The translations under genes and the position numbers were made by a program. 64,000 bases of DNA. It comes from Pseudocercospora fijiensis CIRAD86. Taxonomy: Eukaryota; Ascomycota; Dothideomycetes; Mycosphaerellales; Mycosphaerellaceae. The number at the start of each line of letters is the position of its first letter. Positions within the stretch are counted from its first letter, which is position 1. Positions 1 through 64,000 of this stretch are shown piece after piece. Below the pieces are notes generated by a model, which saw nothing but the letters and a program-made list of their open reading frames with translations, had not been told where the DNA came from and searched no databases. Location of the stretch: positions 3,660,936 through 3,724,935 of the forward strand of contig NW_006921538.1 in NCBI RefSeq assembly GCF_000340215.1, in the 5' to 3' direction.

Positions 1-863
1 AACAAAGGGAGGGTTATATACGGATTAACTATATATAGAGCGTTTCCGATGTTAATTCCGATTCTAATAGTGAACTAGACTTCTAGCTATCTAACTCTAA
101 CTCCGAGGAACCTAACTAGTCTAGCGATAAAGACCGCCTAGAATTATAGCTAGACGACCCCGAGACTGAATAATCGTATGTCCTTTCCTGCCTCTACTAC
201 GTTGCTTTCCTTACCTCTATTAACCATTCTCCGCGCTATTAATGTAGAGCGCTGCCCTTTAGCTTTAGTCCTTACTACCTGTTCCTACGGATGTTGATGC
301 TCTTAGTTATTGCCCTCCTTTGCTTTTACCTTGTCTGTTGTTTTGCTCTTTTGTCTTTTGCCCTCGATTGATGTTGCTATAACTTTATTCCTTTGCTCTT
401 GTTTCCTTAGATAGAACTGTACGAGGCGTGTTTTCCTAATAACACCCCGGGGGTAGCATTAGGAAAATGGCCGAACCTAACCCTCTACCCTTCTAGGACC
501 ACTTCCCTCTAGGTTCCTAGACTCTAGCAACTACCCTTAAGTAGCAACGACAATAAGGTACTCTGCTAGAGGATGTTCCTACTATAATCAGCACTAGTCG
601 CGTAGAACACTAAGAAAGGGAGGATCCCTCTCCCTTCCTAGCTCTTAGATAGACGCAGCAACCTAGGCCTATAGCCTCTAAGGATAGGGACCTTAGGCCG
701 CTAAGCTTAGTATCTAGAAGAAAGAAGAATGCACGGGCTACGTTTATATGCCTGCTGCTATAAAAGGTGATGCTGTATCTACAACGATAGTGCTATAGGC
801 CAATATAAGCTGCGCTAGGCCTAGGCGATTTGCTCCTAGTTGCCGAGCATCTCTAGAGAAAAG
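1..863. repeat. RIP-degraded repeat remnant, no gene
   Basis: This stretch is rich in TA, CTA and TAG and poor in CAG/CTG, the same composition as the obvious transposons in the window, and has no reading frame of useful length. The only discrete structure I see is a GC-rich palindrome at 431-467. I read it as the degraded end of one or more repeats running off the left edge; the family is not identifiable. Confidence 0.6.
431..467. repeat. GC-centred palindrome, copy 1
   Basis: Inverted repeat with perfect 10-bp outer arms (TTTTCCTAAT / ATTAGGAAAA) around a CACCCCGGGGGTAG core. The same core recurs at 864-890, 4119-4143 and 46035-46059. Function unknown; it may be a conserved terminal or regulatory motif of several retroelement-like repeats. 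Confidence 0.6.
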
Positions 864-890
864 CTAATGCTACCCCGGGGGTATTATTAG
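864..890. repeat. GC-centred palindrome, copy 2
   Basis: CTAATGCTACCCCGGGGG followed by TATTATTAG; arms CTAAT/ATTAG. It lies about 450 bp before the degenerate ORF starting at 1314, with a TATTTAAGG box near 1147 between them, so it could mark the start of that element's promoter region. Confidence 0.55.
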
Positions 891-1313
891 TCCCGCTAGC
901 CTTACTACTATAGATTACTACTAGGTACTCGAACTAACTAGTCACATTTCGAGTGCGCGGGAATCTACGAAAGCTAGAGGTTAACAAAGGCGCGTAGTCG
1001 CTACTAGCAATTAGCTAGATCGATTGTTAAACTTTAGCCGCCCTACTAATAAAGGAGTCTCGTATACAGCTTCACTTTTTAGGGTCTATATATAATCGTT
1101 ATCCGTTTGCTTTACCGGAATATACGGACTACGCTACCTTCGCACCCTATTTAAGGCGAGCCTTCTAAGCTCTTTCTTCTACTCGAATACTAACTAACTT
1201 ACTACCGCCTACCCCCTCCCCCTTCTTCTATCTAAACCCTTCAATTATTATTAACAAGCTACGAACGTTTTTGCAAACTCGTTACTAACTCCTTTCCGCT
1301 CCGGTCGACTAAG

Positions 1314-4064
1314 ATGTCTTCCGGCGCCCTAAATCCGCTAGGTGCTAGCAGTAGCAGCAACCCGCTAGCCCTAAACCTAGGCGTACTAGTCCCGATCGAA
1401 GCCCCCTCCGATAGCGCCTTAGCTACTGCAACTAGCCTCGAGCACTGCTTCTAGATCGTTACCGCCCTTAAAGACCCTTAAGAGAAGATCTAGAACGCTC
1501 GCACCCTACTACGCGTTATTAATAGGAACATTAAGAAGGCTGCTATCTTAGTTGCGTACGGTATAAACAACTTGCGTTAGTCTATCGGTGAGCGTATCTT
1601 TAAGCGCGAGGTTCTTAACGATATAGACATCGAACAAGCCTTTCCTATCGTCTATAGCCTCGAGACGGCCGGCACCTAGATTCGTTTACGCTTTAAGACC
1701 CTCGACTAGGCCTTCGAATATTAGGGAGGACTAAGCAGTCTTCCTAAGAGCCTTATTAACTTCGCCTACGGTAGACAAGAGCGTACTAATTAGGTCTCTT
1801 CGTTCGTTAACAAGTACAAGGTCCGTCGTTAAGGCGCCGAGTATCTTTCCCGTACTATAATCTATCGTATATCTATAGCTAGTAAGAAGGTAGGCAAGCA
1901 GTTACTTAACTTGTCCTTTGCGCTTAACGACTTTACGATAGCCTACTAGAAGAAGTACTACGATGCGATTGTCTAGGTCGATCTTAACGTATAGACAACT
2001 AAGGATCTACTAAAAGAGAAGGGCTATCGTATTAATAGTGCAAGCTTTATTGTTAAAGGTTAAGAGGCTCCTATCGTTAATGTCCTTAAACGTAAGGCTC
2101 TTCGCCTAGAAACCGAGGCCGATACGGCTACTAGTCTTGCGCTCGCTACAGAAATGTAGGCTAAAGATCGTCGCTCGACCCGCAACCGTAAGGTCCCTTA
2201 AGAAGTTCAAGACGAGCGCGCTAAGGCCGAAGTAGCGCGTAAGAAGGCATTGTATGCTCGCTAGGCCCTCCGTAAGGCTACTAAGAAGTACAGCACTCCT
2301 TTTAGTACCGACTATAGTACTAACTATAGTACTAACTATAGTAACTCGGATGTTAATATACTAGATGTACTACTAGAAGATGTCTCCTCCGAAGGCTCTT
2401 TTAGCGAGCGTAGAGATAGAGGCCTCTCGCCGATCCTATTAACTAAGAACATCTATAGTTCTTGTAAGGGCGACTCTATCGTACATCTTATTACCGAGAT
2501 CGATATAGTTCCTAAAGCCGATATAGGTAAAGCTCCTGCCGCCCTATCTATCTGTTAATAGCTCGACGACCTTAGCAAGCTAGGTAAAGAGCGGTTTACT
2601 ATATATACCAACTATGTTAAGAAGGCTGCTAAGGTCTGTAGTCTCTATGCTAGTGCTAAGACGAGTGTCCTTATTAGCCGCCTGTTGAAGATTAGACGTA
2701 ATGTCGCTAATTAAGATGCCTTCGCTGCCCTTAAGGCTAATTAGGCCTATGCTAACTAGTTTCCTAGACGCCCTATTGCCGCCCCGACATCTCTAGGACT
2801 CTACGCGTTCAACCCTACTAGTACTATTACTCGCGCCCTTACGCCGACGGATCGCTAGAGCAAGTTCGTTACCGGTATCCTTAGCTAAGGCACTTCCTTC
2901 GACCGCTTTCGCTAAACTAGCAATGCTATCTTCCCTTAAGTCTTTAGCTAGTTATAAGAGCCTCGTAGAGTATATCTTCCTTTCCTTATCGACCTAATAT
3001 AGGAGGAGTTTGAAATGTACCTTTAGTATATACGTGCGATGCCTAAGTCTAAGTAGGAAGGCCGCAATACCCTTTAAACTTATAGTATAAGCAACCAAAT
3101 CGTCCGCTAGTACCCTGCCCTATAGCTCTTAGCTATCGCCCTTCGACCTGATTACGTATACGAGCTTATCTCCGTCCCTAAGCCTACTAAGTTCTTTAAG
3201 GTTAGCGGTACTTATAAAAACTGTCCTTCTAAGGAGTCTGCTTATCTCGGACAAGATGTAGTTAAGCTCGCAGCTAGCGAGGGTACTAGTTACCTACGTA
3301 TTAAGGTCTGCCTTATGTCTAAGGATAAGACTAGCTGCTCTACTATTGTCGAAGGCATATATTAGCCCGAGGTCTTTGCGAACTAGGTTGAGAAGCTTAA
3401 GGCTCGTAGCCTAGTCCTACTAAGCAAGATCGGCAAGCTTACTAATAAGCACCTTACCGGCGACGACCTCGACTATATGTTCGATAGTTAGCCTAATAGT
3501 AAGGGGCGTAAAGCGGAGTAGATCCTCAACCCTCTAAAGGAATACGAGGTCTCTGTTTAGATGCTACACCTTCCGTATAGTAATCTAAAGACTAAGAGCA
3601 ACCGTATATTAATTAACCTAGGCTACTCTCGCGTTATTAACGGCACTAAGGTTAAGGGCTACGAAAACTTAACAGTCTCTTAGGTTGCTAAAGCGTACCG
3701 CAATCTGACCGCCCTCCTAGCCTCTAACTCCTTCGTGCTATTCGCTTTCCCTACGGCTATCTTAGTCGAAGGCCTCGGCTACATCTCCGACGCCCTAGTT
3801 AGTAGGATTCCTTAGTTAAGTTACGTTGTTTAGAACGAAGTTAAACAGATCCTCTAGCTCAATAACGAAGGACTTAAGGAGTATCTATATAATTAGGAGA
3901 AAGCTGCGACGGAAAAGGCTACTAACCTCCTTATTAATTAAGCTTTCTACGAGGGATAGTACTTCGGTACTAATAGCTTTAACGCGTACGGAGGAGATTT
4001 AGAGAGCCGACTAGTAGATAAGGTTATTGTTAGTAAGGATTACGGCGCGTTAAAGCAACAGTAA
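1314..4064 (+). pseudogene. RIP-ruined long ORF of an unidentified transposable element
   Basis: From an ATG at 1314 one frame runs for about 917 codons to a TAA at 4062 without frameshift, interrupted only by TAG and a few TAA codons of the kind made by CpA to TpA change in Gln or Trp codons. The start reads MSSGALNPLGASSSSNPLAL; a Ser/Thr/Tyr-rich repeat (STDYSTNYSTNYSNSD) lies near codon 335 and a charged helical part precedes it. I find no protease, reverse transcriptase, integrase or DDE signature and do not recognise the family. A TATTTAAGG box about 170 bp upstream and GC palindromes on both sides (864-890, 4119-4143) suggest one unit of about 3.3 kb or more. The single long frame implies an intact autonomous or accessory protein before mutation. 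Confidence 0.6.
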
Positions 4065-4118
4065 GTCTGTATAGTGTTACTTAGGAAGTCGTTTTTGCAT
4101 GATTATAGTATCTAGGAT

Positions 4119-4143
4119 TAATGCTACCCCGGGGGTGTTATTA
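4119..4143. repeat. GC-centred palindrome, copy 3
   Basis: TAATGCTACCCCGGGGGTG then TTATTA, placed just after the end of the degenerate ORF at 1314-4064. The same motif sits just after the chromodomain end of the Ty3 pol at 46035, a parallel position in a different element. Confidence 0.55.
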
Positions 4144-4830
4144 CGGAGTTGTAAACATAGCCTTAGCTAAGACCGCTAAGGATGCATACATGTTTGTTTT
4201 GAGCGCGCAATATGAAGCGTATCTAGTTAGACACGAAGAAAGGGAGGGATATTGGCTAGTAACCGGCCCTACACCTATAGGCTAGTTTTGAGCCTATATA
4301 AGAGGCCTCCTTCTGTAGAGTAGACAGATTATCAACCTCGTACAGTATATTGTTTATGTTACACTTCTATAATGCCTATATTGTAGGGCTCTAGTCATTA
4401 GCCTAAGCGATAGTCTCGTCATCCTATCTTACTAAATATAGCTGCCTATATTGCTATAGGTTATGTTACCCTCGGTAGCCTATACTATTGCTACAAGTAG
4501 TGGTAGTAGTGTTGGTTCCCGTCCTTTACTGCCTATATCGTTATAGGTTATATTACCCTCGGTTGCCTATACTATTGCTGCTAGTAGTAGTAGTAGTAGT
4601 GTTGGTTTCCGTCCTTTAATAGTCTATACGGGACTTTATTTAATTAGTAGAGGGGTTAGAAAGTTTACTTACGGGTTTAGAAAAGTCTGCTGCGGAACAC
4701 GTGATTCTATATTATATATACGAATACCCTTTGTTACTAGTCTAAGTAGAGATAGGTCTAGTCCCTTCTAAGACATTCACATTTACCGCGCGTCTCTGCC
4801 TAAATGCATACGGAGTGTAGTGTAGTCTAC
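4144..4830. repeat. RIP-mutated noncoding repeat with TATA-like box
   Basis: No coding capacity. A TATATAAGAGG box lies near 4295, followed by a pyrimidine-rich stretch, as in retroelement promoters or LTR R regions. An 87-90 bp tandem duplication occupies 4444-4620. Probably the 3' noncoding part of the preceding element or a separate degraded LTR. Confidence 0.45.
4444..4620. repeat. Tandem duplication of an 87-90 bp unit
   Basis: Two units, 4444-4530 and 4531-4620. Each starts GCCTATAT(T/C)G, contains TTACCCTCGG and GCCTATACTATTGCT, then a TAG/GTA trinucleotide run of variable length, and ends GTTGGTT(C/T)CCGTCCTTTA. The length difference comes mostly from the trinucleotide run. Confidence 0.85.
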
Positions 4831-5170
4831 AATTAATCCAATTAATCTAGACCCCCCTAAATTGAATTAGATTGCTAGGACCCCTAGATTGGATTGAATT
4901 GGATTGCTTTAATAGGGGCTAGATTAGATTAGATTGAATTGCTAAATTAGCAAGACTAGGCGAAATTGGATTAGATTGAATTGCTAAGTCTACCTAATTT
5001 AGCCCTTTAGCCCCTAGATTAAATTGGATTGCTTCAAAAAGGGCTAGATTGAATTGGATTGCTTTAGAAAGGGGCTAGATTAAATTGAATTGGATTGCTT
5101 AGTCAGCAGGAATAAGCCGGATTGAATTGGATTGAATTGCTAAGCCAATCTAGATTGCAATCCGGGATTG
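4830..5170. repeat. AT-rich minisatellite-like array
   Basis: Irregular repetition of short motifs built from ATTGAATTGGATTGCT with variants such as TAGATTAGATTGAATTGCTAA, alternating with (A)GGGGCTAGATT. Unit length varies between roughly 20 and 60 bp. It ends abruptly at the border with unmutated sequence near 5175, at the left edge of the paired-gene cluster. Confidence 0.75.
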
Positions 5171-5200
5171 ATTGTAGACCACACTGACGGAGTGCGTGAT

Positions 5201-6040
5201 TCACACTTTATGTCGAAGTAGCACAGAATTGCCGTCGTATTGCACATCAAAAGCTGCCATCAGATCGCGGCCAAACCTCACATTACGCACAGAAGCTTGC
5301 TTCTGCTGATGACACCTCCGGAGAAGCTTGAATGGCTTCTTCTGCCGCCCGGACATAGCGTCCCACACCCACTTCACACTTTCTGCGAACTTCAACTCCC
5401 ACCCGCGACTTAGACGATGCAAAGCCGCAGACGACTCTGCCCTCCGCTGAGCGCAGAACAAGAAAAGCTCGAATCGACTCTGAAACGTGGGCTCCACTTG
5501 AGAGATTGCGTTCTCCTTGGATCTGGAGGACTTGCTACAAGTGCTCTTTGGCGACTTCTGGTCGATGTTTCTAGGTTGGGATGTCTAGTCTGCGTGCGTC
5601 GAGTCGCGGTGTCTGCTTTGCGTCGCATCAGGTCGTGATATCGTGTCTCTCTGAGCATAGCTGTTAAGAACGTTTTGTACGGAATGGGCCAGCGTAGCAC
5701 GTTCATCGAGAGTCTTGAGCGCAGGCGCAAACAGCTTGCTTAGGATTCGCAGCTTGAGATCATGGTCGGTCGTAGAAGCACATGTTGCTGAGTCGAGTCT
5801 CTTGTTTGGTGTAATCGAAAGCTCCATTTGCGTACCAGCGCTTATTGTCTTCGATCCCTCCGTTTGCGTACTAGCGCTGCTTGTCTCCGATCCGTAACTC
5901 TCAGGTGGCCATGCAAGAAGGCCTCTAGTTTCGAGCTCTGCGATGATGGCGGTCCATATCCGTCGGAATGTCTTCCGATGTCGTCGGAGCGATTTGTTTT
6001 GTATCCGATGGGTCCTGCTGCTGTTTCTGTGCTTGTCTGT
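5201..6040 (-). pseudogene. Left-facing cluster gene 1: HMG-like fragment with in-frame stop
   Basis: On the minus strand one frame is open from 6040 to 5201 apart from a single TAG at 5587-5585. The first in-frame Met is at 5827, but coding-like sequence continues upstream (an Arg-rich helix ending FRRIWTAIIAELETRG, then WPPESYG), starting just after a TTAG acceptor at 6041, so an upstream exon is likely. A segment with LFAPALKTLDER resembles LFAPAVETILDD of the gene at 7883-9733. After the stop, a segment with FELFLFCAQRR resembles the FPTAQSLFLFHAK box of the gene at 20970. The shared C-terminal CW(I/L)C domain is absent. The stop could be a RIP-type CAG to TAG change, since the RIP-mutated block begins about 400 bp away, or may lie in an unrecognised intron. 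It is divergent to the gene at 6377. Function unknown. Confidence 0.5.
5826..5892. repeat. Short tandem repeat inside cluster gene 1
   Basis: Two copies of a unit of about 33-36 bp (TTTGCGTACCAGCGCTTATT... and TTTGCGTACTAGCGCTGCTT..., each followed by TC(T/C)TCGATCC-like sequence). On the minus strand it encodes a repeated Ser/Thr-rich peptide containing SA(S/G)TQ(T/M)E. The frame is preserved, which supports coding use. Confidence 0.6.
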
Positions 6041-6376
6041 CTAACTGTTGAGCGGATTACAGTCTACCATTATAGATCTTATGATTCCGTTCCTCGTACT
6101 ACTGTCAGGCAACTTGGGCTCTGCTATGCTTTCTCTACCGAGGCTACGCTGTCTCTCGCGGTTCAGGAGTACACCTTGCAACCTTGTCCTAGAGGTCTCT
6201 CATTTGAGTTGTTCCTTAACTAGTGCTCGGGAGCAAACGACCTTCGCACGCCAGGACGTAGCGCTGTCTGCGTGATGGTTCCTCAAGCACAGAACTGCTT
6301 CCAATCGGCAGGCGAGTCCACATTCGTGCTTGCGGCTGATCCAGCGACTCCAAAGCAACTGAAAAGCAGCTAAAAG

Positions 6377-7746
6377 ATGACCAAGCGTCGTTCCAGGCCA
6401 CCAAGCGACGAGCTGGCACTCAGCCATCTCCTGGAACATCGTATCAGTGCAAGCGGCCCGGAGTATCTGGTTCAGTGGATGCCCTCGCTGCTGGACCGCG
6501 AACAGGTCATCGCTCGCTCTGATGGAACCGCGTTCGTCGAATTGAATGGCGAGGAGTTCGACGTCAAACTGAGCGTTCCCAAGGGACCTACACAATCATG
6601 GATCTTTTGGAGGCCGTCCTGGATCTCTCGAGTGGACTTGCTAGATTCACCGGACGTGGACATGGAAGTTGTCGATATGACAAGTTTTGAGCCTGTGCTC
6701 TGTGATTCACGTACCTCGCGATCATTGCCAGATGGAAGGTTCATGCCCGATGCCGGCTGTGATCACCCGGTCAGTTTCCTCGAGAGGCTGCACGCCCCTC
6801 TATCCACCAAAGACGATGCAAGCGGCCGTTGGTCTCAGCATGGCCCACCAAATGGGACGATGGGCATTGGGATGGAGCCCAGACAGCCCTTGATCTTTAC
6901 GGACCAATTCTGTGAACGGAAGCTCCTTGTCAATGTTGCAAACACACGATCTCGAGACGCCATAGCCCTGCAAGTGGTCGGACTTGCACTGAAAGTGCCG
7001 TGCAACAACTGCGCAGGCGGAAAAGGCACGTTTTCACGCTGCGTGATTGATGCCAACCGCTCGGCGTTCAACGACGCGTGTGCCAATTGTGCCTTCCGAG
7101 GCCTTCGGAGCTCACCATGCAGCGTGGCAGGAGAGAACTGTAAGTACAGAGACATGGTTTGCAATGGATGGCAATGACGCTAAGTGCGTGCAGGTGCAGT
7201 CATCGAGTCGACATATAAGTCGGTTGCACAGCAGCTTCAATCCCGCCCTCAAGTGACCGAAGTCGTGCGGGCCGATCCTGTCCATGGAGAGACGTCGCCT
7301 TGTCTATCACGCAAAGGCAGAGCTATCACCACGTCTGCAGATCAGCCCGTGCGGAGGAAGCCAGAAATGACCGTCAGAGCTGCGCGCAGTCCTGCTAAGT
7401 CACGAGAAGCTACGGGGTCTTCAAGCAGTCGAAAGACGAGTTTGAAGAGTACGAAAATCGTGCGAGGACGCCTAGCAAATCCCTACGCGCGAGGAACACG
7501 AAGAATACCGACTGGGTGGCGAGTAGGAGAAGAGACATCCGCCGTGTCCGGTATCGATGTGATGCTCTTCGCGGGGCATTTTACCACAGCGCTTATGATT
7601 CTTGGGTAGCAGAAAGAGTCAGAAAGCAGAAGAAGCTACGGTATCAATCCATTGAAGCTTTTCTGCTAGCAGGCTACTCGAAGGACTTGGAACGCGATGC
7701 TGCAGGCATCCTGGCAGGAGATTCAAAAGCTTCGCATTTCTCGTGA
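6377..7746 (+). CDS. Right-facing cluster gene 1: chromo-like and six-Cys protein
   Basis: ATG at 6377. Exon 1 (to 7139) encodes a chromo-like strand pattern at residues 18-45 (LLEHRISASGPEYLVQW), a Trp-rich segment (WIFWRPSW, 75-82) and a cysteine module at 209-248: C-x2-C-x9-C-x12-C-x2-C-x9-C. A GTAAGT intron, 7140-7193, follows directly, at the position where both paralogues also have an intron. The 3' part contains CDALRGAFYHSAYDSW and LLAGYSKDLERDA, matching the C-terminal helices of the genes at 10448 and 24212, but in a different frame from the sequence after the first intron. A second intron, possibly 7333-7406 with a weak GTCTGC donor, would join them; otherwise the gene is frameshifted. 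The gene is divergent to the one at 5201-6040, with about 340 bp between. Probably nuclear; function unknown. Confidence 0.6.
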
Positions 7747-7882
7747 GGCTTGGTGGAACAGGCGAGTCTCAGCATGCTTGTTTGAGAAGGCATACCGGTC
7801 CTTGATGATGCACTTGAAATCACTCACATAGTCATGCATACCTTTTGGTCTTCCGGGCACGAAACCGGCCCCAATTGTGTGC

Positions 7883-9733
7883 CTATTGCTGCAGTGCAAC
7901 GTCCATAGCGCAACGCCGATCCCCATGTTCTTCAGAGCACAGCCAACACGTTCCGTGCATTTCTACAGGCTTGAAGCAAAGCCCGACATGTCTGCCGCTG
8001 AGACGTATGTAGAAACGCGTCAAGCCAGGTGACTGCACGAAGTAGGCGACGATCTTGCGAGAGGACGAGGCTGCATCGACTTGCATGGCAAAGTCAACCT
8101 GGGAATGAATTTGGAAAGTGACGAGGACGAGCTCCCGATGGGTGACATCCTGCTCGACATTGGCCGCAAACGTCTTGGGTGGCTGCAATGGCAGGTATTC
8201 AGGAAAGAACCGAAAGTCTCTGAACAGAACTGGGCATTCCATGAGCTCTCTATGGCCATACCGCGGAGATTTGCACGTGACGATCCAGAAATTGTCCGCC
8301 AGCTGTGTCACGCTTTGAAAAGAGCGTTCGCCGCCTTTGAAGGCTTCCACGCAGGCCTGTTCCAGCTCCAGCCTGGATTCCGCTGAGTCGGGCGCCACCG
8401 GAATCTCTGGAGTGCCGACCGGGAGGTAAAAGACGTAAAGATCAAGCTCATCGGATGAAGGCAGGTAGCAGTGCCACTTGACCGCCACAATGTCGCAGAC
8501 ATGGTCGTCGAACCACGAGTCAGATGAAATGGAGGCCTTCGTTGACACCTTGTCTGTATTCTTGGCAGTTTTGTTCGCAGGAGCGGAGGCATTTTGCTTC
8601 GCCGTTCTACGGCCATCGACGCCGAGAGCTTCACGCACCCACTCTTCCGGAGCGGGTCTCTTCTGCAAGACTGCACGCTTGTTGTTGACGGCAGATATAG
8701 TACGAGAGGCTCCGATCTTTGCAAGGTCCTTGGCGATTGCCCCAGAAGGCCGCTGAAGCCGCATGCCTTTCAATACAATCTCTTCCTCCTGCTCAGACCA
8801 GTCTCGCTTTTTCCCTTGCGTCGGACTGTCGGAACCGTCTTCGAGATGCTCGAATAGCGTTCCGTCCACATTCCGTCCGCATCTGTCCGTTCCCGGGCCC
8901 GAAAAGAAGTAACGAGACCGAAGCGACGCACTCTGGCTGTGGGGCGATGAACGAGTCCAAGATGTCGCGGGAGTCCTTGAGCCGTCGTCAAGGTGTCTCG
9001 CGCGTCCTGGAAGCTCCGCTTCAGTAGTAACAGCGTCCGCAGGACCACTCTTGCTCCCAAGAGCGGCATGCTTCATGTAATCGTGCGCATCGCTGTGCCG
9101 ATCCAGCGAGACATGCTCGGAAGGATGGTGTATTTCTTGCCTAGATTTGGAGACAGTCTCGTCATGCTCAGTGTCCATTGCCGCGTTAGTCAGGTCCACG
9201 AAGGCCTTCTTCGTCTGAGCGCGCAATATGTCCACGACTTTCTCAGCTCCTGCACCATTGATGCCGTGAGAACGGAGTATGCCGTCAAGATCAACGAAAG
9301 CCCGCTTGATCGATGCCGCCTCGGACAGGTGGACTTTAGGGAGTATCAGATCATCGAGAATTGTCTCCACGGCCGGCGCAAAGAGGCGCGGCGGGATGGT
9401 GCTTGCGCTGAGGATCTTAAGACAATGGCCCAAAGCCTCATTGGTCGAGTCCATGATGTGGTTTGGGGCGTGACCGGGGTAGTTTGAAGTTTTGATGCCC
9501 AGTGTGTGTTGGGGATGAGAAATGTTGTGGTGCTGAGAGTTCTCGCTGTTGCCCCCTTGCTCTTCATCATCGGTTTGGTAAGAAGCATTGCGAGAGGGAG
9601 AGCGCGAGGCCGAGTCGCGCGATTCGCCGGGTTCCATGAATGACTTGGTCTTTCGCTGAGGTGGTTCGATCGAATCACTCCTGCGTTTTGTTCCTTGTGC
9701 CACGCCATTGACGGTCCGCTTGGGCAGTGTCAT
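7883..9733 (-). CDS. Left-facing cluster gene 2: SANT-like protein with CW-C-H-C end
   Basis: A single open frame; I prefer the Met at 9733 (MTLPKRTVNG, 616 residues) because the paralogue at 20970 also begins around MPKRT. A GCTGAC...CGCAAG sequence just upstream could be an intron end. The N-terminal 300 residues are charged, low-complexity and basic in patches. Residues about 310-359 read as a SANT/Myb-type domain (RDWSEQEEEIVLKGM, then GAIAKDLAKIG and AVNNKRAVL). From about 415 to the end is a domain shared with the gene at 20970, with TPEIPVAPDS near its start, and C-x2-C-x3-H-x4-C (CWLCSEEHGDRRC) eight residues before the stop. This looks like a DNA- or chromatin-binding protein. The head-to-head partner starts at 10448. 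No known family recognised for the C-terminal domain. Confidence 0.75.
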   Translation of the reverse strand: MTLPKRTVNGVAQGTKRRSDSIEPPQRKTKSFMEPGESRDSASRSPSRNASYQTDDEEQGGNSENSQHHNISHPQHTLGIKTSNYPGHAPNHIMDSTNEALGHCLKILSASTIPPRLFAPAVETILDDLILPKVHLSEAASIKRAFVDLDGILRSHGINGAGAEKVVDILRAQTKKAFVDLTNAAMDTEHDETVSKSRQEIHHPSEHVSLDRHSDAHDYMKHAALGSKSGPADAVTTEAELPGRARHLDDGSRTPATSWTRSSPHSQSASLRSRYFFSGPGTDRCGRNVDGTLFEHLEDGSDSPTQGKKRDWSEQEEEIVLKGMRLQRPSGAIAKDLAKIGASRTISAVNNKRAVLQKRPAPEEWVREALGVDGRRTAKQNASAPANKTAKNTDKVSTKASISSDSWFDDHVCDIVAVKWHCYLPSSDELDLYVFYLPVGTPEIPVAPDSAESRLELEQACVEAFKGGERSFQSVTQLADNFWIVTCKSPRYGHRELMECPVLFRDFRFFPEYLPLQPPKTFAANVEQDVTHRELVLVTFQIHSQVDFAMQVDAASSSRKIVAYFVQSPGLTRFYIRLSGRHVGLCFKPVEMHGTCWLCSEEHGDRRCAMDVALQQ

Positions 9734-10447
9734 CTCTTGCGTTCTTCGCAATGTCAGCGCTGGAAAAGTCGCCGCAGACGTCGATAGTGATACATACGTC
9801 CCTTGGACACTCTGATGCAACTTCAAGCTGTCCTTCGGATAGGCAACACGCCCTGGAAATCTACGTTATGGCGGTGGGCGCGAGACTTCGCCCGCCATGC
9901 CAAAACAGTGAACACCCCTCTGAGGCTCTGGCCTGGTCCAGCTAAGGATGTTGACGCCATCTGCCGGATGTCGGGTCGACAGCTGGGGTAGCTATGGATT
10001 GGACCGAGAACACAGCTTGATGAAGTTCCTTGATTGAAATGGGTTCCAGCCATGCAACAGATCCACGACGAAGGGTGGTGACTGCTGTTTAACCATGATG
10101 ATAGACATCGAGGTGTTTGCACCTAAGATCTGCGGATGACATTCCACGTGTATGGTGCATCAAACCCATTGGGAAAGGGGATTGTCCAGGGTAGCTTGTC
10201 TTGCGAGGGCTGGGACTCAATAATGGCAATCTTCCAGCACCAACAGAGCCTCTCCCCTATTCGTAGTTTCGTCCAATGGCAAACCCTTGCTGACTTTGAA
10301 CGAGGACAACGTGAAGCAGAGGGACGGCGTCGTGGAGCGAGGCCGCCAGTCCTCTTCGGAAGGCACGTCTAGGTAGCATTCTCAGTTTTGATTCACTAGT
10401 TTTTGGATGATAGCATTCCGGGCAATTCGCGAACGACGAGCTTCTCG
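9734..10447. promoter_or_regulatory. Shared intergenic region of divergent pair 2
   Basis: About 710 bp between the starts of the genes at 9733 (minus) and 10448 (plus). No long conserved frame. It must hold both 5' ends; coupled regulation is suggested only by geometry. I see no clear palindromic operator or TATA pair that could be called with confidence. Confidence 0.4.
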
Positions 10448-11545
10448 ATGGGTTCGCCGGGACCCATAACGCCTCGCAGGCGACAGCCGCCCGAACGATT
10501 GGTAGATGTCCTGCAACGCGATGTACGTCCGACGATGGTGCTGCCTGTGCCAGATGATGAAATCCCATCTTCGCCTTCCGACGCTCATCGGCGCATCGCT
10601 CCAGGAAGCGATCCAATCGAGGCAGACTTCGGTGTAGCGACGATTTTAGAGAGGGTCACGGAATCTGGGCTCGATTCATATCTGGTGAGTTGGCAGCCGA
10701 CAGATGTTAGGGCAGATCAAGTGATCGAAGAAGATGGTGAAAGATTTGTAGACATTGATGGCGTGCGATACGGCCCGGTCGAGGAGATCTTGGGACTGGA
10801 AGAGCATGCCAATGGTGCGGATACAGTCACAGTGGTCTGGCGGGAATCGTGGAGATCGGTCTGGAGATTGGGACGAGCGTTGGGCTGCGTGGCCGAATAC
10901 TACAGAACGCATCCGGAGGAAGACGAAGTACGGAAGTTGCAGCCTCGCTTCTGGAATTGGTACAAGCTGGATCCGGAGAAGTTGCGACTCCAGATTGAGG
11001 CGATGTCTTGGGCCGAAGTGGAACTCGATGGCAGTGACTTTGAGCCCGAAGACATCAACTACACAAAGCCCTTGATGACGCTGTGCAAGCGTCTGCTGAA
11101 GCAGAAAGCTCATCCGTGGGTTCGTCTCCTCAACATGCCGGTCATGCGGCTCCTCACATTCACTCGACGCTGGATTGAGAAGGGCCACTTTCACATTGAG
11201 CGAATGTCGAACCTGAAAGCCATGTTGGTGCACTGTGTTGGCACCGAGAAGATGGATCGCTGCAGTGCCTGCGCTGATCCCCAGGGTGAAGTGCCCTTCA
11301 AGGGATGCGTTGTGGACGATGCCGAATTTCGTGGAGCATGCACCAATTGTGTCGTGTTGGGAGGTGGACGGGAGCAGCAATGCGAATGGCATCATGGCAG
11401 TACGCGAGACTGATCCCGCCGTGACGACCTGAGTGCTGACAATGTACAGTCCGTTCATGCGAACGAAACGGTTCGAGGCCAGCCGGAGACGTCATAAAGT
11501 CGAGAGAAGAGGTCGAAGAAGGACTCACTGACGGCGGTCGAAGCA

Positions 11546-11747
11546 GTAAGTCTGAGCGGAAACGAAGCGGCCTGAATGCTGATGCTTTGCAGCGGAAGAG
11601 TTCGAGACCGGAGAAAGTCAGCCGACTCCGGCCAACGACCGTTCGAGTAAGTCATGGCGGAAATGTAAGGATCGGAATGCTGACGATCTGCAGCGGAGGA
11701 GGAAGACTTCCTGACAGGAGAAAGTCAGCTGAGTCCGGCCAACGACC
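11546..11747 (+). repeat. Tandem 101-bp duplication of an intron plus exon
   Basis: Units 11546-11646 and 11647-11747 abut. Each starts with a 47-nt intron (GTAAGTC...GGAATGCTGA or CTGAATGCTGA... ending TGCAG) followed by 54 nt of coding sequence with (A/G)GAGAAAGTCAGC and CCGGCCAACGACC. The 101-bp unit is not a multiple of three but the 54-nt exon is, so the frame survives only if both introns are removed. The encoded peptides match: TGESQ-x2-PAND in both. Confidence 0.85.
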
Positions 11748-12448
11748 ATTGGATGTCGGGAGGTCTGGGTGATGCTTCCGACAACGACGTGTCGGAAAGA
11801 GAATCAGGCGGACAACCACCTGTCGACAAATCCGGTATGAAAAAAAAAGTCCGCCCCTATCAGGCAACAAGATGCTGACGAGAGCCAGTTGAAGTGCCAG
11901 ACAGCCGCCCCGCAACACCATGCACGACGGAAGATGATGAGCCGAACAAATTGGCCTCAGATCCCCAAACAGGAGAGCGGGGTGCGACACATCAGTCTCC
12001 ATGGGCGACTGGCGGACAGGAATTCTTTTCCAAAGGGTCGAGTGGTCTTTTCGTCACGCCCGAAAGAGAGCGTGATGGCCCGAAAGCCGAAGCTTCTCGC
12101 CACGCCTCACGATCGGAGTCTGTCTTGGCCTTCCGCCCAGCCTCTCATGCTGTGTTTGCAGGTCCAACGGCGGGAAGCCTGTGGCCCGAACCGTCCCGGT
12201 CGATGACGAGCGAAGGCCGCATTGGTTGGGCCCCGGCGAAGAAGAAGCGCAGAGATGAGGCTCTTCCCACTGCGAGCACTCCGCAGCCGAAGCGCCAACG
12301 AGCGTCCTTAGAGCCAAGTACTCCCCGAGTCGGCAAGCACAAGGCATGCGGGAACAGCTTCACTTGTCTCGATCGCGATGTTGGATGTCCAGACGGCTTG
12401 AGTGGAAGAAGCATGATCTACAGCAATCATCGGTTCGACGGTAGTGGG

Positions 12449-12453
12449 CAAGC
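12449..12453. repeat. Target-site duplication, left copy (CAAGC)
   Basis: CAAGC immediately before the 5' LTR is repeated at 18977-18981 immediately after the 3' LTR; a 5-bp duplication is typical of Ty1/copia integration. It defines the insertion point within an exon of the gene at 10448. Confidence 0.9.
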
Positions 12454-12620
12454 TGTGACGCGTCAGCTCAGTCACATGACAAGCACGTGACTTCTTGGCC
12501 TGAAGAATTTTCATTGTATTTTAGACTATAGAATAGAGCAGAACATAGGCAATCAACGAAGCCAATTCAACCGCCGGCAATGCAGTATTACGTAAGTAAT
12601 CCACTGCGCTGTGCGTGATA
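12454..12620 (+). repeat. Copia 5' LTR (167 bp)
   Basis: Begins TGTGACGCGTCAGC and ends GTGCGTGATA; a terminal CA changed to TA by RIP would explain the TA end. It differs from the 3' LTR at seven sites, each a CA or TG here versus TA there. Confidence 0.92.
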
Positions 12621-12634
12621 GTTATAAGCCCGGA
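12621..12634 (+). other. Primer-binding site, half-tRNA iMet type
   Basis: GTTATAAGCCCG directly follows the 5' LTR. It equals the complement of the anticodon-loop region of fungal initiator tRNA-Met (known to contain GGGCUCAUAAC) except for one TG to TA change of RIP type. Priming from an internal cleaved iMet fragment is established for several copia-class elements, including copia and Ty5. Confidence 0.65.
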
Positions 12635-12819
12635 TTTAATCCGCGGTATTAGAGACTTCTACAGTAGGAAAGAATTTTTCCATCCTACGAGACCTTCAAC
12701 AATCGACAACAATCGACAGTCTTAACGGCACTAAGAAACAACTATTCAAGCTTCTACAAGCCTCTACAATCGTTTCGAATTCAGTATATCCTTAATAGCC
12801 CTCTCATCAGCTAGTCGCC

Positions 12820-15800
12820 TCGGTAGCAGCAAGCTTATTATCCTTCGTAGACCCAATAATTAGGATCGATAGTTTAAGCAAACTAAGACGTATCTAACTA
12901 GATATAAGACCTAGGTCCTTGCTGACCTATATTCGACTAAGCTAACTGAACTAGCACAACCCCTTCTCCCGGAATTCGATATGGAACAACTTATAAGCAA
13001 TCCCCTATATTAGGCTAGGGCAAAGCTTACTAAGGAACACTTTGATATAAGGAAGGCGGAGTTTGAACGCTTTAGGACAGCTCGCAATAAGATAATTGAA
13101 TATCTAGCTACAACTGTAGACATTCGTTATTATTCAGAGATTACTAATCCTAATGCAGACAACGTAGTACCAACTATACGGCTTATTCTAACTCGATTGA
13201 AGAACAAGCTTATACCTAACACTTAATAGCAAAGGACTGCCCTTAGCAAGGAGCTTCACCGCCTTGTAAATTCCAAGCAGGTAAAGGACCCCGAGCACTG
13301 GTATAAGGAATAGCTTGACCTTTATAAGACAATGAAACGCATACAACACCCGGAATTTGACAACTTAGTAACCTACCTATATACTGCAGTTATAAATGTA
13401 GATAAGACCTATAGTAAAGGGCTCTATATAATGCACTAGGTAGGGCTATTAGTCAACAACTTCTATCAACTGATTAGCATAGTACGAGAATATGCCCGCA
13501 ATATGCTAGGTACTTCTAAGAAGGGTTCATCCTTTGGCATTATCTACGAAGAAGGTGAAGCTAGTGCCAACGCCGCTCTGCAAGCTGCAGACGACAACGA
13601 TAAGCCTAACAAGAACAAGGGCCGCAGTAACAGTGGCAACCGTATACTAAAGACCTGTGCTAAGCTTACTAGTATAGGTGAGAAGAAGGCATATGAAAAC
13701 CGCGGTAAGTGTACTGTAGTGAACTACCGACTTCGTAAACAAGTTGAAGAGAAGGATAAGGACAACAAGTAGAAAGGAAAGCTAAAGTACTTTGAATCCT
13801 ACCTACGTAAGAACAAGGGCTTCTGCTTAAGACAGGCTAAGTTCTTTAAGGACCTACTAGCCATTAAGATTGCCCAGCAGTACTATAGACTCTCGTCTGA
13901 AGATAGAGACGATGCTAGAACAGGAAATGGATTAGACAAAGTCTCACTAGCCTGCTTCTTCAAACCTAACATACTAGACCTATTAGCCTTTGCATCAGTT
14001 ACTCTTATACCAACCACCCATCTGTTAATAGCTACAAACAGGAACAAGAAATGGAACCCCTTCATTAGACTAATGTATAATAGCGGATCTAACTGCAACA
14101 TTGTCAACTACCCTAGTCGCTTCAACTTTTAGGCTATATTTATTCCACCGCGAGCCACTATAGTAACTGGTACGGGATACAATAAAGTCATCGCAATCGG
14201 AAGGGCATCCTTCACTGTTATTTCAGTAGCAGGTAAACCCCTAACTATTAAACTAAAGGAATGCCTCTATATCCCTAACTTCTATACTAATATTGTTAGA
14301 GGAGCAATCTTCTATTACCGTAGGTTTAAGCACAATAAGCTTGATGATGTCCTTTACAATCCATAAGGGAAACTACTAGTCCCTCTTATTAGACCGGACA
14401 ACTACATGCCCTATTTCGACATTACCTACGAAGCAGACGGTAAACCTCCGCTCGAATAGCCAATAGGGGATGAAGGCAAACCATATCTATACCCCTTCTA
14501 ACTGTCTCAGTTATCCTATGCAACAGCCCGTCGCTCCGTACGCCTACTACCTCTAAGGAAGCTTACACTGAAGCAAATACATAAAGTGTTTAGGCACCTA
14601 GGTGCTGAAAGAGCAGAAGAGCTAGTTAACAGGGTTAATAGGATAAAAAGGGATCATACATATAATAATGAGGTACTAAGAACACCACTGTGCCCTATAT
14701 ATACATAAGCAAAGGGCAAGAGGCTCATTTCAAGGAGACTAAGACACTATAATGTGTCAATATTAACTATATATAGGCACATTGCAGCCGATTTGATACA
14801 ACTGGACCCGGCCTACAATGGTAACTAGTACATCTTTCACGTATACGACTTGAATACTAGACTTTATTTCACATAGACAATCAGTAATCGACAGGAATCA
14901 ACTCTTCTATAATGCTAGAACCAAATAGCCACTTTCGTACGCAGCATTGGGCGAGACATCATCTGTTTGTTATCTAATAATAAAGGAGGCATCTCAGGCC
15001 TTCGGTTTCGATCGTATTTGCGCAATAACCACACTACCTAGAGGCTAACAGCCCCGTACATATCAGAACAGGACCCAGCTAAGCGAGCAGGCCGTACTAT
15101 TATTGAGGTGGCTCGAGCCTTAATAATACATACTGGGTTCCCTCACAACCTATAGCTAGAAGCAGTTTATATAGCTACCTTCCTCGCCAATAGATTACTA
15201 AGGTCTCGAACCGCTAACTTACTAATGCGAACACTATATGAGATTAGCACTAGGCATAAGCCAAATGTAGCCTATATCTACTAGTTTAGTACAAGGGCAT
15301 ATCCAGTGATCTACGGCATAGAGACAGCCAATAGCAATAGCAAAAGGAAGGCTATACTGCCAAACACTATGAAAGTAGCCTTACGGACTTACATTGGGTA
15401 CCTATATAGTTATAAGGGACACTCTATCTATAGGATATAGGTGCCCTCAAGGATAACAGTGCTACGCACAAGAGATATTATATTTGACGAAACCAAGTTC
15501 TACAACGGCTATAATAACGACCTAGGCGTTGTTATAACTAACTAAGAGCTTGCAGAAGAATACAGTGATCTCGAAGAAGTACAAGCACCCGCCTCGGAGC
15601 ATTAGTTTGACGAACTTCGAGAAGCCTACGACACACCTCTAGACCTTATCAGGTTTGGAGCTAAGGGGGTGGATACACTAACAGGGCCTAGTCGACTCAT
15701 AATAGTTAACAGGCTAACAGATGACCCTATTAGACTAGAACTACTACTACCTCAACCACCAGCACTAGCTGAGCTATAGCTTGTATAGGTACCTATATAG

Positions 15801-17932
15801 AAACGAGACTTTCCAATTGATCTACGCGAAATACTACAACCGCGTAATAATATGCTAGATGGACTAGTAGAACCAACCATTAATCAGCAACCTAAGAACG
15901 ATGCCAGCAATAAAGCCCCTAATAATAATGTAGACGCACTAGGTCATACAGATAATATAGACTTCAACTTGCTACGTGCTAAGCTAGCCGAATTGCTAAT
16001 GCCAATTGAAGCCGCTAACGTATCTCATCGTTACTTACTAAACACAGGAGGGCCGCATTATCGAGTTAACAACCCAAACAAACGACAGCGAGCAGCGGCT
16101 ATCTACCGAGCCGGCCGTTACTATATTAGCGACCGAGAACAAGCGAGAAACCTCCTTCTATTTAGCAACCTTTGTATAGCCGCAGAGCATAAAGCACGCT
16201 TTATACAGCCAACTCGATCTAATGAGTCTAATTCACCAGACCCGCTAGCGCTACCACTTCCACGAGACGAGAGCGATCCAACCCTTATACCGAAGGTCTC
16301 AGACCTACTAGCAGAGCCACGTAACTAGCGATAGGTACTTAAGAGCCGGTTCAAGGAACAATAGATATATACTGCAAGAGTTGAATTCAACAAGGCACTG
16401 AAGATACGTACCTTTAAATAGGTGGATCTGAATACACTAGATAAGCCTAATCTTCTGCCTCTTACTTAGGTATTCAAATACAAGGGTAATGCTAATAGCC
16501 GACTGATTAAGTTCAAAGCAAGAGTATATGCAAGAGGGGACCTTTAGAAGAACACACACTTAGACACCTATACCTCAACACTAGCTGCACGAGTTTTCAG
16601 AGCCCTTATAGCTATCGTAGCTAAGTTTAACCTAGAAGCTAAGCAAATGGATACAGTTAATGCCTTCCTCAATGCTATGTTCCTATATACGCTATACCTT
16701 AGACCGCCTAATGGATTTGAGTAGAAGGGTAAGGTGTTGAAACTAATCCAAGCACTCTATAGTCTATAGGAGTTACCTCGACTATAGTATAACCACTTCA
16801 CTACAACACTGGAAAACAAACTTGGTATACAACTAGTAGACAATGTAGACTGCCTGTATACCGACCTAGACAAACAGGTATTCATCTTCTTCTACGTAGA
16901 CGACATAGTACTATTGTATTACCGCTAACACAGACAGAAAGCAATGGACCTTAAGTAGAAGCTAATGAAGGAGTATAAGCTCAGTAACCTAGGGAAACTC
17001 TTATGGTTCCTCGGTATTAAAGTTATACGTAACAGACAGAACAGAAAGCTATAGTTGTCACAAAAGGCATACACTAAGAAGATAGGTCAACGTTATAGAA
17101 TTGATCCTAAGAATAGCAGGCGAGCAGAGGCACTATTGCCGACTGGATACGAACTATACGAGAAACCCTCTAACAAGGAGACTCGTTATATAGACTTATT
17201 AGCAATCCTAGCATACTAGAGCCGTATAGGTTCACTCAACTTTGCAGCGGTACAAACCCGGCCGGACATAGCTAAGGCGGTCTCTATGCTGTTAAAAGCC
17301 CTTCAGAATCTACGGCAAGAAGATATAGCCGCTGCCAATTGGTATATTAAATACCTGCTACAAACAAAGCACCTATGCTTGGAATACAACGCTAGCGGAC
17401 CAACAATTACCGTTCACTCAAGCCAATAGCTTTATGAATTCTACGGAGCTTCTAACGCATCCTATAGTGACTATAAGGGCACGAGACAGTCGTTAGAGGG
17501 ATGGATATTCAGCCTATTCAATGGACCAGTTAATTAGAAGGCAGCACGACAGTTAACTGTTACTAAATCTACGACTGAAGCTAAACTGCTAGCTGCCTTA
17601 TATACAGGCTTAGAATTGATCTAGTAGAAGCGTTTCTTCAACAATATTAGCCTCACTTTAGACAGCATTCCTATGCTGTACTGTAACAATACACAGACCA
17701 TCCGCATCATTAAGGCTAATGCTAGCAAACTAGACACGAAGCTCCGCTATATAGATATTTACTAGTGCTAGCTAAGGCAAGAACATAAGACTGGAAGGAT
17801 TCAATGCGAATACCTAGCTATATAGGACATACTAGCCGATGGAATAACTAAGCTCTATAGGCCGCAGAACTAGAAGAGGTTCATTAAACAGCTGAGACTG
17901 ACTGAACCACCTAACCTAACAACTAACTAAGA
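12820..17932 (+). pseudogene. Copia gag-pol, multiply interrupted
   Basis: Gag-like sequence lies before about 13960. A protease-like GSNCNIVNYPSRF is near 14083. Integrase core sequence occupies roughly 14560-15300, with a DNA-facing part (RSRTANLLMRTLYE) near 15200. A linker is at 15850-16330. Reverse transcriptase runs about 16480-17080, including the FYVDDIVLLY active-site motif near 16890. RNase H is near 17430-17900 (STTEAKLLAALY). Stops are nearly all TAG or TAA at former Gln or Trp codons. One longer open piece is 15852-16328. No functional protein can be made. Confidence 0.88.
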
Positions 17933-18809
17933 TGTATAGTTGTAGGGGCATATAAGGAAGCAACTCTTCCTCTAACAACCTCTTCCTCTTTAGCAATACG
18001 AAGACAACTCTATATAATAGGTAGTAGTGGCCCCCCCCTATTCACTACCAATTGTAACTAAGTCGATTGAGTACACCTTCATCGATTGGCGCTAACAAAA
18101 GTGTCTAATACGATAGCGACGACCAATCAGGACAAGGGATTCAACCTTACCTTCTAATAGGAAACAAACAATAGTATAGGCAACCTTACCTTGCGGGTTA
18201 CGTTACTGTCGCCGTTGCCTATATCATTACTTCGAGCGTTACTTCTACCAACCAATAATAAGTCTGCGGCGATTGTATCAGTACTAGTAATGATAGTACA
18301 GTAGTCTTAGCTAAGGGTGGCGTCCTTAGTTAAGTTATCTATCCTAATTTATTAAATCTGTTCAACCAATGTATACCTCACTTGATCCTTCCGTCCAATT
18401 AAATAGACGCTACCTATACGATTGATCTGATAACCGATAGTAATAGTATAAAGGGCTCAGTTCAAATTGAACTAACTTTACTGCACGATACGAGTACTTA
18501 GATGAGGCTCAATAGTGTCGGTCTGTGCTTAGACTACGTAGGAAGACAACAGTTCCTAGTAACAGGGGCTATATGTGAAGGTGCACATGCAGTCCGGATT
18601 ATATAACGATATCCTTCTAGGGTAATCGGGGTATAAAATAAGACTCTCTTATATATAGTGTAGATTCAAACCATTTTTTTAGTGTTTTGATAAAGCACTA
18701 TATAAGAAGTCGAAAGGATTAATTTTTCTTTTGTTTACATATAAAGAAGCATTAACTACCTTGCCTAAAATGGAAGGCACTCCCCTTTTTTGTACAAGCT
18801 GAGGGGGTA
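17933..18809 (+). other. Copia 3' noncoding region and polypurine tract
   Basis: About 880 bp without coding signature between the end of RNase H and the 3' LTR. GAGGGGGTA at 18801-18809 abuts the LTR and serves as the polypurine tract. A C-run occurs near 18030. Nothing else recognised. Confidence 0.65.
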
Positions 18810-18976
18810 TATAACGCGTCAGCTCAGTCATATAACAAGTACGTGACTTCTTGGCCTAAAGAATTTTCATTGTATTTTAGACTATAGAATAGAGCAGAAC
18901 ATAGGCAATCAACGAAGCCAATTCAACCGCCGGCAATGCAGTATTACGTAAGTAATCCACTGCGCTGTGCGTAATA
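18810..18976 (+). repeat. Copia 3' LTR (167 bp)
   Basis: Begins TATAACGCGTCAGC and ends GTGCGTAATA. Identical to the 5' LTR except for seven RIP-type transitions, so the element was inserted recently enough that no other substitutions have accumulated. Confidence 0.92.
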
Positions 18977-18981
18977 CAAGC
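18977..18981. repeat. Target-site duplication, right copy (CAAGC)
   Basis: Second copy of the 5-bp duplication seen at 12449-12453. Reading across the pre-insertion site keeps the host frame open. Confidence 0.9.
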
Positions 18982-19228
18982 CAGTCCCGCTGAAGTGCGC
19001 TTCATTGTCGGCCGATGCAGTTGTGCGAATGCCGAGAAGTTGAGGCGTGCATATCGAGATCACATTGCGCACAGAAAAGAGCGCGGGATGAGTGTCGAGG
19101 GCCTGTCGTTTGAAACAGTGATGTCGCAGAGATTCTGGGAAGTTTTGAACGAGGTCATCAGACTGGGATGTCCGCCTCAGCCGGGGGTGGGCTTTGCGCC
19201 AGGAGAAGAGATCGTTCTCGACGACTGA
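18982..19228 (+). pseudogene. Right-facing cluster gene 2, 3' part beyond copia
   Basis: Continues the gene at 10448 in the same phase after the copia insertion: SPAEVRFIVGRCSC, then MSQRFWEVLNEVIRLGC and the end GEEIVLDD. It aligns with the C-terminus of the gene at 24212 (TPQVRYLLSLTPCN, LSRSWTRELNQIVRDRC, VVIDLTMDD). This shows that the C-terminal helical segment is a family feature and that 10448-12453 and 18982-19228 were one gene. Without its 5' part it has no plausible start of its own. Confidence 0.8.
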
Positions 19229-19585
19229 GTCGATATCCCGTACATTCGGTGCGTCTGTTCTCGCGCGTAGCTTTCCTCGCGCCGCCATTCATTGTCCCTG
19301 GCCAACACGCCTGGTACTGCCCGTGAGCGGACCGCGGCTGGTGGTGTCTTGATGTGGGGCCGATGGAACTGGAGATGCAGCGATGGAACATGTCGATGTC
19401 TACGTTATTCTAGAATACTGTACGGGGAAGCAAACATTGCACTCGACTCGTGTCGACCGGGCAAGTCTGCACCATCCATCCCATCCATCCCATCCATCCC
19501 ATCCATCCCATCCATCCCGTGAGTCCGCCTCCGTTGAACCCGGCGAATCACCATCTCCGCTCCCCGGCCTTGCTCACCCGAAGCT
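19229..19585. other. Intergenic, with CCATC-type microsatellite
   Basis: Convergent intergenic region between a right-facing and a left-facing cluster gene. A perfect 10-bp tandem repeat (CATCCATCCC, about five copies) occupies roughly 19473-19519. No gene seen. Confidence 0.7.
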
Positions 19586-20350
19586 TCAAGGCAAGACGGC
19601 TCCAGATGCAGCCCTCCGCACTCTCACATGCTCCCCCAGCGTCCTGTCGATGGCCTGGATGATTTTGGGTGAGCGGAAAGTGTTCACCAGCACATCGACA
19701 ATGCACTTCGCCTCGGCCGAAGTCAAGACGTCGACCACGTGCTCGAATGTATCCGCGTCGTACTTCCGCATGCACTCGTACGTGCCCGCCCAGGTGGCCA
19801 GATCTTCGTAGCTTTGCACGCTCGCGGCCGAAGGCAACCGATGATGGACCAGGATCTTGATCGCTTCGGCAACGATGGGCCAATCTTCAGGCATCGTCGC
19901 TACGTTCTGGAGGCACACTTCGATCATGGAAGGCTGCTTCGAGGAAGATGTTGAGGTCGCTGCAGCAGGCTGCTCAGTGCTGGGGCCGGGTGGACCCCGT
20001 TCCGCCGGATCACTTCGCCGACGTGCGCTCCCTGAGCTGATCTGGCGTCTCTTCCTCCCGTTCGCAGTCGGCTTTTTCGGCGCTTTCTTTCGTTTGGCAG
20101 TGGGAGTGTACGACCCGTCAGAGTCATTGCCCTCGTCGTCTGCTTGAGCCTCCTCATCCTCCTCCTCCTCGTCCTCTCGCTCTTCTTCCGGATGTGGGCG
20201 TGGTGGTGCCATCTCCGGCTGGGCACTCGGTTCCTCCGGCTCACTTTTGATACCAAACTGCATGCAGGCGGTCTGCTTGCTGCGTTCGGCGATCTCGTCG
20301 ATGAGAGCGAGAGATCGGGAAGGCTGCATATCTGGCGGCATTGACGGCAT
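19586..20350 (-). CDS. Left-facing cluster gene 3a: truncated paralogue
   Basis: A 254-residue open frame from ATG at 20350. N-terminal DEIAERSKQTACMQFGIKSE resembles DRLAKRSKRRAYETLKIKNE of the next gene (20970). A strongly acidic run (EEREDEEEEDEEAQADDE) then a basic run (KRKKAPKKPTANGRKRR) follow. The second half (CLQNVATMPED... SAEAKCIVDVL) matches the helical region of the 20970 protein (CLDLFAAFPN... PAEMLQTICDKL). The HMG-like boxes and C-terminal CW-C domain are missing, so it is a short paralogue or a truncated copy. It has no right-facing partner of its own: upstream is 620 bp of noncoding DNA and then the end of the next left-facing gene. Probably nuclear; function unknown. Confidence 0.7.
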   Translation of the reverse strand: MPSMPPDMQPSRSLALIDEIAERSKQTACMQFGIKSEPEEPSAQPEMAPPRPHPEEEREDEEEEDEEAQADDEGNDSDGSYTPTAKRKKAPKKPTANGRKRRQISSGSARRRSDPAERGPPGPSTEQPAAATSTSSSKQPSMIEVCLQNVATMPEDWPIVAEAIKILVHHRLPSAASVQSYEDLATWAGTYECMRKYDADTFEHVVDVLTSAEAKCIVDVLVNTFRSPKIIQAIDRTLGEHVRVRRAASGAVLP

Positions 20351-20969
20351 ATGGATGCACTAGATGATCGACAATGTTGTCTACTTGAAAATGACGCGAG
20401 TCTGTTGATTGTGCTTCTTGTTCCGCGCCACGGCACTCCGCGTCTGTAGACGTAATGAACAGACCAGCATCCGGTGAAAGAAGCTTCGTCCAAGCTCAAA
20501 TTTGGGCTACATCTTCATCAATCGCTTCATCTCTGAGGCTGAGGCTCACAAGTCAAGATCTGCGCAAGCTCCAGCAACGGAGTGCGGTAGGTTGGTCTTG
20601 TGCCATATTCTCGGTATCGTGATATGGAAAGAGTAACGAAGACATGCACGATGTATCTAATCCGTTGTACATAACACCGTAGAGTTCTCACGATGAGCGT
20701 GAGTTGACCAGGTCCCCTGCTCAAGGATGTTCGACAGAATCGACACGGTCGCTGACCATTGCGCGGCCGAGATTACAAGCATGCTATAGAATGACCGCGA
20801 TCAAGGAATACCAACTCCGTACAGCCGCGAAGATTTAAAGAGCCCTACGGAAAGTGCAATGGAGACAGATGATCTTTTGTGAATCAGGAGAATCGATACT
20901 ATCTGCAATAATATACGTGCTGTCACGATTGGCCAGAGCACGGGAGTGCGTCTCCATCAAGCGCTCTAC
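20351..20969. other. Intergenic, nothing recognised
   Basis: About 620 bp between two left-facing cluster genes. Short frames exist on both strands but none resembles a cluster protein or has a convincing start and splice structure. Confidence 0.6.
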
Positions 20970-23183
20970 CTACGATGCAGTCACTGCCAGAGCCATGGGA
21001 CAGACCTGACCGCCATGAACTATGCGGCAAATCCAGCACCTCGTATTCTGGTCGAAGCTGCGAAAGAAGACATTGTATGGAGCAGTCATGCCCTGCACCA
21101 TGATAGGTATGTAGAAGCCGAACAGGTTCGGTGGTTTCGGAAAGTACACCAGAAGGCGGCGACGAGTGCCATTCCTTTGGTCCAGCAGTGTTGGTGCTGG
21201 CAAGCCGCGTCTCGACATTTCCCGTCTGAGCTTTCGGAGTAATCTTGTGGCGTCCAGATCGAGATGACGCGAAATGCTCGCAGAGAACACGCTTGTTGGG
21301 CACGAAGGCAGGTGATTGGAGATGAGCTTGAACCCGCGTAGGAACATGTGCCGACCAAGAAGTTGACCCTGATGGTTGGCAGAGTTGGCATCATATGCAC
21401 GCAAGCAGACACCCCATGCCTGAGAGCTGAGAGGCCGGAGTTCCACCACTGAAGCCAGACCTTCGTATGCGGCTCGACAGCATTCTTCAACCTCGGCTCG
21501 AGTGGCGTCTGCGATAGGGAACTGGGGAGTGTTCACGAGAAGCAGCACGTAATAGAAGCCTGGCTTTCGAGTCCAGGTAACAAAGTCAACAAGGACTGTT
21601 GATTTATGGACAGTGTCTGCGTCAGATGGCAATGTATCGACTTTTCGCTGGCCTGCATGCGGTTCCCTAGGGAATCCTGCTGCGGACCTCGAAGTTTTAC
21701 AGGCAGAATCACCGGGTTTGTCGGCGGCCACCAACTCGGCATCCAAGGGATCAGCATGTTCCGATATGAACTTCATCAGAATCGGCTTGATCTTATGTTC
21801 CAATGACTTTCGGCTCTTCGTACTGAGCACTTTCTTGACTCCAGTGTTGTGCAGATCGCTGAGACGCAGTTCCCAAGACTTCTGGACCGGCCAGGGCAAG
21901 GTTTGCCAGACTTGCGAAAGTCGATGGCTGACTTGGTCGGAGTCCTGCCAATCCACAAGGCCCGACGTGGCCTGGTGCATTCTGAGGTGATACGCCAAGA
22001 GATGTAGACCGGTGGGAAAGTGTGCCTTGGCTACAACTGACCGCTCTTCCTGGCTCAATTGAGAAAAGCGAACATCGTCGAAGCTCCAGACGCAATCGAG
22101 GCTACGAGTGGCAGTTCTGTTCTGCTTGACTTCTCTGGGAACAGTACTTTGAGGACCAGGCTGATTTGTGAGAGCTTCCGCAGAGCTTGATGCTTGCAAG
22201 GTGTCGCTGCCGGCGATGACGGCTGCCACGATTCCAACGGCGGCTTGTTGTTCGAGAAGCTGTTGACCAGCTGGACCGACCGGTTTCTTGAGACCATCTT
22301 TGTGTAGGCGGAACAAGAGTTGCTCCCACTCCGATCGGGAATCGGCGCTGAGACGCGACCAAGTCTCGTGGAGGAGTGGCTCTACACTCTGCACGCCATT
22401 CGACGCAATTTTGATGCTGATGGCGCTGTTCGCCTTGGCGTGGAAGAGGAAGAGACTCTGCGCAGTTGGGAAGTGCGCCTTGGCCATTTCCACTCGCCCG
22501 ATTTTGTCCAGCGATTTCGATTTGTAGCGAGCCGGGTCAAACGCGGCATTTGCGTCTTGTGTGGCAGAGGCCTCAGCGGGCGCAGTCGCGGCCTCGAGTG
22601 TCTGACTTTGAAAGACTCTCGCCTGCACACCTCCCGGCCGTGCGCTTTCAATGCGCTTCCCCAGCTTGTCGCATATTGTCTGCAACATCTCGGCGGGCGG
22701 CGAGTGCTTGAACAATCGATCAAGAATGGAGTGATCTCCGCCAAGCACAGTTGCCTGGCTGTGCAACCACGTTGAGCAGTCGAGCGTCTCGCCGTCGCTC
22801 TGATTCAACGCATATTGTATCCAGCATTTCAGGAGCTCTTCTTCCGTAATACCGGCGGCATTGGGAAAAGCTGCGAAAAGATCCAGGCATTTTCTGATCC
22901 TTTGAAGCTGACCCGGTTCCCGTCGCTGCTCACCAATGACCTTGCACTCATCATCACCACTCTCCTGTACTTGAGACCCAGGCTTTGGCGGGGAGGACGG
23001 CGACGGCAGTATCGAGGGATCGGAGCCTACGTGTTGGGCCTCTTGTGGTGCAGCATCGGCATCGACATCGCTGCTATCGTCGGATTCATTTTTGATCTTG
23101 AGCGTTTCGTAGGCGCGCCGCTTTGAGCGCTTCGCAAGCCGATCCACAACAGATGGAGTTGGAGTTGAAGTTCGTTTCGGCAT
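20970..23183 (-). CDS. Left-facing cluster gene 3b: double HMG-like protein with CW-C-H-C end
   Basis: Single open frame. ATG at 23183 (MPKRTSTPTPSVVDRLAKRS) gives 737 residues; an earlier in-frame Met at 23210 would add nine. Positions below are counted from 23210. Residues 22-60 are basic then acidic; 105-185 is a helical region shared with the 19586 gene. Residues 243-310 and 394-460 are an internal repeat, each starting AKAHFPT and holding W-x2-L...W-x2-(L/R)L...LKK/VKK, like a diverged HMG-box. The last 190 residues form the domain shared with the gene at 7883 (NTPQFPIADATRAEVEECC; LLVYFPKPPNLFGFYIPI) and end with C-x2-C-x3-H-x4-C (CWICRIVHGGQVC). Likely a nuclear DNA- or chromatin-binding protein. 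It is head-to-head with the gene at 24212. Confidence 0.75.
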   Translation of the reverse strand: MPKRTSTPTPSVVDRLAKRSKRRAYETLKIKNESDDSSDVDADAAPQEAQHVGSDPSILPSPSSPPKPGSQVQESGDDECKVIGEQRREPGQLQRIRKCLDLFAAFPNAAGITEEELLKCWIQYALNQSDGETLDCSTWLHSQATVLGGDHSILDRLFKHSPPAEMLQTICDKLGKRIESARPGGVQARVFQSQTLEAATAPAEASATQDANAAFDPARYKSKSLDKIGRVEMAKAHFPTAQSLFLFHAKANSAISIKIASNGVQSVEPLLHETWSRLSADSRSEWEQLLFRLHKDGLKKPVGPAGQQLLEQQAAVGIVAAVIAGSDTLQASSSAEALTNQPGPQSTVPREVKQNRTATRSLDCVWSFDDVRFSQLSQEERSVVAKAHFPTGLHLLAYHLRMHQATSGLVDWQDSDQVSHRLSQVWQTLPWPVQKSWELRLSDLHNTGVKKVLSTKSRKSLEHKIKPILMKFISEHADPLDAELVAADKPGDSACKTSRSAAGFPREPHAGQRKVDTLPSDADTVHKSTVLVDFVTWTRKPGFYYVLLLVNTPQFPIADATRAEVEECCRAAYEGLASVVELRPLSSQAWGVCLRAYDANSANHQGQLLGRHMFLRGFKLISNHLPSCPTSVFSASISRHLDLDATRLLRKLRREMSRRGLPAPTLLDQRNGTRRRLLVYFPKPPNLFGFYIPIMVQGMTAPYNVFFRSFDQNTRCWICRIVHGGQVCPMALAVTAS

Positions 23184-23210
23184 TCTTGTCTCCAGTGGGT
23201 TAGCCTGCAT

Positions 23211-24211
23211 CTGAGCCGAGCCGAGCCGATTTGGTCTCGCTTACCTACGACAACGCTACACTCTTCCCGTCGTCTTCCTCGAGTGTGTTCGCTTTGGAAA
23301 GAAGGCCGCTCACAATGTTCAGAAGACGGCAGGGACGACTCCGCCGCCATGACCGCGATTGACTGATGATGCATGCTGCGTTTCCGTGAAGCTCTTTCCC
23401 GCCCCTGGATGCTCGAGGATAGTATGTGATGAAATGAACTTCAGATGAAGCAGGACCCCCGGCCCGGCCCGGCCCGGCCCGGCCCCTCTCGTGAGAGCAC
23501 TTCTATGTTCCGCTCGCTCCATCGCGGTGCGCCACACTCGATACCGCTCCCAATGGACTCCGAAGCGTACATGTTCTGCCATTGATCTTCTGCGCCGTGA
23601 TCTCGCGCGCCGCCCTCACAGTGCATGCTACGCCTGCCCCCCGGTCCATCCCAACAGGCATTGCACAGATTCTCATCCAAAGTAGGGGCAAAGTCGAACG
23701 GACCACATCCAATCCAATGCAGGACCACCGTGCGTTTCCATGGAGGAAGCCGAAGCCCCTCTGGTCCTCCCTGTACTGTATACAGTATGTGATGCGGCAA
23801 GGCGCCTGGCCCCTCTCTCCTGGAGCACTCTGATCTTCCTCCAATTCCATGGTGCTCCAAATGGACTCGCGGAACAGATGTTCTGCGAGCCTCCACGCCG
23901 TGATATCCCGCCTTCACTCTGCGTGCTACACCTCGATCGCCCTCCCTGCTCCATTCCAACAGGCATTGCACAATAATTTGAGAACCAAGCGAGATGCCAA
24001 CTCCCAACCTGGCACGTGGAGGCCGTGTTCCGCAGCTCTGAAGCTTTCGGTGCCACGGAAAGTCCATCATGGTATGGAGAGTCTAAGCATGCGCGCGGCG
24101 ACGCTATGACGGGCGCGACCAGGGAACTTACAGCGCGCGCGTCCAGGCGAGGACGCGCGCTCGCCTGTGATCAAACGTGTGAGTGGCGATGAAGGCTGAG
24201 TCGTCGTTGTC
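23211..24211. promoter_or_regulatory. Shared intergenic region of divergent pair 3
   Basis: About 1 kb separating the starts of the genes at 23183 (minus) and 24212 (plus). It contains a (GGCCC)n tract near 23458-23485 and two diverged copies of a segment of about 170-200 bp (about 23491-23690 and 23823-23985). A minus-strand open frame of 209 codons at 23441-24070 covers the repeat but reads as a GC-driven shadow. Confidence 0.5.
23491..23985. repeat. Diverged direct repeat in a divergent promoter region
   Basis: Copies near 23491-23690 and 23823-23985 share in the same order CCAATGGACTC / CCAAATGGACTC, ATGTTCTG, CGCCGTGAT, the GTGCTAC or CATGCTAC stretch, and CCAACAGGCATTGCACA. Identity is roughly two thirds by eye. 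Confidence 0.6.
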
Positions 24212-27202
24212 ATGCCTCTCTTCCTGTGGACCGATGCCGCCAAAGAAGTGAGACGCCTAGAGAAGCTGTCAATTGATTTCGAGAAACTACAGGACCAGAC
24301 CGAGTGGAACCGAGATCGGGTCAAGAGAGTCAGACGCTCCGCCTGCCCAAGCCCGGAGAAAGCATCAGAGATTGTGGACGAGTCAAAGTCTGGTATGTGC
24401 AGTTCTGAGAAAGAGGCATGCAACTGACCTGCAACAGCGTTTCCGATGTCAGGCTTTGTTCCGATCAATCGACCAGACCGGAAAACGACTCTTCCAGCAA
24501 GCACGGCACCGCCGAAGGAAGAACTCCCTGGACGAATACCACGTACGAGCGGATCTACTCCGCAGGACCAAAGGGAACCTGCCTCGGCTGCATCCAGCAC
24601 GAAAGAGCAGATCGATGCTTCGCACAGCAGGGAGCCCCCTAATGACAGGAGCCGAGGGCGCGAGGAGAACAAAATTCAGCCTGCCTCCGCTGCATCCAGC
24701 ACAAAAATCAATACTTCGAGCAGCAAAGAGGGCCCTGATGGCAAGATCCAAGAGCGCGAGGAGACTGGGCAGGACAAGCAAGCACAGAAGGTAGAGAAAA
24801 GCCTCGAGCAGCCTGCAGTCACTTCGGCACAGGTCCTCGCCTCCAGTGGCCAGAACGAAGATGGTGAGAGCGACGAAGACTCACTTCCCAGACTGAGGAC
24901 TCGCCGGCCAAGAGGGCAATCCCCGCGGAGCAGCGCTGCTGCTGCCAGCGACAGCGAGGAAAGCCGTACTCCACCCAGGAGGAGATTACGGCGTCCACAG
25001 CGCCTGCCAAGCCCGCAGCCGACCCAAAGTCCCTCCCCAGCACCCACTTCCACGCCGCCGGTACAGCTTGAAGATCGAAACTGGGCAGTGCTTGGCATTG
25101 CTGGTGCCCGCAAGTGCGCGGACATCGAACAATACCTGACGATTTGGGGCAACACAACTCATCGTTTGCCGACCCTACAGGCCAACGCGAATGGAACTTA
25201 TTCGATTGAGGTTGATGGAAGAATTTGCGAAATCGAGGACTTCGACAAGCCACATGTCCCTGGCGATGATACGGAGCTTCAGGTCCGATGGAAACAAGAG
25301 TGGTTGTACACCTGGGAGCTCTCCGATGCGCGCAGAACAGTCGTTGAGTTCAATTTAGGGAGAGGAGCCGGACCGGTGCTGGATCCTGACCACGTCGCGG
25401 GCTATCACTCTCCAGAGCCCGAGGCAGACACGACCAAGCGATGCAAGATCGATTTCGCAGCCAAGCTGCGCTTCACCCCTCACACAGACGAAGACTACAC
25501 TGCTAGTCTGATGTGGCGATGCATCGAAAGATGCGAGCAAAGGGCCAACCATGACAAGCTGTCGGACTACTTCATGCGGACGGCCCTTGACGAGCTCCCC
25601 CGTCAACGTCTGGTTCTGCGTCCTCGCTGGCGTACTGACGAAAAGAGCGACGAGTACAACGACGTGCTTGAACTCAGGGAAGAGGTTCTGCTTCGGGCTT
25701 GCTTGAATTATGTGGTAGGTCAGGCGCGTAGAACCGAGTGCTCATACTGTCAGGAACACTGCGGCCCATTTCGGAGGTGCGTGACAAGAGCGGCGAATCA
25801 CGAAGGTGCCTGTACGAACTGTGCCTTGGCGGGACGGAGCAGGCAGTGTGAATATTACATCAAAGGTTTGTCATGCACGATGATTGACTGTGCGTGCGTG
25901 CTGATCAGTCTAGACCGCTGGGCGCACGAAGACAAGCTGCGAGCAGCAGCCGATCCACAAACTCCTGACTCAAGAAGTCAAGTCACTGACGACGCCGATG
26001 ACGATTTGGAAGAGGATTTATACTACTCTTCACCATTACCAGCTTCTGGTCCTCAGGCTCAACATGCCAACCGCTCAGCATTTTTGACGCCGCCAATATC
26101 CTCACCTCCTCAGAATCTGTTTGCCGGTGCGGTCAAAGCGGATGCGAGTGGTCGAACCTTTGCTGAAGTGAGCGACTTGGCCACCTCACTCTTGGAGTCT
26201 CTTGGAGACCAGCAGCTCCCCGCGGGCAAGGACCGTGGTGATACGGATTCCGCTACTCTTGCAAACCTTTTCGGAGACAATGCCTCGGCGTCGCTGGAGA
26301 ATGATACCACGCTGCAAACCGGCAGTGGCCCAGAGGAGGGTCACTCGTCTCGGGCCAAATCAGATGTATCAGCGCGGCCCTCTCCTGAAGCCCGGCGGAA
26401 GGAAGATGCCAAAAAGGAGGGAAAAGCCATCAAGCGAAAACACAGCACCTCATCGATCGACCTATTGCGGCAGAATCAGCCCCGCCGGCAGCACAAAGTG
26501 GCCAGGACTGCTGAGCAAGCAGAGACGGAATCCACACGTCCTCATGTTGGGCATGACCATGACCCGCCTCCCGGTCCAAGTGGAGACGACGACATGACCC
26601 CCATGACTTCGAGGTCAAGACCTGATGGCAACGAGTCGCAGCAGCCTTCTGCACTGAATGGCTCTTCACAATCCCTTCCAATTCGTAGCGCGGCATTGGT
26701 ACACCCACCATCTCACTGCGAAGCTGGCACTTCTGCTCCCCATAAAGCAGCATCGGCGGCCAAACGAGGCCATGACCCGGATCCACATGCTCGGCTCGCA
26801 CACAAACGAGACCGACAGCGACCACACGCTCATTGCAGTCCTCGCGGACCATGTATCGATCCCGTCCTCAATCCTCCCCTTCCCAGGACCGAGCACGAAT
26901 CACCCGTCGTCATCTATCGCGATCGTGACCAGCTCTTCGCCAAAAGCGAGCTCACCACACCACAAGTTCGCTACCTTCTGAGCCTCACACCTTGCAACAT
27001 GATCGATTGCTTCACTCGCGGGTGGCATGAGTTCGCGGAAGAATTGAAGGGGAAGAAGGGCTTCGGGCCACAGTACAACAAGGAATGGTTTCTCTCCCGT
27101 AGCTGGACGCGGGAGCTCAATCAGATCGTGAGAGACAGATGTCCGTTGGACCCGAGGAGGCTTGGGCGGCCGGTGGTGATTGATCTTACCATGGATGATT
27201 GA
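24212..27202 (+). CDS. Right-facing cluster gene 3: long chromo-like/six-Cys protein with SIM
   Basis: Proposed exons 24212-24392, 24438-25865 and 25914-27202 (965 residues). Intron 1 is GTATGT...ACTGACC...CAACAG; intron 2 (48 nt, GTTTGT...GCTGATC...CTAG) is optional because the frame is open through it. Exon 1 is a coiled-coil-like start (MPLFLWTDAAKEVRRLEKLS). A long Ser/Pro/Arg-rich disordered part follows, then a chromo-like region (about 280-330), VRWKQEWLYTWEL (near 342), and the cysteine module at 495-531: C-x2-C-x9-C-x10-C-x2-C-x8-C with GACTNC. A 350-residue disordered stretch precedes the conserved C-terminal helices. The protein ends VVIDLTMDD, a textbook SUMO-interacting motif with acidic flank. 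It is the best preserved member of this family here. Probably nuclear; activity unknown. Confidence 0.75.
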
Positions 27203-27800
27203 GAGGAGACACCGCATTGACTGGCTGGAGTTGGATCTATCGTGAGCTTGTAAAACATTTGTAGTGTATCACCACATGTACGTTTCAATATGCAAAGTAG
27301 CTTGATCTTGTTACCTCTTTGAAAATTTTCTTGTGCAGCTCAAGACCAATTCCGTGGTGAATTCGGTGTCTTGCCCTTAGCATCTGAACTCGATCTTGAC
27401 GATCTCGATGCTCCGCGCAATGAGATGATGACGCGTTTGCGTTTGATCAGAAAATCCGAAACGAGACCATTTCCATTCTCTTTTTCCTGCTTTCTTTCCG
27501 CAACACTCACAACAAAAAAAGTCAAAGTCAAAGCCGATGCGAAACGCGATGAAAACGGGACTCAAAAGACCACATGTGGTGGTTTTCAAAAATGGCTGCT
27601 ATTTCTTCAGAAAGACTGCGCCTCTGTACATCAAGATAAGAAAAGACATGTTCGTCAAGCATTATCGCAACCGCCGCCGCCATCTCTAGCGCTGCTTTCC
27701 TCCGATCTTCATCGATCATGTATCCATGCCACAGCACGCACGCATGCTCCGAATCCCGCACCCCATCACTTGCGACACAATGACCACAGGTTTGTGTACC
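27203..27800. other. Intergenic, nothing recognised
   Basis: Convergent region between the cluster gene ending at 27202 and the left-facing gene ending at 27801. Frames on both strands overlap one another and show no domain or splice support. An A-run occurs near 27514. Confidence 0.6.
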
Positions 27801-28818
27801 CTAAAATCGCGTGCCGTCGGAGCTGTCGGTGGCGCTCTTCTCCCTGACCAAGACCCTCCTTGGATTCCTGGGTGACTCCGCCGGTCCTCTTTCCTTCTCG
27901 ACATCAGGTGTGCCACCTCTCGCGACACCTGTCCTGGAGTCGCTGTGTGTGTAGCCGTACCCATACGGCATGAATTGGTCTCGAGTCCTTGCTGGAGATC
28001 CTGGACGACCGGAGCTCGACGCGGCTGCGGCTGCGGCTGCGGCAACCATGTCGCTGTCGTTAAAGCCTTCTTTGCTCATAGGAGCGGCTCGTTCGGTGAT
28101 GCCAGCATTGAAGCCGCCAGACATTCGGTCGACTTTACGGTCGTGGCGGCGTTTGAGGTAATGTGCGCCCCATCCGAGGAGAGGTAAGAGAATCGCGAGG
28201 ACGATGAGCATGATGATCCATTTCTAGAGAATGTCAGTCTGAAAGTCCCCAAACCGACCTTCGTCTGGGACGTAAGAGCCACGGGTTCGGTGTCGGGATG
28301 GAGGTACTCACGTAATGGCATGTCCACCAGTCTCCAGCGCACTGTTCCTTGAAGGAGGTGTCTACAGGAGCACTCGATGCGGTGGCACCACTGCCTGCCG
28401 TCGCTGCTGATCCTCCTTTCGCCGTAGATGCCGCACCTCCCGCCGTAGTGGTGGTGGGTACGCCGGTCGCCGCCGCATCGCCGGCCGCATGCTCCGACGC
28501 GCCATTATCGCTGCCGCAGTTGCTGTTGTACCACGTCGAGATCTGATTGTTGTCTGTGGGATTGGTGCAGGTGGAATCGCAAATGCCGACGGCGGAGCTC
28601 CGGAGCGTGGTCAGGTAAGCAGACTGGCAGAAGCAGATCCAGTTCGCTTGAGTCGCGGTGTTGGTCGCCGAGCACGCTTGAGCGGCCTGAATCAAGAGTG
28701 GACAGCTCTGCGCGCAGGAAGGGAGGTTGCTGTTGCCGTTGCTGAGGACACCTTGAGTCAGGGCTTGGGCTGAGGCGGCGATGGTGACGAGGACGCCGAG
28801 CAGGAGACTGGAAATCAT
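27801..28818 (-). CDS. CFEM-like cell-surface protein with one membrane segment
   Basis: Two exons on the minus strand, 28818-28312 and 28223-27801, with an 88-nt intron (GTGAGT...CTGACATTCTCTAG), give 309 residues. Residues 1-19 are a secretion signal. Eight cysteines at 35, 39, 49, 62, 64, 80, 84 and 101 follow the CFEM spacing C-x3-C-x9-C-x12-C-x-C-x15-C-x3-C-x16-C; the Asp that supports haem binding in many CFEM proteins is not evident before the CFC motif. A Ser/Thr/Ala-rich stalk follows. Exon 2 starts KWIIMLIVLAILLPLLGWGA, a transmembrane helix, then a basic cytosolic tail with a long Ala run. Likely plasma-membrane anchored with the cysteine domain outside; role in haem, iron or wall sensing is only a family-level guess. 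Confidence 0.8.
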
Positions 28819-30287
28819 GGCTGCGATGGCGATTTCGCGTCACACCGGTGGCTTTGCATGCGAGTTGTTGTCGCGGCCAGGAGTGAGGTTGGGTTGAGCT
28901 GTTTTGATGGAATGTGGTCTGTCTCGTAACGATTGCGGTGCGAACGTGATCGTCTTTCGTCGCTTGGTGATATGTGTCCGGATAATTTCACGCTGCCACC
29001 GTCTAACGAGTGTGTTGGATGAGGAGTCTCCTCGGCGCAAGAAGTGCAAGTCAATCGTCAATAATACGGAGGGCGATGGTGCAGGAGAGGAGAGGAGGCG
29101 AGAGGAGGAGGCGCCGGCGCCGGCGCCGGAGTTTGCTTTTGGATCCTTCCGTACTTTACAAATCGATCAACAACACCGTCAACACGTCGACTTTCTCGAC
29201 TCCTACTGTCCAGATTTCACATCTACTGTCGCTATCACATCCACAGTACACACACAATGTGAGTTTGTCGCAAAGATCGCTGGCATCACGCGTCACAGAA
29301 TCTGAGCCAAAAGCAACTGTCGCCGTTCAGGAGACAGGAGAGGGCCCAATTTGCGGAATGCCTGTCAAATGCAACCTCGTTTTTCCTGGCCCTCGACCGA
29401 GCTCCCGCCAGCATGGATTTGGCCTCGAGCGTCACAGCTCAATAATAACAATACGAACGGCTCTGCGGCTTCCTCCGTAGCTCATGAGGGAACACTTCTC
29501 GTGAACATCTTGTTGTGCAGGTGATGGAATCTACGGAATCATATTGACTCTGATCATCGACTTTCCGTGCTACCATGCAGAGCAGAGCATCGGTTCGAAG
29601 GTTCCCTACAACGTGTTTGACATCACATTCTCAAAGGAACCATCGCAGCCATGCTGCTCGATCGCAAGCCAGTAGCATTTGTGGCCACCTAGCCCAATGA
29701 TTTCATGACCGCTCGGGGGACATTCGACGCTTATCGCCAAGATCCTGATCGCCTCAAGTGCAAGCCGGAAGAGGGAGGACAACGCAGAAAGGAGCAAGAC
29801 GTAGTCAAAGAGCAGCGGCGGGTTGGAAGCAGGTGAATCGGAAGCGGGCATGGTACATTGTTAGCAGAACACCGTCGACACCAGACTCTGCAGCTCAATT
29901 TTGCGAAGACAGGCTCGTCAAGGCGTGTTCCCGGTAATGACTGGCTTGGCCACAATGGCCATGTGCACTCGCACTCGCGGAACGCTTTCGCGAGCAACCG
30001 CATAATCGGGGGCAATGCCATGCTGCACACTTTTCCAGGTCGTTTGAGGCAAATCGACGGCATTGCTATGGTTAAGACGCATGGAGACTTGTAAGCGATT
30101 GAAAGTATCGGTACATCGAGCTCGCCCGGGTTGTTTGCATGGGAGCGATGCCGTCAGTCTTCAGACATGCCTGATGGAGCCACGGCACGGTATCACACCT
30201 CTCCCGCGCGCTCGGATCGGACTTTCTTTAAAATATTCATATTCATCGAGATGTTGTCAGCCCAACTTGCGAAGGTCTTCAGCGCTG
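28819..30287. other. Intergenic, 1.5 kb, no confident gene
   Basis: Contains the promoter of the CFEM-like gene, a GGCGCCGGCGCCGGCGCCGG run near 29110, and a minus-strand open frame of 81 codons at 29606-29851 with one hydrophobic stretch (LLFDYVLLLSALSSLFRLAL). That frame has no recognised homologue and I do not call it a gene. Confidence 0.55.
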
Positions 30288-31069
30288 ATGTCAATGTTGT
30301 TCCTTTCGCTGCCAGAGGCCGTACGGCATCGCATCTACCGCTCACTTGGCCCAGAACTTTGCACTCGCGTCGAGATAGACCAGCACAATTGTCTCTGCTT
30401 CCAGAACAGCGCCATTTTGCGAACCTCCAAGCGGCTCACTGGCGATGTCCTCCGAGCTCACAGGAAAGGTCGATGCGACGTCGTGCACGTCTTCTCCCAC
30501 CCAGCGGTTCTCAAACGCGCCTCATCATCGTACTCATGGTTGTATGCCATTCCAGCACCTAGGATGATATCCGTCGTCCTACTCAAAAGGCACGACACAA
30601 GCGTCGCGGCCTTCGACGAAATCGCAGAGGCATGGCGGGCAGCATTCAATTCGCTCCCTTCGGACGTAGGAGCATTCACAGAGACCGTATTGTTCGACTT
30701 CAGCCCTTTCTGTGCAAAGCATCTTCTACCGAGAGCTGCAAAGTTAGTCAATATCCTCAGTGCTGTACTCAGACATCGAAGCCGAGGGAGAACAAGCTGT
30801 AAGATTACAGGATGCGGCAATGACAAGGAGAAGATATTTCTGGAAAGCCTGCTGGTTGGGAACGTGTCTGATGAACCATTAGATACGGTTCTGTCTCTAC
30901 CGGCGGAGGATGTCCAAGAGACATTAGATTCTCCGGGCTTGTGAGTGGTCTTCGTCTGCGATTTCCAGTTTTTTCTTGGCTGACCATGTCTAGCGGAATA
31001 TGCTATACCATCATAGAAGCCGCTGAGCAAGAGCTTGAGCCAGCTTTATCTGAGATACCGATTCGGTGA
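30288..31069 (+). CDS. F-box-like protein, two exons
   Basis: ATG at 30288 gives MSMLFLSLPEAVRHRIYRSL, the short L-x-LP-x(2)-(V/I)...I(Y/F) pattern found at the start of many small fungal F-box-like proteins. Exon 1 30288-30940, intron 30941-30993 (GTGAGT...GCTGACC...TCTAG), exon 2 30994-31069 ending EIPIR; 242 residues. The body (30 kDa) has no other domain I recognise. If the F-box is real the protein would recruit a substrate to an SCF ubiquitin ligase; many fungal proteins with this layout have no tested role. Ordinary codon use, no RIP. Confidence 0.6.
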
Positions 31070-31220
31070 CTGATGTTCGTGCCTTGCATCAGAACAACAA
31101 CATCCTTTCTTCCACTCCACTCCACGTCACAACGACGACTTCTTTCCACGACATACAGCCACCGCATCCCCAGGACATTGACCGCACTGCATCAAGAGAA
31201 AAGAGCATCGTACATCAACA

Positions 31221-31475
31221 ATGTCGAGGTCCAGCGACTCGCAGTCGAAGGAAAATATCGACGCGGCGAGAAAAGCGGCCCATAAGAAGACGAAGCGCGA
31301 GCGAGCGACAGGTGGGTGACGGCGAGAGAATCGGGATATAGATGAAGAGAAGGCAGCAGAGGAAGGTCTCGAAGAGAAGCGAGCATTTGCCGCTACGATG
31401 GCGAAAGTTGCCGAAGAGGCGCTGAAGAAGATGCGAAAGATGCAGCACGCTGCGACACGGCGGAAACGCTATTGA
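31221..31475 (+). CDS. Small basic helical protein, possible gene
   Basis: ATG at 31221. Exon 1 to 31311 encodes MSRSSDSQSKENIDAARKAA and a Lys/Arg-rich helix. The unspliced frame stops at once; removing GTGGGT... up to an AG at 31341 (30 nt) or, more plausibly, 31356 (45 nt) keeps the frame and continues with AEEGLEEKRAFAATMAKVAE to TGA at 31473. The product, about 70-75 residues, is strongly charged and helical (coiled-coil-like), rich in Ala, Glu, Lys and Arg. No homologue recognised. The start lies only 150 bp after the F-box-like gene. The charge pattern and preserved frame support coding; the tiny intron is the weak point. Confidence 0.45.
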
Positions 31476-31680
31476 TCGGCAGGATGGATTGGCTGTGACA
31501 CGGCCGCCAGGCTATCGAACGGCTTTTCTTTGCCTCTGCACAAACCCGAATCCTCGCTGGTCTTCACGTTAAGGAAGATGCAGCACGCTGTGACACGGCC
31601 GCAAGGCCACCGCACGGCTGGACGGAACGCTGTGATACGGCGGCAACGCTATTGAGCGGCGGACCTTTGCCTCTGCATCT
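31449..31680. repeat. Degenerate repeats of a GACACGGC-containing unit
   Basis: Four occurrences of CTG(C/T)GA(C/T)ACGGC(G/C)G followed by a CGCTATTGA- or GGC-rich tail begin near 31450, 31494, 31590 and 31630. Two are followed by the same TTTGCCTCTGCA. The first copy overlaps the end of the small ORF at 31221-31475, so the repeat may have arisen from that gene's 3' end. Confidence 0.6.
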
Positions 31681-33685
31681 TATGCGTTTCCTGCACGATA
31701 TACTAGACACAGGTGGGTTGAGGAGCCTGAGTTACCACTTTTCTCATCCAGGCTGGGATATCCTATGTATTCGGGCTCGGCCTTGTCTAATCGGGAGTTG
31801 GAATTGGTGTTGCTTGGAGTAATTGGGTGTTTTGAGATTCTGCCCAGGAAGGATGGAGATGGGGATGTGAGTCCTTGGACGGCAAGTGCGAATGCCATGC
31901 CATTGATGAAGGTGGGAGGCGGTTCTGAGGGAGTGTGAGGTGGTGTTCAGGCCTGGAGATCGGGATGCGTTGGAGGAGGCCTCGAAAGAGTCTGGAACGT
32001 CATGCGCGCAAGTCTCCTCCTATCAGGTCTGAACTCCTCGGCTCTTTGTGGACTGCGGGATCCAGGTTGCAGGCCTAGGCATTGGGAAGGCATGCGGAGT
32101 GAATGATCTCCACTACCTTTTCGGGATCTGGAGGCTTCGTTAAGCAGCAAGTAGGAAACGATCAATGCAGAGTCCATCATTGACAAGCCCCGACCAGCTC
32201 ATGATGGAAGGCGAGGGGATGCTGGTGATGCAAATTCTGATGCTGATACTGATGCTCATCTACCACCTCCATCTCGCTGACCCAGCGCAGACTGAGCGCT
32301 ACGCATTGTCGATGTAACTCCTCGATATCGGAGAAGATGAAGTTCCTGCGTACGTGAGCAATTGGGAATAAAATTCTCATCATTGGTTCTGAGTGCTCAT
32401 GATGTTGTCGTCGTCTTATAGGATGCCCCCAGTTCTAGAGAGCAGGATATGGTTGGTAGAACGGTCCGGGCGCATCGTGCAGGAATGATGTATGCAGGGG
32501 AACGAGAACTCTGTCAGGTCAGGATAGCAGGTCCATTGTTTCAACCTCACCTCTACAGATCCTCTGTATCTCCATACCTTTTGACGAGCGAAGCCGCATT
32601 CGATGGAGGGCACGCACGACTCCGGCTTTACGTGCAGAAGTTGACTCCAGACCGGAATAACATCGAGCCTGCTGTCCGCCTGATCCGTTCCTGCCTGGTC
32701 GATATCTTTTTCTCTTTGTGGGAGCATCTACCAGAGCTGGGGTCTTGCGAGAAAGGTCATGGGCGTCGAATTGGAACGGTAGTTTTCGTTTTCGCGCAAT
32801 GTCGAGGTTCGCCCGGCGCTGCTCGGTCGGTCGATGGGAAATGGGAACCGTAGTGTACGTGATGCGATGTGGTGGGAGATGAGTCAGCAATGCCAAGCTT
32901 TTGGTCTGCTTCCCTTTGAAAAAAATCCGTACACCGCGACACAATTCTCTCATCTTTCACATGCGCTCGGTATCCAGCATTTCTCGCTGCCGGTCGAGGA
33001 AGCTCTCGCATCATGCAGCCAAACTGATGATTCCGTGCTCCAGACAAGTCTCTCTCATGATCGATGGACCGCGTGATCTCTTCACAATCACGCGGCGGCG
33101 TCCGGGTGAACGAAGGGACTGAGCTCGATGTCTGCTCGATGCCGAGTTGGTACGAGAGGAGAGGACGTCCATCTACACACGGCCGTGTGACGACGTTACG
33201 TTCGCTATCGCGGTCGCGGGCCTTCTGTGCGTCATTCCTCCGCCCCGAGTGCGCACCTCCACAAATGAAATCGCAGCGCCATCCGCCTTCCGGAAGGACG
33301 ATGTGTCTAGCGCAAAGCCCATATGAATGATGCCGGACCACTACCTCGCTTTAGGCAGGAGAATCTCGTCAGACTCCAGGAGGAATTCAGCTTCTCTGCT
33401 GTGCGACTCGCTGCTGATGGAAGGCACGCTGCGTATACCGGATGATGGCATCCGTGCTATCTGCAGCTGTGGTAGGTCAAGTCTTGGGAGTCGAGCTTCA
33501 TATGCTTGAACTCAAGCCCGTTGCATTGGCGTGTCACTCCTGCCTCCTCCTCCTCCTTCTCAGGCTCTTCCGTCATCACGTTGCTCTCAATCTGGTTTTG
33601 CAGCCTGAAGAAGTCTTGAACGCAGGGCGTAGTGAGATACGGTCACTCTTCAGTCGCTGCTTGAGAGTGGAGCAAGACTTTCGAG
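31681..33685. other. Gene-poor 2-kb stretch
   Basis: Not RIP-mutated and not obviously repetitive. Open frames exist at 31680-31898, 31947-32186 and 32177-32383 (minus) and 32449-32853 (plus, 134 codons), but they overlap other frames, lack recognised domains and have no convincing intron junctions. The three minus-strand frames could be remnants of one decayed gene. I call no gene here. Confidence 0.5.
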
Positions 33686-35424
33686 ATGAAGTCCAGTCTC
33701 GCTGCGTTGGCGCTTGCCAGCACTGTCACCGCTCAATGGGGTCGTGGCGGTGAGCATTCCGGTCCTGATCACGGCATCGGACATGGACATGGACAGCGAG
33801 ATTGGAATTGGAATGGTGGCTACCCGCATGGCCGTTACCATGTAGCGGGAGGCCAAGCACCTCCTCCAGAGGACTCGTACAGCCACAGCTACTTTGATCA
33901 GCTCATAGATCACAGCAATCCGAAGCTCGGTATGTCTTCGATCACATGGACATGCCGAATACGCTGACGCTGGTTACATATGCAGGCACGTTCAAGCAAT
34001 TCTACTATTACGACACCACATATTGGAGAGGACCAGGCTCACCGGTTATATTGTTCACACCCGGCGAGGTCAACGCAACCAGATATTATAGTTACTTGAC
34101 CACGAACCGGACGACCGGTGTTCTTGCCTCAGAGATTGGCGCCGCTACAATCGTCCTGGAACATCGATATTGGGGAACTTCAACTCCCTACACCGACCTG
34201 ACGACAGCCAACCTGAAGTATCTGACTCTCGAAAATGCCATCGCGGACATGAACTATTTTGCCGAGAACGTGAAGCTCCCCTTCGACACGCACGGTGCCA
34301 GCAACGCAGATGATGTTCCATGGGTGGTCATGGGTGGATCCTACTCTGGAGCGCTATCTGCTTGGATCGCAAGCACTGCACCTGGCACAATCTGGGCTTA
34401 CCATTCCTCAAGTGCTCCAGTCGAAGCAATCGGCGACTACTGGGTTTACTTCAAGCCGGTTCAAGATGGCATGCCCAAGAACTGCAGCACAGACCTCGCT
34501 CTAGTCATCGACCACATGGACGATATCTTGATAAACGGATCCAAACAACAGCAGCACGATTTGAAAGCCATGTTCGGTATGACGGCAGTCGAGCACAATG
34601 ACGACTTCATGGGCGCACTAGAGAATGGTCCATGGCTTTGGCAAGGCAACCAGTTCTACACCAACAGCGGCTTCTTCGATTTCTGCGACTACATCGAGAA
34701 CGCCCAGAGCAACGCAACCCAAACCATACCAGGCGCAGAAGGTGTCGGCGTCCAGAAAGCCCTCGCAGGCTACGCCAAATGGTGGACCGAAGTCGAGCTG
34801 GATGGTTTCTGCGCGCAATACGGCTACACAAATGACAACCACAGCGTCGCATGTTTCGACACCTACGACCCAAACAACCCAATGTACACCGACACATCAC
34901 TCAGCAACACCATAGACCGTCAATGGATCTGGATGACCTGCAACGAACCCTTCGGATACTGGCAAAACGGCGCACCCCAAGGCCGACCATCTATCGTCTC
35001 CCGCCTCATCAACAACGCATACTACGAACGCCAATGTGGTCTATACTTCCCGACAGGACCAGAAGGCGAGACGTACGGCCTCAACCAGGGTAAGACGTAC
35101 AACGACGTCAACAAATTCACCGGAGGCTGGAATATCGACAACACCACCCGCATGATCTATGTCAATGGCGACAACGATCCTTGGAGAGAAGCTTCCGTGA
35201 GTGCGGATCTTCGGACTGGGGGACCTTTGGCGAGTACGGAGCAAGTACCGATTGAGATTGTGCCTGGTGGCTACCATACCAGTGATCTCATCACACAGAA
35301 TGGTGTAGTAAATGCTGGCTGCAAAGCGGTCCAGGACAGAGTCGTGGCACAGTTGGCTGCATGGGTTGCTGAGTTCCCGAAGAAGGGATACGGGCATGGA
35401 AGTAAGAGATACTTTGAAGCATAG
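33686..35424 (+). CDS. Secreted serine peptidase, family S28
   Basis: Exon 1 33686-33929, intron 33930-33985 (GTATGT...GCTGACGC...TGCAG), exon 2 33986-35424; 560 residues. Residues 1-16 are a signal peptide (MKSSLAALALASTVTA); a Gly/His-rich linker follows. The join gives FDQLIDHSNPKLGTFKQFYY, the hallmark start of the S28 catalytic unit. The catalytic triad is visible: Ser200 in GGSYSG, Asp479 in NGDNDPW and His512 in PGGYHTSD. Several N-x-S/T sites fit secretion. S28 enzymes (lysosomal Pro-x carboxypeptidase and DPP7 in animals, acid prolyl peptidases in fungi) release residues next to proline; substrate here is inferred from family. Length is normal and no key residue is lost. Confidence 0.93.
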
Positions 35425-35661
35425 ATGGACCTTCCATTGCTGAATGAAGATTTCGTGATCATGATATCCAAAGTCGATCCTGGATTCTCTTTGCGGTACA
35501 GACACAGCGACTGAAACTGCTGTGCCGGCACTGTCTAAATCTGTGACAGATGAAAATTTCCCAAATACCCACATGCGCCTGCGCCTTTATCTCTCCGCAT
35601 CACCAATGCAGGGTATCTCGCTCGCTCCAAACGCAGCACATGTTGTCTATCCACATTTCCT

Positions 35662-37067
35662 CTACGACGGAGGTCCTTTTGGCGTCTCTTTCGGATCAGG
35701 GAACGAATCAATCAACTCATCCCCGGACTTCCCCCTCACAAGATTCCTCAAATTCGTCTTCACACTCACACGGATATTGCTCGTCTCAGCCTTCTTCCGT
35801 GACTTCGAGTCGATGTGATTGTGAATATTACTCATCGTCTTTCCCACTGGCAAATGGTGCTGGAACAGCTGTGGCTGCAGACTCAAACATATCGACATGG
35901 GCCGATCGGCGGTTCCATCGCAGACGTCTCTTAACATGAGATCGAAGGCCGAGTTCATTTTGCGGAGACCGAGCTCCCAGATCACGTTTCGAGCTCCTTG
36001 TTGGCTCAAGGCGTATGCGAGTGTGCAGACGTTGTTCCGTGCTCTTGTCACGACGCGAGTGTGAGGTGGGTATTCGTCGATGAGCTCCGCTCCTCCCCAG
36101 TCTTTTCGGAAGTGTTTCGGGGCGACCGTGGTGTTGTCGTGAGGGATGATGGCGCGGCCGAGTGGTAATTTGACTTTAGGGTTCTTGCTCGTTGGGAAGT
36201 TCATGCCGCAGTGACCGAGCCAGTGCATGTCCCATCGATCGATGTCGCCATATGGTGAGGTCGTCGGCGTTGAGACTTTGTATTGATTGATGTCGAAGTC
36301 TTGGTGCTCGTCGCCTTTTCGCGAGCGAGGATACGTGGGATCGAGGAAGGTGGAGGTTCCTTCGTTCGGTTGGACGAGTAGTCGTGCAGCTCTGGCAAAG
36401 TCGTACATTTGGTCGTGTATGCGGATATCCCAATCAACATCGGCTTCGAGGATGAGGGCTGAGCCAAGATTCTGTTCAACGATACTTTGCGACATTAGCA
36501 AGGGTGGCCTGCATGTGCATATCGTGTTCAACCACCTACGCTCGCACCGCATTCATATGAGCTCGCCATGATCCAACATTGCCCAAATTCTTCGATCGCA
36601 TCTGTTCGATGTCTGGGTGCTCTGCGGGCAACATCATTTCGTCGACCTCGTCCAAGTGTACCCCATCGATAAATTCCACGGTGAGGTTTGAAAAGCCCGC
36701 TGCAAGGGCCATAGAATCTCGAAGGTCGGATCGTGAGGGCATGTTGATCACGAAGATTTTCTCAAACTGCAGCTCGTCAGTATTTGTCGGACGGGCAGTG
36801 GAAAGTGCTGACCCCAAGCGTGCGATTATATACATCGCTGATAGGGTCTCGAACTTGGTCGTTATGATATGACTCCGCGCGCACACTCTTGAACGATGTT
36901 CCCGAGGCCTGAGATACACCAAAGACAATGAACAGCAGCGACACAGCTCCAGCCAACGCCAACATGACTTTCCGCGTAGACCCGCTGCCTGTCAACTTAT
37001 CGACCTTTGCCCATCGCGGAAGCTGCATGGAGCTTTTGCTGAGCAGTGGACTTGCTGGAGCAGACAT
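35662..37067 (-). CDS. GT25-type glycosyltransferase, type II membrane protein
   Basis: Minus-strand exons 37067-36834, 36766-36540 and 36484-35662 (427 residues). Introns are GTATAT...ACTGACG...CTGCAG (67 nt) and GTAGGT...GCTAATG...AAAG (55 nt). The total is a multiple of three and the joins restore expected motifs: FEKIFVINMPSRSDLRDSMA, the family's opening strand, and MNAVRAIVEQNLGSALILEA. Residues 34-53 are a single membrane anchor, so the catalytic domain should face the Golgi lumen. The metal-binding DxD is D169-V-D171. GT25 includes LPS and collagen galactosyltransferases; fungal members are of unknown acceptor. ATG at 37067 (MSAPASPLLS) is chosen as the first Met of the open frame. 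The MULE element at 37379 lies about 310 bp upstream of this start. Confidence 0.85.
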
Positions 37068-37367
37068 CTCGGAACTGTCGGGTGATGGTGGACCGACCAC
37101 TGGTAGACTTAGTATGCGAGCTGTTACCGATATCGTTCTAAAAAAGCATTCGATTGTGGTGTTTCGTTAGGTGTGCAGTGCAGTGTGCAATCGTGACCTG
37201 TTTCATCAATCAAAGCATGGAATGTCGAGGCGAATGAAATGAGTGAGCGAGTGACTTGATACTTGGTGAAGACAGAAAGCGAAAGACTGGTAAGGGTGGA
37301 ATAGAGGAAGTAGCTTCGGGGTGCTCGGGAGGGCACAGCAAGTACTATCGCGAGCGAGCGAGCGATT
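37068..37367. other. Short flank between GT25 gene and MULE-A
   Basis: Unmutated unique sequence, presumably the 5' region of the glycosyltransferase gene. It includes a CGAGCGAGCGAGCGA run near 37350. No gene. Confidence 0.6.
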
Positions 37368-37378
37368 GGTACCTCAGC
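37368..37378. repeat. 11-bp target duplication of MULE-A, left
   Basis: GGTACCTCAGC, repeated exactly at 48090-48100 on the far side of the element. Direct duplications of 8-11 bp are typical of Mutator-like transposons. Confidence 0.85.
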
Positions 37379-37641
37379 AATTCTTGTATGTCAGGAAATT
37401 TAGCGTACCACTGTTTGCAACAGTGGTTTACTTCCGGAGGGCGTTATCCACTAACTCAGTATAGTTTGCCTAGTAATCGACGGTGCTTTTCCTATTATAG
37501 TACCGGGTTAACCTTCTCGGTTATACCTCCGATTCCAACCTTATCTCTATAGCTAATTCTCGTATATAGATCAAGCTCTTTCTAATAGTTTAAATAGCAC
37601 AATTAGTTCACTATTGTTACTATTAGTTTACTATTGTTACT

Positions 37642-40334
37642 ATGCCGCCTATATTAACTAAACTAGTGCCGCTATTTAGGCCTAATCGTATACTATATAA
37701 TATAATCGATATCCGAGAGCAGCTATTTAATATGCCGTAGGGGTTAACGTACGAGCCTAAGCGCTTCGAGGTACTAAAGGCTTATATTAGTAACGTATAT
37801 AAGGAGTTAAAGTCGCCGAGAACGAAGGATAGGTTAGAGCAGCGGTCGTACTAGTATTGTCGTTATAGGCGCGATTAGTAGCGGAATAGGTTACTAGGAG
37901 AGGGCATTCGTAAGGCTAAATATAATAAAGAGCCGTATAACGCTATAGTAGTCGTTATATCGCATTATCGGAGTAGAGCGACTAATCTATACGAAATTAG
38001 TGTCCGCCGCTATAGAAGCGATCCTTTAGCGATTAGTAATAACCTACATTGCTACGACCTAAGATATATAGATATTCGGTTAGCAAATAACGCCCTAAAA
38101 GTCCTCCTCGAGGAATTAATAGAATAGCGCGCTTTTAACGTTGCTGAGGTGTTAGACTTCGTTAAAAGGGGGCTATTAAAGGACGAGTTTAGCAAAATTG
38201 GCGGACAGTATCTAAAGGCTAGTATTGTAGCGTAGTCAAAGATTAGGCCTAACCTAAGGAAGGCTCGTGCTAGTAACCGTAGAAATACGAGTATCTAGCT
38301 AGACGACCTTGCTATCGCGCTAAAGGATATATATAATAATACAGACGGCAAAGAGCTCTAATTCTAGGTAATATCGAAGATACTAAAGGGCAAGACAGAG
38401 CGTAGTGTTGTCTTTTAGAGCGAGTAGCAACGAGAGTTGTTAAATACCGAGGCAGGAGATGTAAGTATTGTTGTTAGTGTTAGTAGTAGTAGTATAGAAG
38501 GCAGGCGTATAACTAAGCTTCTAAAGCTTGCGTTCTATAGTTCCTACTACTAACTTTAAAAATTCAAAACATTACCAACTTATATACTATACAGTTGTTC
38601 TTACTAGACGCGACTTATAAGACTACCGACCTTAGTTAGAACCTTTTTACTATCTATATTCGCAATACGTTAGGTTGTTGGCTACTAGTAGGCTACCTAT
38701 TGCTAGAATCGCAGAAAGCTAAGCTCGTAGAAGCCGGACTTCGAGCTATTAAGGTATAGTTACTACTATAGAAGCCTATTGCAGCTATAGTCGACGACTC
38801 GGCCTTAGAATAGGCGGCTATTAACCTCTCGTAGAAGGATAACGATTAGGTACGAATTTACCTCTACTAGCGGCACGTTAAAGAGACCTTCCTTCGCTCG
38901 TTTCTAGAGGCCTAGTTTCTAGAGATTGTTAAGCGGTTTTACTACTTAATCTACTACGTACGTAGCGTAGGCGACGTTAGTACCGATATAGCATAGATTT
39001 AAGAGTGGTTATAAGAGCATACGCCTATAGGATAGTAGGACAAGGTCCAATATATACGCTATAATTAGAATAGCTAAACTTTACGGAAATAGGCAACTTA
39101 GGCACGGCTCTATAGCCTATTGTTGCTACAAATAAGGACTACCTCGCCCTTAGAGGGCTATTACTATGCTATTAAGTATAACCGCAATAAGCGCAACCTA
39201 GTGTTCTATACACTATATAGTACTATTATCGAGGTTCTTAAGGTCGACGACAGGTAGGCTTATAAGGCATAGCTAGCCAGTTACAGGCTCGGCAAACGCA
39301 TACAATATTAGTACTATAAGGGCCTTCTAGGCTTCGAGACACTGCAACTACTAGCTGCTTAGGATTATATTCGAGAACAGGTAGATATTACTATTAAAAT
39401 AGAAGCTAAGGCAGCACCTGTATATAAGGGCATACTGCGCAGTTATAACTATATAACTCTAGCTCGCTGCAATTGCCTCGTATAGTTTCAAACCCGCCTA
39501 CCTTGCTACTATATTCTATGTGACTATCTGTTTAATAGACTCGAAATTAGTAAGCTATAACAGCGACGATATATCGAGCTGTTTCCGGGCCTAAACGTCA
39601 TATTTGCTTACGAATACTAGCGCGCTCTCGATACTTAATAACTCGTAATCGAAGGTTATAAAGAAGACGCTATTGCCCTAGTATAAACACCTCTTTTAAG
39701 AGATCTACGAGGCTACTTTAAGGAGGCGGTAGAAACGCTAAATCTAAAGTACTAGCGGATTAAGGACGACCCTTCTATTAATAGTACTATAAAGGACGCA
39801 TTCTACGCCTTCTACGTACGGAAGGTTAAAGACTTCTCGGACAGTTGCTACGCGTTAAATATTAACTATTTTATCGCTAACCTATAAGAGGTCTATTTTA
39901 TAGGTAAGACCGAGCGACAGTAGACAACTTAACTACCTTCTAAGCTAGCGATACTAACTCGCGCTCTACTGCGACCGACTAAGCTAGCGATACTAACTCG
40001 CGCTCTACTGCGACCGACAACGCCGGAAACACACTACCTCGTCTATTCTAATATAATACTGCGGCCGTCGCCTTTAAAACAGCGCGTTTAATCGTTACCT
40101 ATTCGCTAACCTATATTCTTATTACCTCCGCCTCCGCCTCCGCTAGGTAACCTTACTCCGAGGCTATTTCCGCGCCTTCTACCGCCCTCCTTTAATATAC
40201 CGCGCCGCGAGACAATGCTAGATATATAGTCCTTATAACCGCTCGATATAGCCGACGTTAAAGAGGTAGATTTAATAGGAGATATAATAGTGCGAGGTCT
40301 ACCTACGCCGCTAGGTCTTCGCTACTTAACTAAC
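37642..40334 (+). pseudogene. MULE-A transposase, 5' part
   Basis: ATG at 37642 (MPPILTKLVPLF). A MULE-type catalytic region is readable near 38600-38830: a DATYKTTDLS strand holding the first Asp, then AAIVDDSALE with the second acidic pair. The rest matches MULE-B. Interrupted by RIP-type stops and by the Ty3 insertion at 40335; it continues at 47391. Confidence 0.75.
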
Positions 40335-40533
40335 TATGTTAGAGCCAAAGAGGCTACACGTAATTGGCATATAATCAGGCCGAGTGAAGCTAGGGTCTTA
40401 GTGCCTTAGGCAGGGCTTAGCGCTTGGCGTTAGGCCAACTCTCCTGCCTTCCTCCCTCTCCTTCTAGATCCTTATCGAATACTACCTATACCTACTACTA
40501 CCCTATCTACCTGCTAATATAACCCTTCTTATA
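40335..40533 (+). repeat. Ty3 5' LTR (199 bp)
   Basis: Paired with 47192-47390. Differences are mostly C/T and G/A at CA/TG versus TA, that is RIP-type. The pyrimidine-rich stretch CTCCTGCCTTCCTCCCTCTC is shared by both copies. Confidence 0.88.
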
Positions 40534-40569
40534 CAGTATTCGATCTACCCTTTAAGGGTAGCAGCTAGA

Positions 40570-42150
40570 TAGTCCTTATTTCAAGCTTTTAGCGGTATAG
40601 CTACAATAACTAATCTAACTATATTGCGCCCGAAGAACGGGACCTATACGTACTATTCTATCGAAACAACCGTACCAATTATTAAGTAAGGCCTTCTATA
40701 CGGCCTATTATACCGAGTCAATCGTACTAAGCCGATATCTACTAATTCCGCTACATCCGTATCTTAGGGGCCTACAATACATTATTAGTGTTACCCCTTA
40801 CAATAGCCGGCTTATTACGAAGCAACAACAACCGTGCCGCCGCTAGCAGCGCTAGCAATAACAATACCAGTAGCATAGTACCTACTAAAGTGCCTACTAA
40901 AGCACCTGCTAAGGTGCCTGCTAAAGAGCCTGCTACTAGGCCTGCCGAAGAACCTATAGTTCTAGGTAACGACCTAGAATTGCCTATCGACGACATTCTT
41001 AACAACATTGTTAATCGTCGATATAGCTAACTAGCCTTTAGTCCTCAACTAGTAGGGAGACTTCAAGAAGCCACCTAAAACAGGCTTACTGCCCTACGTT
41101 AAGAACAATAGCTAAAGGATAATCTCCTCGAGATCCGCCGCCTATAGGAAGCCCTAACAACTAACACTAAGCCGACAGCAGGGCCTTCCTTACTATTAGT
41201 CCTAGTCTAGAAGAAGGATGCTAAACTTAAGGACTGTACCGTATTTAATAGCTCTAGCCGCAAGCAGTACAATAATCACATACGTAATTGTAAATTAAAC
41301 TAGCGGAATGCACTAAGGGCCCTGCTAGACGACTATTCGCTAGTCGTCTATACTATGCAATATATTAATAGAGACCCAAAGCGTACCTAGGATAACTACT
41401 TTAACTCCCTTACTAATCAGACCTCTGTTTAGTAGCAAACCTACAAAACCATTATACTAGACACCCTTAGAAACCCTATACTAAGGCAATAGCACGCTTA
41501 GGACTAGTACCTTCGGGCTAAGCAAAAGACTAATTAATTAGCCCGTTTATTTAAGGCCTATTTGAAGACCCTCGAGGATGATTTGCTAGCTAAGACCGAC
41601 TCTATCTAGATTTCCGAAATACGCCCTAAATTGCGATAGGAGCTTATCCTCGAATTAGACCGTCGCCGTGTATTCGAACAGGCTAACCTAATACGCATTC
41701 AATTCATAGTCGAAGTAGAAACAGCCGAGCGGGCTGTCTAGCTCTAATAACGACTAGAATCGAGGATCCGACTAGCTAGTACTAACCGTAGCAACCGCGG
41801 CCGCGGAGGAAACTAAGGTTCCTACTATAATAACAATGCTAACAATAGGAACAGTAACGACCGTAGAAGAGGCCGTAGCCGACGGCTATATAGAGGAGGC
41901 CGTAATAGGGGCCGTAGAAGGGGCTCGTATCCCTATAGTACTAATCGCTCGGCTAACAACAGCGGTAACAGCTATAGCAATCCCCTAACCGGACTAAAGT
42001 GCTTTAATTGTAACAGCACTAGCTATCTACTAGGCTAATGCGACAAACCCAAGGACTAAGCCCGAATCGACCGTGCTACCGCTAAGCACCGTAAGCACCT
42101 TTTAGCCGCTAATGCTACCCCTGTCGGTCCTTCGAAAAAAGAGTAAGCGC
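40570..42150 (+). pseudogene. Ty3 gag with zinc knuckle
   Basis: A short open piece at 40788-41030 contains a Pro/Lys repeat (VPTKVPTKAPAKVPAKEPA). Near 42000-42045 a CCHC knuckle is readable as CFNCNSTSY...C with the His replaced by Tyr and one residue by a stop, both explained by CA to TA change. Nucleocapsid/capsid role by family. Confidence 0.75.
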
Positions 42151-42159
42151 CGCACCAAC

Positions 42160-45100
42160 TATTAGCCTTATGCGGCGTAAGACTATCGACATTGTACTAG
42201 CTATTATACGTACCTATCTCGTATCGGACACGCATAGGACTAACTATAAGACTAAGGTTATACTAGATCTAGGAAATTCAGTTAGTGCCCTTATCAGCTA
42301 TCGCCTAGCTAAGCAATTAGACCTTCGACAACTGCCTAGGACTAACCTGCTAACCCTTGCTTAGTTTAATAACGCTCGGCACTTAACCTACGGAGCCTAC
42401 TATATCTATATAGCCCTAAGAGACGACCTCGGCAATAAGCGCCTGCTAAACTTCACTGCCTACGCAGTAGACATAGACAGCCTCCTATCTAAGATTGTTA
42501 TTAGCAACCCTGTTCTTAAGTACTATGCTGTAGTTATAGACTTAGGCAGTTAATAGTAGCGATTTAGGATCGCTAGGAAAGAGGACATTAAACACATCGA
42601 TATTAGCGAGTGCCCTAACGATATTAGGGTCCTATTTATTGGCAACCTAACACCTGCCGCAGCTAACCTAACAGTCGACCTATTAGGCGATAACGATAAG
42701 CCTGTGCCCCCTAATAGCATAGACCCTAATTAGCTTGCTCGCATACCGGAGCCTATTCGAGAAACCTATATTAATATATTTAAACACTACTTAGCATCGA
42801 CATTGCCTATATTCAAAGAGACGGATTATAAGATTAATATTATAGAGGGCAAGGAGGTCCCTTTTAGCCCCCTCTACAACCTTAGTAAACGAGAGCTTGC
42901 TATATTGCGTAAGTACCTAGAGGAAAACCTAGCTAATAGTCGCATTCGGTATAGTAACAGCCCTACTAGCGCCCCTATCCTGTTCGTACTAAAGAAGGAT
43001 AGTAGCCTACGCCTGTATATTAATTATTATAGGCTTAACGCTATTACTATTAAAGACCGCTGTCCACTTCCTCTTATTAATAAGACCCTCGATCGCCTTT
43101 CTAGTACTTACTACTATACTATATTAGACATTAAGGATGCATACTATCGCATCCGCATCCGTAAGGGTGATAAATAGAAAACAGCCTTCCGCACCCGCTA
43201 TAGCCATTTCGAGTATCTAGTTATGCTATTTAGGCTAGCAAACGCCCCTATAACATTCTAGTCCTATATCAATCGAGCCCTTTTAGGTCTATTAGACTAC
43301 CTCTGTATAGTTTACCTAGATAACATCCTAGTTTATATATACTCCCCTAACATTGCGGAGCACTAGGCTACAGTCCGCAAGGTACTCGATCGCCTAAGGG
43401 CCTATAGCTTATACTACAAACCCTCTAAATGCACCTTTGCTACTAAAGAGGTGTCCTTCCTTAGCTTCCTCGTATTAACCGAGGGTATTAAGGCTGATCC
43501 TAATCGGATTAAGACCATTACTAAGTAGCTAACACCTACTAGTATCAAGGAGCTTCAATCGTTCCTCGGCTTTGCTAATTTCTACTGTCGCTTTATTAAG
43601 GGCTATTTACGGCATATAATGCCCCTAACTGAGCTTACTAAGACTAAGGCAAACCCTTCTAGAGAGTTCAGGTAGACTAACAAAACACAAGCCGCTTTTA
43701 ACGGTCTAAAGAAGCGATTTACTAAAGTCCCCTTATTGCACCATTTCGTGCTAAGCAAACAGATCCGAATTGAGACTAACGCTTCACAGTTCGCTATATT
43801 AGCTATTATGTTATAGCAGGCTAATAATATCTACTAGCACCCGATTGCCTTCTTCTCGAGGAAGATAATTAATGCTAAACGTCGCTACGAGACCTACGAG
43901 TAAGAGCTCCTAGCTATTGTCGAGGCCTTTAAGCATTAGAGGCACTACCTCGATAGGGCTCAATATACAATACAGGTCTACACAGACTATAACAACCTCC
44001 GTAGAATTACGAAGGTTACTAGGGTTATAGGTCGATAGGCAAGATAGGCCGTCTACCTCGCCGGGTTTGATTTTAATATATTATATCGGCTAGGCGTAAG
44101 CAACCCTGCTAATAGCCTATCGAGGCGACCTAATTACGATAGCGAAACCTAACACATCAATTCTTTGTTTCTAACCCTGCAGCACAAGATTGCTATAGCC
44201 CGTATTATTAATAAGCACGCGCAGGATAAGCGGCTTACCGGACTCCGCGACGGCTTAAAGCATGTTAATGCTCTTGCTATATTAATAGTGCGTATTAAGG
44301 CAAGAGCTAAGGATACAGATAGGAGAAGTTATAATAACTCCCTAGTCGATATCGCTATATATAGTAATAGCGATTAAAGCACTAATGCAGTTAATCCGGC
44401 TGCTAGTGCTATTAGATGCATACAATGCGTACCTCGTTTAATAGCGAGGGTGCTATTAAATAACCTTACGAATAGGGACGGTTAATCGTTTATAGATAAG
44501 CTATTACGGGCTCAGCAAAGGGACGCCTTTGCTGCTAAACGTATCGACAAGCTTATAAGTAGGCGAAAGACTCGATCTAGTAAGAGTAACAATTAGTCGA
44601 TCGATAACAAAGGTTATTTGAAGTTTAAGGGCAGATACTATATCCCCGCTAAACATTCGATCCGACAAGAACTTCTTAAGCGATACTATAATAGTGAGCT
44701 TGCCGGTTACTATAGTATAGAGAGGTCGTACGAGCTACTATCGCGCATATACTACTAGCTAAATAGTAAGCGGGATATAAAGGAATACGTTAATACATAT
44801 GCCGTATGCTAACGTATTAAGGCACTAAAGCATTAGCCTTTTAGCGAGTTGTCCTTATTGCCAATCCCTTACAAGCCATTTGTAGAGCTTATAATGGATT
44901 TTATTACAGGTCTTCCCCCTACTAAGCGAAGAGGAAGCAAAGACATCTTTAACGCTATCCTAGTCGTTATAGACTGGTTTACTAAGGGCGCTCGATACAT
45001 CCTAGCGCGGAAAGATTAGACTGCTATTAACATAGCAGAAGCGCTATAGAACAACATCTTCTATACCTATTAGGGGACCCCTAAAGGGATAGTCTCTAAC

Positions 45101-46020
45101 CGAGGCTCGACATTTACATCGCACTATTAGAGCGAAATATGCCTATAGCTAAGACTAAAGCATCGGCTATTAACAGCCTTCTATCTACAGACTAACGGTT
45201 AAATAGAGAGACAGAATGCCACCCTATAGCAGTACCTGCGTAGCTATATTAATAAGAACCCCGATAACTAGGTTAATCTCCTATAACTAGCCGAATTCGT
45301 GTACAATAACAGTGTCTACTTATCTACTAAGGTGTTACCTTATTTCGCTATAATAGGAAGCAACCCTGCGCTACTACAAGACCCCCTATCGCTCGAGGCC
45401 GAGCGTAAGGAAAGGGAAGCGGGTCAACCTAAGATACTAGCGGCTATTAAGAGGGTTCAAAAGATGCGAGAAATTTACGCTAAGATAGCTAACAAACTAG
45501 CAAAGGCCTGGGCCTATTAGAAGGCCTACTGTAACAAACACTACCTTCTAATGACCTTCAAGCAAGGCGACCTAGTTATGCTTAGTACGAAGAACCTCCG
45601 TATCCGCAAATACCCCTCGCCTAATAGCAAAACAAGGCCTAAACTCGCACTAAGGTACATTAGCCCTTTCCGTATCCGAGAACCTAGGGGCACCTAGGCC
45701 TATTAGTTATAGCTTCTACCTTATTACACCATCTATAATACCTTCTATATATCCCTCCTTAAGCCGTACTACCTACGCGAAGGGGATGAAGCACCTGCTA
45801 AATCCGAGGACATACTAGCTAATAGTAAAGAGCTATAGTCTGTAGAACGTATTCTAAAGCACCGGACTAGGCAAGGCAAGAAGGAGTACCTATTAAGATA
45901 GCAAGGCTATTCACCTAAATAGGACTTATAGGAAGCTGAAGGTTCCTTTAAGGATATAACTAAGTTGTTAGATGAATATTGGACTAGTATAAAGAACAAG
46001 AAGAAGGCTAAGGGCCTATA
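42160..46020 (+). pseudogene. Ty3 pol with chromodomain
   Basis: Aspartic protease (VILDLGNSVSALISYRLA) is near 42250. Reverse transcriptase is open at 42803-43177 and continues with the active site reading YLDN instead of YLDD near 43313-43325, a GAC to AAC change. RNase H is near 43780-44100. Integrase has a DFITGLPPTKR-like block near 44890 and its C-terminal part at 45299-45520. The end (SVERILKHRTRQGKKEYLLR, then QGYSPK) near 45840-45920 is a chromodomain, which places the element among chromoviruses; such domains target insertion to heterochromatin in well-studied members. Many TAG stops; not functional. Confidence 0.88.
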
Positions 46021-46034
46021 ATGTCGCCTAGGAA

Positions 46035-46059
46035 TAATGCTACCCCCGGGGTGCCATTA
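46035..46059. repeat. GC-centred palindrome, copy 4
   Basis: TAATGCTACCCCCGGGGTG then CCATTA, just after the chromodomain of the Ty3 pol. This copy is closest to a perfect palindrome: only one arm position departs from AATGGCACCCC/GGGGTGCCATT symmetry. Confidence 0.6.
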
Positions 46060-47191
46060 GCTAACCAATTAGAGACAAGCAACTGTTAGCAACAAAGGAC
46101 AATAAGACTACACTAGGCGCACTACGACGCGTTAATCAATCAATCGCATACTCTTTCAAGGGCTCTACCTCTTCACTAATGCGCCCTATAAGGCCCTTCT
46201 CCTAGTATTTAAGTCCCCCTCTTGTTCCCTTATTCTGTCGAGGCCTTAAGGCCTAGGCGATCTGCGAGGACGGCGCGCGCGTAAATAGCGATAGAAATGA
46301 TAACGACGGCGCGGCCGGCGCGGCTATATTAGTAACGGTGTTGCGGAGTATATTATTAGTCGAAGAAGGAAATTAGAAGCAAGGTAAAGTTGGCGCTAAG
46401 ACGACTAGCGCTACTATTATTAATATCACTTGCTATTGTCGCTACGCCTATAGATACAACCTTACCTACACTACGAGCCTAAGGCACCTTAATCAAAACT
46501 TTAATTAAAACTTTAAGCCGCTTAAAAGATTAAGCGACTAATAGACTAACTAACTAAGGGCAAAAACTATAGAGCTAAGCTAGCCGGGGTCGATCTTGCG
46601 GACAATAGGTTACTCCTCGATCTATCTAACCCTTTAAGCGAGGCGAACCTCTACTACTACACTTATAATAGCCTTTACCTATAGAAACTAGACGAGCTGT
46701 GTTTTTTAAAAAGATAAGATAAGATTGACACTTGAAGGCTACTAAACCTAGCTAATTAGGGCTAGCGAAACTACGAACAATAAGAATAATAACCCTCGGA
46801 AACGGACAAACCCTCGGAAGCGGACATTGCTAGGTCTTTTAAGAGTAGACGCAAAGAACTCGATACGATATTACTTAGAACGGAGGCAGTGCTACAATAC
46901 CTCGTACGTCTACCTATTATAGTAGGGAAGACGCGCTCGTATTATAATTAGTCGAAGGCCCTCAATTCTTGTAGATATATATCACTTTATAGTTCATTGT
47001 ATATAGAGATAGCGCAGTTAGAGTTGTATATTGTATTGTTTAGAGGTAAGGTTTGATATAGTTATATAATTAGGTAGTTAAGTGTTCAATTTAGCGCGGG
47101 CTAAGCAGCTTATTAGACTTGCTAAGTTAGCGGCAATAGAGGTCGTAGAACATAGACAGGCTACGAGGGCGCGGCCTTTAGAAGGGAAGCG
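46060..47191 (+). other. Extra 1.1 kb between Ty3 pol and 3' LTR, BED-finger-like fragment
   Basis: Noncoding at first, with a TATTTAAG box near 46208. From about 46280 one frame reads with few stops and near 46428-46500 gives CYCRYAYRYNLTYTTSLRHL, which resembles a BED-type zinc finger of hAT transposases (C-x-C...TTSLRHLNQ). This suggests a fragment of a DNA transposon, or an additional element-encoded ORF, inside the retroelement. No terminal repeats found. Confidence 0.4.
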
Positions 47192-47390
47192 TGTATTAGA
47201 GCTAAAGAGGCTATACGTAATTGGCATATAATTAGGCCGAGTGAAGCTAGGGTCTTAGTGCCTTAGGTAGGGCTTAGCGCTTAGCGTTAGGCTAACTCTC
47301 CTACCTTCCTCCCTCTCCTCCTAGATCCTTATCGAATACTACCTATACCTACTACTACCCTATCTACCTGCTAATATAACCCTTCTTACA
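47192..47390 (+). repeat. Ty3 3' LTR (199 bp)
   Basis: Second copy of the 199-bp repeat; ends CTTCTTACA directly before resumed MULE sequence (AACTACTAGCATTAGGG). Confidence 0.88.
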
Positions 47391-48089
47391 AACTACTAGC
47401 ATTAGGGTAAGCTATTATAGGTCTTTATATACGGCATTCGCGAGATTAACGGCATTACTATAGACGACTGTTACTTTGCCGATTCCGGTATCTCGTCCTT
47501 CGAGGAGCTTCTTATCTTCTATAACGTAGACTAGTATACTATAGATACGATAATAAGCTATATACGAGATAAGGATTACGAACGAGCGGCTAGGCGACTA
47601 ACTAGTTAAACAACAGACGACTTAGAAGACGACGCCGCTAATAACCTGCCTAGCAACGAGCGAGTTAGACGAGAGATAAGAGGTGTAAGAATATACAGTA
47701 ACCGCTAGTTAACCGCTAGTTAGTTAACCGCTAGTAAGTTAATAGCTCGTAGATAACGTACTAAGCAATAACGAGGTCGAAGAGATAGCAATTAGCGTAG
47801 CTAGGCTTTCCGACATAGTCGTAGAAGGCGGTAATTATATAGTAACAACAATAGTCTCTTCTACTGCAAAATTGCTGCTTCTATAATAGTTAAATAGTTA
47901 AATAGCCGCTTTACCGACAGGCTTAAGAGAGGCGCCCTTCTTAACCCAATTCGTTATTACGCCGAGCGGTTCTAAACGCTACTAAACTGGAGGATTGCGG
48001 GTGGCTTATTGCCTAGTAATCACTAGTAAAACGCTGTGCTTATGACTCCATTTAGGTTTCACTAAAACTCCTGATATACACGACAAATC
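47391..48089 (+). pseudogene. MULE-A 3' part
   Basis: Resumes the MULE sequence interrupted at 40334 and matches MULE-B 51284 onward through its right terminal repeat. Carries the last part of the degraded transposase or downstream ORF (KNDE-rich helices) and the noncoding 3' end. RIP-mutated. Confidence 0.75.
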
Positions 48090-48100
48090 GGTACCTCAGC
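48090..48100. repeat. 11-bp target duplication of MULE-A, right
   Basis: GGTACCTCAGC, exact copy of 37368-37378. Confidence 0.85.
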
Positions 48101-48341
48101 TCAGCTAGTGAAGCTAGAGGGTTAGAGCAGATCGACGGATTTTTACGCGGGTTCCTATATAAGGAGATAATTATTGATTCGCCTGATCAGTCGGTAGCAT
48201 ACATCAAGAAATGCTTTCTACAAGAATGATGGTTTCAGACATTTCCAGGCTCCGTATGAGGACGTTCTGAATTGCGAGTGAAGGTGATCATTCGGGAGGC
48301 GTTTTTTGAGTTCTAGTAGTAGCGGCAGAGGCTCATCGGTT
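48101..48341. other. Unique spacer between two MULE copies
   Basis: About 240 bp of unmutated sequence, continuous with the flank left of MULE-A. No gene. It shows that MULE-A and MULE-B are separate insertions, not one tandem unit. Confidence 0.6.
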
Positions 48342-48352
48342 AGCTATATGAG
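48342..48352. repeat. Target duplication of MULE-B, left (imperfect)
   Basis: AGCTATATGAG, compared with AGCCATATTGA at 52028-52038. Same spacing to the element ends as in MULE-A, so likely a duplication that has since diverged. Confidence 0.55.
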
Positions 48353-51300
48353 TCCTCTTGGATGTTAGGAAATTTAGCGTACCACTGTTTCAATCAGTGG
48401 TTACCTTCCGGAGGGCGTTATCCACTGAGTTAGTAGTGTTGGCCTAGTATTCGACGGTGCTTATCCTCTTCTAGTACCGTAATAACCTTCTCGGTTATAC
48501 TGCTAGTTCTAACCGTATCTTTAGTACCTCCGCGGCTCTACGTAAGTGCATTCTTATTATGTAAACTAGGCTCTTTCTAATAGCTATAATAGCACTAATA
48601 GCTTAGTCTTATAGCTCTTCTTATCGTTACAATATGCCGCCTGTCTTGTCTAAACTAGTGCCGCCGCCGTCGTTTAGGCCTAACCGTATACTATACAATA
48701 TAATCGATATTTGAGAGCAGCTATTTAACGTACCTTCGTATAGATTAATATACGAAGGGGACCGGTTTAAGGTATTAAAGGCATATATAAGCAACGTATA
48801 TAAGGAGTCGAGGTCGCCGAGAACGAAGGACTAGCTAGAATAGCGCTCGCATTAGTATTATCGTTATAGGCGCGATTAGTAGCGAAACAGGTCGCTTCCG
48901 GGTAGTATTCGCAAGGTTAAATACAATAAGGAGCCGTATAATACTACGATAGTCGTTATATCGCATTACCGGAAAGAGGAGGTTTAACTATATTAGGTTA
49001 GTGTCCGCTAGCATAGAAGCGACCCTTCTATAGTTAGGAATGACTTATATTGCTACGACCTAAGGTATATAGATATTCGGTCGTCTAATAACGCTTTAAA
49101 GATATTTCTCGAGGAACTAATAGAACAGCGCCAAATAAACGTTGCTAAGGTCCTAGATTATATTAGAAGTAGTCTATTAAAGGACGAGTTTAGTAAGATA
49201 GGTAGACAGTATATAAAGGCCGGTACTATCGCTTAGTCGAAGATTGGGCCTAACTAGAAGAAGGTGCGCACTAATAACCGTAGAAATGCGAGTATTTAAC
49301 TAAACGACCTTCCTACCGCTCTATAAGGCCTCTATAACGACCTCGACAGTAAACAGCTCCGATATTAGCTAATTAAGAAGAAGCTAAAGGGCAAGGTAGA
49401 GCGTAGCATTGTCTTCTAGACCGAGTAGCAGCGACAGTTGTTAAATACTAAGGTAGGTAATATAAGTGTTACTATAAGTTAGAAGGCAGGCGTATAACTA
49501 AGCTTCTAAGGCTTGCGTTCTATAGTTCTAACTACTAACTTCAAAAATTCAAAACATTACTAACTTATACACTATACAGTTGTTCTTACCAGACGCAACT
49601 TATAAGACTACGGACCTTAGCTAGAACCTTTTTACTATATATATTCGCAATAGTTTAGGGTATTAGTTGCTAGCAGGACACCTATTGCTAGAATCTTAGA
49701 AAGCTAAGCTAGTAGAAGCCGGTCTTCGAGTTATAAAGAATTAGTTACTATACTAGTACCCTATAGCCGCTATTGTCGACGACTCGGCCTCCGAACAGGC
49801 GGCAATCAACCTGTCTTAGAAGGATAGATATATACTTATTTACCTCTGCTAGCGGTACGTTAAAGAGACCTTTCTTTACTCGTTCCTAGAGGCCTAATTT
49901 CTAGAGATCGTTAAGCGCTTTTACCACTTAATCTACTACGTACGTAGCTCCGCCGAGGTTACTAACGATATAGTATAGATACAAGAGTGGTTAAGAGAAT
50001 AGAAACCGGTAGAATAGGAAAAGAAAATCGCCTATATACGTAATAATTAGAATAGGACATCCTCTCGGAAATAGGCAACCTAAGCAAGGCTTTATAGTCT
50101 ATTATTGCTACAAATACGGACTACTTCGCCTCTCGAGGGCTATTACTATACTATTAAGTATAACCGCAATAAGCGCAACCTCGTATTCTATAGCCTATAT
50201 AGTACAATTATCGAGGTTCTAAAGGTAGACGACAGGCAGGCTTATAAGGTATAATTAGCTAGCTATAGGGTCGGCAAACGTATACAATATTAGTATAAGA
50301 AGCGCCTTCCGTACTTCGAGAGTCTGCAACCGCCGGCGGCTTAAGATCGCCTTCGAGAATAGGTCGATATTGCTATTAAATTCGAGGCTAAGGCGGCACC
50401 TATATATAAGGGCACCCTACGTAGTTATAACTAGATAACTCCGGCTCGCTATAACTGCCTCGCCTAGTTTTAATATCGCCTACCTTACTATTACATTCTT
50501 CGAGACTACTTATTTAATAGACTCGAGATTAGTAATATATAGTAGCGGCGGTATATCGACCTGTTTGTAGGGCTTAACGCCCTACTTGCTAATCTATATT
50601 AGCGTAAACTCGACACTTAACAGCTTATATTCGAAGGCTATATAGAAGACGCTATTTCCTTAGCATAAATACCCCAATTACGAGACCTTCGAGGCTACTT
50701 TAAAGAAGCGGTAGAAACACTAAATTTAAAGTATTAGTAGATAAAGGACGACCCTTCTATCGACGGCTCTATAAAGGACTTATTCTACGCCTTCTACGTA
50801 CGGAAGGTTAAAGACTTCTCGGACAGTTGCTACGTACTAGATATTAATTAGTTTATCGCTAATCCTTAAGAGGTCTGCTTTATAGGTAAGACTAAGCGAC
50901 AATAGACAACTTAACTGCCTTCTAGGCTAGCGACACTAACTCGCTCTCGACTACTACTAACTATACCGGAAACGCATTACGTCTACGCTAATATAACCCT
51001 CCGACCGTTACCTTTAAAACGGCGTATTTAGTCGTTATCTATTCGACAACCTATATTCTTATTACCTCCGCTAGGTAACCTTACTCCGAGGCTACTTCCG
51101 CGCCTTCTGCTACTACTAGAAACGATCTTCTTAGATATACCTATACGCCGCGAGACTATTCTATAGATATAGTCCTTATAGCCGCTCGATTTAGGCGACA
51201 TTAAAGAGGTAGATTTAATAGAAGAACAAACAATACTACTAGTACGCGGTCTACCTGCGCCGCTAGGTACTACCTATTTAACTAACTACTAGCATTAGGG

Positions 51301-52027
51301 TAAGCTATTATAGGACTTTATATACGGTATTCGCGAGATTAACGGCATTACCGTAGACGACCGTTGCTTTACCGATTCCGGCCTCTCGTGCTTTAAAGAG
51401 CTTCTTATCTTCTACAATATAGACAACGATACTATAGAGTCGATAATAAGCTATATCCGAGACGACGATTACGAACAAGCGGCTAGGCGACTAACTAGCT
51501 AGATAATAGACAACTTAGAAGACGACGCCGCTAATAACCTGCCTAGCGACGAGCGAATTAGACGAGAGATAAGAGATATAAGGACATATAGTAACCGCTA
51601 GTTAATAGCTAGTAAGCTAGTAATAACTCGTAGGCCGCGTACTAAATAAGAATAATAATAGCGAGGTCGACGAGATAGCAATTAGCGTAGATAGGCCTTC
51701 TACTATAGCCGTAGAAGGCGCTAAAGGCAAGGCAATTCTATAGCAACAATAATGTATTTAATCTTAGTCTATATAATAGTCTATAATAGTTACTTCTACT
51801 ACAAAAGCGCCGCTTCTATAATAGTTAAATAGCCGCTTTAGCAATAGTTAACCGATAGGCTCGAGAAAGGCGCCCTTCTTAACCCAATTCGTTACTACCG
51901 CCGAGTAGTTCTAAACGCTACAAAACAGGAGGATTGCGGGAGCTTATTGCTAGTAATTACTAGCGGAACGGCTGTTCCACTCCTCCAAATTGGCTTTCAC
52001 TAAAACTCCTAACATGCACGATAAATC
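48353..52027 (+). mobile_element. MULE-B: Mutator-like transposon, 3675 bp
   Basis: Collinear with MULE-A (same ATG context at 48634, same catalytic region, same ends TCCTCTTGGATGTTAGGAAA / AAACTCCTAACATGCACGAT) but without the Ty3 insertion, so it supplies the empty-site reference at about 51283. The transposase frame has a DATYKTTDLS strand near 49600 and a VDDSASEQAAI acidic pair near 49780. RIP-mutated throughout, while sequence beyond 52038 is not. Confidence 0.85.
48634..51650 (+). pseudogene. MULE-B transposase
   Basis: Starts MPPVLSKLVPPPSFRPNRIL. A zinc-binding or WRKY-like N-terminal part is not clear. The catalytic region is described under MULE-B. A helical C-terminal half includes FYAFYVRKVKDFSDSCY near 50790. 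Stops are mainly TAG at former Trp or Gln codons. No product expected. I did not verify that one frame holds to the end. Confidence 0.7.
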
Positions 52028-52038
52028 AGCCATATTGA
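52028..52038. repeat. Target duplication of MULE-B, right (imperfect)
   Basis: AGCCATATTGA; see 48342-48352. Confidence 0.55.
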
Positions 52039-53248
52039 TTCGACATCTCCTGTCCTGATCTTCGGTGGTCTGCGTAATCATCAGCAGCAGAACGGGGTTG
52101 ATTATTGCGGTGCAAACGCTTGAAGTGGGACATTCGTGCAGGAGTGAGGAGACAGCAAAAATCGCTCCGGAGGTTACGCAAAGGAGCGGAGCAGAAAGTC
52201 AAGCACAAGAATGCCCTCATCTCGAGACTGGAAGCAAAAGTACTGCCATGCCTGACGAGGAGTCCATCGCAGCATGCTGTCCGTGGTCTCAAGACGCACA
52301 TATACAGGCACAAAGCCTTGCATGTCGCGGCCGCAGCCCTCGACATTGGCACCCGCTCTTGTCATCGGTTGGTCTGGCTGCCAGCGCGCCTCGCGTTCGC
52401 AGCAGAGAGGGGCATTACGGCGCTCAGAGGGAGTTGGAGTTCGTTCGATAAGCGGTGGTGGTGGTGGTGGTGGTGGTCCTCTCTGCTAGATTGCGGGTGG
52501 TAGTCCTCTCTGCTAGATTGCGACCGCAGCAGCAAGATCGGTCGGGCTTGCTGTAAGGCTGCATGTAATGCCGGCGCCGGCTGACTGCGTTCCTCACCAT
52601 ATTGGGTGCCATGGTATGCAGCGTCTAATAAGAATAAGGTATGCCATTTGCGAATGAAGGTCAACCTGCAGGCTGAGATGCCAAGTCCGCCAAGATCAGC
52701 GCAATGCTTGGCTACCACCACCACCACCACCCATACGGTGACCACATCTTTCGCAACTCATGTTTCAAAGGCTCGTGACCTCAACAATATCCTATGCTCG
52801 GCAACGCTGACTGCCAGCCGTGATGAGAACAAAGGGAGCACTCCGGGCAGCGGTGAAAAGGAGCTCTTCAGAAGGCCGAACAAACGCAGAGATGGAAGCG
52901 GGTCTCCACGACCTCTGTATGTCCGCAATGAATCTGCAAACGTGCTCTGCTGAAGCTTGAGTTCATCGAGCGTGATCTCGTAAGCGTGTTCTTTCCATTA
53001 CGATTCAGCGAGCCATTTGCTCACATCGTTTGCGGCCTTCAGACAAAGAGCCTTGCCAAGACTCTCGCCAGCAGTATACCTCTCAACCAGGTCGACCAAT
53101 GCCAGGCCGATGTGCGAAGAGCATCGCTTGTACAATCCGCGAGAAGCTGAACGAGCCTTTCAGCGTCACCATCGAAATCCCTCAAAGATGCTCAAGTCGT
53201 TCTTGCCGTCGTGCCATGCTCGGCATTCCGGCATTCTGATGAGCAAAA
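52039..53248. other. Intergenic with GGT/ACC microsatellites
   Basis: Unmutated. (GGT)n at about 52454-52476, followed by a 22-bp direct duplication (GTCCTCTCTGCTAGATTGCG twice, about 52476-52523); (ACC)n at about 52714-52731. Overlapping frames on both strands lack recognised domains. It holds the promoter of the laccase-type gene at 53249. Confidence 0.65.
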
Positions 53249-55341
53249 ATGCTACTGACCATCTTCGCAATCATCTTATACACGACAACGTTCTGTGCCG
53301 CATGGCCAGCTGTGGCTTATGGACGTAAAGGACCAAGCATTTGGGGACAATGGCTGAAGCCTTCCAACCGAGAGCTTCACGACAAACTTGAAGCCAAGCG
53401 GCAAGTCTATGCTCGCCAGCTGACCGGCTATGGCTCTTGGGGCTCTGCAACAGGATCTGGAACTTCTGGACATTGGCTCTGGTCCAGCTATGGCGACGAC
53501 ACCAAGCTCAGCCCGTACGCTCAAAGCGGATACAGCCGATGGGGAACAGTGAACTCCAGCACCCTGCCCGGCTGGGCCTCGTACAGTGGCAGCGGTAGAC
53601 CTTGGGGCAAGATCACTACGGGCAATGCGAATCCATACAAATCAGCTCCGAAGCCAAGTGCAGTGCGCAACTACAAGTTTAGTGTTGCGCACTGCGACAT
53701 CAAGCCAGATGGAGTGGTGACGAAAGGTGCCGTCTGCATCAATGGACAATTCCCTGGGCCGATCATCGAGGCCAATTACGGAGATACCATCAACGTGGCC
53801 GTGACCAATAACCTGCCGGATGAAGGCACTTCCGTCCATTGGCATGGCTTCTTGCAACTGAATAATTGCCACAATGATGGCGTTCCAGGTGTTCAGCAGT
53901 GTCCCATTGCTCCAGGAGATACTTACACATACACGATGAAGGCCGAGCTGTATGGCAGTTCGTGGTATCATACGCACTATTCCGCGCAGTATGCTGGAGG
54001 TGCAGTAGGTCCGATTGTCATCTACGGGCCTTCCAACTCTGGCTATGATGTCGATGTCGGCCCAGTCATGCTTCATGAATGGTATCGCCAGGACTACTGG
54101 ACTTCGATCCAATCCATCTTCCGGCCGCTGAAGTCCGGAGGTCCTGTCGAACCCGTGGCAAACAGCAACCTCATTGACGGCAAGATGAGATTCGACTGCA
54201 GCAAGACCAAGCTTCCATGTGAGACCGCAAGCTATGCAAAGTTCAATTTCACGTCAGGCAAGAATCATAAGCTTCGTCTGATGAACGTCGGTGCTGCAGC
54301 TGTGCAGAAGTTCAGCATCGACAATCATACCATGCAAGTCGTTGCTCAGGACTATATGCCTCTCAAGCCGTACAACACGTCAATGGTGGCTCTTGCAGTG
54401 GGCCAACGCGCAGACGTCATCGTCTTCGGGTCCGGGAAGAAAGGTGAGAAGTACTGGATGAGGTCTAATATCGTGGGCTGTTCCCTCAACGACGGCGTCT
54501 TGACGGAAGCTCAAGCTGCGATCTATTATCAAGGCGCTGACACCAAGACTTACCCGTCAGCACCTGCCAATCAAGGACCAGCAACTGACCCATCACCAAG
54601 ATCGTGTGCGAATGATCCTCTTGCCAACACTGAGCCAACGTATCCACTGGCTGCTGCCACTCCCGACGTGACGCAGACGTTCGACATCCGGACCAAGAAC
54701 AACGGCACCAACATCGTCTTCACAATGGGCAACAATACCTTCCGAGCCAACTTCAATCAGCCTCTCCTCTGGAAAGCGCTGAACAAAACGCTGTACCAGG
54801 TCTCCGTGAATCGCAACCTGTGGCAGGTGGATGAAAACGCGAAAGTGGCTCGCGCAATCATCTACAACTACAACGAGGCTCCACATCCAATCCATTACCA
54901 TGGCCACAATATGCAGATCCTCAATGTCGGCATGGGAAAATGGGACGGCACCATCATTCGTCCTTCCAACCCGCAGAGACGCGACGTGCAGTTGATGGGA
55001 CCTGGCACCGCAACGACTCCGAGTTTCCTGGTCGTGCAGTGGGACATAGATAATCCAGGAGTATGGCCGCTACATTGGTGAGTTTGTGTGCGACTAGTGC
55101 TGAAGTATACGGCCTGTCGTGACGAAGCTAATATTTCCATAGTCATTTCGCTTGGCATTCTTCGATGGGTCTGGTCGTTAATGTCGTGGAGAAGAAGGAG
55201 TATATGCAAGAAAAGATGAAAAATGTTGCAGCGCTCATCAGGCCGACTTGCGATAAGTGGGAGGCTTGGATGGCGAAGAAAGGTGGACCTCTCTTGACTG
55301 GCATTGATTCAGGACTGCGAAAGGCTAAGAGAGGGAAATGA
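53249..55341 (+). CDS. Secreted laccase-type multicopper oxidase
   Basis: Exon 1 53249-55077, intron 55078-55142 (GTGAGT...CCATAG), exon 2 55143-55341; 675 residues. A signal peptide (MLLTIFAIILYTTTFCAAWP) is followed by an unusually long Gly/Ser/Tyr/Trp-rich segment to about residue 138. Three cupredoxin domains follow. Copper motifs are all present: HWHG (197-200), WYHTHYSAQ (239-247), HPIHYHGHNM (near 552) and, created by the splice, HCHFAWH near residue 609. The family oxidises phenols or similar donors with reduction of oxygen to water; roles include melanin or pigment formation and lignin or toxin oxidation. Substrate cannot be read from sequence. Total coding length is a multiple of three, supporting the intron. 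Confidence 0.93.
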
Positions 55342-56120
55342 AGATGATCAGGTTCACGACCGTTGCTGCAATGACATGTCAGTCCTCTTGTATCTGACCT
55401 TCACGACTCACGAGGCTTTGCTTTGCGAATAGTTAGAACCAACTTCCATAATGCCTTATGATTCGTGTGATGATCTCAGTTGGCCATCTCCGTGGTCAGT
55501 AATGGTATACTGCGTTTTGCGTCGAGGTTGAGAGTGCCAAGACCTCTCGATGTCGACCTTCTGACCTGCCTCGGCCAGGTGACGCGTCCACAGCATCGAT
55601 CCATGAATTCCAGTGATCTTCGGCGTCTGATGCACAGCCATGCGTAAGGGTATGCAGTCTTGCAGTGAGATCAAGCTGAAAGTCCGAATGTCTACGCGCC
55701 GGAAGAAATTCGGATGAAGATCCGGAGCCGAGGCCATCAATCTTTGAGTGTTGTGAGCGCAGAACGCCCACAGCTCTTGGGAACAGCACATGAATATCCG
55801 GACGAACCAGCGACGGCGACGGCCCCTCGCTGAAGCCCGACCGACAGGCTGGTCTTACTCGCGGAAGAGATGTACATTGTCTCCACGCCACGCCGCCTTC
55901 CCGAAACTTGGAGCCATCTCGAACGTGTTACTTCTGCAGGCGGGAAAGCTTGGGGACACACGTCGCCATGTCGCACCACAGCACTGACAGGAGGCAGGCA
56001 GGCAGTCCTACTTCTACGGCCCTGTTTCCATTTCCTACCACCTCGCCCGTCCCACGCCTTCGCCTCTCCTGCCTCTAGCTCGATCTCGCTACGCCGTTCG
56101 GGCGCTACTTCCTCGACACG
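55342..56120. other. Intergenic, nothing recognised
   Basis: About 780 bp. A minus-strand frame of 131 codons (55496-55891) overlaps others and has no recognised motif. The right part is pyrimidine-rich (CCTCGCCCGTCCCACGCCTT) as expected of a promoter for the gene at 56121. Confidence 0.6.
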
Positions 56121-57059
56121 ATGAGCCCAATGAGAGATGTCTCTCCTATAGGCACTTCCCGCTTCGAAGCGCCCTATGAAACTACCTCGGCCACTACTTC
56201 TCCCACGAGCAATACGTTACCCTTCAGCAAGAGAATCCGGCAACCGCAGCCCTCAGATTCGCTCTTCTCCAGCGACACCGAAGCCGACACCGCGCCCACC
56301 AGTATGATTTCCTCCTCCTCACAAGATCAACTTGACAGTCCGACAAGCCCGATAAGCGTGGTCACGCCAGAAGAATGGTTCGCGCGATTCCATTCAGACT
56401 CTGATCTCGACGCCCTCGACTCCGACGAATGCCCTGATCGCGAAACGTTGGCCGAAGTCCAAGACATTCCCATATACGACGCAGAAGGCAATTCAAGAAC
56501 CTTCGGATCCCTCTACTACGACCCCTCTGGATTGAACTACCAACGCCAACTGATCATCTTCGTCCGACACTTCTACTGCGGAGCATGTCAAGCATACCTC
56601 AAAGCTTTGACTGAAAGCATTTCCATGCAAGAATATTTCTCAATCCCAATCCCAACCCAAATCATCGTCATCGGATGCGGACAACCGGACCTGATTCCTC
56701 AATACAGAAAGTTCAGCGGCGATTGTCCGTTCCCCATGTTCGCGGATCCGTCAAGAATGCTGTTTAAGAGATTGGGGATGAAGAGTACTTTGAATATCGG
56801 TCGAAGTCGACCAGAGTATATGAGGAATATCGGCACCGCGGCCTGGGCGAATGGACAATTCGTGACTGTCAAGAGGAGTCTTCAAGATCCGGACGGCATC
56901 ACGAAGAGAGATGTTCTGCGAGGTGGACAGCCGTTGCAGGTTGGTGGGGAGTTCTTGTTTGAGGAGGGACAGATTGTCTGGTGTCATCGGATGAAGAACA
57001 TGCGTGATCATGCTGAGGTGAAGGTTATTCGAAGATTACTAGAGTTGGATGATGGTTGA
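56121..57059 (+). CDS. Peroxiredoxin-like (AhpC/TSA-type, PRXL2-like) protein
   Basis: Single exon, 312 residues, ATG at 56121 (MSPMRDVSPIGTSRFEAPYE). The first 105 residues are Ser/Thr/Pro-rich and probably disordered. The thioredoxin-like fold starts near 115 (VQDIPIYDAEG) and has LIIFVRHFYCGACQAYLKAL with a C-x2-C at 153-156, then IIVIGCGQPDLIPQY. This is the pattern of the AhpC/TSA_2 or PRXL2/AAED1 group, not of classical 1-Cys or 2-Cys peroxiredoxins. A redox role is inferred from family; the substrate is unknown. Its 3' end overlaps the end of the minus-strand frame at 57039 by 21 bp. Confidence 0.85.
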   Translation: MSPMRDVSPIGTSRFEAPYETTSATTSPTSNTLPFSKRIRQPQPSDSLFSSDTEADTAPTSMISSSSQDQLDSPTSPISVVTPEEWFARFHSDSDLDALDSDECPDRETLAEVQDIPIYDAEGNSRTFGSLYYDPSGLNYQRQLIIFVRHFYCGACQAYLKALTESISMQEYFSIPIPTQIIVIGCGQPDLIPQYRKFSGDCPFPMFADPSRMLFKRLGMKSTLNIGRSRPEYMRNIGTAAWANGQFVTVKRSLQDPDGITKRDVLRGGQPLQVGGEFLFEEGQIVWCHRMKNMRDHAEVKVIRRLLELDDG

Positions 57060-57366
57060 AGTGGCCGCGATGAATCTCTTATCACCGGTTGAGTGCCCGG
57101 TCTCAGCTGCTTCGACGTGCCTCCGCACGAAAGATGACCTCCGAAGTACCCGATTATGGGAACCCAGCACATACCTCGCCAAACGGATCACAGTGAAAAC
57201 TAAGATCCCGCATTCTGTCCACCACAGCCCTCCGAACAACAACATGAGCCCGACGATTTCTGGCATCATGAACATTGCCGCTACCAGAATTTGCAGAGCT
57301 GTTCGTGGGTCCATCCAAATTCTCCAGAGGAGGCAAGCGCCGTCGAGAATCAACAACGCGAGCCAT
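57039..57366 (-). CDS. Small predicted membrane protein
   Basis: Part of a 221-codon minus-strand frame; I favour the Met at 57366 (MKWLALLILDGACLLWRIWM), which gives 108 residues. Hydrophobic segments near the start, at ALQILVAAMFMMPEIVGLML and at GILVFTVIRLARYVL suggest two or three membrane helices, then a basic tail. No family recognised. The upstream part of the frame (to 57704) is less convincing and may be 5' leader or contain an intron. Tail-to-tail overlap with the peroxiredoxin-like gene. Confidence 0.45.
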
Positions 57367-57704
57367 TTCATAGGTGTTGTGCCTATCGTAGCGCAGTCGA
57401 GGCACGTCGAGAGGTCGTTAGAATGTGAGTGGTGGACGAAAGTAAGGATATGAGGACCCGGGAGCGCGATGATTCCGTTTTCTTTCTTGAAAATCGAAAT
57501 TTGTTGCAGTATTCGAGAAGATTTTCCGCCGAATTGAATCGATTGAAAAGAAATGTTCGAAACGGTAAAATGTAAGTGGCCTTCCGAAATCACAGTAGGC
57601 GAGCTTTGAGAGCAATCAAAAATATCAGAATTCTGAGGAGTAGTGATTTTCCCTGTATGTAAGAGTGGAGTTGATGGAGTTGAAAGAAACATGAGCCTAA
57701 TCAA

Positions 57705-58340
57705 CTAGCAACCATGCTTATAATCAGGAGCTCTCTCCGTGCTCTCTCTTTCCCAAACGTACACTGCCAATCACCTGCTCCTGCTCCTGCCCATGCTCAT
57801 CACCTAAATCCTTGACTTCTCCCATCTATCACCGGATAATCCTTTTCATCCTAGGTAGGATAGGGTAGGATGAAGATTAGTGATTTTCCTAGTTTGGACT
57901 TTTTCACCATGAGAATAGCTTCCGAAACTACCCTCATAACAAGGTACTGCCTTCTTTCATTGGAGGAGTCTTCATCGGACGTCGACATCGATGTCGTTGC
58001 ATCGGCATTGCTACCAGATCCACTAGCCCGGTCCACGTGCTGCTAGAGGATCAACATTGCAGTAGACTGGAAGCACGACCGAGATTCCAGACTCCACCCT
58101 ACTACTCGTTACGAAGTTCAAGCGAAGAGATCGCGGTTCATTCATGGTATCTTCAGTTTGTACGCTCTAGCTGCGAGCTGCTGCGGTTGTTCAGCACTCT
58201 ATGCTAAAGTACATGTAAAACGCGCCGGCTCAATTGCCAGCTCTCCCTCTCCCTCTCACTAAACGCCTCTTCGCTATGCATCAAAGCAATCATGTTTCGT
58301 GTCATCATCTCCATGCTTGTCCGTTTCCTCTCCTGTCCGA
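57705..58340. other. Intergenic, nothing recognised
   Basis: About 640 bp, with a duplicated TAGGTAGGATAGGGTAGGAT near 57852. Short frames only. Confidence 0.6.
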
Positions 58341-59771
58341 CTAGTAGCCATTCCCTCGCACCGAATCCCAAACTCCCTTCGGCTTTGGAATCTCGAGCCC
58401 AGCCAGTGTCATATTCACCTTGTGCAGACGCAACAGTAGCGTGCGCTCCACCTCTTCCGCTGCAGTCTTCGCAGCCAGATGTGTAGCCGACCGGATCTCT
58501 TTCTGCGGCGCGATGAGGACGCCATTGACCACATCTAATCGCGCATTGAGTGTGCCATTCTCGATCATGTTGAGTACTTCCACCTCCATCGCATCTGGCG
58601 CGGTCGAGAGAGGTGGGAAGGTCGAGGCGAGGGAGGCAAGGCTGACTTCGGAGAAGGACGAGAAGTAGGCTGTGATGCTGCGCTCGCGGATCCTAGCAAA
58701 TAAGCAGTCGACATGTGAGCCAATCGTGTTGGGACTTCTCGCGCCCAGAAAAACATCGAGATTCCAGTCGCTGTAGTAACGCTGAAGTGTGTTGATGCAA
58801 GCTTGGTACTTGGCTGTCGTGTAGAGGCCGATCGCTTTGCGCATATGTGGTTCCAGTTCAAGGAAAGCACGGAAAGGTCCTCCGAGCACATGTTCCACGA
58901 GCTCATCTCTGCTTATCGTCGCCAGTGCACAAAGTCCACCATAGATGGCCACATCGTTCGCGTTGGCCACTGACCGCTCAAAGTCAATGTTCTGGACGGG
59001 ACCCAGGTTGTGGTAGTCAAATGAAGTCGCCAGGAAGCTCTTTGCCGCTTCGGTGTAGTGCCCTTGACCGAGGTTGGCGATGCCGACCGAGACGCACATG
59101 AGTGGGGTCAACTTCGACTGCTCTTCTTCCTTGACGCCGCTCGAACGCAGGCGAACGCCGTTGATTAAAACGCTCTGCAGATGCATGGTGGCAGAGTTGC
59201 CTCGAAGCTGGGCGGAGACAGTCTGGAGAACAGAGGTGTAGAGCAAACGCAAATTCATGGCGTTGATGTGGGTCGGAGTGGTGCAGTAGTCGCGCATCTT
59301 GCCGAATTGGTTATAAGCAGCATTGTAGCCTGAGGAATTGAGCGATTGCGGGCTGGTTGGGTCGGGAACGGGACCGCCAGTGAGGAGGAGATGTGTCGCC
59401 AGATCTTCTTGCCCCATCCTGATCGACTCGCGGATGAGGTTGTTCTTGTATCCTCGCAGCTCGCTCTCCAGCCGGCTCTGCTCTCGCCGGTTCTCCTCAT
59501 CCCTCCGTGATGCCCATGCCGTGTCTTGCTTCGCGAGATCGGAGATACCGAGGTTGGCGGCGGCATCTGTGAGGCGGTTGTAGAGCTGGACGTCCTTGCC
59601 CTTCTTCGCGTAGCCGACTGCCAGCGTTAATGCTTGCTTCGAGAGGTCTTTGCAGCGGAGTGCGATGTGGAGGAGGCGGTAGGGAAGAAGCGGTCCGTCG
59701 TAGTTCGCCGACCACGACTCCAACTCGAATGTCGGCGGCGGCAGATCGTTGCCGCGGTTTCGAAGCGCCAT
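58341..59771 (-). CDS. csn1: COP9 signalosome subunit 1 (PCI domain)
   Basis: Minus-strand single exon. I use ATG at 59771 (MALRNRGNDLPPPTFELESW), 476 residues; earlier in-frame Mets at 59849 and elsewhere add a poorly conserved leader. The N-terminal half is helical repeats including GPLLPYRLLHIALRCKDLSK and WDLARREE-like charged helices; the C-terminal PCI winged-helix region includes FARIRERSITAYFSSFSEVS and MIENGTLNARLDVVNGVL. This matches CSN1/CsnA (and less closely proteasome Rpn7). CSN1 is a scaffold of the complex that removes NEDD8 from cullins, controlling SCF ligases, development and light response in fungi. Length is close to the Aspergillus protein. The mariner-like element at 59940 sits about 170 bp upstream of this ATG. 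Confidence 0.85.
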   Translation of the reverse strand: MALRNRGNDLPPPTFELESWSANYDGPLLPYRLLHIALRCKDLSKQALTLAVGYAKKGKDVQLYNRLTDAAANLGISDLAKQDTAWASRRDEENRREQSRLESELRGYKNNLIRESIRMGQEDLATHLLLTGGPVPDPTSPQSLNSSGYNAAYNQFGKMRDYCTTPTHINAMNLRLLYTSVLQTVSAQLRGNSATMHLQSVLINGVRLRSSGVKEEEQSKLTPLMCVSVGIANLGQGHYTEAAKSFLATSFDYHNLGPVQNIDFERSVANANDVAIYGGLCALATISRDELVEHVLGGPFRAFLELEPHMRKAIGLYTTAKYQACINTLQRYYSDWNLDVFLGARSPNTIGSHVDCLFARIRERSITAYFSSFSEVSLASLASTFPPLSTAPDAMEVEVLNMIENGTLNARLDVVNGVLIAPQKEIRSATHLAAKTAAEEVERTLLLRLHKVNMTLAGLEIPKPKGVWDSVRGNGY

Positions 59772-59999
59772 GGTGATGGTGATGTGGTGTAGAGGTACAG
59801 AATCGATTCGCCAAGCTCGCGCGCAGCAGCTTCGACCTTGAAGCTTCAAGCTTCGGATTCGGATCTACTGTGTGACCCTTCCAACTTGTTAGTGCCGGTG
59901 CGGGGAGAACCCTGCACCTCCGAGAGAGGAACCACACCGCTATTTTGGTGGTTTTTGAATTATTTGTTCTCCCTCTAATGCCTCCAGTCCTCTAATATA

Positions 60000-61310
60000 T
60001 CGTAGATATCGTATCGACGGTTTTCTAGTAGTATAGACCCTTCTAAGGTGTTACTAATCGTTGTTGCCGCTATAGTTAAGAAGGCACGTATTAATCTCGA
60101 CTAGTAAGGCCAATTAGTTAATCTCTTTAGCAAAGGCATAACTCCTAAGTAGGTCCTAGCATTCTCGAAGTTGCTATTGTCCGTACGGATAGTCTATCGT
60201 TATTAAGCTAAGTAGCGACTATTTAGCGAGTTATATATGCCTCAAACTAGCACTTCTCGTAACGCACACTATACGATAATGCTAGCTAAAGAAATAGACT
60301 TCCTACGTAGCTTTCTTATAGACCGTCCGGACGCATACTTCTTAGAAATGATCTAAGCTCTTTAAGACGAGTTTGTACGATTAAGGCCTATCTCGGAGGA
60401 TAGCGATAGCATAGTAATTAAGCCGCGGTTGCTAACGAGGGTATTAAAGAAGAAGCTAGGTTTAACTCGCAAAGAGGTAAGGCGCGAAGCGAAGGAACGC
60501 AACCCGTTCTTAAGGGCTTTATAGACGATTAGGTACGCAAAATAGCCGGTAGATCGATTGGTGTTTATCGACGAGACTACTAGTAATTAGAAGACTAGTT
60601 AGCGCAAGTATAGATAGTCTCCGAAGGGGTTGAACTGTATAGATATATAGTATGCGAAGCGAGAAGTTAGATAGTCAGTATTGCCGGCCTTTACGCTATA
60701 CGGCTACTTGCCCTATACTCGTGTTTACTAAGGATCGATTAATAGTAATCGTTTCTACCTCTAGCTAACTAAACAAGTCTTACCTTGCCTTAAGGATAGT
60801 CCGCCGATGATCTTTGTTATAGATAATACTAGTATCTACTATAGAGCGAGGGTCAAATAGGCGATACTAGATGCCGGCTATTACCTCGAATTTCTACCGC
60901 TATATTCGCCGGATCTAAACCCGATCGAGGGCAGCTTCAATCTGCTAAAGAAGGTTATCAAAAATTACAGAGATAAGCTGCCGAAGTTTGTAGGCTTTTA
61001 GGATTACTTGCTGTAGTGTTTGTATAAGTATAGGGGCAATAGGGCGCGTAGGTTGTTCGCTTATGCTAGATATAATGTCGATAGAGTCGATATTCCGTAC
61101 GATCTAGCCGAATTCGAACATACCGCTAGAGCGGCTTAGAATATAATAGCGCTCGACCCGGAAGAGTCCTAATAGATAGAATAGGCTTAGAATACCTTAC
61201 CGTCGATAATTAACGACTCGTCGATAGTGTATTATAATAGTAAGGGCGTATTTGAGGAAGACAACGAGGAAGATAGCGAATAAGAGGTAGACTTCGAAGA
61301 TTTCGAGTAA
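60000..61310 (+). pseudogene. Tc1/mariner-family transposase, degraded
   Basis: One frame ending at TAA 61308. A helix-turn-helix region (VVAAIVKKARINLD; LFSKGITPK) is at 60063-60180. The catalytic triad context is visible: FIDETTSN near 60565, MIFVIDNTSIYYRARV near 60810 and LYSPDLNPIEGSFNLLKK near 60900-60950. The last is the strongly conserved third block. An acidic tail (EEDNEEDSE) closes the protein. Stops are nearly all TAG or TAA of RIP type. The start is unclear. Confidence 0.8.
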
Positions 61311-61540
61311 TGTAACTAATCGCACTAGCGCGCGGCAAGCGCCGCTCGGAGAGATTTAAATAAATATGTTCGAACGCTAGCTTTGCCTATCGCGCTTAGT
61401 ATTCTACAACCAACGCATTATATTAATTAATTATATATAGGCTAAAATGAGTGCTATTACCGCAAGAATCTCCCGCTTATTACAAGTTTATATATATTGT
61501 AGATATATAGCGATTGTAGCCTAAACGAAGCTAAGAATTC

Positions 61541-63252
61541 TTAGAAATTCTCTCCCTCCTTAGTAGCGGCTGCTTCCGCCGCTATAATCTCATCCTGTTT
61601 CTTCCTTATAAACTCGACGATAGCTTTCTTCAACCTTAACCTTATTCTATCTACTGTATTAAGTGCCGCCGGCTAGTCGTCCTTTGTTAAATTGCAGATA
61701 GTCTCTAGCGTCTATCCGGAAGACACGAAATAAGCGATATACGGGCGTAATTCGTCGCAATCCTGAAATCCGCGCTACAAGCCGACCTACTAGAAGAATT
61801 CGACAGTTAGCTTCGAGGACTATATAATATTGCGAGGCATCGCCGGAGGGTTACGTAAACTAGTTCTAGCAAGAGCGCGAGCAGGTGTTTTATACGGAGT
61901 ACTAGGAATTACACTAGATCTACGCAGCTTGCTATCTAAGAAGTGCCTTATCTCGTCGCCGAAGGAATTAAGGATAATAGGTTAAGAGCCGACACTAATA
62001 GCTAGTTTACGAGGCGAGTCGCTCTTACTGCTACGCCGAGCCCTTATCTTCTTAACCTCGCCTTTCTAGAACTGCAACTCAATCTTCCTCTTAATTACTA
62101 TTACCTCGATCCTTACTAGCATCCTATTGTCTAGCTTATTAGTTACCTCGTTACGCTTCTACTCGCCGGAAGAGATAGCTTTGTAAGCCTTAATTATAGT
62201 AGCTTCGTAAAACGGAAAGTAGTTCTTACTATAGTCCTTTAAGGCCTTATCGCGGAAGCAGGCATGCTTACTAGCCTTATAATAATTTAGACAGTCTTTA
62301 CAACTATATAAGAAGTCTCTAATAATATAATAGTCCTACCGCTTCTAAGCCTCTAATTTAGCTGTTACAACGCCGGCGTTAGCAAGCTGAATTGAGGTTA
62401 GATTAGAAGCCGGTTTAACTAACTTCTTAGCGCCTAAAGGCACAGCTACTACTATCGCTTTAGGCTTCGATAAGAAAAGTCGATATTAATAAAGACATTC
62501 TTCCGCGAGGTAAGCGCTAATTCCTTGCTAGTCTCTATCGCTTCGCTATAGACCTTATCGCTATTAATATTATCTCTAGCTTAATGCTAATCGCTAGTAA
62601 AAGCCGTCTTCTAACCGTCCGCTCTAGCACGGATAACAATACGATTAATTGCCGCTAAGCCGTTCAACTTCGCTATCTTCGCTGCCTACGAATGTACGTT
62701 CTAAGCCTCTTGTTTGTTCGCCGATAAGAACTTTACTAGCTTCGTTGCTATCGTCCGTACCGCGCCCTTCTTCGTTATATTAAACAGCGTCTACTGTCCT
62801 TTATAATAGAAGGTCTCGTCCGAGAAAGAGCTAGGTTAAGTAATAGGAACGTTGCCTGTAGCGAGAGCGGCTTAGCTGCTAGTAGTAGTAGCCGCCTCCT
62901 ACGTAGCATTAAAAGAGGAGGATATAGAGGTCGAAGCGGAAGAAGAAACAGCCGATTTTGGTAGTTCTACACCGCTAGTCTCCTCTGCCGGCGCCGCTAC
63001 GGTCTCCTTGCTTAGTAGATTAACGATTAGGTCGGTAGTCGCTTTGCTCTTCTTGCTAGCGGAAGACCTACTCTTCGACTTCGAGCTACCCTTTGCCTAC
63101 TAAGCCGTATTAGCATTCCTTCTTATTAGCGGCGGACTAATAGTCTTCTCGAGAGTGCGGATTACCTTCTTCTTTAGCGTAGAGTTATTTATCTCGTCGT
63201 CTAATCGTACTAGCGGCTTGCTAGCAGTCGTACGTGTCTCTCTTAGCGGCAT
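61541..63252 (-). pseudogene. Unknown ORF on the reverse strand of the mariner-like element
   Basis: From ATG at 63252 the minus strand reads MPLRETRTTASKPLVRLDDE, then a Ser/Lys-rich region (SSKSKSRSSASKKSKATTDL), Ser/Thr-rich middle, and a cysteine pattern (CKDCLNYYKASKHACFRDKA) near 62280; a charged end (EAAATKEGENF) lies before TAA at 61541. The frame changes somewhere between, so a frameshift or intron is present. Stops are RIP-type. No family recognised. It may be an accessory protein of the element or a second element fused to it. Confidence 0.45.
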
Positions 63253-63370
63253 TATTGTAGTATAGCACTCGGAAATGGTTAGAATACGCGTACGGGGCTC
63301 GAACACACGATTATCCTCTATTCGACGACGACAGTTAGGAAGAAACACGATAAAAACCACGTAAAAGTGC

Positions 63371-64000
63371 CCCTATTGCCCACCCCTGTGCGGCTCAAGA
63401 GAGGAGGCGGCTCTGCGGACCGTACTGACAAGTTGGAAGGGTTCCACAGTATGCGGGGGCAGCCGCGACAAGCGAGCCCCGCCAAACAGAACGCGACGCG
63501 ATTTCTGTTAGACGAACTGTGAAAGAAGAGGAACAGTATGTCAAGATGCCGTATCTTTGTTCATGATGTGCGCTCTCGGCGTGAGATTTATCGCGACGCG
63601 ACTGTCCTACTATCTGCGACATGTTGACCACCGCTCTGCCAAGTCTCCGAGTGCTTGGCAGATATGATTGCCACTCCATATCCCTCACATGGCGAGCACG
63701 CATAGGTGCCAGTATGCTTGCATGATTGACGGATTCCAATGTGGGATACCGATGGGAACGCCCTCGTACTTTCATTGCTGGTGGTGGCATGCTCCATCGA
63801 CCGCACTTCAAACCTTACAGATCCATTAGCTTCTCACAATTGAAGTGGATGGAGAACACGCTCTGTACGACAACGCGGTGTGCTGCTGAGGCCAGTGAGC
63901 TAAACGAAGTGATGCTAGTGATGCTTGCCAAGGTGAGGCAATTTCGAAACATACACTGGACTCTGCACACGCTCGGTGCAAAGCACATTCCAGTCATACG
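63371..64000. other. Unique flank, no gene recognised
   Basis: Unmutated sequence after the mariner-like element. Overlapping minus-strand frames (63395-63811, 63815-63997) have no motif, and the right one runs to the window edge. It could be part of a gene beyond the window. Confidence 0.5.

What the first reader, a model, noticed from the sequence alone, without database searches (positions are those of the whole stretch)
5201..27202. Tandem array of head-to-head gene pairs from two unfamiliar families
Seen: left-facing genes (5201-6040, 7883-9733, 20970-23183) each face away from a right-facing gene (6377, 10448, 24212). Left-facing members share an N-terminal layout and, in two, a C-terminal domain. 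Right-facing members share a chromo-like/Trp-rich part, a six-cysteine module and C-terminal helices. A fourth left-facing copy (19586-20350) has no partner. Inference: the pair, not the single gene, is the duplicated unit, so the two products probably work together. Diversification, truncation and damage, plus the transposon-rich setting, resemble loci under conflict or rapid turnover (drive, incompatibility, genome defence), but nothing in the sequence proves this.
Basis: partly seen in the sequence, partly recalled or inferred. Interest (0 to 1): 0.88.

Follow-up and report, generated by a model that had tools for sequence, protein, structure and literature searches.

The report
Decaying paired gene cluster in fungus
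A banana-leaf fungus carries a small cluster of back-to-back gene pairs, apparently for nuclear proteins of unknown function; one pair was probably copied as a unit and the cluster is now falling apart, one gene having been split by a jumping element.

Summary
The window is from Pseudocercospora fijiensis CIRAD86. The three right-facing genes are real relatives: each has a Pfam DUF3716 six-cysteine module above cut-off and a half-chromodomain-like N-terminal region. Of the left-facing genes only 7883-9733 (B) and 20970-23183 (C) share a C-terminal domain (E 1.7e-11), with no other place found in this genome. So 'the pair is the duplicated unit' is supported for B and C. It is not shown for A, whose left gene has an in-frame stop and no significant similarity. 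The 19586 ORF resembles only the N-terminus of left C.

Only pair C looks whole. P. eumusae has an ortholog of right C; no left-C partner was found. DUF3716 also sits, antisense, inside a high-copy Copia-like element. Most likely these are co-expressed nuclear, chromatin-type proteins in fast turnover; conflict or drive is unproven.

The parts
5204..6040 (-). Left A: open frame interrupted by an in-frame TAG at 5585-5587; family membership not significant
6377..7743 (+). Right A: open frame 6377-7177 (chromo-like region 6404-6679, DUF3716 at 6959-7126), then frames 7184-7606 and 7399-7743; how these join is unclear (an intron near 7148-7187 by eye; the intron scan listed none)
7883..9733 (-). 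Left B, 616 aa: Myb/SANT-like segment 8612-8827, C-terminal domain 7883-8494 with CX2CX3HX4C end
9734..10447 (.). Divergent intergenic region of pair B, 714 bases
   Evidence: coordinates; no k-mers shared by all three regions
10448..12453 (+). Right B, 5' part: chromo-like region 10613-10936, DUF3716 11219-11386; candidate short introns with tandemly duplicated exon/intron segments 11545-11753
12454..18976 (.). LTR retroelement inserted in right B; direct repeats 12458-12620 and 18814-18976 are 96.9% identical, target duplication CAAGC; RIP-like base composition
18977..19228 (+). Right B, 3' part: C-terminal domain (similar to the end of right C) and stop codon
   Evidence: 0 of 2000 shuffles
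19586..20350 (-). X: 254-aa ORF whose N-terminus resembles that of left C; fused to left C in the published gene model
20970..23183 (-). Left C, 737 aa: two internal repeats (22233-22496, 21789-22079; faint HMG-box likeness) and C-terminal domain 20970-21605
23184..24211 (.). Divergent intergenic region of pair C, 1028 bases
24212..27202 (+). Right C: exon 1 24212-24392, intron 24393-24437, chromo-like region 25067-25387, DUF3716 25697-25855, C-terminal domain ending VVIDLTMDD; ortholog in P. eumusae

Best explanation
This is an apparently lineage-restricted cluster of head-to-head gene pairs encoding nuclear, probably chromatin- or DNA-binding proteins, in fast turnover. An ancestral divergent pair (left: modular protein with a C-terminal domain that may be tandem ferredoxin-like plus zinc-knuckle-like; right: chromo-like region plus DUF3716 zinc-type module plus C-terminal domain) was duplicated as a unit, giving pairs B and C. 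Right A is a more distant relative of the right gene (shown by sequence). The middle part of the left protein differs: Myb/SANT-like in B, a duplicated HMG-like repeat in C (partly shown). The cluster is decaying: an LTR retroelement split right B, left A carries a stop, X is partial (shown). Working model (inferred): each pair is expressed together from its shared upstream region, and the two proteins act as partners on chromatin, the right protein through its chromo-like and DUF3716 modules, possibly with SUMO contacts (VIDLT-type motif in right C, PsiKxE motifs in left C and X; motifs recalled and read by eye).
For: Right-family homology and DUF3716. Left B/C C-terminal homology, no other place found in the genome. 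Chromo-like first half: hhalign probability 60, 0 of 200 column shuffles as good. Myb/SANT-like segment in left B: probability 86, 0 of 200; HMG likeness: probability 8.6, 0 of 200. Split of right B. Low-confidence model of the left C-terminal domain shows two beta-alpha-beta-beta units. Conserved right-C ortholog in P. eumusae, so the gene is not a spurious ORF. The gene stretches lack the RIP-like composition of the LTR element and of window 1-5180 (RIP cut-offs recalled).
Against: No Pfam chromo, Myb or HMG match. The second half of the chromo-like region does not beat shuffles (11 of 100 as good). Both structure models are poor (mean pLDDT 55 and 37). No shared intergenic words. No P. eumusae left-C relative found although right C is there. 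Nuclear location, co-expression and binding between the partners were not tested.
Confidence: 0.45

Rival explanations
1. Ordinary local duplication of neighbouring orphan genes: the right and left genes were copied together only because they were adjacent, and their products have no joint function; the cluster is neutral debris at the edge of TE blocks.
For: Only one of three pairs looks whole; no shared intergenic words; P. eumusae has right C but no left-C relative was found.
Against: Long intact left frames of 616 and 737 aa and a right-C ortholog 74% identical in the core suggest selection on at least pair C.
Confidence: 0.35
2. A genetic-conflict locus (meiotic drive, allorecognition or genome defence): paired partners act as killer/antidote or as matching partners, and diversify and decay for that reason.
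For: Diversified domains, damage and TE setting; a PF12511 gene was reported among strain-specific genes in Colletotrichum sublineola (passage of PMC5225507); DUF3716 is also carried by a Copia-like element.
Against: No drive or incompatibility domain among the Pfam rows; no population or cross data.
Confidence: 0.12
3. The right family comes from, or is cargo of, retrotransposons.
For: 6 of 11 DUF3716 matches in the genome lie inside copies of a Copia-like repeat, antisense to its genes.
Against: The repeat copies showed no chromo-like region next to DUF3716 (by eye). No repeat pair in the window flanks the cluster (0 of 11 self-matches); here the LTR element lies inside the gene, not the gene inside the element. 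Two more DUF3716 places without stops lie outside these repeats.
Confidence: 0.08

Closest known systems
Pfam DUF3716 (PF12511) proteins
   Same: Six-cysteine module above the gathering score in all three right genes
   Different: Here joined to a chromo-like region and a C-terminal domain, and placed head-to-head with an orphan gene; I found no described function (papers holding DUF3716: 0, IPR022190: 0, PF12511: 1)
HP1/CBX-type chromodomain proteins
   Same: First half of the chromodomain pattern is matched by the right N-terminal region
   Different: No Pfam chromo match; second half unsupported
HD1/HD2 mating-type gene pairs of basidiomycetes (recalled)
   Same: Head-to-head pairs of two different nuclear-protein families, present in several copies
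   Different: No homeodomain row in the Pfam scans; the fungus is an ascomycete
LINE ORF1 / gag proteins with RRM-like domains and a CCHC zinc knuckle (recalled)
   Same: Left C-terminal domain: two beta-alpha-beta-beta units in a low-confidence model, then a CX2CX3HX4C end
   Different: No Pfam match and no credible PDB sequence match; link to a LINE not shown

Membership tests
Pfam DUF3716 (PF12511) | profile score over the curated cut-off of 22 bits | tested here: met
   43.6, 38.3 and 31.3 bits for right A, B and C
Pfam DUF3716 (PF12511) | six conserved cysteines | tested here: met
   invariant in 3 of 3 window members and in 4 of 4 with the P. eumusae ortholog
Chromodomain (PF00385) | Pfam chromo match | tested here: not met
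   no chromo row
Chromodomain (PF00385) | chromodomain fold | tested here: inconclusive
Myb/SANT (left B) | Myb/SANT profile | tested here: inconclusive
HMG box (left C repeats) | HMG-box profile | tested here: inconclusive
   Pfam none; hhalign probability 8.6, 0 of 200 shuffles
HD1/HD2 mating-type pairs | homeodomain in both partners | tested here: not met
   no homeodomain row in Pfam scans
Copia cargo | gene lies between the LTRs of an element | tested here: not met
   0 of 11 window self-matches at E up to 1e-5 flank the cluster; the one LTR pair inside it splits right B. LTRs outside the window were not looked for
Meiotic drive or incompatibility system | transmission bias or hybrid effect | not testable with these tools
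   needs crosses and population data

The most novel reading that the evidence does not exclude
The divergent pair is a two-protein chromatin system in an arms race with retrotransposons: host DUF3716 chromo-like proteins plus an orphan partner act in silencing, and a high-copy Copia-like lineage captured a DUF3716 gene in antisense as a decoy or anti-silencing factor, while another LTR element has destroyed one host copy.
Probability: 0.06. Interest if true: 0.85.

Novelty: new variant of a known kind. Interest (0 to 1): 0.48.

Why it matters
DUF3716 has no described function in the papers searched. A divergent partner, a chromo-like region and presence inside a retrotransposon give a first testable lead (chromatin, conflict with elements). 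The left C-terminal domain is an orphan family as far as reach. The locus also shows a gene pair being copied, re-modelled and destroyed within one small region.

Full report
Source. The window lies in a 73.9-Mb genome in 30 contigs. Left C is 100% identical to part of MYCFIDRAFT_216247 of Pseudocercospora fijiensis CIRAD86 and right C to part of MYCFIDRAFT_78222. The published assembly is 74.14 Mb (passage of PMC4981473). This is the fungus of black Sigatoka of banana.

Right-facing family. The three genes (A 6377, B 10448, C 24212) are related. blastp E-values are 1.3e-12 (B/C), 1.0e-7 (A/C) and 2.3e-5 (A/B). Their chromo-like segments beat all 500 shuffles in 3 of 3 pairs. All carry Pfam DUF3716 above cut-off (43.6, 38.3 and 31.3 bits), with six invariant cysteines. 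The N-terminal 'chromo-like' description has partial support. The second half is not above shuffles (11 of 100), and Pfam lists no chromo match. Right C has a first exon at 24212-24392 and an intron at 24393-24437; the exon aligns with the N-terminus of the P. eumusae protein AC578_11132. That ortholog is 74% identical in the core and 64% overall, and keeps a VVIDLT-like end. It has no counterpart of 16 residues after DUF3716, so an unrecognised intron is likely there (by eye).

Left-facing family. Left B and left C share about 190 C-terminal residues (23% identity, E 1.7e-11), ending in CX2CX3HX4C. In the whole genome the searches found this domain in 2 places only, both here (the third row is a Myb-like segment elsewhere; only the best candidates are scored). 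In 1837 candidates of the protein collection the only match at E up to 10 was the gene itself; that search needs shared 5-residue words, and did not show left B either. The rest of the two proteins differs. Left B has a Myb/SANT-like segment (hhalign probability 86, 0 of 200 shuffles as good). Left C has two internal repeats (z 15.2) with a faint HMG-box likeness (probability 8.6, 0 of 200 shuffles). X (19586-20350) shares the N-terminal stretch with left C (z 7.7, 0 of 500), including a PsiKxE motif (by eye). The published model fuses X to left C; which is right needs RNA data. Left A is not supported as a family member. Its best N-terminal similarity is to left B (7 of 500 shuffles as good); its second half is not above shuffles against the C-left repeats; and it has an in-frame TAG.

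The split gene. An LTR element occupies 12454-18976: direct repeats of 163 bases, 96.9% identical, flanked by the 5-base duplication CAAGC, with RIP-like composition (TpA/ApT 1.51, against 0.26 for the 5' part of right B). At its far edge the open frame 18956-19225 matches the C-terminal end of right C and of the P. eumusae protein (z 6.4 and 7.4, 0 of 2000 shuffles each). So right B is one gene, interrupted. I compared the two sides apart and did not join them.

Is the pair the unit? For B and C both partners are homologous and in the same divergent order, which a single pair duplication explains most simply. Among right members, B is closer to C than to A (33% against 27%). For A only the right gene is shown; X has no partner. 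The three intergenic stretches share no word of 8 to 11 bases, where shuffles expect 0.7 at 8. P. eumusae has right C on a 68.6-kb contig, but no left-C relative appeared; this weakens but does not refute pairing. The P. eumusae gene was also the only non-self hit for right C among 2847 candidates.

DUF3716 elsewhere in the genome. One search lists 11 matches at E up to 1 (9 of 11 over the cut-off): 3 in the window, 2 elsewhere without stops inside (C12:772015, in a frame with C2H2-type fingers by Pfam; C1:7488543), and 6 with stop codons inside. All 6 lie in copies of two related repeats (four at about 94% to each other; two at 87% to each other and about 65%, in part, to the four). One copy, the only one examined for it, has 184-base terminal repeats at 90.8%. 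Its other strand carries Copia-like integrase, reverse transcriptase and RNase H pieces (by eye); one piece matches RVT_2 at E 2.5e-4, below the family cut-off (1 of 6 pieces in that call, and 0 of 2). DUF3716 is thus antisense, between RNase H and the 3' LTR. A 1-kb probe next to it has 42 matches, 31 of them over at least 970 bases at 90% or more; in 27 of these 31 DUF3716 itself was not listed.

Mechanism. Shown: relatedness, DUF3716, splitting and decay. Partly shown: Myb-like and chromo-like modules. Inferred: nuclear location, co-expression, partnership, chromatin role. The C-terminal model of the left family (pLDDT 55) suggests two ferredoxin-like units; the right-core model (pLDDT 37) is not usable.

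Literature. Searches for DUF3716 and IPR022190 found 0 papers, and PF12511 found 1. Of that one I saw a passage: of four strain-specific C. sublineola genes without other database matches, one carries PF12511. Of PMC4981473 and PMC4981457 I saw passages only; other papers I saw only in listings.

Verdict. The locus is an interesting, decaying cluster of a DUF3716 gene and an orphan partner, not a demonstrated system.

Noticed in passing
L021-L026 (G000 C3:3209726, C12:306223, C18:132976, C1:10481849, C8:2096802, C10:2965377): A high-copy, RIP-degraded Copia-like LTR retrotransposon carries a DUF3716 coding stretch antisense to its own genes, in two diverged subfamilies.
   Followed up: partly
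L019:2403-5735 (C12:769402-772734): An open frame of 1111 aa joins C2H2-type fingers to DUF3716 and has an acidic VIDLG-type motif (by eye); it lies next to a below-cut-off F-box match, in a GC-rich island between AT-rich stretches.
   Followed up: partly
L020:3937-5304 (C1:7487436-7488803): Another DUF3716 place without stops inside the domain; the open frame after it resembles the C-terminal region of the C12 gene (z 3.0, 0 of 500 shuffles). No left-type C-terminal domain was found there.
   Followed up: partly
window 11545-11753: Tandemly duplicated exon plus short intron-like units in right B (75-85% identical).
   Followed up: no
window 23546-23667 and 23854-23972: A 72%-identical direct repeat inside the intergenic region of pair C.
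   Followed up: no
L027:3520-5457 (C7:3534519-3536456): A 646-aa open frame about 130 kb away has a Myb/SANT-like segment 38% identical to that of left B.
   Followed up: partly
window 33898-35421, 53243-55078, 56079-57056, 58344-59864: Ordinary flanking genes by Pfam: S28 carboxypeptidase, multicopper oxidase, AhpC/TSA-like protein, RPN7/PCI protein.
   Followed up: yes
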